A stretch of DNA of 64,000 bases from Paragorgia papillata. Lineage: Eukaryota; Cnidaria; Anthozoa; Scleralcyonacea; Coralliidae. Location of the stretch: the NCBI GenBank assembly GCA_035771165.1, contig JAWNZC010000322.1:9561001-9625000 (forward strand), in the 5' to 3' direction. The stretch's first letter is position 1. Each line of letters begins with the position of its first letter. Shown here piece after piece: positions 1 through 64,000 of the stretch. The position numbers and the translations under genes were made by a program. The notes under the pieces were generated by a model. That model was not told where the DNA came from. It ran no database searches and saw nothing but the letters and a program-made list of their open reading frames with translations.

Positions 1-93
1 AGCCGCCTCACATCGGGCGTCCCGGTGAAACGCGGACCCCGTAGTCTCTCTCGGGGTTGCGTGTTTCACCGGGGCGCCCGATGTGAGGCGGCT
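1..93. repeat. Near-perfect GC-rich hairpin
   Basis: Two arms of about 40 bp are reverse complements around a short centre near 45-55; the outer 19 bases (1-19 against 75-93) match exactly. The repeat starts at the window edge, so it may be the end of a larger foldback element. No coding sense is apparent. Confidence 0.85.
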
Positions 94-1504
94 GCATTAT
101 TCGCAGGTTACGTTACTTATTGCCATAAACGACTTGTTTCAGTAAGGTGCGTCAATTCTGCTGCACGTGAACTTTCAACAATACAAGTCCCAGCAGCCAA
201 AAATAACATAGTTACTCACAATAGGCCCGGTTTGGTCAAAATATCAGAATTCGAAACGGTGTAGTATAAGTTTTGTGTGTTTTAAAACTAAAATGTGTCG
301 TCTGAATCTGAAAGACCAAAACTTTATAAACATTTTACAATGTTTTTCAGTAAGTACAAACATAAAATAAATGCGGCAAAATTCTCGTGAAAATTAGCAT
401 TTTACTAGAAAAAGCTAGTGCCGTAGTCTAATAGTTGCAAGCCGAAAACATTGGGCAAGAACTTGTTTTATCTGACAAAGTTCTAAAAAGAACCGTTAAT
501 CGTATAAAAAGAACGCTAGAACACAACATATTACATTTACTCTACGAGCCCTAAGAATGTTTATATACCTTTAGTAGTATTCGATCTCGTCAGTTTCAGT
601 TTAAATACACTGATTCCCGTAGGCCGCAGCAAAATAGGCATAAAACACCAGTATCCTTGTTCTTTTTAACATGAAATGAATGGTTTACTTGGTTTCACTT
701 CGGCCATATTGGTTTGGTTTGAACAAGAAATAGAACCTGTTTTACCAATAAATTGCTTTCTTTGATTGGTTAGTTAAAAAATAAAATTGGTTTAAAAACG
801 TGCTTTTGATTGGTCAAAATTGTTTAACAGTGATTTGGTTGCTGTGAGTGCATGAGCGAATACCGCATCTAGGAATGAAATATGATTTTTTCATTAATTT
901 AGGTACGTTAACGCATTTTCGGACAAAAAAACTATCCCAAGAGCTTTATGTCGACTTGCCAAATAATTAAATGAGATTAGACCGAAAGTCATTAGAGATA
1001 TCATGTTTTCCACGCAAACGTACGCGCAAGGAATCATGGTATATAAATGGATGAAATTTCTGGCTATGTGCAAGTCTTTATTTGTCAGATCTGATGCATT
1101 TGGTTTATGTGATTGATTAGCTTATATGCATGATGAAACATCAAGCCAATAAAATCAAAATGTAGTGCCAATCAATAGATTTATTTAATTTTACTCGACT
1201 AACACCATTGTATGTATCCACGCCACTCCTGTGTTAGATAATCCATGACCATGATGCTCTCATATAGATTTGAACCAGTTTGACTGTGTTTATACGTTGA
1301 ACTTGTGATTAACTTGTGCTGAATTTAAGCTAAATTATTAGATTTGATTCGATACAAGAGCGACGTCTAAACTAAGCCATATTGTTTATAAAACAGCTGT
1401 AGCACGTTGTCAAAATCTCAAAGTCCTATTAACTTACCCCATTACCATAGTATATGAGAATTATTTTAGATAAAAAAGTTTGTGGTTACACCATGTGAGC
1501 GTCT
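94..1504. other. No gene seen
   Basis: AT-rich sequence with many stops in all frames. I see no recognisable protein, RNA gene or clear repeat boundary. Confidence 0.5.
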
Positions 1505-1613
1505 AATTGGTTGATTGTTTGTTTCCGTCGTGTAGCGATTGGTTGTTTTAAAAATCCAACCAACGGACAAAACAATCAATCGCTACACGACGGAAACAAA
1601 CAATCAACCAATT
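1505..1613. repeat. 109-bp foldback (MITE-like) hairpin
   Basis: Left arm 1505-1549 and right arm 1569-1613 are 45-bp reverse complements with one mismatch around a 19-bp loop. Such compact palindromes are typical of small non-autonomous foldback elements. No target-site duplication was clear. Confidence 0.85.
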
Positions 1614-4093
1614 GCACGTGCACCGAGTCGAAAGCTCAAGAAAAAGTACATTGAATCCGGAGAACTCTTAACGAACATATATATATATATATATATATAA
1701 TGCAATATAGATCTAAACATGCAGCTTGAGAGTTATAATTCTTGGTTTTCATCTGACGTCACGGCGGCCATATATATAAGTGCACAGAAACAATGAAATG
1801 GCGGCCATATTGGTGCACAATCCTTATCCTATGGGAATTTAACTCTATTCTTATTCAAATATTTCCTATTGTTTTACCACCCCAACAGGGCCACCGATCA
1901 CGTGAGTGAAAATGATCCATAGCCTGCATGCGAGCAGGCTCAGAGTTATAAAGGTTCTTTAATTAGTATACAGGTTTCCTCTATTAATTGCATGTACATC
2001 TAGCGCCATATTATATTGTCAGATGCGTCAAACCATCAAATCCTGATTTTTTGACAAATTGAAGAGGTTTGTTTAAAACATTTTGCTGCGTGAGCATATG
2101 TTATTTCCGCTGGAAGTTAGGCCGAACAATGTTGGCATTTGTCCTGATGAAAGCCTGCACGAATCATCAATTCGAGTCGAAAACAATTTGTCACAATGCA
2201 AATATTCATTCATAGAGTTAAGGTGGTCTTTTTTTTATTCTTTTTCATATAAATAAAATCTACCTACACCAAGTTGTTGGGATAGTTTGTCTAACTTTAA
2301 AAAAATGTTTTTGTACATTGTTTCCATGGTTACCAAGATATGACATCCTCTATGGTGAATAGAGCGTACATTTATAAACATGATAACTAAATAAAAATAT
2401 GAAATAACTTTTGTTTAGTCACATACAACATTATCTAGGAGGTGAACTAGAATGTTTTCTCTAGTATTTAAATAGCGGCCACAATTAAGATTTTGCTTTC
2501 CGAATACAGGAAATGCCTTCAATTGTGTCACTAAAACTACCATTATTCTATAACAAGTGAACATAATTCAGTTCTTTAGTTTTAGTTCAATTCATCTCCG
2601 AGAGAAATGTATATACTGCATGTTATTCCTAAAAAATTGATAAAGATAGCTTAAATATTCATTGAGATATGCTGCATGAAATATCAGGGATCGGGCCATT
2701 TTTGAAAACTGAGAAAAACAGCTTTAAAGTTTAGATAAGAATGTTATGTCATTGTTCTTGGTTCGTCCCACAAGCCTTACAGCAGCAGTAAAACCCTAAA
2801 AGGGTTGAAATGCGATTTAGAACAAGAAAGAACTCAGAGTAAATTGCATTCCCACGCGAGTGTTATCCCGCCGGGCAGGGCCGTAGCCACCAGTACGGTT
2901 ATTCCGGTTTCGACCGGACCACTTTCCGGAGCACCAAAAATGTTTTTTTTCGAGGTTGTGCGTGATTATTATAGCTAGAGTTAGTTTAGAGGATAGTAAA
3001 TTAGGGTTAGTATTACGGTTAGTTTGTTAGGGTTAGTATTAGAGTAATATTACGGTTATCTTGCACTGCATATCATATTGATATATGATATGCAGGAAAT
3101 AGCGTTTCAGAGCCTTAGAAAATCAAGGGAGCATTTTCCGGGGAGCATTACCTCCGCCCCCCACCCCCCACCCCAAATTTCTCGTACATCCACCACGCCC
3201 AACCGGACCACTTCAAAATTGGTGGCTACGGCCTTGCGGAACTGGAAGCGCCTTATGAAGCGAGAGAAGTTCTATCTCAAGGTGTCACTCCGTTTAATTA
3301 ATGTGCGGCTGACTTTAAGGGACATCATGTAAAGTCTGAGTAATAGTCGATCTGCTTATGACTTTTCAAAGAACCGAGAAGTCGAACAACGCGATATTTT
3401 GTCGTTGTTTAATGGTGGAGGTTGCATCAAGGAACCGACGGAGACCCGAATTTTAGTCTAGGCTGTCTAGCTAAACCAAAACATTTAAAAAAAAATTTAG
3501 ATTGGCATATTATTGAGATATGTTAGTAAGTCTCTCGCCTATAGGATATGTTTGGCTTTTTGGTTTTGACCCCGAATTAAACTTTAAGGGGTTAAGTTCT
3601 CAATTCTTTAGAAACGGGGTTCAAAAAGTTCAAAAAGTATATCCAGAATGCAATTCGAGAGTAGTTTGCAGGGCGGTGATGGCCATGGGCTCTATGTTAT
3701 TGGTGTCTATATCTGTAGACTAGAATAAACTCAAGTAGCGTAATTGTTCTTTTAGTCCCTTGATTTTCTTCCTTTTTAGCCTTGATGTAATATTGCTGCT
3801 AAGTTAAATAAACGACTGAGTGTTTTGATACAATTAACAGTTTAACTGAACATTAACAGTGTACCGCTCCCCCCTGATAAATATATTGATCTTTGGTTGT
3901 CAATTTCATAACAGTTCATCTCACTCCAGTGTAAACAATCAGTTCCGTTTCTTCGAATATCTCCTTGTTTTTAGAAGTATACCCGACCCAAATCTTATGT
4001 CAAAAATAACTACGAGATGAAATGACACTGAACGTTTCGTAGCCCAAAAATAATCAAGAAATGTAACCTGTTTAACTGCCACATTGCTTCTTG
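1614..4093. other. No gene seen; simple repeats
   Basis: Contains an (AT)n tract near 1678-1699 and a degenerate GTTAGGGTTAGTATTA-type repeat near 2975-3060. The open frames at 3078-3332 and 3520-3723 resemble no known protein. Confidence 0.45.
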
Positions 4094-4623
4094 TTAAAGT
4101 GCCACTAACCTCAAAAAATTTTTTTCGCAAATCTAAAAGCCCTTATTGAGTGAATTAGGCCAGTGAATAAATTATTGGTATTGGACATTTCTTTGGTCTT
4201 CTGTAGTCCACCAAAGTTGCAAAAATTGGCATCTGCATGTCCCATGGCGGAGCAGGAAAGGGAATGGGTATATTCCTGGTGTGACGTCAGACAAATCAAA
4301 CAAGGAACTCCTTTGAGCTCTGTCTGCGGAATACATAGAATTTTTACATTGCGTTAGTTGGGAAAATGAATTTTCAACCCAAAAAATTCTATGTATTCAC
4401 CAGACAGAGCTCAAAGGAGTTCCTTGTTTGACTTGTCTGACGTAACACCAGGAATATACCCATTCCCTTTCCTGCTCCGCCATGGGACATGCAGATGCAA
4501 CTTTGGTGGTCTACAGAAGACCAACGAAACGTCCAATACCAATAATTTATTAATTGGCCTAATCCACTCAATAAGGACTCTTAGATTTGCGAAAAAAATT
4601 TTTTGAGGTTAGTGGCACTTTAA
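4094..4623. mobile_element. Foldback MITE flanked by TTAA
   Basis: A long inverted repeat, with left arm about 4098-4343 and right arm about 4380-4619, begins AGTGCCACTAACC and ends with its reverse complement. TTAA lies on both sides (4094-4097 and 4620-4623), the usual target of piggyBac- and Kolobok-type transposases. The open frames inside are mirror images of each other and are not genes. The element is non-autonomous. Confidence 0.75.
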
Positions 4624-4801
4624 AGACAAGAGTATGGGAAATATTGATGATTACTAAAGGCTTATTAACCGAGTGCGAGGTCTGTACGGGAAAGTATTTG
4701 CCTGAGGTTTTCGTACAGACCGAGCGACGAAGGAGCGAGGTTTGTGCGAGAGAAACCGGAGTACTTTCGAATTCCTCCAAATCACTCGAGTGTTTGCATC
4801 A

Positions 4802-5012
4802 GGTTATATAAACACAGGGCATCCATTTTCTATTTCTTTTATGAAATAAGGCTAAAAAATGTGCCGTGACATCACAACCGTGTTTACATAGCCTGATATA
4901 AACACGGTAATTGACCAATCACAGCGTGCGTAGGACGCAACCTATTTTATAAATATATATATATGTATATATATTTAAGAAATAGAAAATGGCCGCCCGT
5001 GTTTATATAGCC
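4802..5012. repeat. Inverted repeat with AT-rich centre
   Basis: Arms at 4802-4838 and 4977-5012 are near-perfect reverse complements flanking a centre with a TATA microsatellite. This is probably another small foldback element. Confidence 0.6.
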
Positions 5013-5184
5013 ATTACTATACAGTATCTACTTGAGTGAGTCTGGAAAGAGGGGAAAGCTGTTAAGCTGGAAACAGTGGAAGCACTGATTTTATATTATT
5101 AAACTGGATGTGGTACACGTATATTTATTTAAAGGGCATTGTCATATAAACAATAGCCTAATAGTTCTTCGCCTTCTTCCTCAT

Positions 5185-5552
5185 TAGGGACCTTAAGATG
5201 CTAGGACGACGACGGCGGTTAAAAAGCAACTCAAATTTTAGCATTAAAAATAAGTCACGGTTAACTGACTACTGTATTCAATACTTGAAGCTTGTTTTAT
5301 AATTTTCAAAGTGTTAAAACGGTTGCAGTGTCTGTGTTAAGGCAATCTCAGACAACAGTTCTCATCACTCCACGAGTCAACGTCGTCCTGAAGACGTGAA
5401 AATGCTCCGAGTGGCGTTGCATACAGAGCGAGGACGGTGTTCAGATTACTCTTGGGACTAGAAATTATTCATTATCTTTGTTTCGAAAGAAGAATGCTTT
5501 TGTTTGAAGGACGTCGTCCTCGAAGTTGCCGTCGTAGATCTTAAGGTCCCTA
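5185..5552. mobile_element. Small TIR element (TA-flanked, mariner-like MITE)
   Basis: The ends read TAGGGACCTTAAGAT and ATCTTAAGGTCCCTA, and the inner parts continue as an imperfect inverted repeat rich in GACGACG/CGTCGTC. The TA at each end fits a Tc1/mariner-type target duplication. It has no coding capacity. Confidence 0.65.
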
Positions 5553-6724
5553 GTGTCTGTAGAATACAAACTCCTCAATTTGCTATATATGAAATGAACT
5601 ATTTTTAAGTAATGATTTTATGTTTGGCTTATTAAAGCTTACTAGCATATAACTGTAGACAGACTGTAATAAAACCATATTTGAAATTAGACTCTAAGGC
5701 AGACTACTGTATACAGGCCGAGTGAGGCCACAGTAAGATGTCAAATGGTGGGTTGGTATTTTTGTTAACCTTTTGTTCAGAACTACACTGGCCAAATGAC
5801 CAGCCATCACAATTTTTGTTCCCATTTAACAAGATTTTGGCTCAGTCATTGACTGGTGACCAGACTGGCCATTATTTTGAGCCCTGCTAGAAGTTTTTAC
5901 TTGATGAGTAAAATTGTCTGGTATTAGAGTGGTTAGACAGTAAAAATAACAAAAGGAGCTGGTTTGGGTTCTTTGAGTAAGGCCAGTTAAAGAAATATTT
6001 CAGAATCTGTTTTTCATATAACATTATTTTTTTAGAAAAAAAAGGGGTGGGTGGTGGATTTATTTTTTGTTAGTAGTCTTTTTCGCTTTAGAAAATGGGT
6101 TAAAGGCTGTTTTCCATTTAGTACACTTCGATTGCACAAACAACAGACACTGTCAACAGCTATTGCATGTTGGAAGTTAAACGTCAATTTTTTTTCAAAG
6201 CCTATTATGCTCTACGCTCTTGTCTAGTTTGCTTTACCATCATATCAAATTTATATAAAAATCTGGGTTACATAAAAACAAAGGGTGTGGTTGGCTGGCT
6301 ATAAGAACACGATTTACCAGTCTTTCCTCATGGCCACCAAACATTGGTGTCCAACTTTCTGTCTGACACATTACCAATGTTAAAAAAAAAAGAAATTCCT
6401 GGCAGCCAAATTTTCAGCGTCTGGTGGTTACTAATTAACTTGTTGGGTGACAAAGGTTCCAATACATGTATTTCCACAATGCCAGCTAGATAACTCTAAG
6501 TCATTTCTTATGCAGGGATATTGTCAAGCACTAAGCACTTTTAGTAGTAAAAGCTCAAACTTCTTAAAGTGAGAAACTCAATTTCCTTTCAGTTTGAACT
6601 TTGTTTTCCACAAAATACCCAAAAATGTAATTTTTTAGTTTATACTAACTCTTTTATGCCAATTAAAAAAATATTTCTGCTTTTCATCACCCCAACAACA
6701 TCCGCTTTGTGACTTAATTGAAAT
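5553..6724. other. No gene seen
   Basis: AT-rich intergenic or intronic-looking sequence with frequent stops. I recognise nothing in it. Confidence 0.45.
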
Positions 6725-7199
6725 TAGGGCTGTAACAATTCTCATTCACCCACTGTTCAACAATTTAATTATGATTTTAAATACTGTGCACAGCCTTTTA
6801 AATTTGATTATTTTGATTTGATTATGGAATTTTTTCATCTTGAAACAATAATTTAACCATTTAATTACTAGGTAAAGGTATTGTAACTGTTAGGGGGTCT
6901 CTCAGAAATCCACCCAGTAAAAGATTGTGTTGATCCAGGAAATTGTTAACTCTTTTTTAACTCTGCCATTTTATGCAAAACCATACATTTTGACTATTCT
7001 CATCCCCAGAGCCCTGCTCATAAGTATACACTGTATTTATGACTTCCATCAGTCAGTAACATGTACCAACACTTCCTCCTGCTCTAAATTTGTTGTATTC
7101 AAATCCAATTTCAAATTGAATCAAAACTTGAAATGGAAAAATCAAAAATTGTACTGAAAAAAAATAAATCAGGAATTATATTGAATTGTTACAGCCCTA
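6725..7199. mobile_element. Small TIR element (TA-flanked MITE)
   Basis: The 17-base ends, beginning TAGGGCTGTAACAATT at 6725 and matched in reverse complement at 7183-7199, enclose 475 bp of AT-rich non-coding sequence. TA at both ends suggests a mariner-type MITE. Confidence 0.65.
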
Positions 7200-7989
7200 C
7201 TTGAAATGTGTTTTTTGTTACAGTAATGAACATATAATTATACACATATCACATCATATACCTGTATATTGTATACATTAATAAATCATAATGGTAGTTT
7301 ATCATAAATTACATGTCATGATTGTCATCTAGCTGTCCCTTATAAATGCTGTTAATTACTATACATGTATGAATAAAATGATTGTGTAGTTAGATCTACT
7401 GTAGCTTTTGCCCCCATAATTTGCACTTGCAGTAGTGAAGAAAATATTCATTTCAACCAAAACTGCCAAAGAAGTTTTAATAAAGGAATCAGCATATTCT
7501 GGGAAAAGTTTGGAAAATGTGCAATTGTTGACCAAAAATAGATGATATACTGTATTCATGCACAGTCATCCTAATCAGCAAAGAATAGTTTCATGTCAAT
7601 GATGAAGTCTCATGCTGCTAATTGTCACTCAAAAGGAAATAATCATAATTGCATAAACTAAAGCCAGTGGCATACAGTAAATTAAAGCTGCTGGGACCTT
7701 ACTTAAAAGCACTAGATTAGTGATATACTGTTGGTAGGTCATTAACAAGGCCCTGCACCCTACTGTATATAAATCACATTTTGGTTAACGATTACATGGC
7801 AAGAGGGCTAACCTGATTTGCTGGGATCCCTTGCATGAAATTCTTCATGAAATCATCTCATCTCAATAAAGTAGGCTGAAGAACAGCATGAGCTACTCAA
7901 GTCGGATATGCATTTGTCTAGTACTTGTACTTGATTACTGCTGTACTGTATGCATGTGAACAAATAAGGCTGGAAACATTTTTTAAGTA
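7200..7989. other. No gene seen
   Basis: AT-rich sequence with only short open frames that resemble no family I know. Confidence 0.4.
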
Positions 7990-8285
7990 CTGTTTAATAA
8001 ACGAGCAGGTGTGTTTTATCAGATATAAAGACACGAGGCGAAGCCGAGTGTTTTTATATCTGATAAAACGCGAACTGCGAGTTTACTGAACGGCTTCAAA
8101 AACGAACCACTTGGTAAGTTCATTGGCGTAGTAAGTTTGAAAAATAACCTTGCCTAAGCCGAGAAAATCAAAGCTAAAGTTTATGTAAATCAGGACGTAT
8201 CTTTATCACATATAAAGACACTGATTAAACTTTAATTTCTTTTGAATTTTCCTCATGAATTATTAATGAGTTTTTGAAACTATTT
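7990..8285 (+). repeat. Dispersed repeat, copy 1 (copy 2 near 62245)
   Basis: Contains facing TATATCTGATAAAAC / ATCAGATATAAA segments, then a stretch shared with 62245-62510, including GAGAAAATCAAAGCTAAAG and CTCATGAATTATTAATGAG. This is an interspersed, probably non-autonomous element in two diverged copies. Confidence 0.7.
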
Positions 8286-8379
8286 TTAAGACTTTTAAAA
8301 TACTGTTGATGCTCATCAATTCATGTGATCATAATTATTGCAAAGACTGTAGTCTTTGTGAAGACGTTTTAATGGGTCA

Positions 8380-8660
8380 GATAAGACAAACATGAACATC
8401 AGCTTTTTTGTGAACAATGCAGTACTTATCAACATAATAAATAACAGTGTAAAACTGCAGTAAAAGTAATGTATCTTAGCTAGTTTGCTTTTTAAAAAGG
8501 TGGCATTTACTACACTTGATAATTGCCAATTTTGCATTGAGCTCATCTACAGTGTCAAGTCAAAATATACTGTATCCTTGCTTACTAGGCAAGCCTGTTT
8601 GATGGAATTGCAACTTAAAACTCATTTTAGCTTATTTGGCCAGCTTGGTGGACAGGGCAG
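8380..8660 (+). repeat. Segment duplicated near 22930-23180
   Basis: The stretch containing AACAATGCAGTACTTATC and the following ~250 bp recurs with small changes at about 22930-23180. It carries no convincing gene. Confidence 0.6.
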
Positions 8661-9239
8661 CTCGTCCCATGTAATTGCCCTTTAAGTCTGTTTTGAAAGT
8701 TGAAAAATATGGAGAGAAAAATACTTTTATGTCAGTGATAAAAAATTCAGATTGGCCGGGGTACACTGCAATATATGTTTGTTTGGCAGTTCGGCCCTAT
8801 AAAATTGGTCAAAGCATACTGTGTTAAAATAAAAAAACTATGCGTTATTCAATATTACGTTAGGTGTAAGAACAGGACATATGAATATAAATTAAAATTT
8901 GGTCATTTGTTTGAGATTACAGCATTGTTGTGAATTTGGTTTAAAAGAGGTTTATTTATTGATTTTGTTTTTTCCGACCAAATTTCGCCCAAATTTTATG
9001 CCAACACTGTCAGAACATTGTCAGGTTGAAACCAATTTATAAATTTTCAGAAATACTGCGGGTGGAGTTAAAAATTTGCGGGGCACATGTAATCAGTACA
9101 GTGCATGCAGTACTGACAGTACAGTACAGTACAGTAGTTGAACTTATAAACAGCAATTTTGATTACTTTTCAAGAGTTTAGTTTTTAATGAATTCTTTGT
9201 TATTCTATTTCATTATATATAGTTAAGTACATACAATAC
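8661..9239. other. No gene seen
   Basis: AT-rich; contains a short ACAGT run at about 9117-9135. Nothing else recognisable. Confidence 0.4.
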
Positions 9240-9400
9240 TAGACGTGCTTTTTTAAACAATTTTTCTAGCTAACATGGGATAATCAGACAAGCAACAACA
9301 TTGTACCATATCAAGTTTTACTATCTTTGGAATGGTTAAGTTATGTTATGGGCTCTTTGGGTAGCCTAGCTGTATTTGTTATATCTACGGCTAGTCTACC
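9240..9400 (+). repeat. Single copy of the first half of the 23-24 kb repeat unit
   Basis: Shares the stretch from ACTAGACGTGC to TTTGGGTAGCCTAGCTG with each unit of the tandem array at 23177-24240, but without the gene-derived half of those units. It looks like the solitary ancestor or relative of the array. Confidence 0.6.
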
Positions 9401-9931
9401 CAAAGTCACTGTTCATAGCTGTATTACCTGAAGAGAATGACTCCCATGCAGACATTTATTTGTATTTTAAAATAGGATAATAAAATACCATTAATGTACA
9501 GAATGTCATCATGCCTGTAAGGCGTGCTTTTAGCGGAGTATCTACTGTATCACCTATTTATTTTTTTGTTGTAAAATTTACACTGAGTAAATTAAGGTCC
9601 GAAGAAGCATCTACATAAGTACATTTACATGTTATTATAATTTGCTTACATATTTGTAAGAATCCAGGCCCTCAGTATTGTGGGCACAATTACTGTGCCT
9701 TCTCAGATTCAGATCACATCGCACTTAACGCAACTACAGTACAGAATGATTTACAAATTTTATTACAATTAACTATTATTGATCAGTCTATACCTGTATT
9801 CGAATATGATTTTTGATTCGGAAGGAATGAATAGATTTACCCCGTTTCATGTGCGAACTATGGATTTGTCGTTGGTCCATGGCCAACCCTTCTGCAAACT
9901 TTCGGTGCAATAGTTTTTGAGATATCCTGGC

Positions 9932-10068
<137 letters not shown>

Positions 10069-10243
10069 GGCAGAAAGGGGTAAAAACATAACCTCCTGGG
10101 GGAGGTAAGTATGGTAAAGGTAAATACCAGGGGAACACTTTTTATATGCACTTTTTTTGAAGTGGGCTATGGGGGATTGGAAGATATAAACACAAACACA
10201 CAAGAGAAGGAATTGACTCTCAACTCACTCTCGTGTTTGCATC

Positions 10244-10247
<4 letters not shown>

Positions 10248-10279
<32 letters not shown>

Positions 10280-10290
10280 TAGATAGATAT
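10248..10290. repeat. (AT)n and (GATA)n microsatellite
   Basis: AT dinucleotides followed by GATA units. It abuts the left end of the 10291 transposon, and its last six bases form that element's AGATAT duplication. Confidence 0.9.
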
Positions 10291-13200
10291 ACACACCTAA
10301 AAACGCACGCTCTGTTACAGCATCCAACAGCACTGATATCAGGTCTGTTACATTATGATTCCATCAGGTCTGAACAGGAAAATGTAGCGACACCTGTTAC
10401 AGCTATAGTGACCACAGTCTGTATCAGCACTGATGTCAGGCGTGATACAGCGCTGATGCCATCAGACTGTAACAGCCATGATAGATCGCGTGGAAACGCG
10501 ACGTGACCCGCGCATGATCCACGACCCGTTCTCGATAAATTACTCGCGCGTTTACTCGAAACTCGCGTGGATTAATTATTCCACGCGTGGATAAACAAAA
10601 TGCCGGTACAAAAATTCCCCGGGTATACTCCGAAACTGGTTTACTGCCGAAAAAACTGAGAAAAAACTGGGGGAAAAAACGTGCACAGAACTACGACAAA
10701 AGCAAACTACGCGACAGAAACATCAGGTAACTATTTTTATTTTTTATGCTTATCAACTAAGATTTACAAAAATAAAGAGCATTTCACCACTATAAATCTT
10801 CATTTCGACGAATTTGTTATTTGTACACTTCGTTTTTCTAATTTATAGTACTGCAAAAAGAAAAGACAAATGATCAGGCATATAATCTTTACTTACAAAT
10901 CCAGGCTTGAGAAGATGCAAAGTATACGTTACGTAGCCAAAACTAGGAAAGAAGAAAAACATTACATTAGTTTTCAAATACTTTTTGTCAATATTAAAAC
11001 TATAAACTAAGGTAATACCTCATGTATAAACATTGCTGAGTTAATCTTGCAATCTACATTCTGCAGCCCATATTTATTAAATTCCTTCTTGTCACACTAT
11101 ATAAATTAGAGAAGACAAATATATATTTTGAGAAACTAGATACAATGTAACCTATCAATACAGTATATAAAGTTATTAAAGTACCTTACAACCTATTAAT
11201 GTATAATTTTTTTGTCCAGCTGGATACATAAGCAAATGTACACCTTTTAGATCTCAATATATTTTCTCCTTGCCTGGCCATACTGTATATAAAGAGAAGG
11301 AAAAAAAGACATTACTTTCTAAACTTTAAAAATGCTAACCTAATACACACCTGTTAGATTTTATTGTGGTTGTATTCTCTCCTTACCAGGGCAAGCTATA
11401 CAAAGAGAAGAAAAGAAAGACATTACTTTCTAAACTTTAAAAATGCTAACCTAATACACACCTGCTAGGTTTTATTGTGGTTGTATTCTCTCCTTGCCAG
11501 TTGCTAGGGCAAGCTATACAAAGAGAAGAAAAGAACGACATATTACTTTCTAAACCTTAAAAATGTTGACCTAATACACACCTGTTAGATCTCATTATAA
11601 TCATATTCCCCTTGCCAGGTCTGATGCTAAAACAAAACAAAAAACAAACAATGTTTAAAATAACAGTTATGCATAAGTCAATTCCAGCAATGACCACCTA
11701 CCCCCCCCCCCCCTTTTTTTTAATGCCAATGCCCTGGGTATGTGCAAAAAAGACCCTACAATGCCTCACCCGGGGCAAAAAAATGGATGCCAGGGTAGAT
11801 CAACACACTTTCCAAGGTGATATTTCTTTGCAAAACATGTTCAGTTTGACTCAAGCTTTGAGTAGGTGATGTATTTCGTGAGGATATTACATAAGGAAAA
11901 TCCATATCATTCAGATGCAAGGTACATGTTTTATAGAGCTCCCATCTTGTCTTCAATTTTCTCCATATTGTAGTGCAATCATTAAAATAATTTGAATGCA
12001 TCTGATTTGCATACACTACTGATTTGCATGTCTACTGATTCCCAAAGCATGTGTAGCAGCAACCACAATTGTATGTCTTTGGTCGCGACAATTTATGCCC
12101 AGCCCAATGCCCAGGGGTTGGCCCCGGGTAAATACTGAAAGACCAAATGCCCGGCATTGTCCCTGGGGCATGGGCATTGCTGGAATTGACTGATGCATTA
12201 ATTTTAAAATTATTATAAACTGTTTCATATTTAATCCAGGCCTTGTTTTTTTTGCCCACGACTCACTTGCAGTACATGTAATATATTATTTGTTGCCATA
12301 TCAGTTGATGAAGTTATTGCATAGAAATTTGCATGCTATAAAAAAAAGCAAAAACAAGTAAAACATCTTGTAAACTTTTCCTCTTCTGATTAACTGTGAA
12401 TAATACCACTCTAATAATACCACTGTACTAAGTTTTCAGATTATGTCTAATTAAGTTTGATCTTGAATATTTTTACAAAACATTTAGAAGACACAGTCAT
12501 TTTAAACATGTGGCATACATTGTCCTGTTATTAAATGATAAATATGAAACAAGAAATGTTAAATAAAATATCTCGTGCTATTTTGAATATATTTTAAATT
12601 TGGCTCACCTATACCAGTCTTTGTTTGTATAAGGGTAATTTATTGGTATGGAAAACAGCACTGACATTGCCAAGGGGGGCTGAGGGGGGAGAGACCATTC
12701 TCGTGAAAGGTTTAAATCCTTGGAGAAAGTTGGGGGGGGGGGGTTACAGTTGTTTTAAGGTCAAGTGAGTGGATCAGTAAATGTGTTATATATATATATA
12801 TAGCAGGCATGTATATGCTATAAATTACTAAGGGTCTATATAAAATGCCTCCAACTTGTTTTTACATAGGTTTATTAATAAATCTAAAGATATTCTGAGT
12901 ATTTCTGACGTGTATCATTCTATGTTCTGGTTTAATAATAGTAACAAAATTATGTAATTTATGGCTTTCAGATTGCAATACTCTTAAATACTTGTCTCAA
13001 AATGCAGGAAATAGTGTTTCAGAGACCCCAGAAATCCAATCCATTTTTTGAAGGGCAGACCCCCTAGGTTCTTGCCCCACCACCCCCCCCCCCCCCCCCC
13101 TCACCCAAGACCCTGGCTATGTTACTGGAAAACAGTTTTAATAAGAAAAACAACTTTTACTACCATGCATAATTGTAAAAAAATAATGAAATGTTGGTCT

Positions 13201-14470
13201 TGATACCTGTGAATAAATATTTTTATAGTGTTATTATATTTTCTGGATTAGGGCTTTGCTGTGTGCATTTAAAAAATATGAAAATATAATAAAATATTGG
13301 CATGTTTCTTTGACATTTAATAATACCCCACCCTCACCCCATGCACCCCTAAAGTGTATTGATTTGTGGTTATATAATTATAAATAAGATCTGACTGTGC
13401 AGCATAAAACAAATAAATCTTATTTTCTATAGTTTTGTGCAATATATTTAAAATATGTCCAACAATATTGGAAAACAACAGAATTATTTACGTCCAGAAA
13501 TTTCATTTCTAACTTAATCTTTTTGTACTATCATTCATTTGACTAGTTTACTAGATTTTAAAACTTACCTTTAGCTTTGTGGAGCTAGAATTGCAACGTA
13601 AAGCCAGTTATGAAAAAGGAAAGGGAAAATACTTTGTTGTTGCTGACGCCATAACTTTTGTAGAGTTGTCCAATTTTGCCTTGTTTCAATACCAGTGTTT
13701 CGTCGCATTTTGGAAGAAACGAGCTTCACAAGCTTTCAAATTAGTACTGTACATACTGCTGAAACAAACTTTCTGTTATATCTCCAGAGTCATGTCCAAC
13801 GAGAATAGTGAGTGATGATTTTTCGCTTTTCATTTTCACCAAGACATTGTGGGCTGAGTCTGTCTTTTATAATACAAAACTCACACTTGTTGCACGTAAT
13901 TTCCGCCACAAAAACATTCGCAGAAAGACGTCAAAGTTTGAAATAAACATCCAAAGTTTTTCATGTTAATTCATTCAGAAATAACTTTGAAGTTTTGTTT
14001 GTTTTTCCACGCCAGACTGTTGTACAAAGCGCTCAGAGTCTCTTGTCTTTTTTTGCTGACGAAGTCACGAAAAATTCGTGTCGCGACACGCTGTTACCGC
14101 GGGAAAATCCACGCAGTTCCTAACAGCTCTGACACAACCTGTTCAACATGGCTGTTACAGTGCTGGTATCGTCAGTCCTGATTTATCTGATACCAACAGC
14201 TTCCATCAGTACTGTTACCCCATCATAGCTGTTACAGCCTGTTCTTACAGATGGCTACAGATCTGTTGTCAACATGCCTGTATCATTCTTTTATATCAGA
14301 CTGATACAGCACTGACAGACCAACAGTCTGTTGCAGTCTGATGCTGTCAGTTCTGAACAGTCTGTGGACGTCTACAGCCTGTAACAGCTATGATATCATA
14401 CCTGTATCAGGCCTGTAGCTGCAACAGGCTGTAACAGACCTGTGGCAACCTGTGGCGTTTTTAGGTGTGT
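10291..14470. mobile_element. 4.18-kb non-autonomous DNA transposon with 16-bp TIRs
   Basis: Ends ACACACCTAAAAACGC (10291-10306) and its exact reverse complement (14455-14470) are flanked by AGATAT on both sides (10285-10290 and 14471-14476). The subterminal 200-400 bp at each end are crowded with CTGTTACAG/CTGTAACAG/CTGATACAG motifs in both orientations, as expected for transposase-binding arrays. No transposase is visible inside; the open frames are short and unlike known families. A 6-bp duplication excludes mariner, piggyBac and typical hAT; I cannot name the superfamily. Confidence 0.75.
11287..11620 (+). repeat. Three tandem copies of a ~115-bp unit
   Basis: Each unit contains GACATTACTTTCTAAAC, CTAATACACACCTG and GTATTCTCTCCTTGCC with small differences. 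It lies inside the 10291-14470 transposon. Confidence 0.8.
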
Positions 14471-14471
14471 A

Positions 14472-14603
14472 GATATGGATAAATAGCTAAAGATTGATTG
14501 TTGTTACTACTAGTTTCACGTCCATGGACGAGTTGTCTGAAGATCGTCCACGGACGTGAAACTAGTAGTAACAACAATCAATCTTTAGCTATTTATCCAT
14601 ATC
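14472..14603. repeat. 132-bp foldback hairpin
   Basis: Left arm 14472-~14534 and right arm ~14541-14603 are near-perfect reverse complements. The outer bases read GATATGGATAAATAGC and its complement. It begins inside the right target duplication of the 4.18-kb transposon, so one element may have inserted beside the other. Confidence 0.8.
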
Positions 14604-14644
14604 GCTATATATAAGATATTGAATCCTCTTGAAATAGTCTTTAT

Positions 14645-14676
14645 TCTACTATACTATACTATACTATACTATACTA

Positions 14677-14769
<93 letters not shown>

Positions 14770-14778
14770 TATATATAG
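14645..14778. repeat. (ACTAT)n and (AT)n microsatellite
   Basis: Seven or so ACTAT units pass into more than 80 bp of AT dinucleotides. The open frames of alternating Ile/Tyr across it are not genes. Confidence 0.95.
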
Positions 14779-14824
14779 TCTATTTTTACAGGGGCAACGC
14801 CCCTTGGGGCATAGGGGCAGCCCC

Positions 14825-15025
14825 CTAGACATACGTTTCGCTGTACAACAGCTCATCAGTGCAGCTCGGAACCACCATAGATTGATATGGGAACAGAGTA
14901 CTCAAACCACTAGTGGTGGGCATCGCCCAACGCTATTGCCACCCATATATATCCATAGAGTGCTCAACCACATCGAAATGTGGGAGCATATATATGTTCA
15001 ATCTGCAGACGTACGTTTCGTACGT
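14825..15025 (+). repeat. Interspersed repeat (inverted relative at 18280-18550)
   Basis: Contains ACGTTTCGCTGTACAACAGC and GAGTGCTCAACC, which recur in reverse complement at 18280-18550. Both copies sit beside AT microsatellites, which suggests one mobile family whose ends are microsatellite-like. Confidence 0.6.
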
Positions 15026-15294
15026 ATATCTTTTTATATTTGAACTTTTATTATTATTGTGCACACAATTCATACATGTAAATTAGAATAATGTTTTGTA
15101 CTAGTATATATTATCATGTACTAACTGTATTTATTCAAGTATTCTACAGAAAAAAATGTTCTTGCTTGACGTTACAAAAAGGAAAGAACACCAACTCTAT
15201 CACCTAACTCTATAACCTACTGTAACTTTCAGTTAACTGTTATCTGGCGTCGCCAGACTAACGATAATGTTTTATTAGCGTGCATTAATTTCCA

Positions 15295-15590
15295 TTACAC
15301 TCCTGAAGTTACGTTCAATCTTATTAAACTTTTCTCGAAGAAATTGTTTAATTCATTATCCGTCTTCGTCAGAAACCAACCTGACAATTCTTCCATTAAA
15401 AAATCAGCAATGGTAATTGCTTCGATTGTGTTCGCAATTCTTTGGGCAGCCGAGCTGTAAATCTCGTGGATTTGATTCCATTCCAAATTGGAGGTCCCTC
15501 GTATTTTATTGCGCCACTGATGAAACCAGTCTTGTAGTTCCCTTGAGATTTTTATACTGTATCGTTGGATAGGAGGGGAAAGCCACTCAT
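15295..15590 (-). CDS. Two-exon gene of unknown function, exon 2
   Basis: Second exon of the gene that starts at 16518. The acceptor reads TTATTTTGCAG just 5' of the exon on the minus strand. The joined coding length (346 + 296 nt) is an exact multiple of three with no internal stop, giving 213 residues. This part carries a helical-looking segment (residues about 117-213) with QDWFHQWRNKIRG and NSIYSS-like motifs and ends at a TGA or TAA at 15295. Its last third recurs in the tandem array at 23.2-24.2 kb. I do not recognise a named domain in this exon. Confidence 0.55.
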
Positions 15591-16172
15591 CTGCAAAATA
15601 AGATATGTGAGATGCACGATTGTTTGGTGATGTTTGTTCGCCTTATTTTATTGACAAGTAATGAAGTCAGTAATTATTCAGCACTTTCCACGAAATCTTA
15701 TATTCATTCCGCGTACTCACTCAGTGGGGGTGCAACCGGTTTAAAGCAGTTCCGAGCAGTATAAACTGGTTTCTCTATGGCGCAATCTAAATTCTCAACG
15801 AACAGTTTCTTTAAATTCGGTTCAAATGAATCATTAGATTTTAGGCAATGACCGCAATAGATGTACAGTACAAAGAAACGATTCATCTAGGTTGCATGTT
15901 AATCTCGTTCTAAGAATCTACTTCGGGGTTGTGTTTTAGAAGGTCTTTACGATTTGGAAGAGGCCGGAGAGTTTACGTAATCATGTCACAAACACTGGAC
16001 TGTGGATATAGTCTGTTGTATTAGGTATTTATGTTGTTTCTGATAAAATTATTTGCGGTGAAATTTCTAAACAACAACGTATATGAATACGTGCAGCTTG
16101 GCGAGCATGGCACGCCAATGTTTATATCACCAGCGAAACGGAAGAGCGATACATAAAGACATATTTACTTAC

Positions 16173-16518
16173 CTGGAGGTCTATTGGCCACCAACAACTG
16201 TAGAATTCTCATCCACTGCTGAAAATGTCGTATCTTTAAGAGCATCTTTTCAGACAACCCGCCTTCAGAGGCTTCGAAGAACATGGCAATACAATCTAAA
16301 TTGTCAATAGTCATGATACGTTGAGATTGTTCCATTTTTATCAACCATTCTGAAACTCCTTTGTCCCACACTGATGTCGGTATAGATTCGTAAAAGAAAA
16401 CTTTGAATTCTTCCCGATGATTTTTATTCAATTCTAGATATTGAGTAATACTCAAAAGAAGACTTCTGTATCTGGTCCACGGTGGTTTAATTTTTATAAT
16501 CGTATTTTCCTCTTCCAT
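16173..16518 (-). CDS. Two-exon gene, exon 1; possible death-fold protein
   Basis: First exon, starting at the ATG at 16518 and ending at a consensus donor (CCTCCAG then GTAAGT). It joins in phase 1 to the exon at 15590 across a 582-bp intron. Residues about 15-105 have the length, helix-rich look and hydrophobic spacing of a death-effector-like six-helix fold (RSLLLSITQYLEL near the start, AMFFEASE in the middle, KIRHFQQWMRILQLL at the end). This is a weak fold guess from pattern alone. A homologous copy at 24214-25160 is broken. If the fold is right, the protein would act as an adaptor in apoptosis or innate immune signalling. Confidence 0.55.
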
Positions 16519-16744
16519 ATTTCTTGTATCTTCCTTCGCGACGTAGCTGGTCTGACTCTGACGTGCACAATAACCGGTTTCTGATTTATATTCCGACTAA
16601 AACTTACCAATGATATCGCTCGTTGTCACGTGCCTAGTATATACATTTCTATTGGTTATGGAGCATGCATGCGGATGTCACTTTCCAATTTCCGCGGTAA
16701 TGTGTGCTGCGCTTCTCGATACATTCATGTGGGAAAATATTAAT

Positions 16745-18160
16745 TGGGTTATAAGTGGTAAAGGTCGCTGTTCCAAGACAACGACCATAAATACAGTAAA
16801 AGATGACCATGGCCAGATTATTCATGACGAAATATTAATAGCAAATCAATTTAACAAATATTTTACTGAAATTGGGCCAAAATTATCCAGTGAACTCCCG
16901 GGCATTGCTCTGGATTTTTCTCACTATTTGACAGCAGTTGACTGTGAATTTCACTTTACTACCATAACTGAGGAAAACGTTTTTAAAGAATTGATGAAAA
17001 TCAAACCAAACAAAGCCTCAGGACCCGACAAAATCCCTGGTAAATTGTTAAAGGATTCTGCAACTGTTGTGGCACCCTTTTAGAAACTTATTTTCAATTT
17101 ATCCTTATCAAATGGTATTTTTCCAAACGATTGGAGGAATGCGAGAGTCTCACCGATATACAAATAAGAACTATATGGCATTAAGAACACTGCTCTCCGT
17201 TGGTTCACCTCTTATTTAAGTCAAAGAAAACAAGTATGTAAAGTAGGGCTTTCGAATTCAAAAAGTGAAACACGTTAGAACGGGTGTACCTCAAGGGTCA
17301 AATCTTGGTCCTTTCTTGTTTCTCCTTTATATAAATGATTTGCCAAAATGTCTGGGCTTATCTGTCCCCTGCTCTTTTTGCTGACGACACAAATCTTTCC
17401 GTGAGTGGCACTACTTATGAGATAGAAGAGAAATTAGAAGAGGACCTGAATAATGTTCATCATTGGTTATTGGCTAAGTTGACTTTAAATGTTAGCAAAA
17501 CTGAGTACATGTTAATTGGCTCGAGACAAAAGCTCTCTCAAGTTACAATTGATCCCGCCTTGTTTATTGGGTCTGACAGTATTAATCGTGTCTCGTCCAC
17601 TAAACACTGGGAGTTGTAGTGGATGAATGCATCACCTGGAAAGATCATATTGATCAAGTTGCTAAGAAAGCTTCCAAAGGAATAGGCTTGATGAGACGAT
17701 CAAAAGATCTACTCAATACAAATTATTTAAAAGCTGTTTATGATGACCTCGTATTGCCGCACTTTGATTACTGCGCACTAGTGTGGGATAATTGTTTAAA
17801 AACCTTACAAACCAAATTACAGAAACTTCAAAACAAAGCAGCTCGAATTCTTACAGGTGCAATAGCTACGAAACACCATCTGATGCTGTCAGAGCTAAGT
17901 TAAAGTGGGAGACATTACTATCAAGAAGAGAAAAGCGAATTAATTCTCTAATGGAAAAAGTAATGCAGGGTGACTCAAACAATTATCTAGAAGAATTATT
18001 TGCAATTTCATGCAACAAAACCTACAATTTAAGGAGTAACAATTGTGTTCTCTCCCTGCCTAAACGAAATACTAATGCTCTAAAAAGACGTTTTAGCTAC
18101 CGAGGTGCTACAGTTTGGAATGACTTAAATAATAAAAAGAAATTAATCTAAATAAGGATT
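16745..18160 (+). pseudogene. Internally deleted LINE reverse transcriptase
   Basis: Remnant of a CR1/jockey-type non-LTR retrotransposon ORF2. Visible blocks, in different frames, are the N-terminal RT segment with KIKPNKASGPDKIPGKLL (about 16990-17060), a [14 protein letters not shown] block (about 17290), the catalytic FADDTNLS block (about 17380), and the thumb and C-terminal region to TVWNDLNNKK at 18151. Some sequence between about 17160 and 17170 is missing, and at least three frameshifts separate the blocks, so it is dead. It has no recognisable endonuclease part and is 5'-truncated. Confidence 0.85.
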
Positions 18161-18204
18161 GTAATTTTTAATAATTTTATATAAATTATTCCATATTTTT
18201 TAAT

Positions 18205-18285
18205 AACTTTTACTGTGTGTGTATATATGTATGTATATGTGTATGTATATATATATGTATATATATATATATGTATATATATACT
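18205..18285. repeat. (TATG)n/(TA)n microsatellite
   Basis: Alternating TATGTA and TA units directly after the LINE remnant; it could include its tail. Confidence 0.85.
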
Positions 18286-18549
18286 TCGGTGTTGTTGAGC
18301 ACTCCGTGAAGTTGCCTTGGGTAGGCTACCTATTAGCGATAATGCAACGCTCACTACCCTTGTGGAAGTTTGAGCACTCTGGGCCCATGCGCACTTCACG
18401 CCATCTGAATATACTTCACCGATGCTGTCCCACATGCGGTTGTCACCGACGATCGCATGTGTATAAGTAATTGATGAAATACATTCCGATTGTTCCAAGC
18501 TACACTGATGAGCTGTAGTACAGCGAAACACCGTGTCTGTAGATTGAAC

Positions 18550-18550
<1 letters not shown>
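18280..18550 (-). repeat. Interspersed repeat (inverted relative of 14825-15025)
   Basis: In reverse complement it contains GAGTGCTCAACAACACCG- and CTACAGCTCATCAG-like segments matching the copy at 14825-15025. AT microsatellites flank both ends (another at 18551-18640). Confidence 0.6.
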
Positions 18551-18581
<31 letters not shown>

Positions 18582-18640
18582 GAAATGTATGTATGTATGT
18601 GTGTATATGTATGTATATATATAAATATATATTTTAAATT

Positions 18641-19771
18641 TAATGTTTGCTTGTACTGTACATATTATTTTTTGTTATCTTAAATGCACGGCCATCTGAA
18701 AATCAACCTTTTTAATTTTTTCCTAACTTTGATATAGAACTCTGGTTGAGATGTTACCGTGCTAAAATAATTGTAAATAAATTCACCTTCACTGTGGCGG
18801 TAATAAAAGTAGTAATAAAAATATTGTTGCAATTCGGTTTCTCTGTCTCGCCAATTAATTTGACGAAGTTTGTTGAACAAATTTCTCCTTTAATTTTGAT
18901 TAGTTTTTAACTAATAATCCTACTTCCTTTACTGGTTGTTCAAAAAAATAGAAACCAATTCAAAACAGTTTCCAACGAATTTTATTAAACAAGACGCCTG
19001 GTCAGGCGTTCACTCGGGCTACTGCAAAATCGCAGCTGCAGTCACATCGCATGCAGTGCTAACTCAAGATAAACGTCATCAAGTCACAGACAAAACACAA
19101 TCTAATTCTCCGATAGAAAACACAATTCGCAATACACGATTGCCTGTATTTAACGTATTTCCACACATCGTTGCTTTATGTCGAGTCTGTTCGGGTGTTA
19201 AATATCAACGCAGCATCATGCATGTTTAGTGTAAAGTTCAATTAGTATAGCGACATTACTGACCAATAACTATCGACTACACCGTAGTACAAAAGCTCAT
19301 GCAGCTTTATAACAGTAGATACATGGCGGTAAAGTAATTTACGAATATGAGACTTTCCTGTAGCTGCCAGATCTAATAAATTTCTGATTCTTTGCAAGCT
19401 TATGTTGTTGTAGCTTTTCTTCGAAGTGTTATATTTAGGTGTATTTACGCCATATTTCTTGTTTGTTTATGATCGTTGAGTTATGCGAATTAGGTTAATC
19501 GTAACTTCACGCACGCTGATTGGATGCATTCTGAAGTGAGCCATTCAAAATAGAACACCAATGTAGTTTGCAGGACTCCACAGAAATCCCATCTATATTC
19601 CAATGTGTTTTTAAAAAAACATAAATTTTAGTATATAAATTCAAAATTACGGTTGGCAACCGCCCTCACGTTCAAAGTATATACTATTCGATACGATCTG
19701 GCATGGTTGCCTGCTTGTAACAAAAAATGCCATCAACGGTGTTTTTGAGTAGCCTCCTTCGCAGGCGTTCT
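18641..19771. other. No gene seen
   Basis: Open frames at 18680-18880 and 18936-19229 match no family I recognise. No repeat boundary was found. Confidence 0.4.
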
Positions 19772-20067
19772 TTGACTTCTCACAAGTGTTAATACAGAAT
19801 TTTAGATTTTTTTAAAAATATTTAACGCGCAACATTGAGATATATACCAAAGAGAAGCTATTGAAAAATGCTATTTGGGGTAGAAATTTCAAGTTATTAG
19901 CTAAACGGAAAAATATTTTAAAAATGGGAAAACATCCGTCATTTAATTCATTGCGTGAATGTGTTAATAAATATTATATAAATCAGTAATATTGTTGACT
20001 ATTAAGGCATCTTTATAAACCATCTCTGTATTTTAGTATTTTATAATTACTCTGGCTATATAACGCC

Positions 20068-21308
20068 TAGCCTGCGTAGCCAGACGTTACTGGATTGGGG
20101 GACTGGGGAGAGGGCTGAGATGTAACGCCTGCAGTGGAGCTCTTTGGTTTTGTCAAACACCCCCAAATGAAATATGATCTCGTGCAGCCAATGTCTGAAG
20201 CCTAAATTAACTGTTTTGTATTAATTGTAATATTTCAAAATCCATGGCATTTAATTCAGTAACATTTCGCGTAAATTATTATTTCAATAATTCTCTTTGT
20301 ATAAAAAACAATTATAGTACAAGGGAGTTAAAAGACTGAGAGTTGGTCGCAAATCTGTGGAAGGGATAAATTAATATTAACGGAATATGTCTGCAGTGTT
20401 CGACCGGGTGTCTGCTGACAAATATTTCTAAAACTGTGGACTGGAAATGTATGAAATTAGGTGTGAATGGTAGAGTAATCCTGTTTCTATCAATGGCAAC
20501 GAATATTCATGAAAAAAAACAGTAATGACAGCGAGTGTTTACCGAAATAAAACAGTTGTGAAAGGTATATAAATAGTAGTGATTATTTAACGGAGATGTC
20601 TGCGGCGTCCCACGGTATCTGCTCACAAATATTTATCAAACTGTGGCCTGAAAATTTATAAAATTAGGTGTGAATGGTAGAGTAACCCCGTTTCTATCAA
20701 TGGCAAACGAATATTCATGAAGAGAACAGTAATGACAGTGAGTGTTTACCAAAATAAAACAGTTGAGTGAAAGGTATACCATTATTGAACGGAAATGTCT
20801 GCGGCGTCCCACGGTGTTCGCTCGCAAATATTTTCAGAAATTTTATGACTGACATATGAAACAAAAAGACATATGAAAGCAAAGCGTCTCACGGTGTTCG
20901 CTTTCAAAATCAAATTCAGGAACTTCCTATATATTATTAAGATATATAAGCATGGAGGTTTTAAATATAAAACTTACGGTTGAATGGTATGGGAGTCGAG
21001 GAGGCTGACACTCAGCATTTTCATTTGATCAAATCGCAAAAGCCTGCAAGTGCTGTTTAGATATTTCCTTTGATATAAATCGTTTCAGCTTTGTTTGAAA
21101 ATTAGAATTGAAATTATTATTTTTACTTACTAAACCTTCTTGATTGACAGATTATGGGCGCTAAGCGAATCACATTCGGCGTAATCAATAATTAAAATCC
21201 CGTTCGTCAGCGAACGGGTTTGACAAAACCAAAGAGCTCCACTGCAGGCGTTACATCTCAGCCCTCTCCCCAGTCCCCCAATCCAGTAACGCCTGGCTAC
21301 GCAGGCTA
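20068..21308. mobile_element. 1.24-kb element with 91-bp TIRs
   Basis: Arms 20068-20158 and 21218-21308 are nearly identical reverse complements beginning TAGCCTGCGTAGCC. The element at 54669-55618 starts with the same AGCCTGCGTAGCC, so the two are one family. Flanking bases do not give a clean duplication here. It is non-coding inside. Confidence 0.75.
20380..20880 (+). repeat. Tandem repeat of ~200 bp, 2-3 copies
   Basis: Units share GTGTGAATGGTAGAGTAA, TTTCTATCAATGGCAA and CAGTAATGACAG with scattered differences; the third copy is partial. They lie inside the 20068-21308 element. Confidence 0.7.
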
Positions 21309-22289
21309 TAGAGATCGCTCGGGTTAAAGGATTTAAAACTATTGTGAACGCTATAAAGGCTTTAATAGTATTTTATTACTCAGGCCAACGCTAGGCGATT
21401 CTACTTGTCACTGCCTGGGAGATCGCTAGGGTTAAAATAAAAGCTATAAATTCCAATGTGAAGTCCAAATTCTCTTGCTTTGGAATCTTTGGCTAGAAAG
21501 CCGCAAACGTTTCAAAAGCTTCATTAGATGCATTCGAAGTCAACAATAATAATATTGCTGATTTAATAATCAAATGACAAACGTTTTCCCATTTTAAAAA
21601 TATTTTCCGTTTACCTAAAAACTTGAAATTTCTACTCCAAATAGCATTTTTCAATAGCTTCTCTTTGGTATATATCTCAATATTGCGCGTTAAATATTTA
21701 AAAAAAAATCTAAAATTCTGTATTAACACTTGTGAGAAGTCAATTTCCTGTTTATTTGCATAATATTATTTCGAACGGTTCGCACATTTTGGACATTTTA
21801 ACAAGTTTTACAAAACGGAGAAACTTGAACTATACATCAAATGAAAGCTTATTCAACATGTGATAACATACGTACACAATATATTTTAATGATGAGTAGT
21901 TCTGAACTTACTAGCCGTTTTTGTTCCACAACTGACAAGATGCCGCGCGCAATGTGCCATGCCACTTGATACTCGCCGATTTTCCCCTCGGAACCGTTCA
22001 AAAGTCGTCAACATGAAAGCCTATCGGCATTGGAAGCTAAAATATCGCTAATAACTACCAAGTTGAGAGTATTTTGTTCGTTGTGGCATATTCTAACTTC
22101 GGCTGAAGTGATATATTGGAATATTTATAAACCTTGGGCAAGATCAGGCAACGATTTCTAGTCAAGCATGCGCATTGGATTAGCCAATCAGAACGGGCCC
22201 TGAAATGGCTGTTACCAGAGCCTCGTGTGAGTATGGGAACGCGCGGATCTGAGATTGCTTCTACCCCCGAGTGGCCCTCCTGCAGCTCA

Positions 22290-22560
22290 GTTCTTTATTC
22301 TGTGACAGCGATCAAGATCTTGAATTGCATGGAGACTGGGAGCCTCAAATAGACATTGGTATGTATGGTTAAATTCCCTAGAAATAAATTGTCTGGAAAC
22401 GCGACCGCCAAAGTCTTTGTTCTAGGTTTTTGTTCACGTTGGTTGTGCACCTAATTATTTCACCTTAATGCTTGCTGAACAATTGTATTTTTGGTATAAT
22501 GAAGCAATCAACCAATAGCAGCGTTGCTTTATAAATATTAATGAACGTAAAACAAAAGAT
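22290..22560 (+). repeat. Segment duplicated at 25950-26190
   Basis: Both copies contain GCGATCAAGATCTTGAATTG and, further on, AATGAAGCAATCAACCAATA. This is a dispersed duplication with no supported gene. Confidence 0.65.
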
Positions 22561-22929
22561 TGTGCACCTTATTTGCCACCCTCAACCTAAAATTGTAGCT
22601 CATTGTTAACCGCTTTGGTGTTCACCGTGTCTCCAGACAATATAATTCTAGGGACTATGGTATGGTTAAATTACATAATAATATATGCGCTTGTTGATTT
22701 TCTAACAATATTATAAGGTACAACTACAGTAACTGCACAACATCTAATTTATTTAATATAAGTTAATTACCAGAAGTCACACATTATATCTTTACTGTAT
22801 GTGGATGCTGAACTGGAGAACATGATTTCTGAATGCAGTGACCATTTTGCTGCCCAATCACAGAATAAAATTTCGAATGTACAGTTTTTTTGTAACTTAT
22901 ATAAAAAATAATTTATTTGTTCCAATAAG

Positions 22930-23176
22930 AAATTACAATATTTTTGTGAACAATGCAGTACTTATCAACATAATAAATAACAGTGTAAAACTGCAGTAAA
23001 AGTAATATGTATCTTAGTTTGCTTTTTAAAGAGGTGGCATTTACTGTACATGTACTTGATAATTGCCAATTTTGCACTGAGCTCAAATAGGACATCAAGT
23101 CAAAATTTACTGTATCCTTGCTTACTATAGGCTAGCCTGCTTAATGGTGTTGCAACTTAAAACTCATTTTAGCTTA
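22930..23176 (+). repeat. Second copy of the 8380-8660 segment
   Basis: Lies directly upstream of the tandem array, as the related 8380-8660 segment lies upstream of the single copy at 9240-9400. The block order is therefore conserved, consistent with one larger duplication. Confidence 0.55.
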
Positions 23177-24240
23177 ACTAGACATGCTTTTTTAAACAAT
23201 TTTTCTAGCTAACATGGGATGATCAGACAAGCAACATTGTACCATATCAAGTTTTACTATATATGTTTGGAATGGTTAAGTTATGTTACGGATTCTTTGG
23301 GTAGCCTAGCTGTATTTGTTATACTGCATCTAGCGTGCATTAATTTCCATTACACTCCTAGAGTTACGTTTAATCTTATTAAACTTTTTTTAATCTTATT
23401 AAACTTTTCTCGAAGAAGTTGTTTAATTCATGATCCGTCTTCATCAGAAAGCAATCTGACAATTATACTAGACGTATTTTTTTAAACAATTTTTCAAGCT
23501 AACATGGGATGATCAGACAAGCAACATTGTACCATATCAAGTTTTACTATCTTTGGAATGGCTAAGTTTATATGTTACAGGTTCTTTGGGTAGCCTAGCT
23601 GTATTTGTTATATCTAGTGTGCATTAATTTCCATTACACTCCTGGAGTTACGTTTAATCTTATTAAACTTTTCTCGAAGAAATTGTTTAATTCATGATCC
23701 GTCTTCATCAGAAAGCAATCTGAGAATTATACTAGACGTGTTTTTTTAAACAATTTTTCTAGCTAACATGGGATGATCAGACAAGCAACATTGTACCATA
23801 TCAAGTTTTACTATCTTTGAAATGGTTAAGTTATGTTACGGGTTCTTTGGGTAGCCTAGCTGTGTTTGTTATATCTAGCGTGCATTAATTTCCATTACAC
23901 TCCTAGAGTTACGTTTAATCTTATTAAACTTTTCTCGAAGAAATTGTTTAATTCATGATCCGTCTTCATCAGAGACCAATCTGACAATTATACTAGACGT
24001 GTTTTTTTAAACAATTTTTCTAGCTAACATGGGATGATCAGACAAGCAACATTGTACCATATCAAGTTTTACTATCTTTGAAATGGTTAAGTTATGTTAC
24101 GGGTTCTTTGGGTAGCCTAGCTGTATTTGTTATATCTAGCGTGCATTAATTTCCATTACACTCCTAGAGTTACGTGTAATCTTATTAAACGTTTCTCGAA
24201 GAAATTGTTTAATTCATAATCCGTCTTCATCAGAAACCAA
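23177..24240 (+). repeat. Four-copy tandem array of ~261-291-bp chimeric units
   Basis: Units start near 23177, 23468, 23729 and 23991. Each joins a segment like 9240-9400 to a segment matching the 3' end of the two-exon gene (15285-15400 in the intact copy). The last unit runs into the broken gene copy at 24214. The array seems to have grown by unequal exchange after the repeat joined the gene's end. Confidence 0.8.
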
Positions 24241-25160
24241 TCTCATTGCTGACAATTCTGCCATTAAAAAATCAGCAATGGTAATTGCTTCGATTGTGTT
24301 CGCAATTCTTTGGGCAGCCGAGCTGTAAATATTGTGGATTTGATTCCATTCCAAATTGGAGGTCCCCCGTATTTTATTGCGCCACCAATAAAACCAGTCT
24401 TGTAGTTCCCTTGAGATTTTTATACTGTTTCGTTGGATAGGAGGGGAACGCCACTCATCTGCAAAATAAGATATATATGTGAGATGCACGATTGTTTGGT
24501 AATGTTTGTTCGCCTTATTTTATAGACAAGTATTAAAGTGCACTTTCGAAATCTTCTATTCATTCCGCGTACTCCCTCAGTGGGGGAGCAACTGGTTTAA
24601 AGCAGTTCTGAGCAGTATAAACTGGTTTCTTCTATGGCGCAATCGAAATTCTCAACGTACAGAAATGTTGTTTCTTTCAAATTTGGTTCAAGTGAGTGAT
24701 TAGATTTCAGGCAATGACCGCAATAGATGTACAGTGCAAAGAAACGATTCATCTAGGTTGCATGTTATAAAATCTCGTACAACGTATTTGAATACGTGCA
24801 CGCCAATGTTTTAATCACCAGAGAAACGGAAGAACGATATACACGAAGACGAGATCGTTATACTTACCTAGAGGTCTATTGGCCACCAACAACTGTATAA
24901 TTCTCATCCACCACTGAAAATGTCGTATCTTTAAGAGGGTATTTTGAGACAACTCGCCTTCAGAGGCTTCAAAGAACATAGCAATACGTTCTAAATTGTC
25001 AATACTCATGGTGCGTTGAGACCATTCTGAAACTCCTTTGTCGCAAACTGATGTCGGTATAGATTCGTAAAAGAAACCTTTGAATTCTTCCCGATGATTT
25101 TCATTCAATTCTAGATATTGAATAAATAATACTCAAAAGAAGGATTCTGTTTCTGGTCCA
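24214..25160 (-). pseudogene. Broken second copy of the two-exon gene
   Basis: Exon-like parts at about 24868-25160 and 24214-24458 match the intact gene at 15295-16518, and both splice sites are kept (GTAAGT donor, TTTTGCAG acceptor). Near 25115 a small insertion shifts the frame and the original start is not in frame. Six codons are missing in the middle relative to the intact copy. In the second exon an extra ~8 bases change the C-terminus and bring an early stop at 24214. It is probably a pseudogene after segmental duplication. Confidence 0.7.
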
Positions 25161-26515
25161 CGGTATATTTTTTGCACCGTATCTTCCTTCGCGACGTATA
25201 GCTGGTCTGACTCGGACGTGCCCAATAACCGGTTTCTGATTTATATGCCGACTAAAACTTAGATCATCGCTCGTTGTCACGTGCCAAGTATAAACATTTC
25301 TATTGGCCATGGAGCATGCATGCGGATCATAGAAGAAAATAATCATTTGACAAAAAGACGGCAAACAGATGATTGATCTACCAGGGGAAACTCAGAACAA
25401 CATAAAGTTGTCATGATCTGCGCATTCTTGAAAAGTCAAAATGGCGGAGAAACCAAACGTGAGCATATTTACACTCAATATATCAATGTCTATATTTGGT
25501 TTTATGTTTATGTAACTGCTTTTTGACAAACACATCTTATGTTTCCACGAGCTGTTATGTTAAAATTACTTAAAATAACTTTATTTCAGCTTGTAAAAGA
25601 AGAAAATCCGATACACTTTAATAAGACAGCTGTGAAATATGCAGGATTGGCTCTAATAGCCAGCCAAAACAACAGCGTAAACCATCGCATTTTCATTTTG
25701 TTAAAGTTGGGACAGAAAGCCGGGAAACGCACTCACCGTACAGACCACGTTCCAAAACAACCAAAGGTGTGTATTGTGCTGTAAATAAATATGATTAAAC
25801 AAATTACTTGCCATTCTGTTGCACATAAGCACTAAAATTGAAACATGAATCTCTGATAACCAAAATGTATATTATATCTGCAACCAGTATACTTTAAATA
25901 CCTTTGCCTCTATAAATGATTTGCAACAACACAAATTAGCAATTGGACACAGCGATCAAGATCTTGAATTGCATGGAGACTGGGAGCCTCAAATAGACAT
26001 TGGTATCATGGTATGTATGGTTAAATTCCCTAGAAATAAATTGTCTGGAAACGCGGCCAAAGTCTTCTTTGTTCTAGGTTTTTGTTCACGTTGGTTGTGC
26101 ACCTTATTTCACCTTAACGCTTGCTGAACACATTTTATTTTTGGTATAATGAAGCAATCAACCAATAGCAGCGTTGCTTTAATATCAGTTTGCTCTCATA
26201 TGGGGCGCTTAATCGGGGGCGGCGCTTAATCGAGTAAATACGGTATCTCAAAACAAAAAAAGAAACAAAAAGATAATAATAATAATGATAATAATAATAA
26301 TAACAGTTTTATTACAGTATTTCCACAACAAAAGTGGCTCTTCATCTGTAACAATAACTAATAAGAATATAGAATAATAGACTATATGATTACATATTAA
26401 TAACAATATATACTAAATACTATATGTAAAATTATATTTGCATGGTGTAAACACCATGCAAGTGTATATGTATAAACAACTATAATAAAAGATGTATTAT
26501 TAATATGAACTATAT
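25161..26515. other. No gene supported; duplicated segment and AAT-rich tract
   Basis: The open frame at 25539-25784 matches nothing I recognise. 25950-26190 is the second copy of the 22290 duplication. 26275-26310 is an (AAT)n-like tract. Confidence 0.4.
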
Positions 26516-26770
26516 CTAATTATGAATCCATGCAAAATAGATTATGTAGCTCAATCTCTCGTTTGCAATGCGAGCATAGTACTCTTTTACTGTACGTTTA
26601 AAATCACTAAAATTACGGCAGTTTCTGATCTCTATAGTATAGGCAATTAAACTATTGAATACATTCGCTGCGCTGTCTTGAAAAGTGCCATTTTCAAAAG
26701 GCACAGTTAATTTAGTTTCTGTAGACGATCTTAATGTTCTCCCAGGAACATGCTGGTCTAGCTTGAGGTA
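26516..26770 (-). pseudogene. LINE reverse transcriptase C-terminal fragment
   Basis: On the minus strand, frames read RTLRSSTETKLTVP, then AANVFNSLIAYTIEIRN and FSDFKRTVKEYY, the usual end of a CR1/jockey-like ORF2 (a W/F-N-S-L-P, F-K-x-x-L-K-type ending). Only the last ~80 residues remain. Confidence 0.6.
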
Positions 26771-26779
26771 TCACTATAT

Positions 26780-27290
26780 AAGTATACTTCCCCTGTATAT
26801 TTGCCCTTGTATGTGAGTTGTAGTTCCCCCTGCAGGGGAAGTAAATGTCTTTGTTTTGCGATATTTGTGAAATATATCTGGATTATGAGTCAGTTTAAAT
26901 ATTTCACAAATATCTCAAAACAAAAAAACAAACAAAATGATCTATACTTCCCCTGTATATTTGCCCTTGTTTTCATAGTTCCCCCTGCAGGGGAAGTAAA
27001 TGTCTTTGTTTTGCGATATTTGTGAAGTATATCTGGATTATGAGTCAGTCGTAAATATTTCACAAATATCTCGAAACAAAAAAACAAACAAAAAGATCTA
27101 TATACTTCCCCTGTATATTTGCCCTTGTTTTCAAGTAGCAGTAATTATGCTAGTTGTAGTTCCCCCTGCAGGGGAAGTAAATGTCTTTGTTTTGAGATAT
27201 TTGTGAAATATATCTGGATTATAAGTCAGTCAGATATTTCGCAACAAATATTCAAAACAAAAAAAAACAACAAAAATATCTACTTACCCT
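26780..27290 (+). repeat. Three tandem copies of a ~165-bp unit
   Basis: Each unit holds TACTTCCCCTGTATATTTGC, then GTTCCCCCTGCAGGGGAAG (itself palindromic), then a hairpin formed by GATATTTGTGAAATAT and ATATTTCACAAATATC. The open frames across it are translated repeats. It is not a CRISPR array, because the spacers are also repeated. Confidence 0.85.
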
Positions 27291-29575
27291 GGGGAAAGTC
27301 CTACTTGCATATTACTGCTATAAAACAAGCTAGGGCAATTAGTAGAACAGACATATCGTCCTGCAACAGGAGCGCAACTAGAAAATTTAGAGGGCAGGGG
27401 TTGAACGCAAAAAAAGGCAAAGTCGTTCAGTATTCTAAACAATTTTCAGTGCCGTAGCAAGGTGTCAAAAAGTGGGGGGTGGGGGGCAGTAGTGGCAATT
27501 ATTGACCGCATTTGTAGGGGGGTCCGGAAAATTTTGAAATCTAGAACCTCTGAAATACCATTTGCACCAATTGGAGCGAACCTTTTCATCTAATTCTACA
27601 GCGAGTATTAGTTCAAGTTTTACTGTAAGAACGAAGAAATTATCACACCAACATACCCTACAGGTTTGCCAAAATCACGCCAAAATCCAGCTCTATCTCT
27701 GATTGATTCAGGGAATTGAAGCCTTGACAGACGACACTTCACAAAAGTGAACATATTTTGGGGGTTGCGTTGTTCCGTTTGAGATTTTGAGTCGTTTAAT
27801 TATCTTTCAATAATTAAACACCTATACATTACTGAATAGCTTCTAATTCTTCTAAGATGCCTCTGCCCTCGGACATATGAAAAGTTCGACATTTGGTCTT
27901 AGCCTTATTTTGCACAAAGTTAAAGGATGAGTGTCCAGCTGATGCATCGCGCGTTTGTGTTTTTGTTTTCATACGGGAAACTGGCATCTAACTGCCGCAA
28001 TATATTTAGTTTCTCATTGTTTGGTTCTCTGCCGATGATATTATAAGCTTCCAAAAGTCGTTTGATACTTTGAATCGATTTGTAGCGATGTCTGACTCAG
28101 AATTTGTCGAAAATAATTATAAACGACACTCTACGAATCTGTCAGCGTGTTCTATTCGCAACGGCTTTGATTACAACGGCCTTTCAAGTACATATTTCGC
28201 ACTTAACAGACTGTGCATAGCACTTCTGTATGCTGTATACACAGGGGCGGATCCAGGGGGTGTCAAAGGTGGCTCGAGACACGGTCAGATTTTTCTACAT
28301 TCGAAATTTATATAAAATATACTTAAATAAATAAATAAATTTACAATTTTAAAATTTTAACATTATTTCAACAAAATCCCCTAATAAACTGAGTAAATTT
28401 CTAAATATTTCAAAAATTGGTTAATTCGATTTCCTGAGACGTAATAGGTTACAGAAAGCGCGGGAAATTCCGCATTGATCGATATTTTGCATATCAAATT
28501 ATTTCCTACGATGACTGGCCGACAGCTCCCCGAAGTTTAACCCTTTAAGTTCGGGAAATAATCGTAAAATGATACTGCGATTTTGCGACACGGTCCGCTG
28601 TCCTGATGTTACTAAATATAGTAACTTCTTGCCATGTCCAGACACTGTGGAGGGTAGCAAGCCAATCACAGTGCGAGTTTTTGTGACGTAAGACACGGTG
28701 AGACACGGTGGCCATGTTTTCATTGCGCAATTACAGAGAAATGGCTTAATTCGGGAACATCTCGGAAGCTTCTCGTCATATTACAGGCCTTGCACATTTG
28801 ACATTTCTTGCTTTGTTCGACATGGCTTCTTGTGCGAGCTTTGATAATGTGCTGCGGCAACTTATTCAAATTTTCGATGGTTTACATTTACAAGAAGATG
28901 TTTCGGATGAGATTTTGTTGTTGAGACAACATTGTGAACGCGTCTTGGTTGAAGAAAGACAGCGAGCAGTGCGATCGTGCGAGTTTTCGAAGCTCCAATT
29001 TCCCAAGAGCCAGAAAGAAAGATGTGCGCTTCGCATGTACCTGTAAGGTGAGAATCTGACTTTATAATTAATTTTATTTTCAATATTCATGAAGTTTAAT
29101 TACCTGTTTGCAAATTGGGTAATGTTGTAAATATTATTGAGCAGAATATATTACATTTGACTTACATAAGCTTAAGTGAACGACTACAGAATCTATATGT
29201 CCCCGTTTAATATACAATTTATTGGTATATAGTAAATCTGTGGAGTAGTTCTGGTATTGTGAATCCAATAACAATGTAGCAGTAACGCTATTTAATGCTT
29301 TGGTATGAGAATTGTATTTAATCCATTTTTGTAAATTGACATACTTAGTCGTTTGAAAATCCCTTAGAATAGTTGTATTTATACATATATATATATGGCA
29401 GTACAAATGGCATTTGTACTATATATATATGTATGGTACTGTAAATTCAAGGAATACTTTATTTGAGAATATTTTAGTGACTTTAGTATTGGATAAATAC
29501 AATTCTAGAGTATGCTCGGAATTATTGGGAGGTGTTTATATGGAAGTGAGCAAGCTTGGTTTAGTTAATTTGTTT
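27291..29575. other. No gene supported
   Basis: Contains a G-rich stretch near 27471-27490 and several short open frames. The 82-codon frame at 28798-29046 is the most protein-like but matches no family I know. Confidence 0.35.
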
Positions 29576-29585
29576 ACAATCAGGC

Positions 29586-29672
29586 TGAGGCAGGCTGGCA
29601 CACTAAAAGGCAGGCTGGCACACTAAAAGGCAGGCTGGCACACTAAAAGGCAGGCTGGCACACTAAAAGGCA
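29586..29672 (+). repeat. Four-copy 20-bp minisatellite
   Basis: Unit GGCAGGCTGGCACACTAAAA repeated about four times with perfect copies. Confidence 0.95.
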
Positions 29673-32600
29673 GCCTCCAGCCAGACTGATGTGAGTAGTA
29701 TAATATTAACCCATTGGCTTACAATGTGCCAAGATGTGCCCTACTTTAGTATTTTACTCTGTCTACCGCCAGACGATTAATAATTTTTATGATTATTACA
29801 TGTTATGGTAAACAATTTTATGGTTAAGCCAATTAGCTGGCAATGCACCATACTTTAGTATCTTACTCTGTCCAATGCCAGAGTCAGTATTTTACTCTGT
29901 CTAACGCCAGACGAATTTACTCGTCAGTGGCAGGGTACTGCCAGTTAATGGGTTAATATATATAAGATTAACACCTTTTTGGCAAACAGTGGGATCACTC
30001 TGGCAGTTGGGCAACAGAAAATAAATTACAGGCAATAATGTATTACCACTACCATTAGGAAAACATTTTACAATGTGGGGCTATGCAATTTTTGTTCTGT
30101 TAGCATTCCTGGTTATCAGCTTGGTAAAGCAGACTAGATAAACTACCATGCCTCCAAATATTTAAACATTCCCTTAGTTGATACAAATCAAATGTTAGGC
30201 AATTATTTTAGAACCTATTCTGTCTATCTGACTACCTCAAGGCTAAAATATTAAGCAACCATCCTAAATGAATTTTATCAGACTGGTGGGAAAGAAATAA
30301 GCAGCATATTTAGTTTAGTTTAAAATATGTGATTGAACATACATGCTCAATGCAGCAATGCAGGCAACAATGCAGGGTATTGCTAATGAGTCTAATATGA
30401 GTGTGATAATGAGTATTGGTTAACTACTATAGTCTATTTAATTACAGAAAGGTACAGAATAGTTGAGCCCCAATTTCATTTTAAATAGAATAATTTTTTT
30501 AGTAAGATACTGTAGTTCAGTGAAGATGCAATTTGCAGGTAAGATTCTGTTGAAAGATTTGGGTAAAATTTGTACAAAAATTTGTGTAAAATTCCCACAA
30601 AACATGTACAAAACGACCCTGCAATATGACTCGAGATCACCCCCAGAATGCAGGAAATGCGTTTTCAGAGACTTCAATTTTCAAAATTTTCCGGGGGGGC
30701 ATGCCCCCGGACCCCTCTAGATTAGTGGACCACACCTATCAGACACGGTCAGATTTTCAGCTAGATCTGCCCCTGATACACGCTCCATGTTTCTGACGTA
30801 TTTCTCTTTGTTTGCTCATAGAATATAGGGAATAAAATGATGTTATAGGCTTTGCTAGGAAACTGCACGTCGGTCGAAGAGAAATACATTACTTTTGATG
30901 CTCCGCGTGAAATTGACATTTGTCTTTGTCTGAGAACTCAAAAATATTTGGATGGTCTTCACTCTTGTGTTACTGTTGCCTATTCGAAGGAAAAGGAGCC
31001 TACAACTACAAACAAAACATGCGATTAATTGCAGTATTGAAACAAATCCTAATCAAAGATGCAATCCAACAGGTAAACCACTTGTAAACAACTAACAGCA
31101 GTATGAATGCGTCTTATTGAAATGACAAAACTTTGAGTCTAGGTAGCTCTTATTAAATGGCATCTAATTTAGTGTCTACGTAAAAACATAAATTGAGTAA
31201 TTTACTGCAAGGATTGCTCAGATATCGAGGGATTGCTTCACCTGTTGAATTTCGTGGCCCGAAAAATGGCCGCGAGCAAGGTTGTGAGCGCGCAATGCAT
31301 TAGCTGGACACTCATCCTTTAAATTCAGGTTATCAAAACAGGCAAAGAACTTTATCTGCGAAACATTTGGGGCACTGATTTGGGATACTAGATATCTTCG
31401 TTATGCTTCTTCGAGAACACTCAACAACCACTATTGTATTGCGTACTACAACAGGCGATTAATTATCTGTTTATCTAATGTCTAACCTAGTATTAGAGGT
31501 CTCACAAAAAGGGCAGGGGTTAAAAAGGGCAGGGGTTGCATCCCCCCCCCCCCCCCCCCCCCTAGTTGCGCCCCTGTGCAAAGAATGGCATTCTCTACAT
31601 TATCGACTTTGTTGCTAGTATTCGTGATAGCACAGACAACGTATTCGAAGAAATCGGTGCTCTAGATGCTGTACAAGATGATTATTCTACATCACGTGTA
31701 TTAAGTATTAATCTCAAGACGAATCAGTTTGCTATGCAACTGCATGCAACCTATAGACCTTATTCAAAAATGGCCGCCGAATTAGAATTCTTTTATGTGC
31801 ATTTATGACCTCGTTTTAAAGTAAAAATTATTTTGAATTTCACACATGAAAACCGAGTTCATGAGGGCTAATTTATATGTATATATATAAAAGAATTTTA
31901 ATTCGGCGGCTATTTTTGAATAAGGTCTATAGTTATAGGATGTTTGAACAGTTAAGATGTGATTACATGGACCGGGCTGAGGTTTACGAAATGATACATG
32001 AAGCGGGCTAGCCCAGTTAAGCCGGGATGAGTTTTGAATTGACGTGGATGATAATTCGAGGCCGAAATTCGCAATTATCAGTAAATAAGGGCAAAGTTAC
32101 GTTAGTTTTACTTCAGTTTATCATTCCTTTTATAAGCAATTGACAAACCAAACTCGCAGTATATGCAAATTGTCAAATAAAAAGCAGCAGCTCCGAACGC
32201 ATTCTGAGGGAAAACTGATATCCTTGGCATAATAACCAAACGCAAAATAGTCCGAAATCGTTTTGAACTCAACGAGCTAATAAATAAAATTTCAAAACCT
32301 TTTCCTACGATTAATTTTTATCCGACTGTCACAATCACAATACAACGAATGCATATAGAGCAGGAGATGCTATTATACTCCGTCGGCCTAACGACAGTTC
32401 ATGTGACTTGCACATACGGTGGATGTTACCTACAAGATGCACGATGGCAGACACAAAAATTGGAACGTTTTGTAAAAGTGCTTGTTTCTGCATGCCAGTT
32501 TTGCGCGTGCATTGTGAGCATATGTATGTTTTTCGTGTTTTATACGTACCAGCTATATAACGTTAGGTTTGCGTACGAGAGCTCCGCGGCGTAAACGGTC

Positions 32601-32915
32601 AGTTACGGTCATTTAAAAAAAATGATAGACAAGTATACGTACATGCACATAGTAAAAGGTTTCATGTTTGTCGAAGCTCGTTATGTAACTGCGGCCTTTA
32701 TTGGCCAGGTTTCCGGGAGCTCTCCCCTTGACGTAAAATTAATAAGTAGGCAAAGCAACTGCATGCGTGGGGCCAGTAAAGGGTTAAAAGCCGATTTGTA
32801 AAAATGCACTGATGTATACGAACGACTGTAAAAGCATGCAGAAACAATAAATTTTATATCTAGAACGGCAGTCTTGTTCCTGCATAGATGCACATTCACA
32901 TTGCCATATATAGCC
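29673..32915. other. No gene supported; low-complexity and repeats
   Basis: Holds a foldback at 31751-31932 (listed separately) and a poly-C tract near 31542-31562. Short open frames are not recognisable. Confidence 0.35.
31751..31932. repeat. Foldback repeat, ~45-bp arms
   Basis: Arms beginning CTATAGACCTTATTC (31751) and ending with its reverse complement (31932) enclose an AT-rich centre; AATTCGGCGGC and its complement are in the arms. This is a MITE-like hairpin. Confidence 0.75.
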
Positions 32916-32921
32916 AACGCA
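32916..32921. repeat. Target-site duplication, left (AACGCA)
   Basis: Six bases identical to 52620-52625, directly outside the Polinton ends. A 6-bp duplication is the Polinton/Maverick hallmark. Confidence 0.95.
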
Positions 32922-32962
32922 AGTAGGGTATAAATGCCGGTTCTGGGACAGTTTTGAAATCC

Positions 32963-32973
32963 AAGATGGCGGC
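32963..32973 (+). promoter_or_regulatory. YY1-like site in left TIR
   Basis: AAGATGGCGGC, the classical YY1 consensus, 42 bp from the element end. A related core occurs at 33013-33023 and AAGATGGCCCC at 33036-33046. Role inferred only from the motif. Confidence 0.45.
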
Positions 32974-33006
32974 CAGTTAAAAGGGGGGGGGGGGGTAGCC
33001 CAGGAA

Positions 33007-33033
33007 AAAACAACATGGCGGCCATGTTGTTTT
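33007..33033. repeat. 27-bp perfect palindrome in left TIR
   Basis: Arms AAAACAACATGGC and GCCATGTTGTTTT around one base; mirrored at 52510-52536. It could fold at the replicating end or bind a dimeric protein. Confidence 0.85.
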
Positions 33034-33526
33034 CCAAGATGGCCCCAGCTTTGCTTTGCTCGCTGGCTCGCCTCCCTTCGGTCGGCTCGAGGCTCCACCT
33101 TCGGCTCGGCTCCGGATTTGCCGAAGAATTTTCCGAAGACTTCCCGAAGAATTTGCCGAAGACTTCCCGAACATTTTTTTCCGGAAGGGGTTTTGGGGGA
33201 AGCTTTTGGCGAGGGGGTTTTTAAGAATTTTACCAAGATTTTGAAAAAATGGTTTTTCAAGATTTTAGGGAAGAATTGTAAATAAATTTTTGAGGAGATT
33301 TTGGCCAAGAATTTTCAAAAGGTTTTACAAAAATGGTTTTTTAAAATTTGGGTTTTTGGGGTTTTTTAATAAGGGGTTCATACATTGGTTTGTTCTCTTC
33401 AGTTCCGTATTTTTCTGTTCCTTTGTATGTTATAAGTTTTTTAATAGCAAATGCAGTTTTTCTTATTTGGTCCATTTATTAAAAAATTGTAATTTTTCAA
33501 AGAAAATAAAAATAAAATAAAAGAGG

Positions 33527-33778
33527 ATGCCTAGAAGAAGAAATCGTTCCATATTCATACACAGCAAAAAGGATAGCTTTTGCTGTGGGATCTGCCAATT
33601 TGAAACAAACTCAAAAACAGGACTAAGATTACATGATAAGGTAGTTCATGGAAAAAAATTAGAAGACAAACTTGCTTTACAATGTGCTGATTGTTTAAAA
33701 ACCTTTAATACAGAAAAGGAACTGAATACTCATTTGAAAAGCCATGAAAAAAGAGAAAAAAGTAATAAATTTTTTTAG
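33527..33778 (+). CDS. Small two-finger C2H2 zinc-finger protein
   Basis: 83 residues. Two classical C2H2 fingers are visible: C-x2-C-x12-H-x4-H (starting near residue 20) and C-x2-C-x12-H-x3-H (starting near residue 53). The N-terminus is basic (PRRRNRS). It probably binds DNA or RNA. It is the first gene inside the left terminal repeat; its ATG forms the repeat's last bases, preceded by AATAAAAGAGG, the same leader as the genes starting at 52016 and 51443. Being expressed from the terminal repeat, it could be a regulator or end-binding protein. It converges with the polymerase gene and shares a 3' hairpin with it. Confidence 0.8.
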   Translation: MPRRRNRSIFIHSKKDSFCCGICQFETNSKTGLRLHDKVVHGKKLEDKLALQCADCLKTFNTEKELNTHLKSHEKREKSNKFF

Positions 33779-33791
33779 AACCCTAAAAAAA

Positions 33792-33816
33792 ATTTGTATT
33801 CTTTTTGAATACAAAT
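33792..33816. terminator. 3' hairpin shared by two convergent genes
   Basis: Perfect 10-bp stem ATTTGTATTC/GAATACAAAT with a T5 loop. It lies 13 nt after the zinc-finger stop and 13 nt after the polymerase stop on the other strand. Confidence 0.7.
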
Positions 33817-33829
33817 CTTAAACTAATCT

Positions 33830-36800
33830 TTAAACATTTTTGGTTCTATAATGCCCTATCGCCAAGGTTGAAATCCCATCCTCTCCGATAACTCTCTTAT
33901 CATCTTCTGCGTTAAGGGCAATCTTGTTCATATGAATGGTGTAGACTTTGTGTTGATAGCTCCTAAAGGTGTTCATCCCTTTCATAAGGTTTTTTCCTGA
34001 GTGCAAGCATTTCTCATAATCCCCAAACTTGATTTCATCCTGGACAACTCTCTTCTTAATTCCCTTGCATCTTTTCTCCTCTTTGCACTCCATCAACCCA
34101 GTTTCTAGGTTTTTCTCCTCAGCCATCTTGATAGCATACAGCTTGGCTCGAAGTCCAACAAACCCTTTAATTTGTTTTGCTCCAGTCTCTGACTTCATCA
34201 TCCCAGGAACTTTCTTGTTTACCCCGCATTCTATACCACTTGGATGAGACTTACCAAAGTTACTGGTGTCAAAGTGGGTTTTAACATCTCCAGAAATGTC
34301 CTTGAAGAAATCTTCTGTTTTAATCTCGTAACAAAGGCTGTCCGTATCTGTAAACAACAGCTGAGCCTTAGGACCATACTTTGGTTTGATGTAGCCATAG
34401 TGGAAATCATACATGGTAATTTTACTCAAATCCAGAATGGCAGCTCCTGTAAAGATTGGCTTGTTAAGATTAACATAAGTTTTCTTCATATGGACAGCTC
34501 CCAAATTTTCATTAAATATGTTAATGGACTTGTAATTTGACCTTCTCGCAAGCTTTTCAAGCTGATCTGCCCAGGAGACGAGTCGGATATCTACTCTGTT
34601 ACGAACATTTTCCATTGTCTTACCGAAGACTGAGTTGTTCATTAACTTATAGAAATCCTTCTCAAAGTCATTGGAGGCCTCTGTTCTCAACCTTGTGTTA
34701 AGGTCGATAAAGGGTTTCATCCAAGCCTTTTCCACAAACTTAATTCCTCTGTGGAGCTTTAAAATTTTTAGCTTGTATTTCAAACACTGCTTTAATGCGC
34801 GGTAGTGGAGAGTATACTTCTTTTTGTTGTTAAGATTTGGTACTAGTTTTTGTACTCCATTAATCTCAAGTCTCTCAGCTGCGAAGGGGAGATCATTGTG
34901 GAGATCGTGTAAATCTTTAGGATACTCCAAGTCTACTTCTAGAAAGCATCCTTCTCCCTCTTCTCCATCTTTAGTTTCCACAAGGTACTTTTCCCAATCC
35001 ACCAGCTCTTCTTCTGACATCCACTTAAATCCACCTATTGGAAGGGGTTTTCTCATCGCATTTCCATATAGGTTGTTTGCATCTAAATATTCAATGAAGG
35101 AACTTTCCTGCTCTGGTTTGTATTCCTCCATATACTTGTTGTTTGCATTACCTTCTCGGTGGGTAATTGTCGAGATCCCTCCACGGATACTTTTTTCGAA
35201 GAACAAGTACATGTCAGGGTCTGTTAGTAGTTCCAGGTTCTGACCCATCTTCTGTAGGGAATTCCAAGCCAAACCAGGACTTGTGTAAGTCCACATTGGG
35301 TCTATCCCATAAGTTTCTTTGCTTGTTTTCCTAAAATTTTGGATTACATCTCCGAGAAGAACAGTATCCAGTTTGTTGTACAATTCCTGATATTCTCCCA
35401 TTGTCTTACATCTAAAGGTCTTCCAAACATTCTGAGCATGGGCATAATCCTCATCTGAAATACCAGTTCCATTCAGTTTTGAGTAGAACTCCTTTTTGGC
35501 TGGAAGTTGTGGATAGTTCAGCTTTTTCAGATCTGTCATGAAATCATAGGGAAATACCCCCTTTTTCTTTAACAGGTTTACACTCTCTTCTGGATGGTTA
35601 GCGAAGAATTTTTCTGTGTACACAAAAGCTGTTGAATCCAGGTTATTAACAAGAGAACTTAATGAACTTGCCATGAATTTTAGAGAATCCAGAAATCTTA
35701 GTTCTAAAGGAACCCACTTTTTCTTTAAATTTCCATCAGGTAATCTCTTTTTGTGCCAGCCACCATCCATCCATATCTTTTTACTAACGCTGATATACTC
35801 TTCGTCTGTTTTTGGTATACAGGTAATTGTACCTTCTGTTTCACCCAAACTTTCAATGATATGATGCATATCATAATTCATACTATTATGGGCCAGCACA
35901 GGAATATGTTTGGCATTACTCATTGAGTAGTTACAGATGTTATGAGCAGGTCCCCTATATTCTCCACTAAGATGGTTATGGTCTCTTACCCTATCTTTTC
36001 CTAACTCTTTCCCACAGACATAACAGTTTACAGCTGACTGGAAATCTTTCTCTTGGGTCTCACTTATGATAATTGGCTTTGGAGTTTTCATGTAGGTTTC
36101 CCAGATTTCCTTAGACTCAAGTTCCAAAGCTTCAACAAACATTTTACCGATATCCTCATGTTCGTATTTCTTGGTATAGCTTACAACTTTTCCTGGGTAG
36201 ATAGTTGGATCTGAGCATATAATTTGGAAACAGTAACCACTAGGAACATGTTTCTGGTATTTCTTGGTGAAACTCTTGTCTTCACTTTGCTCCTTTGTAT
36301 CCAATGGCTTTAGCAAACACTCAAAATCATACACAATGATGAAGGGAACATCCTGGATTTTCTTGTAATCTTTCTCACTCCACCCCATGATATCATTCTT
36401 TCCTTTTGTAGGAAATATTTGAACCTGGGCATCATATTTTTGGCACAGCAACACATGCTCATCTTTGTTCTTTTCATTTCGAAATGGGTTTAAACAGAAG
36501 TTACAGTAAAACTTTTTATGTTCGTTGTTGTCAACTTGGCTTGTAAACAACCTACTTTTGTTCTTAATGGTAGCGTAATGGTTATTAAGCCAGAACAGGT
36601 CTACAACATTTTGGTAATCAGCCCTACTTGTTTGCATTGGGAAAACCTTTTGTATCTCAAAATCAAAACTAAAGACATTAACATTCGTCTTGTTCATCTT
36701 CTCAAATTTGGAAATGTCCTTAATTTTAAGAGGGAATTCCAGTCCTTTGATGTTGTATTTGGCTGCCTGTTCTTTAACAGCAGGTCCACATCTTTCTAAA

Positions 36801-37726
36801 TGGGAATCTCCTAGACCTCCCCTCAACATCTCAGCTATTGCAACAGCATATAGGAAACACTTGTTGTCCTTGTTTTTCGGATTGATGATGGCCTTTTTGT
36901 CCTGGATGACTTTTGGAAGGGGTTTGAAACCCTTTCCATTTAAAGGTCTATATTTTGTTATTAAAATATGAAGGCTTTCAACTAACCTTATTGACCATCC
37001 AGATCCCTTCTTTTGGTGGGCTGCCAGGTTTTCAAGCATCTCTTTTTTCATTATTTCATAATGTTCCCTAACATCTTCCTCTGTTATCATTGGCTTCATA
37101 TGGGTGGTGAAATAAAACTCATCAACATCTTCCCATCCAGCAGTATAATCATACTTTACAAGCTTGCACACCAGTGTTGGTTTTACCTTCTTAGGACCTT
37201 TAATACTGTTAATTAGGTTCTCAACAGTTTGTGTTGTTCTCTCTAAAAATACCGAAGGATCCCTAAATCCCTGTCCTGAAATTTCATACAAAGCTGCTTT
37301 CCCATTAGCGAAATCTCTAATGAGTTTTGGCTCTGTTTCCCTTAGTTTTTTGAATTCTCTTGTTCTTTTGTTGAAAATCCTTCCAAGCTTGTTCCCAAGT
37401 ACCTGTCTGGTTTTAGCAGTCTTAGCAGTCCCTTTCCACTTTAGCTGCCATCTTAATTTCTCAGCCAACTTTTCTGCTTTCCTTGTTGCTTTCCTAGCAA
37501 CCTGTTCTGCTTTCCTTGCTTCTTTTCTGGCAATCTGTTCCTGTTTCCTTGCTTCTTTCCTTACAATCTTTTCCTGCTTTTTGGCTTCCCTAAACTCCTT
37601 TTCCTGTTGAAGTTTAGCAAGCCTTTCAGGTTTAAACGGCTCCATTTTTCGATCTCTCTCACGTTGCCGTTGTTTTCGAAGACGGGCATTTTCCCGTTTT
37701 TCCAAAAGTTTAGTGTCAGTTTCCAT
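33830..37726 (-). CDS. Protein-primed family B DNA polymerase
   Basis: 1298 residues; replicates the element from a terminal protein. In order: a Lys/Arg-rich coiled coil (1-130); an OTU-like stretch (about 285-390) with NKCFLYA and NNHYATI at the positions of a Cys/His pair; a zinc knuckle C408/C411/H424/C428; exonuclease motifs I (D467-F-E469), II (HNSMNYD, 613-619) and III (Y783...D787); and polymerase motifs A (LDANNLYGNAM, 881-891), B (KLMNNSVFGKTMEN, about 1027) and C (TDTDS, 1126-1130). An HNH/endonuclease VII-like zinc motif (C568, C571, RDHNH 581-585, C598) lies between Exo I and II. All catalytic motifs are intact. The start at 37726 follows TATAATAAATGG. No separate terminal protein gene is seen; the basic N-terminus is a candidate. 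Confidence 0.95.
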   Translation of the reverse strand: METDTKLLEKRENARLRKQRQRERDRKMEPFKPERLAKLQQEKEFREAKKQEKIVRKEARKQEQIARKEARKAEQVARKATRKAEKLAEKLRWQLKWKGTAKTAKTRQVLGNKLGRIFNKRTREFKKLRETEPKLIRDFANGKAALYEISGQGFRDPSVFLERTTQTVENLINSIKGPKKVKPTLVCKLVKYDYTAGWEDVDEFYFTTHMKPMITEEDVREHYEIMKKEMLENLAAHQKKGSGWSIRLVESLHILITKYRPLNGKGFKPLPKVIQDKKAIINPKNKDNKCFLYAVAIAEMLRGGLGDSHLERCGPAVKEQAAKYNIKGLEFPLKIKDISKFEKMNKTNVNVFSFDFEIQKVFPMQTSRADYQNVVDLFWLNNHYATIKNKSRLFTSQVDNNEHKKFYCNFCLNPFRNEKNKDEHVLLCQKYDAQVQIFPTKGKNDIMGWSEKDYKKIQDVPFIIVYDFECLLKPLDTKEQSEDKSFTKKYQKHVPSGYCFQIICSDPTIYPGKVVSYTKKYEHEDIGKMFVEALELESKEIWETYMKTPKPIIISETQEKDFQSAVNCYVCGKELGKDRVRDHNHLSGEYRGPAHNICNYSMSNAKHIPVLAHNSMNYDMHHIIESLGETEGTITCIPKTDEEYISVSKKIWMDGGWHKKRLPDGNLKKKWVPLELRFLDSLKFMASSLSSLVNNLDSTAFVYTEKFFANHPEESVNLLKKKGVFPYDFMTDLKKLNYPQLPAKKEFYSKLNGTGISDEDYAHAQNVWKTFRCKTMGEYQELYNKLDTVLLGDVIQNFRKTSKETYGIDPMWTYTSPGLAWNSLQKMGQNLELLTDPDMYLFFEKSIRGGISTITHREGNANNKYMEEYKPEQESSFIEYLDANNLYGNAMRKPLPIGGFKWMSEEELVDWEKYLVETKDGEEGEGCFLEVDLEYPKDLHDLHNDLPFAAERLEINGVQKLVPNLNNKKKYTLHYRALKQCLKYKLKILKLHRGIKFVEKAWMKPFIDLNTRLRTEASNDFEKDFYKLMNNSVFGKTMENVRNRVDIRLVSWADQLEKLARRSNYKSINIFNENLGAVHMKKTYVNLNKPIFTGAAILDLSKITMYDFHYGYIKPKYGPKAQLLFTDTDSLCYEIKTEDFFKDISGDVKTHFDTSNFGKSHPSGIECGVNKKVPGMMKSETGAKQIKGFVGLRAKLYAIKMAEEKNLETGLMECKEEKRCKGIKKRVVQDEIKFGDYEKCLHSGKNLMKGMNTFRSYQHKVYTIHMNKIALNAEDDKRVIGEDGISTLAIGHYRTKNV

Positions 37727-37889
37727 TTATTATAGTGTTAAAAAAATTATTAAAAATACTTTAACAAAAATCGATTTAAAATCCTTACTAATAAAGGAAC
37801 CAAACAACATTATACTTCCTTTTTTTAACTTGTTTTTTGTAATCTTCGCAAATATCCTGTTGAAGTTAAGCCTTTCAGTTTCCGTTACA

Positions 37890-37913
37890 TTTCCTATTCA
37901 AAAGAATAGGAAA
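37890..37913. terminator. 3' hairpin after the 37950 gene
   Basis: Perfect 10-bp stem TTTCCTATTC/GAATAGGAAA with an AAAA loop, 36 nt past the stop at 37950. The stem sequence is related to those at 38707, 38906, 48185 and 50949. Confidence 0.65.
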
Positions 37914-37949
37914 TTTGAAGAATGAAGGTTCTCACTCCGTTCGAGGATT

Positions 37950-38369
37950 TCACTCTGCCTCGGAAGAACTCCGACTAACAGTTTGTATCTCACCCCTGTA
38001 AAGAATGAATGTTCCTTTTTTTATATAGTATGGAATACAACTAGGATTTTTATTTAAACAGGATGCTGCTCTGTAAATACTATGGAATTTTGTTTTTTTT
38101 CCATCCAAACCTGTAAATGTTATTCCAACAGGATTTTTAATTTGCTCTCTGTTGCATCTGTCAAAGATTTCATTCCTAACCAATGGAATATTAAGACTTT
38201 CACAGAGTGTTTTTAGGTCCATTTTGTAAGCCCCCTTTACCCCAATTTTTTTAGCTAGGGTTCTTAACTCTGATTTGGGGTGGTTGCAAATAGGGTTTTC
38301 CTCACGAATTTTTTTTAATTTTTCACCAAATTTTCTTCTTTCATCCATTCTTATTTTAAACATTTCCAT
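37950..38369 (-). CDS. Possible SAP/NUMOD-like DNA-binding protein
   Basis: 139 residues, unnamed. Residues about 32-62 (LRTLAKKIGVKGAYKMDLKT) resemble a SAP or Rho-N helix-turn-helix-like DNA-binding motif. Residues about 80-130 (a LDGKKTKFHSIYRAASCL core) resemble a NUMOD1-type helix-turn-helix module known from homing endonucleases. Both calls are by eye and tentative. A nucleic-acid-binding role is likely; no nuclease core is visible. The start is 7 nt after the stop of the 38377 gene, so they form a pair, closed by the hairpin at 37890. Confidence 0.6.
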   Translation of the reverse strand: MEMFKIRMDERRKFGEKLKKIREENPICNHPKSELRTLAKKIGVKGAYKMDLKTLCESLNIPLVRNEIFDRCNREQIKNPVGITFTGLDGKKTKFHSIYRAASCLNKNPSCIPYYIKKGTFILYRGEIQTVSRSSSEAE

Positions 38370-38376
38370 TGTTTTA

Positions 38377-38697
38377 TTATATTGGTTTTGGCGAAGTTTT
38401 TGGCAAAGTTTTTGGTGAAGTTTTTGGTGGGGTTTCAGAAGGCTTTGCCAACGAATTTGTTAAAGGAGGGTTTAAAGAAGGGTCTAAAGGTTTTGGAAAA
38501 TTTTTTTCCAAACATTTTTTTGAAGAAACACAAGAATAATTTTTTACTATTTTGTTTGTCCACCCTATTTGAATATTTCCCTCCATTGTTAAATCTTCCT
38601 TTCCAAAACTTATTCCAAATTGGAACCCCTTTCTTAGGGTATGGTTTTTGTTAAATTTTTCTTTTGGTTTTGCAATGCTGCTTTTAGAGTTTCCCAT
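38377..38697 (-). CDS. Probable N-myristoylated small protein with Pro/Lys-rich tail
   Basis: 106 residues. The N-terminus MGNSKSS fits the myristoylation signal MGxxxS. The C-terminal third is a KTSPKTLPKTSPKP-type Pro/Lys/Thr repeat that could be a linker. No enzyme motif. Myristoylation would direct it to membranes, which in a virus-like element suggests entry, assembly or inner-membrane contact; this is inference. AATAAA lies just before the ATG (TAATAAAAAATG). Confidence 0.6.
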   Translation of the reverse strand: MGNSKSSIAKPKEKFNKNHTLRKGFQFGISFGKEDLTMEGNIQIGWTNKIVKNYSCVSSKKCLEKNFPKPLDPSLNPPLTNSLAKPSETPPKTSPKTLPKTSPKPI

Positions 38698-38706
38698 TTT
38701 TTATTA

Positions 38707-38731
38707 TTTCCTAACCAACAAGATTAGGAAA
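38707..38731. terminator. 3' hairpin after the 49-codon gene
   Basis: About 8 bp of stem, TTTCCTAA/TTAGGAAA, 12 nt past the stop at 38743 and just before the next start at 38697. Confidence 0.55.
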
Positions 38732-38742
38732 CTAACAACTTT

Positions 38743-38892
38743 TCAGTTCCTGTGTGGGATTCCGTAGCTGTTTACAAACCATTTTTTATCAGTATCAAAT
38801 CTTTTTTCCCTTAGGGTCCAACTTTTTCTTAGGTTTTTGTTTATTCTATCTTTCCTTTTTTTTCTAACCCAACTAAAAATATTCCACCACAT
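38743..38892 (-). CDS. 49-residue basic, Trp-containing peptide
   Basis: Short gene below usual ORF cut-offs. The frame runs from the ATG at 38892 to TGA at 38743 and begins MWWNIFSWVRKKRKDR. It is strongly basic (many Lys/Arg) with an amphipathic Trp-rich N-terminus. Support: the ATG is preceded by TATAATAAATG exactly as for larger genes, and hairpins flank the frame on both sides (38906 upstream, 38707 downstream). A DNA-condensing, virion core or membrane-active peptide are all possible; no homologue is claimed. Confidence 0.55.
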   Translation of the reverse strand: MWWNIFSWVRKKRKDRINKNLRKSWTLREKRFDTDKKWFVNSYGIPHRN

Positions 38893-38905
38893 TTATTATA
38901 AAGAG

Positions 38906-38933
38906 TTTCCTAATCCAACAAAAGATTAGGAAA
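38906..38933. terminator. 3' hairpin after the 38960 gene
   Basis: Perfect 10-bp stem TTTCCTAATC/GATTAGGAAA with an 8-nt loop, 27 nt past the stop at 38960. The stem matches the 38707 one almost exactly. Confidence 0.7.
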
Positions 38934-38959
38934 ACAGTAAAAATTTAAGTAATAACAAC

Positions 38960-39481
38960 TCAACTGTTATTGGAATCAGCAACATTGCCACTATCGACAT
39001 TTTTGCTAGGATCCTGATTACTTTGTACAAACTCATTTTTATTTGATGGTTTTTTCACTTCAGCTTCACCCCGATCCCAAACATGTTTGGCTACTATTAT
39101 TCCACCACATAACAATCCAATCATTGGAATATAGGGCGATATTTTTGATACCAGGGATTTAACATCATCGCAAAATAGTTTGTTTGTTGATAATTCTTTA
39201 TCCAGTTTTTCATCATCTTTTATCAAATCTAACTGTTCCATTAACACTGAAAATTTGTTTATAAGGGTTTCTGTTAACACACTGTTAACTTTGTCTTGTT
39301 GTACCTGATCATAATTTAACTTAATTTTTTCAAGTGCCGCCAATGAGGCTTTTTTAAGATATGGTTCCGAATGTTTAATTTTTTTTTCGGAAGAAAGCCG
39401 GATAAGCTCTTCCCTAAGGTTTAAATTTAGCGGATCTTTAAATGGATCTTCTTGAAAGTCTTTATTTTGTTTTGGTTCCAT
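38960..39481 (-). CDS. Unknown protein with one membrane segment
   Basis: About 173 residues from the MEPKQ start at 39481; an upstream in-frame ATG at 39508 would add nine. I prefer 39481 because it follows AAATAAAT-type sequence and overlaps the previous gene by only 20 nt. The N-terminal two-thirds is acidic, Lys/Leu-rich and helical. One hydrophobic segment (about YIPMIGLLCGGIIVA) lies near residue 120-135 and a polar Asn/Ser tail follows. No family recognised. It ends the integrase - membrane-protein - this gene cluster, with the hairpin at 38906 after it. Confidence 0.6.
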   Translation of the reverse strand: MEPKQNKDFQEDPFKDPLNLNLREELIRLSSEKKIKHSEPYLKKASLAALEKIKLNYDQVQQDKVNSVLTETLINKFSVLMEQLDLIKDDEKLDKELSTNKLFCDDVKSLVSKISPYIPMIGLLCGGIIVAKHVWDRGEAEVKKPSNKNEFVQSNQDPSKNVDSGNVADSNNS

Positions 39482-40766
39482 ATTTATCTTTGTATTCTTT
39501 GTAAACAATATAGGTGAGTCCTATTGCAAGAACCCACAAATTCTTTGCCAACCATGCTATTCCTTTTGCTCCCCAAGATAATGCAGTTGCAAGTATGTTT
39601 AAAATTGGAACCAATATAGGCAAAGCAGTTTTTGCAAGTTTTGCTAAAGCCTTTCCTAATGCTCCTGTTGCCTTTGCAGCTGTTACAACCCCTGCTTTCC
39701 CAGCCAGTGCCACTGTTGTTATAATTCCAGCGATGGAAATGGCTATTGCAGCTGTTACACCCATATTTTCTTTTGCCCATTCTTTAAATTTTTCAAACCG
39801 TGTTAAGGTATGGTTTTTAATCCTTTCTTTTGTTTCTTCATATTTTGGTTCCATATTAGCCTCTAGCCTAAGAGAGTCAGATTTAAGTTTACACACATTT
39901 GCGAAATTTGTATTATGTTGTTTTTTCTTTGCATCTGTCTCCTTATTGGCTAGGTCTGTATAGTAATCTACATTAGTATCTAGAGCCCCAGTTGCCTCCT
40001 CAACAGATCCTTTGGGGTTCAAAATTCCAGCCAAATTACGTAATCTTTCGGTGTTTTCTTTACTACTTTCACCACTACTTTCTAGTTCATCCTGTAATAT
40101 TATGACTTCATTTTCTAGGTCTTCGGCAACTGTTTTTTGAACTGCTTCGGCGGCTTGGGGGCTTATTTTTTGTTCATTTTCTATAATTCCAGCTCCAGTT
40201 TTTAAATATTCACCACTTGCTTTTTTTAACAAATTTTTAAATATTTTAATTTTGTTCTCAACTTTTGTTCCTTTTCCTTTGGAGTACTCAAAATTGCCGG
40301 TATTGGCATCTCTAACCAAAACTAGTACACCTTCAAACTTAAGTCCATCAATCTCAAATGTTTTTGGATCGTAGGTAAATATACTTTTTTCATACAACTT
40401 TTTTCCACTACCTTTCTTATTTACTGTTTGACTTAACTCATCATAAAAAAAGTTTTTTTTTGTTCTTGTAGCGTCTAAACTTTGTCTTCTGGACTCGCCT
40501 GCTACAAAGGTTTTCAGTCTTTTTTGAAATAATTTATCCGACTCATCTTTATATTGTACAGGTTTTTTACTAAGTCTTTCCCTCATTTCATTTCTTTCAT
40601 TTTCACCAACTAGTGTAGGACCATCATCAAAAACCTCATTATATTTATCAAAAAGTTTGTCAAGCTCTTCAAAATAGGAAGGGCCAAAAGATGTCTCAGC
40701 CTCCTCTTCTTGTTGTTCTGCGACATTATTAGGTTTTAAATTTTGTAGTTCAATAGTTTCAGTCAT
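39462..40766 (-). CDS. Putative virion membrane-active structural protein
   Basis: 434 residues. The N-terminal 300 residues are acidic, charged and helical. The C-terminal 110 residues are strongly hydrophobic and amphipathic: a Gly/Ala-rich helix around residue 345-360, then GKALAKLAKTALPILVPILN and ALSWGAKGIAWLAKNLWVLA segments ending at a basic tail. Polinton-like proteins of this shape (long polar region, hydrophobic C-terminus) are common in invertebrate genomes; I suggest, without proof, a membrane-disrupting or internal virion protein. Its start overlaps the integrase stop by 8 nt. Confidence 0.65.
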   Translation of the reverse strand: MTETIELQNLKPNNVAEQQEEEAETSFGPSYFEELDKLFDKYNEVFDDGPTLVGENERNEMRERLSKKPVQYKDESDKLFQKRLKTFVAGESRRQSLDATRTKKNFFYDELSQTVNKKGSGKKLYEKSIFTYDPKTFEIDGLKFEGVLVLVRDANTGNFEYSKGKGTKVENKIKIFKNLLKKASGEYLKTGAGIIENEQKISPQAAEAVQKTVAEDLENEVIILQDELESSGESSKENTERLRNLAGILNPKGSVEEATGALDTNVDYYTDLANKETDAKKKQHNTNFANVCKLKSDSLRLEANMEPKYEETKERIKNHTLTRFEKFKEWAKENMGVTAAIAISIAGIITTVALAGKAGVVTAAKATGALGKALAKLAKTALPILVPILNILATALSWGAKGIAWLAKNLWVLAIGLTYIVYKEYKDKYGTKTK

Positions 40767-41739
40767 TTATTTGGGAACCAATAACTTTAACAAGTTCTTC
40801 ACTGTAAAATTTTCCTAAAATATCCTCATCAGAGTCCCGAATTTTATACATAACAGGATTTCCCCTAAAAACAGCTGACACCGTAAAAATTTCATCCGTA
40901 AAATTTGGATCATATCCTTTTGAAAATTTTTTTCTATATTTTTGTATTCTTACATGATCTCCAGTTTTAAATTTAGGTTTTACACTACCTTCAAGGGGTG
41001 GAATTCCATACAGTGTAAAAAAAACTTTGGATTGGTTTTCATCATTAACATCTTTTGGCTTCATTTTAATTGTGCTATGTGTTGTGTTGTTGTAACTTGC
41101 GGTAAATTTGTCAAGGGTGTTTAACCACTTTTTATTCCCTGTAAATGTAAAATATTTCCACATCCTGGTTTTTAATGTCCGGTTAAATCTTTCTACAACA
41201 GCTGCCTTACGTTCTGATCTTGCGGAAAAATAGTGGATGCCAAAAGATTTTAAAAGGGTTTTTACCCCCACATTGTAAAACTCCTTCCCTTCATCAAATT
41301 GGACCGTTTCTGGATATTTGCCAAATCTTTCCTTAAATTCAGACAACATTTTGGAAACACCAGCAACCATACTTATTGTGTTTTTTCTGTGGACTGGAAC
41401 TGAAAATCCAAATCTGCTTAAAATTTCTATTCCTGTTAATATCCACTTTTGATCATTATTTTCAGAACCAAATTTAGCAACATCAACAAGATCCATTTGG
41501 AGTTGGTCAGCAAGATTTTTAACAAATGTTTTTTGATATCTTCTTGGTTTTCTAATAGGTTTGTGCAATGTAAATACCCTTTGGTAATGTAACCACTCCC
41601 GGACTAACTTTCTTGAAACACCTTCAACATTTTGGTCTAATGCTGTTTGGTAAAGTTTTTCCATGGATTGGTAACCTGTTACAGGATTATAATATATATC
41701 CCGAAGTTCAAGGTCAATGAGTAAAAGTTTATCATCCAT
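40759..41739 (-). CDS. Retroviral-type (DDE) integrase
   Basis: 326 residues. Catalytic triad: D83 (QMDLVDV), D149 (VQFDEGKEF) and E183 (AAVVERFNRTLK), so D-65-D-33-E by residues between. An N-terminal helical segment precedes the core, and residues about 255-320 (FKTGDHVRIQKYRKKF onward) look like an SH3/chromo-like C-terminal domain. This is the Polinton INT that makes the 6-bp staggered insertion. It starts 18 bp from the divergent gene at 41758. Confidence 0.95.
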   Translation of the reverse strand: MDDKLLLIDLELRDIYYNPVTGYQSMEKLYQTALDQNVEGVSRKLVREWLHYQRVFTLHKPIRKPRRYQKTFVKNLADQLQMDLVDVAKFGSENNDQKWILTGIEILSRFGFSVPVHRKNTISMVAGVSKMLSEFKERFGKYPETVQFDEGKEFYNVGVKTLLKSFGIHYFSARSERKAAVVERFNRTLKTRMWKYFTFTGNKKWLNTLDKFTASYNNTTHSTIKMKPKDVNDENQSKVFFTLYGIPPLEGSVKPKFKTGDHVRIQKYRKKFSKGYDPNFTDEIFTVSAVFRGNPVMYKIRDSDEDILGKFYSEELVKVIGSQIND

Positions 41740-41757
41740 TTTTTATTTAAATAATAA
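41740..41757. promoter_or_regulatory. 18-bp bidirectional promoter gap
   Basis: TTTTTATTTAAATAATAA separates the divergent integrase (minus) and 467-codon (plus) genes. It supplies an AATAAA-type block to both: minus reads AAATAAAAA before ATG, plus reads AATAATAA before ATG. Because no gene ends here, the AATAAA blocks cannot be poly(A) signals for an upstream gene, so they are better read as start elements. Confidence 0.6.
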
Positions 41758-43161
41758 ATGGACCTTAAGACAGAGTTTTTAAAAACTTACCCAAATGCTG
41801 ATTTGACAAGATTTAAATTTGGTAAGAAGATATTTTTTTTAAAGAATGAATTTTTAATGGACACCGAAAGTGATGAGTTTAAAAGGAACAAAAATTACAC
41901 ACAATATTTATATTGGCCAAAAGGTTGGGGAATTCATGGAACTGTCCAGAGTTTTTCAAAACAACCAGAATGTTCAGTAAACCTAAACAGAGTTATACTA
42001 TTTGTTAACAAAAAGGAAAGTTTTGTTTTAGACTTGGACCCAATAGACTCAACTTTTTCAGAACCCGCAAAGGTAAGAAATCCTGACCTAAATGACTTTC
42101 TTACAATTCCATATTTTACAGCCATTGCAGCTTCTTATGTTGCAAGTTATTTGTGTGGGGTGTCTAACAAACATTTTAAAAATGGTTTTGAAAGGTTTAG
42201 GTCTCCTTTTTTAACAAGTATTGCCCATTACCATTATGTTTTCCAGGTGAGAAGATTTTTAAAGCATCCCAACAAACTTAGAAGATATCTTACAAGTGAT
42301 GTCATAAAAATTTTACAACATAACCCTAATGATGTTTGGATCCAGAAAATAAGTAATTCTACACAGAGTGCCAAAGATTTTACACAAGATATGAAGGACC
42401 TTGGATATGAAGTTAGGTATGTAAAGTTGGAGCAAAAAAGTTTTGGAAGGGTAAACACATACGAGGAGTTGGTATCCACTTCCAAAAGACATCCCAATGA
42501 TTTTAAACACTTTGTTCCAAAAAGTAGCAATGGTCTTACACCATTGGGTCAAAAGCTATTCCAACAATCCTTAGAATCTTTTGTTTACTGTGTGTTGGGG
42601 GCCCAGGCAAAAACAAGGTGGGTCATTGTTGGGCAAGGTGCTAAAAGTTTACAAACACAAGAGGTGTTTAAAAAGTTAATGGAAGATACCATAGCACAAG
42701 ATGATATCACTGTAAGCATTAGTAATATGAGGCAGGCAATAAAGTCTACCAATGTTGTCTTAAATTTTGCGGTGTCTCCAGGTTTAATTTTAATACCTAG
42801 CGATCTTAAAATTTTAATTAATCCTGTGGTTGGGTTTAACAATGTTCTTACCATGGCTACTGACAAAATGGTGCTTGGATTTAACCAAAATTTAAATTTA
42901 AATTTCAAACCTTCTTTAGAAAAAGAATCTTTGGTCCGAGGCAAAGCCAAAGTGAGAACCCCTTCTACAGCCTTTCAAAAATATTTGGCAAAGCCGGAGC
43001 GAGCCGAGTGGAGTGAGACCCCTGAAAAATCCTGGAAAAAAACATACAAAGAAGGAAATTTTGCACCCTCAGAAATAACAAGGAATGATAACAGATTACC
43101 AGAAGTTTTTGGAGCTTCCATAACACTTGTTTTTTTAATTTTTAAAGTTTTATCATTATAA
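41758..43161 (+). CDS. Large protein of unknown function with hydrophobic tail
   Basis: 467 residues, the only large plus-strand gene. No motif recognised. The sequence is soluble and mixed alpha/beta in look up to about residue 400. A basic/Ser-rich stretch follows (ARPs around residue 405-440), and the last ~15 residues are hydrophobic (GASITLVFLIFKVLSL), suggesting a tail anchor. It forms a two-gene block with the gene at 43170 (8-nt gap) and is divergent from the integrase. Expressed in the opposite direction to most structural genes, it may belong to a regulatory or early group; this is inference. Confidence 0.6.
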   Translation: MDLKTEFLKTYPNADLTRFKFGKKIFFLKNEFLMDTESDEFKRNKNYTQYLYWPKGWGIHGTVQSFSKQPECSVNLNRVILFVNKKESFVLDLDPIDSTFSEPAKVRNPDLNDFLTIPYFTAIAASYVASYLCGVSNKHFKNGFERFRSPFLTSIAHYHYVFQVRRFLKHPNKLRRYLTSDVIKILQHNPNDVWIQKISNSTQSAKDFTQDMKDLGYEVRYVKLEQKSFGRVNTYEELVSTSKRHPNDFKHFVPKSSNGLTPLGQKLFQQSLESFVYCVLGAQAKTRWVIVGQGAKSLQTQEVFKKLMEDTIAQDDITVSISNMRQAIKSTNVVLNFAVSPGLILIPSDLKILINPVVGFNNVLTMATDKMVLGFNQNLNLNFKPSLEKESLVRGKAKVRTPSTAFQKYLAKPERAEWSETPEKSWKKTYKEGNFAPSEITRNDNRLPEVFGASITLVFLIFKVLSL

Positions 43162-43169
43162 TAAAAGGA

Positions 43170-43934
43170 ATGACTCAAATGTTAAATATTAACATCAAAA
43201 TTTTACCAACTTTAAACCTTTTCTTGGAAAACCATAAAAATGGTCCTAATGTCAGCCGTTGTTGTGGGGAAAGACTGGAAGAAATGGATGGGCACGAATT
43301 TTGCCCAAAATGTGGAGTGGTAGGATCAGCATTGCTAAAACAGGGTTATGTGGATCCGAACCGGGGATGGGGACTTCCTAAAGGGGTGCCTAAAGGGGTG
43401 GTGGTGGACAGCCTTAACGTTAGAAGTTTAAAGAAAATGTATCTAGAAATGTTACCAGAACATGAAGCAGAACCTTCCCTTAACCCTTACTCAAAGAAAA
43501 GTAAATATTTGACTTGTGCTTGTAGATGGCTGTGCGATTATGAGGATGGACAGTATTTTGTATACCACAGATGTTTGTGTAAATGCGACAAACCCGTGTG
43601 TATCTGTATTTGTCCAACCCAAAACCCAATACCACCCCAAAAAGAACCAAAATTTGTTGTACTAAAACTTATAGAATATTTTGAAAAAAATTTTGAAACC
43701 CTTAAAGAACAAGGTTTGGTTACAAGGCATCCCATGAAAAAACATGTATTGTATGCCATTCTTGCAATATGCCAAAGAGATCTTTTAAAAACTTTAACAA
43801 TACCACCATTTAAAAATCCTGAAAAATCTTTTGGAGTAATAGAATATATTTTAAATTTTGAAGGTGTTAAAGAACTCCCTAAAACATCTTTTCAAATTTT
43901 TAAGTATATGTTATCAAAGATCCAAAAAGAATAA
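43170..43934 (+). CDS. Cys-rich protein with TFIIB-like zinc ribbon
   Basis: 254 residues. The N-terminus carries CCGERLEE...CPKCGVVG (C31, C32, C45, C48), like the zinc ribbon of TFIIB-type factors, although the first pair is CC rather than C-x2-C, so a nearby His may take part. Residues 116-148 hold nine Cys and one His (CACRWLC, CLCKC, CICIC), a dense second metal site. The C-terminal 90 residues are helical. A transcription or nucleic-acid role is likely but not proved. The ATG follows TATAATAAAAGGA. It converges on the 43979 gene and shares its hairpin. Confidence 0.65.
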   Translation: MTQMLNINIKILPTLNLFLENHKNGPNVSRCCGERLEEMDGHEFCPKCGVVGSALLKQGYVDPNRGWGLPKGVPKGVVVDSLNVRSLKKMYLEMLPEHEAEPSLNPYSKKSKYLTCACRWLCDYEDGQYFVYHRCLCKCDKPVCICICPTQNPIPPQKEPKFVVLKLIEYFEKNFETLKEQGLVTRHPMKKHVLYAILAICQRDLLKTLTIPPFKNPEKSFGVIEYILNFEGVKELPKTSFQIFKYMLSKIQKE

Positions 43935-43944
43935 ACAGTTTAAT

Positions 43945-43971
43945 ATTTTGTAACCCAAAAAGTTACAAAAT
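43945..43971. terminator. 3' hairpin shared by convergent genes
   Basis: 10-bp stem ATTTTGTAAC/GTTACAAAAT with a 7-nt loop, 10 nt past the plus-strand stop (43934) and 7 nt past the minus-strand stop (43979). Confidence 0.75.
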
Positions 43972-43978
43972 TTTTACC

Positions 43979-44377
43979 CTAAACAAATCTTGACAACAAC
44001 CATCCAGCACCTGTTCCAGAAAGTGTTACAGCAATAATTTGGTATTTTTCCATTTCTTCACTTGGTTGGTAAAAATCCTCAAGTTTTGGTTCGGTTGGGG
44101 TGTCCTGTAAAATTTTATGAAGTTCTTGGAATGCTTTTGATGTATCTTGCATATTGTACCCCGCAGTCCTTATTTCATCCTGTAATTCTCTTTGTCTGTC
44201 CTTCCTTTTAATTTCTTTTTCAAAAAACTTTTCATGAGCTTTTTGGAGTTCTTCTGTTGCCAAATTATGTCTTTTTGCCTCTTTAGCAAAACCATCTTTG
44301 TTAAATGATTGAAACAGGTATCCAGCACCTGCAAAGGCAATAGCATTAAACAACCCTCCTGCTACCATTGATGCCAT
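43979..44377 (-). CDS. Small membrane protein with central coiled coil
   Basis: 132 residues. N-terminal hydrophobic stretch (MASMVAGGLFNAIAFAGAGY), a charged coiled coil (about 30-80), and a C-terminal membrane segment (about IIAVTLSGTGAGWLLSRF). Proteins of this plan accompany capsid genes in many invertebrate Polintons as I recall; function unknown. The start follows TTAATAAATGG. Confidence 0.65.
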   Translation of the reverse strand: MASMVAGGLFNAIAFAGAGYLFQSFNKDGFAKEAKRHNLATEELQKAHEKFFEKEIKRKDRQRELQDEIRTAGYNMQDTSKAFQELHKILQDTPTEPKLEDFYQPSEEMEKYQIIAVTLSGTGAGWLLSRFV

Positions 44378-44392
44378 TTATTAATTTTGTTT

Positions 44393-44413
44393 CCATATCC
44401 TTTTTGGATATGG
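44393..44413. terminator. 3' hairpin after the 44427 gene
   Basis: Perfect 8-bp stem CCATATCC/GGATATGG with a T5 loop, 13 nt past the stop. Confidence 0.6.
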
Positions 44414-44426
44414 GTACATTTTTTGC

Positions 44427-44864
44427 CTAATCACTCATTTCGCCTGTATCTTCAATTGGGAGTCTCTCCCGTGGAGGATCCTCTACCCTTTTCAAAAATT
44501 TTATTTGAAACTGGGGGAACCTCTCTTTTTTCTTGTTAGCGAACACCTGGTTGATCTCTACTTTCAGATCAACATGGCACAGTCCTTCGCTGAGATCTTT
44601 CTTGTTTTTTCTGCTTAGATCCTCTTCGTTAATCTTAAAAGATATTAAATTTTCAAAATCTCCAAAAAATGGAGTGTCTTTGGTTGGCTTGAGTTGGCTC
44701 CAGGCTGCCAAAACATTTTCACAGTTTTCGTCGCTCAGTTGGATGGTCAGTCTGAAACCACTTTTTAGTTTTCCTTTAAATGTGTTGGGTTTTAATCCAA
44801 AGCACTTGGTTTGTTTAAATTTTAAGGTAATTGGTTGTTCCAATTTTTCAAATAATCCGTTCAT
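44427..44864 (-). CDS. Unknown soluble protein with acidic tail
   Basis: 145 residues. Mixed beta-rich sequence (LKFKQTK, GFRLTIQLSD, VDLKVEINQVF, QFQIKFLK) and an acidic C-terminus ending EDTGEMSD. Beta-strands with an acidic tail recall single-stranded-DNA-binding proteins, and a protein-primed replicon needs one, but no OB-fold signature is certain. ATG preceded by AATAAAATAGAGAGAAGT-type sequence, with AATAAAA about 10 nt upstream. Confidence 0.55.
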   Translation of the reverse strand: MNGLFEKLEQPITLKFKQTKCFGLKPNTFKGKLKSGFRLTIQLSDENCENVLAAWSQLKPTKDTPFFGDFENLISFKINEEDLSRKNKKDLSEGLCHVDLKVEINQVFANKKKERFPQFQIKFLKRVEDPPRERLPIEDTGEMSD

Positions 44865-44914
44865 ACTTCTCTCTATTTTATTATCACCATTTTAAAAATT
44901 AAAATTCAATTTAA

Positions 44915-44947
44915 GTTAAAAAAACTTTTTTTTAAAAAAAGCTGAAC
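44915..44947. terminator. Possible weak AT hairpin after the 44948 gene
   Basis: TTTTTTTT/AAAAAAA runs can pair just past the stop at 44948. Weaker than the other hairpins and low-complexity. Confidence 0.3.
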
Positions 44948-45172
44948 TTACTTTGGATCCAAATTTTTGGGTAAGTATCCTTTTTCTTGCGCCATTTTTA
45001 CTGAAAATAATCCAACAGAGACAGCTACTCCAAGTTTGGCTGTTTCTTTAAGACTGGCTGGTGCTGCTAGAGATTGGCCTAATACCTTTTTGAAAACCAT
45101 GCTTGTTCCAACAGCTGCAAGTGTAATTAATGCTGCCTGATACAAGTCATTTAAAACTTCGTTCTTATTCAT
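44948..45172 (-). CDS. Small two-segment membrane protein
   Basis: 74 residues with two hydrophobic segments: YQAALITLAAVGTSMVF (about 11-28) and TAKLGVAVSVGLFSV (about 44-58). C-terminus LPKNLDPK. Similar tiny membrane proteins sit next to capsid genes in other invertebrate Polintons, as I recall. Start follows CTTAATAAATG. Confidence 0.6.
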   Translation of the reverse strand: MNKNEVLNDLYQAALITLAAVGTSMVFKKVLGQSLAAPASLKETAKLGVAVSVGLFSVKMAQEKGYLPKNLDPK

Positions 45173-45195
45173 TTATTAAGGGTAAAATTTTTAAT

Positions 45196-45222
45196 ATTTT
45201 GTAGTTTTTAAAACTACAAAAT
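45196..45222. terminator. 3' hairpin after the 58-codon gene
   Basis: 13-bp arms ATTTTGTAGTTTT/AAAACTACAAAAT around one base, 22 nt past the stop at 45245. Confidence 0.7.
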
Positions 45223-45244
45223 GTTATTAGAGGGTACAATAATT

Positions 45245-45421
45245 TTAGAAGATTTTCAAAATTTCTACTACTTTCACATAGTTCTTTAAAGCTGCTATTA
45301 AGTCATTTAACACCACTTTTAAGTTTGTTAAATTTTGGTTTTTTTCTTTTTTTAAAGTTACTTTTAAGTTTACCATGTCATTTAACACCCCTTTAATGGT
45401 TTCTAAATTTTGGTCAATCAT
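45245..45421 (-). CDS. 58-residue coiled-coil peptide
   Basis: Short gene below usual ORF cut-offs, from the ATG at 45421 to TAA at 45245. The sequence is Leu/Val/Asn/Lys-rich with a duplicated K-(G/V)-VLND motif at about residues 10 and 35, giving a heptad-like pattern. The ATG is preceded by TATAATAAAAGAC, and the 3' hairpin at 45196 follows. It begins 25 nt after the penton gene stop. Likely a small oligomerising or virion protein; function unknown. Confidence 0.55.
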   Translation of the reverse strand: MIDQNLETIKGVLNDMVNLKVTLKKEKNQNLTNLKVVLNDLIAALKNYVKVVEILKIF

Positions 45422-45446
45422 GTCTTTTATTATAGTTTAAATTTTC

Positions 45447-46091
45447 TCATATTTCAAAATTAATTGGACATAAAAAGATTTCAAGAAGGATATTTCCAAC
45501 ATTTTCATCTGTTTTGAATTTAAGTTCGTTGTAAATTCCATTGTCCAACATGGCTACAGAATTAATGTTATCAAACTTTTCAACAGATCCCTTCAATATT
45601 TGTTTTGTTGTAATTGGGAGAACAGCAGCAGTTCTATCCCGTTTTCCATAAAATGAGGTTTTTGTTCCATCAATCATGTTGCAAGTTATGCATACAAATC
45701 TCATTCCAAGATTTATGTTGACTGTTTCTGGACTGTCTTGGCTTGCTCCTTTTTTAATTATTGCTGTTTCTGGAAATCCTAGCAAAGGGCCAAGTTTTAA
45801 CAATGAAAGATTTTCTGCTGGTATTATTTTAATTTTACAGCTGTAAGGTAACAACTCAGATTTTATTTCATTTTCCTTTAATCTTTCCATAATCATGCCA
45901 ACAGTCCAATAACCATTGTTGAAACTAACTTTTTTTGTTCCATGCATAATATATGTTGGACTTGTTATGTTGTTAAAGTTCCAAAACACTGTTGCATTTT
46001 TTACTAACATTTTAGTGTCTTCAATGATTAAAGGATCTTCAAATTTAACAGTTGTTTCCCCATTTTTAAGCAAGATTCTTAGGTTCCTCAT
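45447..46091 (-). CDS. Probable minor capsid (penton) protein
   Basis: 214 residues with a beta-rich pattern and the LGPLLGFPET motif near residue 104, typical of Polinton minor capsid proteins of the single-jelly-roll type, which form the penton vertices. The adjacent order ATPase - minor capsid, next to the major capsid gene, is the usual Polinton layout. Start overlaps the ATPase stop by 26 nt and follows ACAATAAATG. No membrane segment. Confidence 0.75.
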   Translation of the reverse strand: MRNLRILLKNGETTVKFEDPLIIEDTKMLVKNATVFWNFNNITSPTYIMHGTKKVSFNNGYWTVGMIMERLKENEIKSELLPYSCKIKIIPAENLSLLKLGPLLGFPETAIIKKGASQDSPETVNINLGMRFVCITCNMIDGTKTSFYGKRDRTAAVLPITTKQILKGSVEKFDNINSVAMLDNGIYNELKFKTDENVGNILLEIFLCPINFEI

Positions 46092-46704
46092 TTATTGTAT
46101 CCATAGAAATAATTTGGTAATGGTATGGGTAAACCAGGTTAATTTCTAGTCTTGAATATTCCCGGGATCTCAACATCTCTTTAATTTTTTTCTCTTCTTC
46201 TTTTGGTATGTCCAGGTAATCATCTAAGATAACCTGCATGTCTTTTCTGTTTGGGTTGTAAAATGTAACCAGTTTGGAAATATTTTCCCGATATGGTTTC
46301 GCAATGCTGGTCAGTTGTTGGGTAACAACTATTGTACTAATATTCATATGTCGGGCACCAAAACCAAGTTTAACTAACTCACTAGTCCTGTTTTTAACAG
46401 TTTGTCCTGAAGCACAGTCATCCAAAATAATTAACGAAGGTCTTCCTTTACAGTAGTCCACAACATATTTTAAAAAATCTTCGGACTCATCTTGGTCGCA
46501 AGGAATAACAAAAAATCTTGGGTCATTGAGGTGTTCCCATTCAAGATATGTTTTGTTCCATTCAAAAGTAGGACAAATTAAAAATATATTTTCAAATTTT
46601 TTTGGGATTTCTTCTAACATTTTTAGCAAATAGTGGGTTTTTCCACAGCTTGTCATTCCAACAATGATCATATTAAATGGTTTAATGGTGTTTGAGGGTT
46701 CCAT
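46066..46704 (-). CDS. FtsK/HerA-type genome-packaging ATPase
   Basis: 212 residues. Walker A GMTSCGKT (16-23) and Walker B LIILDD (91-96) with a downstream VVTQQ (126-130) match the A32-like packaging ATPases of Polintons and related viruses, which pump DNA into preformed capsids. Length is usual for the family. Start follows AAAATAAAAATG, 7 nt after the major capsid stop. Confidence 0.93.
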   Translation of the reverse strand: MEPSNTIKPFNMIIVGMTSCGKTHYLLKMLEEIPKKFENIFLICPTFEWNKTYLEWEHLNDPRFFVIPCDQDESEDFLKYVVDYCKGRPSLIILDDCASGQTVKNRTSELVKLGFGARHMNISTIVVTQQLTSIAKPYRENISKLVTFYNPNRKDMQVILDDYLDIPKEEEKKIKEMLRSREYSRLEINLVYPYHYQIISMDTINEEPKNLA

Positions 46705-46711
46705 TTTTATT

Positions 46712-47923
46712 TTAGTAATTTACACTCTGGAATGCTCCTCCTTGGACTTTTAGGAGTCCATCCGAAAGAATGAAAACATGGCATTTAAGGTCAGCTGATG
46801 TTGCCTTCTTTGTAATTTCCAACATGATTCCGGACTGGGTTGTTAAAAGCCTGGTACCATCTCCATACACATCGTTGTCATTGATCGAACGAAGATCTAC
46901 AACAAGCGCGAATTTCTCTTCTGTGAAAAACTCCTCAGCTTGGATGGTGGGATAATTTGTTTGTCTGAAAAGTCGTTCAGCCTCTTCAAACAACCTCCGT
47001 TTTGGAATTCCTTGGGAGTAAATACTGTTTGGAACTCCTTCAATAGTAATTTTTACATTCTCAATGTTTGGGTAAACAAACTCTTCTGATCCATCTCTGG
47101 AGGCTTTTGTAAACAACATTACAACAGCCTTCATGCTCTTTCTTGGTAAATTAATGGTTTCGTTAATTAGAGTTGTTGCTCTTGCCCATGGTGAGGTTTT
47201 CATCAGGGTTACATGTTCGAAGGAAAGGGCTCGACCCACTTGGTAGGAAGATTCTATTTCCTGAACTAGGGAAAAGTTTGTAATGGTTTCGTACTCAAGT
47301 TCAATATTTTCAAGTGAGTAACCAGCCACAGATTGACTACTTTGGGCTTTCATAATATTGGTGGCTTTTGGCAATGTAATAATATATTGTAAGTCATTTG
47401 CCATGCTGTGGGGGGCATACAATCCGTGGTCCTTTAAAATTTTACCCAACTGGATTCGTTGTTTTGTTCCATAAACAGCTGCATATGAGTCGGAAGAGGC
47501 ATCATCAGATTTTGAAATAAGTTTTCTTTGGTTTTCTGTGGCAACACCATCTTCGATCATATTGGCTCTTTCGTGTTTGTCTATCCACAAATCCTTGTAT
47601 GTTTCCAGAAGACTTTCTCCTGTGTTGTCGTAAACTTTTTCGCCTGCAAACCTGACTTCCAAGCGTTCTTGTAGTTGTTTTGCAAGGTTGTTATTAAACC
47701 AAGATTTGGTATTTTTGTTCTTAAAGTCAAACAGAAGAAACATCTTGTCAGGAACTAAGGTTGCTCCAGGTTTAAGTTTTGGAATATGTATGTAAATTAC
47801 TTCTCCTTCATTAGCCGAATTAGGGTTGAAAGTAATTACATTTCGGGCTCGTTCTCCGGTTATTGTACTTTTGTGTAAACGGTTATAACCAGGAATTAGT
47901 TCAACTTCTCTTTCGGTATTCAT
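46712..47923 (-). CDS. Probable double-jelly-roll major capsid protein
   Basis: 403 residues, no membrane segment, beta-rich. Recognition rests on length, position directly before the ATPase and minor capsid genes, and segments such as ALVV..L, LQYIITLPKATNI and LENIELEYETI that I associate with the Polinton major capsid family; no single diagnostic motif is claimed. Forms the icosahedral shell. Start follows TATAATAAATG. Preceded by the short 47945 gene with a 21-nt gap. Confidence 0.72.
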   Translation of the reverse strand: MNTEREVELIPGYNRLHKSTITGERARNVITFNPNSANEGEVIYIHIPKLKPGATLVPDKMFLLFDFKNKNTKSWFNNNLAKQLQERLEVRFAGEKVYDNTGESLLETYKDLWIDKHERANMIEDGVATENQRKLISKSDDASSDSYAAVYGTKQRIQLGKILKDHGLYAPHSMANDLQYIITLPKATNIMKAQSSQSVAGYSLENIELEYETITNFSLVQEIESSYQVGRALSFEHVTLMKTSPWARATTLINETINLPRKSMKAVVMLFTKASRDGSEEFVYPNIENVKITIEGVPNSIYSQGIPKRRLFEEAERLFRQTNYPTIQAEEFFTEEKFALVVDLRSINDNDVYGDGTRLLTTQSGIMLEITKKATSADLKCHVFILSDGLLKVQGGAFQSVNY

Positions 47924-47944
47924 TTATTATAGTAAAAATTTTGT

Positions 47945-48169
47945 TTAGTTTCTTTCTTCGTCTTCATAGTCTTCTGGCATTAGACAGTCAAAATCTGACC
48001 AAAGATGGTAACATTGGTTTTCATCATAGTTTAGATCATATTTACTATACAGTAACCAAAGTTTGTATCCTTCATAACTTCCTTTCGAAATAAGGTAAAT
48101 AAGCTTTCCTATATTAAACCAGTTTTTACTTCCAAAAACACATTCGGCTGCATAACTGTTAACGATCAT
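47945..48169 (-). CDS. Small protein resembling a PriCT-2 module
   Basis: 74 residues. The middle and end (SYEGYKLWLLYSKYDLNYDE then CYHLWSDF) resemble PriCT-2, a small helical domain found C-terminal to viral and plasmid primases. No primase domain is present, so it may work in trans or as a remnant. The C-terminus is acidic. It is the first gene of the capsid cluster. Confidence 0.5.
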   Translation of the reverse strand: MIVNSYAAECVFGSKNWFNIGKLIYLISKGSYEGYKLWLLYSKYDLNYDENQCYHLWSDFDCLMPEDYEDEERN

Positions 48170-48184
48170 ATTTTTTATTTGAAT

Positions 48185-48206
48185 TCCTATCCTGTTATGG
48201 ATAGGA
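48185..48206. terminator. 3' hairpin after the 48224 gene
   Basis: Perfect 8-bp stem TCCTATCC/GGATAGGA, 17 nt past the stop. Stem related to 37890 and 50949. Confidence 0.6.
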
Positions 48207-48223
48207 TTTCATTTTTGTTTATT

Positions 48224-48595
48224 TTAAAGATCATATTGGGAAAGGTCTTTGTAAACTGTTTTTACCTTAGGAATTTTGTCGGGTCCAGGGTCCTTGCAGT
48301 CTGGATCCTTTTTTCCCCAATTACTGTATGCAATATAGGTTAGTAGGAGTGTACAACAAGTTCCAAGTATTGTTCCAGTAAATGTTATTAAAGATGTTGG
48401 AGACATTTTTTCGGCTTCTTCTGGGATTGTTTCCAACTGTTGTTTTTTCTTTAGTTTTGCGGCCCTACTTATTGCAGCCAGTTTTTTTCCTTGGGCAACT
48501 CTTTTTGGATTTTTGGTGCGGACAGGTGGAGGGGTTTTTGTAATAGTTTGTTTTTCTTCACTTTTTTCACTTTGTTTACTTTGTTCTGCTTCCAT
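48224..48595 (-). CDS. Basic small protein with one membrane segment
   Basis: 123 residues. A charged Lys-rich N-terminal half contains NPKRVAQGKKLAAISRAAK, a motif I recall from small proteins of many Polintons. A membrane segment (SLITFTGTILGTCCTLLLTY, about 68-88) follows, then a polar tail. The basic part could bind DNA while the hydrophobic part contacts membrane. Start follows TTAAATAAATGG. Confidence 0.6.
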   Translation of the reverse strand: MEAEQSKQSEKSEEKQTITKTPPPVRTKNPKRVAQGKKLAAISRAAKLKKKQQLETIPEEAEKMSPTSLITFTGTILGTCCTLLLTYIAYSNWGKKDPDCKDPGPDKIPKVKTVYKDLSQYDL

Positions 48596-48602
48596 TTATT
48601 TA

Positions 48603-48706
48603 ACAACTAGTTTAAATTTGTTCAGCAACTAGTTTAACAACTAGTTTAAATTTGTTCAGCAACTAGTTTAAATTTGTTTAACCAGCAAAGCCAACTAGTT
48701 TAAAAA
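48603..48706 (-). repeat. Five-copy CAACTAGTTTA repeat
   Basis: CAACTAGTTTA recurs five times with AAATTTGTT spacers between genes; the last copy overlaps the stop region of the 48700 gene. AACTAGTT is self-complementary, so the block can form alternative hairpins and stands where a 3' hairpin would be expected. Confidence 0.8.
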
Positions 48707-48909
48707 ACAGTATCATATACACCTATCCGTGTTAGCATTTTTATTGGGTCTTCATTGGGGTGTAAATAATTACAAATATTTTTATGGCTTATGTTGTAGT
48801 ATATTTTTTCTATGGAGTTGTCTGTTGCTGTTTTAATAACAGCCTCAACCAAAACACATTGGTATCCAAATTTACATTTTAAAACTTTTGAAAATTCTTT
48901 GGAGTTCAT
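48700..48909 (-). CDS. Unknown 69-residue protein
   Basis: Cys-containing, soluble, with no recognised motif. It follows the collagen-like gene by 5 nt and its ATG is preceded by AAAATAAATG, as in neighbours. It ends at the repeat block 48603-48706. Confidence 0.5.
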   Translation of the reverse strand: MNSKEFSKVLKCKFGYQCVLVEAVIKTATDNSIEKIYYNISHKNICNYLHPNEDPIKMLTRIGVYDTVF

Positions 48910-48914
48910 TTATT

Positions 48915-50105
48915 TTAATTAATCTTAAGCAGGTTAATTTCAACATCCCGCACATCAAAAAACAAAAAGGTATAGTCATCTCCAACCGAACCAGAATAAC
49001 AATGTAAAGATACTTTGGTTCCCTTTATTATGGTTGCAATGGCTTCGCAAAATATATGGTGGGGTTTTGTTTCGTAATATGTTTTACCCATGGTTAGGGT
49101 TTCCAAATCCGCAAGTTTGTTTGATCTTATATTAACATCTCCATGGTAAAGATCTGTTTTAAGGTCAAAATATGCTCTATATGAAGAAGCCCACCAACCA
49201 GTTTGTTTAGATTGTTGGTCTATTTTATGCCCATCTGGTTCTAGTGTAAACCAATATTTTATTAAAAATTTTCCAGATTCTGTTGCAGTAAATGTTAGCA
49301 AAGTGCTTTTGTTATTTGTGTTATCCCAACTACCTGCTTTATAGCTTGTTTTTCCACTACCTTTTCTATACTTTACCACCTGTGTAAAATTTCCAGCTTG
49401 TCCTGTGGCTCCAGTAACTCCTCTTAAGCCTCTGATACCTCTTTGTCCAGTTGTTCCTTTTGGTCCTGGTAGTCCTTGGGGACCTGTTAAACCTTTGTCT
49501 CCTTTGTTACCAGGGTCTCCTTTGTCTCCTTTGGTTCCTTGGGATCCTTGGGGTCCTTGGGAATCTTGGGGTCCTTGGGAACCTGTGTTACCAGTGTCTC
49601 CTTTGTCTCCTTTGGATCCTTGTGGACCTGTTGCCCCAGTGTCTCCTTTGTTTCCTTTTGCTCCATCATCACCATGGTCTCCTTTGTCTCCTTTTTGGGC
49701 TGTTGCGCCTGCCATACCCTTGTCTCCTTTGTCTCCTTTGGTTCCTTTTGTTCCCATGGTTCCATGGTCTCCTTTATCTCCTTTGGGGCCACCAGATCCT
49801 GTGGAACCTGCTAAACCCCTGTCTCCCCTGTCTCCTTTAAGTCCTTGGGGTCCTCTAATACCATTATCTCCTTTGTCTCCTTTGGAACCAGCTGCTCCTG
49901 TGTTGCCAGTGTCTCCTTTGAACCCCTGTGGTCCTGCTAAACCAGCTGCTCCTGTTGCCCCAGTGTCTCCTTTGTCTCCTTTGGGTCCTTGGGGACCTGT
50001 TACCCCAGTGTCTCCTTGGGGCCCCTGTGGGCCTGTTTCTCCAGTGTCTCCATCCTTTCCATAACTTGGAAAATCTGGATCATCATATCCATAGTAATAA
50101 CTCAT
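48915..50105 (-). CDS. Collagen-like virion surface fibre
   Basis: 396 residues. Residues 16-238 are about 74 Gly-X-Y triplets with two interruptions (a missing Gly near GATAQKGD and near PQDSQG). Residues 239-396 are a beta-rich globular end like C1q/TNF-type or fibre-knob domains. N-terminus MSYYYGYDDPDFP is shared in form with the next gene upstream. A trimeric shaft with a C-terminal head fits a receptor-binding fibre. The repeats are GC-richer than the rest of the element. Confidence 0.75.
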   Translation of the reverse strand: MSYYYGYDDPDFPSYGKDGDTGETGPQGPQGDTGVTGPQGPKGDKGDTGATGAAGLAGPQGFKGDTGNTGAAGSKGDKGDNGIRGPQGLKGDRGDRGLAGSTGSGGPKGDKGDHGTMGTKGTKGDKGDKGMAGATAQKGDKGDHGDDGAKGNKGDTGATGPQGSKGDKGDTGNTGSQGPQDSQGPQGSQGTKGDKGDPGNKGDKGLTGPQGLPGPKGTTGQRGIRGLRGVTGATGQAGNFTQVVKYRKGSGKTSYKAGSWDNTNNKSTLLTFTATESGKFLIKYWFTLEPDGHKIDQQSKQTGWWASSYRAYFDLKTDLYHGDVNIRSNKLADLETLTMGKTYYETKPHHIFCEAIATIIKGTKVSLHCYSGSVGDDYTFLFFDVRDVEINLLKIN

Positions 50106-50111
50106 GTTTAT

Positions 50112-50927
50112 TTATATAAAGTTTCCATATTCTTTCATCATATCCTTATTAATTTTTACAATCTCAGCTGGAAGTAATGGTCCATGAATAATTTTAATCC
50201 CATATATTTTTCCTTTAAGCTGGTAATCATTTGAGGGGGATCCACTCATTCTTTTATTTAAAAATACAGATCCAAATGGACTACCTATATCTGCTAAATC
50301 CGATTCAAATTCTGATCCTGCCAACTTTTTACCATTTAAATATATAATTCCTCCAGTTCCCAACCAATGGCATGATATAATGTGTTTGCTAAGAATGCTG
50401 TGTGAGGCGTTCATATTTATAGTTTTTTTATTACCATCTATACCACCAATTATTAATTTGGAGTAAGAGTAGGATTTAAAGCTAATATATTTATCATAAT
50501 TACCATTATCATTCCCAATAAGATAACACCAGTCGTTAGAAACCGATGTATCTACTACCGCGCAAACAACAAAAACAGAAACATCATTAAACTGCATTTC
50601 AGTGTTACAAAAACACATGTAGTTGCCTCCCTTGTTCTCAATGTAATCTTTGCCTGGACCAGCAGCATCTGAACCAAATGTTGGGGCATGGGTTTTATCA
50701 TTTTGCCATAAAACAGATTTTCCATTTCGGGCTCGGGTTATTCTTTTTTCACCGTTAACAGTTTCAAAGGTTTTGTCAGCAGTTGTCAAGTTAACATCAA
50801 AAACAGTTTCGTAATTTCCTTCCACACCCAGATTTTTTATTTTCTTTTCAATGTCTTTAATTCTCTTTTCGGTATCGCTATGTTGTGCATTATGTCGGCG
50901 ACTACCATAACCATAGAAGTAACTCAT
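50112..50927 (-). CDS. LamG/ConA-like lectin fibre protein
   Basis: 271 residues. N-terminus MSYFYGYGSRRH is like that of the collagen-like protein. A short coiled coil (EKRIKDIEKKIKNL, about 20-35) precedes a domain (about 40-260) with the look of a laminin-G-3/concanavalin-like lectin: YICFCN-type start, INMNASHSI, GGIIYLNGKKL and a final KGKIYGIKIIHGPL strand. Probably a second receptor-binding spike. Gap to the collagen-like gene is 6 nt. Confidence 0.7.
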   Translation of the reverse strand: MSYFYGYGSRRHNAQHSDTEKRIKDIEKKIKNLGVEGNYETVFDVNLTTADKTFETVNGEKRITRARNGKSVLWQNDKTHAPTFGSDAAGPGKDYIENKGGNYMCFCNTEMQFNDVSVFVVCAVVDTSVSNDWCYLIGNDNGNYDKYISFKSYSYSKLIIGGIDGNKKTINMNASHSILSKHIISCHWLGTGGIIYLNGKKLAGSEFESDLADIGSPFGSVFLNKRMSGSPSNDYQLKGKIYGIKIIHGPLLPAEIVKINKDMMKEYGNFI

Positions 50928-50948
50928 TGTTTATTTAAAGGGTTTAAA

Positions 50949-50971
50949 TTCCTATCCAAAAAGAATAGGAA
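50949..50971. terminator. 3' hairpin after the 50982 gene
   Basis: Stem TTCCTAT/ATAGGAA with a short loop, 10 nt past the stop and 21 nt before the next start. Confidence 0.55.
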
Positions 50972-50981
50972 ATTATGTAAG

Positions 50982-51443
50982 TTATAGTTCGGAAATTGTA
51001 CCGTTTTCAGAAAGTGTTCCTGGTTCTGTTCCGTTTACCCAATCTTCAGGAAGGTGGTTCTCTATTTCATCTTCATTGTAAACAATACGTATGAACCCAT
51101 TTTCTTCATCCCATTCTAATTGGTCTTCATCCCATTCACCAAACATTTCTTCACGTGTTTGATACCAATCCTCAATTTCTCCGCGTTCGTTATAAATAGT
51201 GTATCCATTTGGATTTTCATCATCAAAGTCAGAGTCGTCATTGTAAACAATACGTATGAACCCATTTTCTTCATCCCATTCTAATTGGTCTTCATCCCAT
51301 TCACCAAACATTTCTTCACGTGTTTGATACCAATCCTCAATTTCTCCGCGTTCGTTATAAATAGTGTATCCATTTGGATTTTCATCATCAAAGTCAGAGT
51401 CGTCATCAGAGTCGTCATTGGCTCTTCTTATTTCTTCAGGCAT
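50982..51443 (-). CDS. Acidic protein with a perfect internal duplication
   Basis: 153 residues, very acidic. A 55-residue unit beginning DDSDFDDENPNG and ending GFIRIVYN is present twice in tandem, encoded by two identical 165-bp blocks (51076-51240 and 51241-51405). The identity at DNA level shows a recent duplication. Function unknown; acidic, Trp/Glu-rich sequence could mimic DNA or bind a basic partner. The leader AATAAAAGAGG before the ATG copies the inner edge of the terminal repeats. Confidence 0.7.
   Translation of the reverse strand: MPEEIRRANDDSDDDSDFDDENPNGYTIYNERGEIEDWYQTREEMFGEWDEDQLEWDEENGFIRIVYNDDSDFDDENPNGYTIYNERGEIEDWYQTREEMFGEWDEDQLEWDEENGFIRIVYNEDEIENHLPEDWVNGTEPGTLSENGTISEL
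51076..51405 (-). repeat. 165-bp tandem duplication, two identical copies
   Basis: 51076-51240 and 51241-51405 match with no visible difference. Confidence 0.95.
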
Positions 51444-51485
51444 CCTCTTTTATTTTTATTTTTTTTAAAAAACAAAATGTCGTTT

Positions 51486-52016
51486 TTACAAAAGATTTCT
51501 ATGTATGTAGCGAACTAAATCCTCGGGTTTGGTATCTTCACCATATATGTTAAACACCTCTTTAAATGCAGTTTTTACTAATTCCTCTGGTACTGCACGA
51601 TTCCCAAAAGCCCATCTTTTTTTGTATGGAATAACAACAATGTTATTTCTTAAAAGCAGTCTCCTTTTCCTAAATTTTGGAAAAATCATTCCATAGTCAA
51701 TATAATAGTATTTGTCAAGTTTTTCATGGTAAACAAGTTTGCAGGTTCCAAACAACTCAACTGTTATCAACATTTCAAACATAGATCTTAATGCATACAA
51801 AAGGGCTACTTTTTGCGGATGTTTTTCTATTGCTTTTAAAAATGTGTAAAACCTTTCAGTATGAGCTTCAAATTTTTCGCTGTCAAACTGTAGTGTTTTG
51901 TTGTAAAAAATAAGAACATCATAAAAAAAAGGCCTAAAGGTTTTAAATGATGGAATTTTGTTTACTGCAATATTTTGAATTTTGTGTACAGCTTCTACCA
52001 CCGTTTTACTAACCAT
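51486..52016 (-). CDS. Unknown protein, first gene inside right TIR
   Basis: 176 residues; soluble, helical N-terminus and a basic beta-rich middle (PKFRKRRLLLRNNIVVIPYKKR). No family recognised. Its ATG is the last codon in the right terminal repeat, preceded by AATAAAAGAGG as at the left end, so both outermost genes have one shared promoter. It lies 42 nt from the duplicated acidic gene. Confidence 0.55.
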   Translation of the reverse strand: MVSKTVVEAVHKIQNIAVNKIPSFKTFRPFFYDVLIFYNKTLQFDSEKFEAHTERFYTFLKAIEKHPQKVALLYALRSMFEMLITVELFGTCKLVYHEKLDKYYYIDYGMIFPKFRKRRLLLRNNIVVIPYKKRWAFGNRAVPEELVKTAFKEVFNIYGEDTKPEDLVRYIHRNLL

Positions 52017-52619
52017 CCTCTTTTATTTTATTTTTATTTTCTTTGAAAAATTACAATTTTTTAATAAATGGACCAAATAAGAAAAACTGCATTTGCTATT
52101 AAAAAACTTATAACATACAAAGGAACAGAAAAATACGGAACTGAAGAGAACAAACCAATGTATGAACCCCTTATTAAAAAACCCAAAAAACCCAAATTTT
52201 AAAAAACCATTTTTGTAAAACCTTTTGAAAATTCTTGGCCAAAATCTCCTCAAAAATTTATTTACAATTCTTCCCTAAAATCTTGAAAAACCATTTTTTC
52301 AAAATCTTGGTAAAATTCTTAAAAACCCCCTCGCCAAAAGCTTCCCCCAAAACCCCTTCCGGAAAAAAATGTTCGGGAAGTCTTCGGCAAATTCTTCGGG
52401 AAGTCTTCGGAAAATTCTTCGGCAAATCCGGAGCCGAGCCGAAGGTGGAGCCTCGAGCCGACCGAAGGGAGGCGAGCCAGCGAGCAAAGCAAAGCTGGGG
52501 CCATCTTGGAAAACAACATGGCCGCCATGTTGTTTTTTCCTGGGCTACCCCCCCCCCCTTTTAACTGGCCGCCATCTTGGATTTCAAAACTGTCCCAGAA
52601 CCGGCATTTATACCCTACT
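52014..52619 (-). repeat. Polinton terminal inverted repeat, right
   Basis: 606 bp, reverse complement of 32922-33529. Differences seen: 11 rather than 13 bases in the C/G run and one T/G substitution near 52185. Ends in the reverse complement of AGTAGGGTATA. Contains the palindrome (52510-52536) and the YY1-like site (52568-52578). Confidence 0.97.
52568..52578 (-). promoter_or_regulatory. YY1-like site in right TIR
   Basis: GCCGCCATCTT, the reverse complement of AAGATGGCGGC, 42 bp from the element end, mirroring 32963-32973. Confidence 0.45.
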
Positions 52620-52625
52620 AACGCA
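52620..52625. repeat. Target-site duplication, right (AACGCA)
   Basis: Identical to 32916-32921. Confidence 0.95.
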
Positions 52626-52829
52626 TAATATTTTGGGCTCTATTTTCTTAAATTACCTGACCTGCAAAAGATGTTTCATTTGTTCTCTTGCTGGTGAGCT
52701 TTCTCTTATAACTTTTTTGCTTATTCATCCCTTCAGGATGATTTCTTGTTAGAATTATTACATTACAGAAAGTACACGGGAACATCTCTTGACGCATGCA
52801 TGGTTTCTTTTAAACATCTGTACACTGTG

Positions 52830-52861
<32 letters not shown>

Positions 52862-54129
52862 AGCTATATATAGCTACTCACTGTATATGAGCTGTTTTGC
52901 AATCTCATTGGTTCTGCTACTAGAAAGCTATCAACTCATATAATTGAATAAAAAACAGTATGGCGGCATGAGTTTCAGTTCAGTCAATGTACTTACAGAT
53001 AAAACTGACTGTTAATTCTAAACTGCGGCAGCGAAAATACTGACCTGAGTAAAAACTATAACCGTCAACAAATAACACACAACTCACAATAGAAAAATTA
53101 CCAATTTAACAGAAAAAAACTACTGAAAAAGGCAGTTGAGGGCTTGACAAAACCTTACCACATTAATTAAATTACCAAGTTGGAAATGTTTTGTTTAATG
53201 ACCAAAATAATACAAGTCGTAAACATACGTATACTTATTAATGTAGTAACCAGTAAAATATATTTCCTAAAGAAATTAAAAGCTATATGAATGGAAATAT
53301 TAATTACATCAAATTTTACATAAAAGGTTTACATGCACATCCATGCGCATATATAATGTATATATATTATTTCCATCATTGTTTGCTTTTTTACGCAAAA
53401 TAATCGTGCTATTTATATTATATATAGGGGTCGGAGATAACGATGAATTCCAACAAGGCATGAGGGATTTAATTGTCAATGGAAACTCGGTTAAAAGCTT
53501 TTTAAAGGTATACATATAAAGTCATTATGTGCATACCTATATGTGACACATGATATATATTATAGTTTGTCATAGCTGTTTACTTGAAAACTTGTCTTGG
53601 CTTTTAGACCTATTATAAATATAAAATGGTCTTCGTTCTTATAATAGTCTCCGCTCTTATAATAGTTTATCCCTTTGGTATCAGCGAATGCCAAATGTAA
53701 AGTGACACTATTTATAATGATCAGTCAAACCAAGTGTGCCCATCCCCCCGGGACACTGCTGAGTATTTAACACATTGGGGCCTCCCCATGCAGGGGTGGG
53801 GCATTTGAATCAATATTCCGAGCCTCGTTCCTGTTCAGCACCAAAAGGCAACGGAAGTGGGAGGTGCAAATGATTGCTTCTCTCTCCTTCCCGTATTTTC
53901 ATCAATGCCTACTTTGGACTGTCTGTTGGATTCGATCATGGAAGAGTTTAAACAAAAGATACAGAGTTTTTGTTGCGTCTTGGTTGAAAAGAAAACGCAA
54001 GGAGAGCTTAGTAGAGGTGTTTGTATCGTTCAGCAACAGAAAAGTAGTAGAGTAGAACTTTCCAGGGAATTTGCCGAGGGGGTTGGCCCGGGTGAGGGGG
54101 ATGGGCACGCTTCTATTTGCCTGATACAT
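52626..54129. other. No gene seen; AT microsatellite
   Basis: Contains (AT)n tracts at 52831-52875. The 120-codon frame at 53857 ends in LINE sequence (see 54130) and is not a host gene. Confidence 0.4.
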
Positions 54130-54240
54130 AAGAGACAGAACATTTCTAAACTATGGAACAAGCTGCCAAGCAAAATCAAAGACATTGATTCTCTATCAGC
54201 ATTTAAAGTAGCACTTTAGACATATCTTTTTACATTAGCA
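54130..54240 (+). pseudogene. LINE ORF2 C-terminal scrap
   Basis: Reads ISKLWNKLPSKIKDIDSLSA then FKVAL, the usual end of CR1/jockey-like ORF2. Confidence 0.55.
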
Positions 54241-54668
54241 TTTATATTTATATTTCATACTAGTTTGTTTATTGACGAATTTTATCGATTGTAATAATTT
54301 TTTATATATAACACATTTTGATATTGTAATGCGCATATGAACATATTTTGATGTAATATGCGCAATACAAATTAAATTATTTATTCTAGTTAATATCCTA
54401 GTCAGCTAGTATAACTTTTCAAGGAGCAACAAAAATTATATACAGTATTACGATTGGTAGCTTTTAGGATTGCCTTGCCGGCAGCACATCTGTCTGTCTG
54501 TATGTTTGTCTCTTGAACTTGGTCTATCCCAATCTCGTAAGGACCCATCAGCTCTAGCCGAAACCAAAATGTCGAGTAAGAAAAACTTCCGAACGATTTC
54601 CCAGAGAATGCACATGAGGGAATTTAAAGGGTTGGTTATGAACTGAACATCCTATTAAATTTTAATTT

Positions 54669-55618
54669 AGCCTGCGTAGCCTGCGCTGGGGGATTGGGAC
54701 GGACAGTGAAGGGAGCTCCCAACCTCGTCCCCAGGGCCATTTGTGGGGGCTGGGCCAAAATGGCGGCCAAAAACAAAATGGCGGGAACAAATGGCCCTGG
54801 CACAGGCTGCAAAAAAATGCGGCATATTTTGACGCATTTTTGACTCGGACCCAGGCTTCACTATGTTTATCGCGCCTAGTCAGGCTCATTTTTTTCTGAA
54901 TATTTAGTTCAGCTTGACTGACCCCAAACTGAAAACAATCAAAACATTCATTTCCAAACACATTGTCGAATTATTAAAATAAATACACTTTTAATAAATA
55001 TCTGTAAATGCTTATTATTTATCATTTGCTTCACCGTTGTACCAAATTCGCAAGAAACTGGATTGCCGTTGTCTGGCCGGGCCGCCTTGTTTTCGTGAGT
55101 TTTCGATGGATTTGTAAAACATTTAGGCTTCGTTTAGTCGAGAATTCTTGTTTGAAAAAAGCCTGCTTCTCAATGGCCAAACACGTAAATTCTGCCCTGT
55201 ACACACTGAATTGCCGTCCCATGGACTTCGTTGTATGGCAGCCAGGGCACAGAGACGACACGACCCATCATTACATATTCTTCCGACGTTTTTACGGGTG
55301 TTTCGCCAGCTTTCCTCACATTTTCATTAATTTTGAAGTTGTTTTTTAACAGCCGGTAATTCTGGTGACACTTATTTAATATAATTTGAGCCCTATAAAC
55401 AAATGCCCGCGAGCTAGCCCGCCGCCCGCCTTGTTTCCACCAATCAGAATACCTAAAACATCCAATGTTATCTCGACCAATCAGATGTGGTGATAGCTCA
55501 GCCTGTGCCAGGGCCATTTGTTCTTGGCCGCAATCTTGGGCAGCCCCCACAAATGGCCCTGGGGACGAGGTTGGGGAGCTCCCCTTCTCCTTTTCTCCCA
55601 GCGCCGGCTACGCAAGCT
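54669..55618. mobile_element. 950-bp TIR element with 11-bp duplication
   Basis: Ends AGCCTGCGTAGCC and the complement AGCTTGCGTAGCC, with a longer inverted repeat inside (GGGCCATTTGTGGGGGCTG and its complement). AATTTTAATTT flanks both sides (54658-54668 and 55619-55629), the longest clear duplication in the window outside the Polinton. Same family as 20068-21308. No transposase inside. A long duplication would suit MULE-like elements. Confidence 0.8.
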
Positions 55619-55629
55619 AATTTTAATTT

Positions 55630-56379
55630 GAATGCTTGAAATTAAAATTGTCATAAAACTTTGTGTCTGTAATCTTCTTTGTGTAGACTGGTACTCACAG
55701 ACTGCGTATACTTGCCAGCGGGTTATAGGGATTGTTAATATGGGAATCACTGACCAGGCTAGCTAAAAGTTGATTATGCCAGTCCAAAAAATGGTCGCAT
55801 GTCTTTTGATCCATGGCCAATCTATTCTAATGTCATGAACATTACAATGAACTGTCACGTACGTTTATGATTTTTTGTGATAATTAAAAATAATGAGCGC
55901 AATGAGCATATTTATTTCTTTTACACGGATAATTCAACCAAGTTCAAGCAAACTTTTATGTTATTCTCCTTTATCTATCACCATCCAGCGCCGGATTTAG
56001 GACTGTGGAGGCCCCTGGGCGGTCACTGACAGAAATCCTTTGAAAATATCCGAGTTCGAGACCTATCAGTATATTATTTCCCCCGAATTACGCTTTCGTC
56101 GGTAAAGACACGAGATAATTTTGCTTTACGAACTAATACAACTTCGAAGTCACAATTCCCACACTGAATCAGGTTTACAATAACAACTTGTCAACTCCAT
56201 CCATCAATCTGTCATAATCGTCATAGTATACACTTTTAGAAGTGACCCTATATATCATCCATATATCTTTTGTCTTGTTTTTGACTCAACACCTATTTTT
56301 TCAACTTTCAAGACATTTTTGTGGAGGCCCCCCCCTTAAACATTATTTTGTGGGGGCCCATGGGCGACCGCCCAGTCCG
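55630..56379. other. No gene seen
   Basis: Short open frames only; nothing recognised. Confidence 0.4.
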
Positions 56380-57520
56380 CCCTGTCCTAAATCGTGCACC
56401 CCCTGTCGTATTGGTACCCAAGAAGGACGGCACACCGCGTTTTTGTGTAGATTTCAGATGCACTTTTGATGCCTATCCTATGGCAAGAATAGAGGACATA
56501 ATTATAATAGATCGATTGGGAAAAGCCAAGTTCATTTCCACAATAGATCTTACTCGGGGGTATTGGCACTGTACCGCTCAGCGAGGCATCGCGAAAGAAG
56601 ACTGCATTTACCACTCCATTTGGGCTGTACGAATTTAAAACAATGCCATTTGGACTGCATGGTGCGCCAGCCACCTTCCAGACTGGATGATGATAATCTT
56701 CTCCGTGGTGCCGAAGATTTCGCAGCTGCCTTATTAGATGACCCAGTTTTAGTGAAACTTGGGATGAGCACCTTCAGCACCTCCGAGAGATACTATAGGG
56801 AGATTACGAGCAGCAGGACTTACTGCAAAGCCGAAGAAATGCCAGTTTGCAATGAACGAAGTGGTGTACCTCGGACACGTGGTAGGAGAAGGCCATGTGA
56901 AGCCTGAATCGGAGAAGATACAGGCAGTGAAAGACTTCCCTAGACCAACAACCAAGACCGAAGTTCGCTCCTTTATAGGACTCACGGGCTACTATCGGAA
57001 GTTCATACCCGATTATGCCAATGTTGCAGCTCCGTTAACAGACTTAACTCGAAAGCGAGCACCGAAAATAACGTCGTATGGAGTCCGGAGTGCGATTGTG
57101 CGTTCCATACACTGAAGAGTCTACTTTTTTCACCACCAGTGCTGTGCAGTCCAAACTTTGACCTACCCTTTATCGTGCAAACAGACGCTTCGGAAAGAGG
57201 GATTGGAGCGGTGCTGAGCCAGGAGTTAGATGGCCAGGAACATGCATCCCGTTGCCTACATCAGCAGAAAGTTGCGTCCTCGTGAGTAACGATACGCCAC
57301 TATCGAGAAGGAATGTTTAGCCATCATCTGGGCCATTCAGAGTTTACAAGTTTACCTGTATGGAAAACAGTTCATCATCCAGACGGATCATCACCCCTTG
57401 CAGTGGCTAGGTCGTATGAAGAATCAAAACGGTCGCCTAACGAGATGGAGCTTGAGTTTACAGCCATTCAACTATGAAATCCAGCATCGGAGTGGCAAGG
57501 ACAATGTGATCATAATTTAA
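56380..57520 (+). pseudogene. Ty3/Gypsy pol remnant (RT and RNase H)
   Basis: Blocks in shifting frames: the start of RT with [20 protein letters not shown] and [13 protein letters not shown] (56400-56580), PFGLHGAPATF (about 56650), the RT connection VRSFIGLTGYYRKFIPDYA (about 56960), and RNase H with VQTDASERGIGAVL (about 57175) and IQTDHHPLQWLGR (about 57380). The YxDD region is damaged or missing. No protease, integrase or LTRs are seen. Confidence 0.85.
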
Positions 57521-58518
57521 GACAAAGAACAAAAAACAACCTGTTTTGTTCTCGGGGAAAAGGGGAGATATGTGACAATGTGCGTTATATGACACTGTTG
57601 ACATTCCTTAAATAAGTACATTATTAAGACACTTTTGACATTCTGTTTGGGTATCTTTACCCTGATTGGTTGACTGTAAATAGACATGAGAGCGTGTGTT
57701 ATTTGAGACAGAGCTCGGGAACTCGGTAGATGATGTGAGTTTAGGTTTATCGCGCTTGTTTTGGGAAAAGTTTGTAACATGCCCCCATTGAACTCTAAGG
57801 AGACTGGAACGATAACTCGCTTGCACGTTTTGAAGCCAAAAATGGCGGACATGGGGGGTCGCCATGCACGTCACCCCCAGTTCCTTTTACTTTATAGCCG
57901 AGAAAAATGAAGCTTAGGCCCCATGATCCTATCCAATTTATTTGAGATCAGTTGCATCAGTGGTCTTTTATTTCTTCGCGCTGCAGGTTGAAAAGAGCCT
58001 GGGTACGAGGTTGGTGGGCAATTTGTCTGCGCTGACCAAAAAATCGCAGGCGTATTTGTTCTTTATTGACATTTTCTTTATGCGAAAGTCGAAATACGAT
58101 TTTAATTGCGAGTTCTCTAAGCTTTTCTTCGTTTTTAATATGCCTTCCAAGCTTGTTGCTACAGCGATTTACTGTTCGACTTGGTGTTTTTCGTTGAAGC
58201 TGAAAAGGTTCGTAATCGGAGCAGCGGAAGTACGGCATTTTACGAAAGAAAATTGATTTCAACTCCTCGAGTCCTTTCTGTTCGAGCTCACAGGATCGAT
58301 TAAACGTTTTCTTTTACCTCAAGATAAGTTCAAATATTTAGTTCATACGGTTATGTTCCTAAAATGTGCTTTACATATTCATTTCAAAGCTTTTCTTGCG
58401 AACACAAGTTGATCGAATTACTCTATTTTCAACGAAAACAGAAATTAACCCCGGCTCCTCTTGTCGTCTTCGTTTCTCAGCTTATACTGCCGCCGCTCTT
58501 CAACATGTCCTCTCACTT
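57521..58518. other. No gene supported
   Basis: Open frames at 57942-58256 and its antisense match nothing recognised. Confidence 0.35.
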
Positions 58519-58860
58519 AGAATTCAGGATTATCCTGAATTGTCAAAGTGTCTAGAATTCAGGATTAATATTCTGAAGCCTAGGAGACTTCTGTCTCCCA
58601 CATGCGGGATGTTAAACTCAACCCCCCGGCAACCCTAAATCTAACCACAACCCCCGGTGGGCCCTAAACCTACAGATCCGACCGGCGACCGCAACACCGG
58701 CATGTTTAGAGGTGGGAGACGGGGTTGTGGTGGTGGTGGTGGTGGTGGTGGTGGTGGTGGGGGGGGGGGGGTTGGGATTTCATTTCTTTAATATACAGGA
58801 TTATCCTGAAATTCTAGCTTTAGACCATTTCACAATTCAGGATAATCCTGAATTCCAGTT
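58519..58860. repeat. ATTCAGGATWATCCTGAAT repeat cluster with GGT tract
   Basis: The palindromic core CAGGATTATCCTG occurs at about 58526, again in partial form near 58558, and at the right end near 58840 in both orientations. A (GGT)n/(G)n tract lies at 58727-58772. May be a small foldback element. Confidence 0.65.
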
Positions 58861-59365
58861 GAGAGGATATGATGCGCTCTTCTAGGTCGTGTCCTCGGAA
58901 CTTTTGGTTCGTCACCTTCCTTCGTTGTCATCTCCCCTTTCCTGGACTGCGAGTTTGCTCTCTGTTGTCGCGGAGTGGATTTCCAACGGGTAAAGTCGTT
59001 GAACGGGTCGTTTTATTGTTGTCGGCCTTCTTTTCCTTGAAGATACTTTGATTATCTTTCGAACACGGAAGTTCGATATAACAATGCTTTATTCCTCATG
59101 CATAAAACTCACCAATCACAACTGATTTAAAATAACAATAACAATACCCATAAAAGGAAAAACTATGACCCAGTCTCCCCGACTAAAGCCGTCAGTTCTT
59201 CATCAGCTTGCCTTTCATGGTTGTGTGTTTTTTTTAACAGCTCTGCTCAAAAAAAAAAAGGAAAGCTGCGTTTGCCATGTGATCAGGCAATGACGACAAT
59301 GATTCCAAAGCCGGGAGGTCTCACACATCCCTTCAGATGAAGGAGAAAAATACTCTGACGATAAC

Positions 59366-60250
59366 GTGTCAGGAAAAAAATCGAAAAGCCATGCAGAAGG
59401 CCGTAAACGAGCTGCTGAAAAGCAACTTAAACGTAGCACAAAACATGCTGAAAGAAAAGGCAAACGCTCTAAAAGTTATCGTGATGCTAGCTCTAGTTGC
59501 TCGAGTAGCTCTTCCTCGGAGAACGACAGCGACTCTTCTTCCGAAGGTAACGAGAAAACAACGCGGACCGTTGGTGAAGAAACAGAAATCGTGTTGCCAG
59601 ACAACATTATCGAATTCGCTACCAAAGCGGTTTTCTCTGCATGGTTTATCAAAACCAACCAGAAAGAGTGTTCTTAAAGAGACACCGGTGCCAGTTCATC
59701 CAGAGTTACAACCTAAAAGAGTTGATGCCTTCATAAAAAATATTCATAAAGAAGAAGGGCTCTAACTTTAACCCGATAATGGACCGGCGTCAACTAAAGC
59801 TGGTCGAGTTCTTGACCCTTTGGGTCCTCTTTGTCACCTTTGGGCCTTAGCAAGCCGGGCAGAGGAGGCAAATTCCGGTTTACCTTCCGCAGACGTGATA
59901 GAAGCGATCCAACGTGCAATTTCTCTTGTGGGAAATGCTTCTTTTTGTGCCCTCAGCCAATCGTCGAAAAGGGCTTCTTGTGAAAATAGCGCCAGAATGT
60001 CTAGACTTACTCGACGACAAGGCGTGAAGGCGCTGTTTTATACCAAGGGTTGCCCGGACCTTTTTGGTAAAACATTCAAGAAAACTGCTGAAAGATCTAA
60101 AATTGAGCAAAGAAGTCGACAACTTGATGCCCCCAAAACGTCAAGGGAATCACTTCCAGCCAGTTTTCAGCCATTTCGTTTCCAGCCCGGTCTTCCGAAG
60201 CAACTTTGTCAAACGATGGCCAAACAAGCCACAAAAAGCTCCGCGGTTTA
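59366..60250 (+). pseudogene. DIRS-like gag remnant
   Basis: A basic Ser-rich N-terminal frame (59366-59677) and a frame at 59820-60251 containing LPSADVIEAIQRAISLVGNA and KKTAERSKIEQRS resemble the Gag of DIRS-type tyrosine-recombinase retroelements, in which a conserved LLGNA-type motif is usual. Frames are split, so it is not functional. No recombinase or RT was seen. Confidence 0.5.
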
Positions 60251-61248
60251 GTTGTTCAGTTGAAACAACTAAACGCAGTACGCTAAATTGTCATTCTATG
60301 ACAGATATCAATTTTTCTCTTCTTCTGAAGTCAAACGTGAGAAGACGCGCGAGGAATGATGGAAAGAAAAGTATCCTCTGTCAGATAATGATGTCAATAT
60401 GGCGCCCAAATTCCGTGTTGGACTCACTGATCTCTATAGACCAGGCGCCATACTTGAAATTTCAATATATAATCAAATTTAATTTACGGAAAAGTTGGAA
60501 ATCAATAAATTGTGAACGAAAGACACATTTAAATTGCTGGCGGACAATTCTCAACTCGAGAATGTTAATATTGTTACACAAGGACAGGATTTTCTGGTTT
60601 TGAATTATGCAATTAGTATAGGTAATCATATGATAGCAAGTACAATTAAAGATTTACACTACAAGTGATACAATTTAGCATAATTTTCAAATATCACGAG
60701 CAGTGTAAATCCTTAATTGTACGAGCAAAATTGCATGACAAAATTACGACACGTACGCTTCGTACTCACTCACCGACTCACGCCTTTAAAAACATCTTGT
60801 TTCATTACTTGACAAGAAACGTTTTCACTCTGGGTGTTTTCTGTACTCATTTCAAAATATTTACATGGAATTTCTAGTTCATAGTGTACAACAAGTCGTT
60901 GGAAATGTGAAAACTTTAGATTGCAGAATTGGCTGCCATTTTGAATTTTATTGTCAACATCGTTCCCAGGGCCTTCTCTATTTTTATTAATTGTACTGCA
61001 GTACAATAAATAAAAGAATTGTACTTCTCTCAACCAATCAGAATGTAGTAATTTTGTCATACATATAATAAAACATGTAAACAAATGCAACCCGAGAACG
61101 TTTATACTCCCCGGCAAAAGACACTGAACTGTTGTATAAACAGAGATCTTACCTATGATAAGTTGCACTTATACGTATACATGTAGTGCATGTGGTACGA
61201 TTGCCAACCAAGGGAGCACGTTAGAATGTGATAGTTCTTATAAATAAA
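60251..61248. other. No gene seen
   Basis: AT-rich; nothing recognised. Confidence 0.4.
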
Positions 61249-62212
61249 CTAAACGTTACTTACCTAAGTTGTTGACGTTTTGTGCGAGTCGCCGAGTTCG
61301 ACAAAACCGCTGATAATATGAGCCCCCGACGAACGAGCCGAATACTCTCCAAAGATACGCGAGGGCGGAGCGGGAAGGGAAAAGAGAAGGGTAGTGCAAC
61401 TACCGAGATATCTTTCGACAATGCTCGTAGCACGTTGCTATGCACATAGAGTGTTGCTATTCATAATAATTATACGCGCGAATACCGAATATAAGTTGTT
61501 TTCGTTGAATGATTTATCAATTTGGACTCTGATGAGAAAACCGTTGGCTTTCATGAATATAAAGTTATGTCATTTTGAATTTTTATTGTCAGAATCGCGC
61601 CATCGCGGGTTTGTTTGTCGACGCTCCAGGATATGATCTCAATACCGAACACGGTACCGAAGAAGCCCCAACATATACAAAAGGAGTTAGATTCGGCAAG
61701 GTCAACCAACTGAATCGTGCAACGTTTTGGGAAGTTTCATTTATTCCTTCGTGAGTTCGTGCGAGAAGAAGAGGAAACGAGTCTGTGGAACGATCGACCA
61801 GTACGAGTACTGATCCTTTTGTGTTTAAAACTATTCATTATTTTTAATGAAATTCTTACAAGAACTTTAATAGGGTAGTTATATAGTATAGTTACTGAAC
61901 GAGTCGTAGAATATGATAATTTTAATGTATTTGGCTCGATCTTTATACGATCTATATACGATCAACTGCTACGAGCCACTGCTGCTAGTCTGCTACGAGC
62001 AGAGGAGAAAAGCTATTTCTGATCGGACTATTTTATTGGCTGAAAGCCATCACGTGCTCGGTAGTTGCACTCCTTCTCTTTTCCCTTCCCGCTCCGCCCT
62101 CGCGTATCTTCCGAGAGTATTCGGCTCGTTCGTCGGGGGCTTATATTATCAGCGGTTTTGTCGAACTCGGCGACTCGCACAAACGTCAACAACTTAGGTA
62201 AGTAAAGTTTAG
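61249..62212. mobile_element. ~964-bp element with ~150-bp TIRs
   Basis: 61249-61400 and 62066-62212 are near-perfect reverse complements, including CTCCGCCCTCGCGTATCTT and GTTGTTGACGTTTTGTGCG. Ends read CTAAAC...GTTTAG. Non-coding centre. Confidence 0.75.
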
Positions 62213-62244
62213 TACTATTTAAAACACGAGCAGGATAATAATCT

Positions 62245-62510
62245 GATATAATATATATTTATCAGATATAAAAGGATTTATATCTGATAAAACACGTTCT
62301 GCGAGTGTTTTGAATGGCTTAAAAACGATCACCATTTGGTAAGTTCGTTGGCGTAGTAATTTTGAAAAATAACGTTGTCTAAGGCGAGAAAATCAAAGCT
62401 AAAGTTTATGTAAATCAGGAGAAAATTTTATCAGATATAAAACCACGATACGGTTATGATTTTTCTTTGTGTTTTCCTCATGAATTATTAATGAGTTTTT
62501 TAAGTTTATT
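62245..62510 (+). repeat. Dispersed repeat, copy 2 (copy 1 at 7990)
   Basis: Shares GAGAAAATCAAAGCTAAAG and CTCATGAATTATTAATGAG with 7990-8285 in the same order. Confidence 0.7.
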
Positions 62511-63089
62511 TATCACATTCTAACGTGGTCCCTTGTGCGAGCTTGGTGTAATGTAGAAAGAAGACCGTCGCTCCAGAGTGGCTCTTAATTGTTTTTCATA
62601 AACAAAGGTCATTCTATTTTAAGCATGTAATAATGTTATCGTACCGACAGACTTTAATCACTGTGCCACATTACATCGAAATTGGAAATTTCATCTTAGT
62701 TGAGTGGGAAATTTTAGCCATGGAGCCTTGGTGGTTTTAAACATGGTGCGGTTTTCTCCACTTAAATTGCAGCACTTGCATGCATGCGAATTTAAAGTGC
62801 ATGTCTGTTCCATGCTGAAATTTCAGTCTATCCTATTTGCTCAATCACTCAGCTCAAATTATTCAGCTTCTTGCAGTCCTTGCCATCTTCAATACACTAG
62901 TCTGCTTGCGTGTGCAATTTATATTGTTCAGTCATCTATAACTGTAAGCCAAATACCAGTATCCGCATGTACGCAAGCGCGTACCTATTTTTATGATGGT
63001 TTGCAATACAGGATTATTAACACTTGCCATTCAGCTCTTTCGAGCTTTCAGCTCTTTCGTTTTGAGCTCTATCACGGAATCTCCCCTCC

Positions 63090-64000
63090 AGATTTGATTT
63101 CCTGCGGTACACCAGAATCGATCGATTTACTGGAACAAAATATACAAATTGGCAAGACTTTAAATAAATTGAAAGGTTTTAAATTAGCACACTTAAATAT
63201 AGCCTCAATTCCAAAACATCTCGATCAACTAAAAGTATTGATGATAAATAAGCCAGTCGATATATTAAGTATAAATGAAACTAGACTAGATAACACTAGC
63301 TATTCATAATGATGAAATAACCATCCCAGGTCATGTATTATTTAGAAAAGCCATGCAGATCAAGGTCTGGTGGTGGCGTAGCCCTTTATATAAGGAACAT
63401 TTTTAATGCTGTTGATAGAGCAAAAAATATTCCCTTGAATCTTGAGGCTATATGTGTCGAAATCACTAAACCTAAAGCAAAACCTTTTCTAGTCACTACT
63501 GTCTACCGACCACCTATAGTGCCGGATCTGATTTCATGGAAAGTTTAGGAACCTATCTACACACTCTAGATCGATAGCGAAGATAAAGAACTAATATTTA
63601 CTGGAGATCTCAATTGCGATCTTTCGAAATTTAAGCACATTACAACCCCACTCAAACAGAAATATTAAAACTTTTTCAACTTGAACAGGTGATCACTGAT
63701 CCTACCCGTATAACTAGTACCTGCGAGAGTCTTCTCGATATTATAGCTACAAATAAACCTGACAAATTATTAGACTCAGGCGTTTTACATTTTGGGATCA
63801 GTGATCACAGTCTTTTTTACGGTTGCTTTAAGATAGCAGTTCCAAAACAAGATCCTAAATTTATTCAAAGTAGATCTTTTAAATATTTCAATCAAGAATA
63901 TTTTAGTCAAGACCTTTACTATATGCTAAATAAACTAGACTGGAGTTCTAAAGATCCTAATAAACTCTGGGAAAGTTTTAATGAAGTATTTAACTTTGTG
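63090..64000 (+). pseudogene. 5' part of a LINE, endonuclease domain, frameshifted
   Basis: APE-type endonuclease of a CR1/jockey-like ORF2 across three frames: FKLAHLNIASIPKHLDQLK and DILSINETRLD (63180-63290), then GGGVALYIRN and TTVYRPP (63375-63520), then FTGDLNCDLSKF (about 63600) and GISDHSLFYGCFK (about 63800). At least three frameshifts or stops break it. It continues past the window end. Confidence 0.85.

Follow-up and report, generated by a model that had tools for sequence, protein, structure and literature searches.

Hairpins past the gene ends of a Polinton in Paragorgia papillata as candidate 3'-end signals

Background

How an element of viral type ends its messages when it resides in an animal genome bears on whether Polintons still act as viruses in animals and on how they are expressed. 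This question is raised by a 64,000-nucleotide stretch of the Paragorgia papillata genome (the window), for which an original prediction, made from the letters alone, placed nine short hairpins just past the ends of genes or gene clusters and none inside clusters. A hairpin rule for 3' ends was reportedly described for Mimivirus by Byrne in 2009.

Results

With respect to its identity, the element has long terminal inverted repeats and a 6-bp target duplication and carries an rve integrase and an A32-like packaging ATPase as expected of a Polinton/Maverick, although the integrase scores below Pfam's curated cut-off (Table 1). The polymerase and capsid proteins belong to large homologous families, yet are named by no Pfam model; we take them to be a protein-primed PolB and a double jelly-roll capsid protein, respectively. 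A stretch of the polymerase protein matches Endonuclease_7 weakly and below the Pfam cut-off. Of the 26 element ORFs, 20 were scanned against Pfam, and no family of RNA polymerase, RNase III or poly(A) polymerase was found among them. The G + C content of the element is 0.348, i.e., it is AT-rich.

The protein of gene g254 (43170-43934) looks weakly TFIIB-like, the TFIIB zinc ribbon model PF08271 matching three of the 13 members of its family (best E 0.006) but not the window's own protein. A search of the protein database with its profile yielded no relative, and sequence comparison with solved structures found no TFIIB. A VLTF3-like assignment was rejected, as profile comparison gave a Prob of 0.10 on a scale of 100.

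Table 1. Coordinates of the element, its main genes and its hairpins in the window; p values are from shuffled gaps.
Feature	Position	Strand	Description
Polinton element	32922..52619		19,698 bp; exact 6-bp direct repeat AACGCA on both flanks; from TIR alignment and target-site check
Left terminal inverted repeat	32922..33529		608 bp; 99.5% identity to right repeat
Right terminal inverted repeat	52014..52619		from TIR alignment
DNA polymerase B, Polinton type	33830..37726	-	putative; large homologous family; weak Endonuclease_7 match
rve integrase	40759..41739	-	PF00665, E 9.2e-6, 26.3 bits; Pfam cut-off 32.6
g254, 254-aa protein	43170..43934	+	zinc ribbon (C31 C32 C45 C48 invariant) and helical domain; weakly TFIIB-like
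A32-like packaging ATPase	46066..46704	-	Pox_A32, E 8.1e-18, well above cut-off
Major capsid protein	46712..47923	-	putative; homologous family found
Hairpin 1	33792..33816		common to convergent zinc-finger gene and PolB; stem ATTTGTATTC, loop TTTTT; p 0.002
Hairpin 2	37889..37914	-	after gene 37950-38369; stem ATTTCCTATTC; p 0.002
Hairpin 3	38707..38731	-	after 49-aa ORF 38743-38892; stem TTTCCTAA; p 0.006
Hairpin 4	38906..38933	-	after gene 38960-39481; stem TTTCCTAATC; p 0.001
Hairpin 5	43945..43971		common to convergent genes 43170-43934 and 43979-44377; stem ATTTTGTAAC; p 0.003; covariation
Hairpin 6	44393..44413	-	after gene 44427-44864; stem CCATATCC; p 0.002
Hairpin 7	45196..45222	-	after 58-aa ORF 45245-45421; stem ATTTTGTAGTTT; p 0.001
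Hairpin 8	48185..48206	-	after gene 48224-48595; stem TCCTATCC; p 0.002
Hairpin 9	50949..50971	-	after gene 50982-51443; TTCCTAT stem; p 0.059; in 11/11 sequences
Palindrome repeats AACTAGTT	48596..48699	-	after 69-aa ORF; no typical hairpin, p 0.061
Start motif AATAAA on both strands	41740..41757		18-nt divergent gap, no hairpin

A stem search of the window recovered all nine hairpins where they had been placed, with 7-35 nt between stop codon and stem; it likewise bore out that each of the two convergent gene pairs has one hairpin in common and that the TTTCCTA/TTCCTAT type accounts for five stems. Compared with 1000 dinucleotide shuffles per gap, eight of the nine have p values of 0.001-0.006, while the hairpin at 50949 stays at p = 0.059 because its stem is imperfect (a perfect 7-bp stem with a loop of 9, or an alternative longer fold that includes a G.U in the sense strand). 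Of four other copies, three carry AATTTCCTATAA/TTATAGGAAATT at the site of hairpin 2. The 49-aa ORF at 38743-38892 has similar hairpins on both sides.

The predicted link to cluster ends held in nine of the 12 gaps longer than 25 nt that contain a gene end, the stem density being 4.33 per kb in gaps that include a gene end and 0.125 per kb in coding sequence (gene calls using the AATAA motif), where the few stems include those at 33560, 35856, 38492 and 44550. The three other gaps lack a typical hairpin, so that the rule is not universal: 44865-44947 has poly-T/poly-A (p = 0.32), 51444-51485 consists of A and T only (p = 0.73), and at 48596-48699 the AACTAGTT palindrome repeats are a possible substitute structure. 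The predicted absence inside clusters was also found, with hairpins in none of the ten tight or overlapping junctions, but it is partly a matter of geometry, since most of these are too short and a gap below 25 nt cannot contain a hairpin of about 25 nt.

The comparison was extended to 24 pieces of related copies. As searches of viral contigs (capsid alone and as alignment, ATPase, PolB) and of prokaryote genome contigs (capsid alignment) gave no confirmed relative, all DNA comparisons stay within one animal genome. The window and these pieces together have 147 gaps of 41-600 nt, which hold 71 hairpins, in contrast to 2.13 (sd 1.23, maximum 5) in 100 dinucleotide shuffles, an excess of about 33-fold. 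By this strict criterion 79 of the 147 gaps have no hairpin; relaxed stems occur in 86 of 125 gaps of 41-150 nt (5.9 expected). Another 21 hairpins fall in gaps above 600 nt and at unassigned ends, which were counted as edge. The perfect stems measure 7-13 bp and lie at a median of 14 nt past the stop codon. Since a palindrome could take either polarity, the composition of the 5' arm, which is pyrimidine-rich in 64 of the 71 hairpins, purine-rich in two and tied in five, counts as a bias. Convergent gaps have a hairpin in 12 of 12 cases by the relaxed and in 14 of all 15 by the strict criterion, as against none of three divergent gaps (gene calls again using the AATAA motif), the latter being weak evidence because these amount to only 356 nt.

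At homologous ends, identified by homology-based gene calls, the hairpin is often kept with replaced arms (after g254 in 19/20 copies, g123 in 20/24 and g153 in 11/11), and other ends are mostly without one (hairpins after g74 in 1/24, g176 in 0/4, g69 in 5/15 and g59 in 4/13). Changes of the compensatory kind, which the original prediction proposed to look for in related Polintons, are seen at the convergent site of hairpin 5, where seven of 11 pairs are altered on both sides, 96.6% of cells are paired, and covariation amounts to 0.455 as compared to 0.143 in shuffled and at most 0.103 in slid alignments. No cell there is a standard pair altered on one side only, as would also be expected if a DNA palindrome were renewed in a single step. 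Hairpins and start motif are found in copies with capsid identities of 72% (L032), 74% (L030) and 89% (L031), and neither is present in the 3.9-kb piece of L029, at 54% the most diverged copy sampled.

The stems fall into few sequence types, one of which recurs at several different gene ends, and in sense orientation some loops are reverse-complementary between copies (g123 ATAACA/TGTTAT, g59 TAA/TTA, g153 TTTTT/AAAAA). A G.U bias as a sign of selection at the RNA level, suggested by a first count of 14 versus 6, was dropped because the scoring behind that count rewarded G.U; a symmetric recount of imperfect pairs in tandem gaps gave 16 G.U versus 20 A.C and thus no sense-strand bias, which leaves room for a role at the DNA level.

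Gene starts carry a separate signal. An AATAAA-type motif, often TATAATAAATG and also given as AATAAATG, stands at 25 of the 26 element gene starts, in contrast to 11 of 650 other ATGs, and at 124 of 129 and 9 of 10 starts anchored by homology-based gene calls. Divergent starts, which have no gene before them, carry it too; in several tight junctions AATAAA lies just behind a stop codon.

Other 3'-end signals were sought as well. After isolated gene ends, i.e., those with no near downstream start, the host poly(A) signal AATAAA was found within 100 nt in none of five cases, one having ATTAAA. Bacterial-type terminators (GC-rich stem plus T-tract) number 17 versus 16.9 (sd 4.8) in shuffles and are not enriched, and the window's hairpins are not consistently followed by a T-tract. 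Neither the histone 3' stem-loop nor any other Rfam family matched at gathering score in 32800-52800. Retrocopies in which poly(A) follows GTTACAAAA, one of the stem types, were sought by pattern; the five rows obtained lie at four places, none of which matches the element, and the reversed control pattern gave two. In a search for a helper virus, Pox_VLTF3 had six matches; the three pieces examined have Polinton-like neighbours and show no regular hairpins and no start motif. The NCLDV capsid search gave no match, its control being likewise silent.

Discussion

The excess over shuffles, the changes on both sides of stems and the presence of hairpins at 72-74% capsid identity support the view that the hairpins are genuine features under selection and are linked to the ends of gene clusters. 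As in the hairpin signals of Mimivirus type, a palindrome lies past gene ends more often than by chance, and its structure is kept rather than its sequence. Because convergent genes share one hairpin, AATAAA follows none of the five isolated ends and the start motif is separate, the ending of transcripts is the most economical reading, and the hairpins probably belong to a transcription punctuation that is the element's own, serving as its 3'-end signals. This suggests that the element would use its own signal to end messages in place of the one usual in animals. Each gene would then be started from its own motif, to which the TFIIB-like protein may recruit a polymerase, candidates being host Pol II and an enzyme from a helper virus; transcripts of tight clusters would read through to the next hairpin and have their 3' end in common there, the hairpin in the RNA being cleaved and/or halting the polymerase by analogy with Mimivirus, Pithovirus, the Sputnik virophage and yeast linear plasmids.

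It is conceivable, though on balance we think it unlikely, that the palindromes act in the DNA instead of in RNA, as cruciforms or as recombination points between cassettes of one or more genes with start motif and hairpin, and that the Endonuclease_7-like stretch, weak and below cut-off as the match is, could be the enzyme acting on them. The lack of a G.U excess and of one-sided changes at the convergent site would agree with this, as would the reverse-complementary loops at g123, g59 and g153, which suggest hairpins inverted in place, the position of the 49-aa ORF between two similar hairpins and the recurrence of one stem type at several gene ends. However, the contrast between convergent and divergent gaps, weak as the latter sample is, would stay unexplained, and a separate start motif is not predicted. 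By a further alternative, AATAAA at a start codon would be the poly(A) signal of the preceding gene in host nuclear 3'-end formation, and the hairpins accessory elements of mRNA stability or export. An integrated element that lacks a polymerase of its own would by default be transcribed by host Pol II, and AATAAA just past the stop codons of several tight junctions would suit such a signal, but its presence at divergent starts and its absence within 100 nt after all five isolated gene ends make this explanation improbable.

A chance or purely mutational origin has in its favour that the element is AT-rich and that template switching during replication, which might have made AT-rich stems perfect, can produce changes on both sides in one step; in view of the excess over dinucleotide shuffles, the bias in location and polarity and the persistence of hairpins with turnover in diverged copies, it is nevertheless very improbable. 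Intrinsic terminators of the bacterial type, with a GC-rich stem and a U-tract, would likewise be stem-loops located after stop codons, but given their lack of enrichment and the want of a regular T-tract behind the window's hairpins we attach next to no probability to them.

Returning to 3'-end signals, hairpin and start motif, both being conserved, offer precise, testable transcript boundaries for this Polinton family in its host, and if the reading is true, the link of animal Polintons with giant viruses and virophages would extend from capsid genes to expression signals. More speculatively, AT-rich animal Polintons might possess a complete virus-like transcription grammar in which each gene has a start motif, hairpins define the 3' ends and the element itself encodes a TFIIB-like factor, an extension that we hold possible but doubtful; it would imply a dedicated or helper-supplied transcription machine in place of ordinary host poly(A) sites, and thus elements that are virophage-like in animals.

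Comparison with known systems

The poxvirus late promoter TAAATG overlaps the start codon, as does the start motif of this Polinton, which is a resemblance only. By titles and abstract openings, none of the matches listed in the open-access literature reports 3' hairpins in Polintons. As regards gene starts, Mavirus has a helper-type late promoter upstream of every gene (PMC6723459) and EMALE types have diverse promoter motifs (PMC8547959), to which the start motif found here is comparable; the EMALE paper nowhere uses the word hairpin in its main text (PMC8547959). In the yeast linear plasmids pGKL, stem-loops at a median of 26 nt from stop codons affect mRNA 3' ends, and, as in the Polinton, a separate initiator stands at gene starts; however, these plasmids have genes for an RNA polymerase and for a capping enzyme, show T enrichment at 3' ends, and have their stem-loops in neighbouring genes or terminal repeats (PMC6211774). 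The Sputnik virophage, a small relative of Polintons, has 3' hairpins too, but is a virophage of protists with a known helper, in contrast to an animal Polinton with no known helper (PMC6723459). In the virophage precedent, the 3'-end enzymes come from the helper. For Mimivirus both 3' ends at hairpins and the cleaving enzyme have been demonstrated, whereas the Polinton hairpins, which are of few stem types, are known from DNA, and no cleaving enzyme was found in the 20 of 26 ORFs scanned; nevertheless, the two have in common hairpin-forming palindromes past gene ends, an AT-rich genome and a stem sequence that is not fixed (PMC4402537).

The Polinton and its family

The Polinton (Table), residing in a host genome of 617.9 Mb, encodes a Pox_A32-type ATPase identified by Pfam scan, an rve integrase whose score lies under Pfam's cut-off, a collagen-like protein, and two proteins which we take to be the capsid and PolB, each with a large family of relatives. 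Named capsid relatives come from the octocoral Paramuricea clavata (52-63% identity), which makes a cnidarian host probable. Within the host genome, at least 103 copies of the capsid gene at 92-100% identity (the best scored of 1070 candidates) point to a family that is large, young and recently active; three of these 103 contain an internal stop and 100 do not. The 254-aa product of the gene termed g254 combines a zinc ribbon, probably of TFIIB type, with a helical domain that in structure comparison comes closest to TFIIB, TFB and Brf, at weak Z, and is a candidate element-encoded transcription factor.

Features of the Polinton (window positions)
Feature	Position	Remarks
Polinton	32922-52619	608-bp terminal inverted repeats with 99.5% identity; exact 6-bp flanking repeat AACGCA
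Hairpins	33792, 37889 (hairpin 2, to 37914), 38707, 38906, 43945, 44393, 45196, 48185, 50949
Gaps without typical hairpin	44865-44947, 48596-48699, 51444-51485	A/T tracts or AACTAGTT repeats
g254	43170-43934 (+)	candidate transcription factor
44-aa ORF in both terminal repeats	33341-33475, 52068-52202	start motif; outward reading
49-aa ORF between two similar hairpins	38707-38933	own start motif; resembles a small transferable cassette
153-aa protein	50982-51443	near-exact internal duplication of ~50 residues, seen in translation

Hairpins at gene ends

According to the original prediction, nine hairpins follow stop codons at the ends of genes or clusters and are absent inside clusters. The check listed perfect Watson-Crick stems of at least 8 bp, with 26 ORFs annotated and each gap shuffled 1000 times keeping dinucleotides; all nine hairpins are present, at 7-35 nt from the stop. 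Of 22 junctions containing a gene end, 12 exceed 25 nt, and the hairpins occupy nine of these, eight at p = 0.001-0.006 and that at 50949 at p = 0.059; none was found in the ten tight or overlapping junctions or the three divergent gaps of the window. At the gene end in 48596-48699 the palindrome AACTAGTT is repeated, and several other copies show AGCTAGCT-type repeats there.

The survey was extended to 25 sequences, comprising the window, 20 diverged right-hand pieces of related copies (L009-L028; 9.2 kb each, matched stretches mostly 75-92% identical) and four capsid-region pieces (L029-L032), and counting stems of at least 8 bp with at least two G-C pairs; small pieces (L033-L038) were taken in addition. 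In these 25 sequences, gaps with a gene end hold 72 hairpins (4.33 per kb) and coding sequence 22 (0.125 per kb). Hairpins are lacking from 80 gaps measuring 1-25 nt and 15 measuring 26-40 nt, as well as from 23 overlaps and three divergent gaps. The 147 gaps of 41-600 nt contain 71 hairpins, spread over 68 gaps and missing from the other 79; 100 shuffles gave 2.13 on average (sd 1.23) and never more than 5. Under a criterion that tolerates one mismatch or G.U, stems are present in 86/125 gaps of 41-150 nt (5.9 expected) and in 12/12 convergent gaps, and strict hairpins are found in 14/15 of all convergent gaps. By homologous end, presence is 19/20 for g254, 18/23 for g132, 20/24 for g123, 11/11 for g153 and 4/6 for g145, but 4/13 for g59, 5/15 for g69, 1/24 for g74 and 0/4 for g176; the rule is therefore strong at some gene ends and absent at others.

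In related copies the hairpin is retained, with its letters replaced, at ends homologous by protein similarity. Most copies have a TTTTGTAAC-like stem behind g254, others AATTCCTAATT, TATAACA, TTATTTCC, TAATTTCTATTC or TAATTCCTAGT, the partner arm matching in each, and at hairpin 2 three of four other copies have AATTTCCTATAA/TTATAGGAAATT. A MAFFT alignment of the g254 site, with 19 sequences of which 15 are distinct, shows pairing in 96.6% of cells and both-sided changes at 7/11 pairs (26 cells); covariation scores 0.455, versus 0.143 shuffled and at most 0.103 slid. These figures lean toward pairing because rows were pre-trimmed to the hairpin, and they come from mutually related copies.

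The start motif

Of the 26 annotated ATGs, 25 have AATAAA overlapping them or at most 20 nt upstream; five of the 26 ORFs, three internal and two located in the terminal repeats, are short and were selected by eye with knowledge of the motif. Control rates are 11/650 for other ATGs of the element and 35/1559 for those of the host flanks. Homology-anchored starts carry it in 124/129 cases (L009-L028) and 9/10 cases (L030-L032). As it is also present at divergent starts and missing within 100 nt past all five gene ends that have no start close by, AATAAA is associated with starts and does not resemble a poly(A) signal of the gene before it.

Subfamilies and cassettes

Both hairpins and start motif are present in L031, L030 and L032 (GC 0.33-0.35), whose capsids are 89%, 74% and 72% identical to that of the window. 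Between capsid and ATPase, L030 and L032 hold an additional gene accompanied by a hairpin of its own, as would be expected of a cassette. L029 (G000 C72) has a 414-aa capsid frame 54% identical to it and, with its neighbours L033 and L034 (GC 0.41-0.44), shows no AATAAATG starts and no regular hairpins; a single GC-rich stem is located directly at a stop codon of L033, so the hairpin rule may exist there in another form. Start motif and regular hairpins were likewise not seen in L039-L041 (G000 C23, C193, C154; GC 0.45-0.47), which may belong to another, higher-GC Polinton subfamily. These three carry partly decayed genes homologous to VLTF3, a late transcription factor of poxviruses and giant viruses (best E 2.2e-32), adjoining relatives of g132, g467 or g123, with PolB nearby by eye.

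Possible roles: transcript ends or DNA-level palindromes

The hairpins probably mark transcript 3' ends. The main rival, to which we assign a rather low probability, regards them as a DNA-level palindrome linked to cassette exchange. Sense-orientation loops are reverse-complementary between some copies (g123, ATAACA vs TGTTAT; g59, TAA vs TTA), as if the hairpin had been inverted. Selection on sense RNA should moreover give more G.U than A.C, yet a symmetric pair count in tandem gaps (57 distinct hairpins) yielded 608 Watson-Crick, 16 G.U and 20 A.C pairs; without a G.U excess, RNA-level selection is unsupported, and the hairpins may act at the DNA level.

The 5' arm is pyrimidine-rich in 64/71 hairpins and purine-rich in 2/71 (among 42 distinct arms, 38 versus 3, with one tie), and since a palindrome is identical on either strand, this polarity reflects a sequence preference beyond pairing. 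Strict hairpins have stems of 8-13 bp and loops of 3-10 nt, the upper bound being set by the search; spacing this variable makes a rigid dimeric DNA-binding protein less likely.

As to the reading as transcript 3' ends, the pattern in the Polinton is similar to the hairpin rule of Mimivirus (PMC4402537), to the gene hairpins of Sputnik, reported for 16 genes (PMC6723459), and to the stem-loops of yeast linear plasmids, located at a median of 26 nt from stops (PMC6211774).
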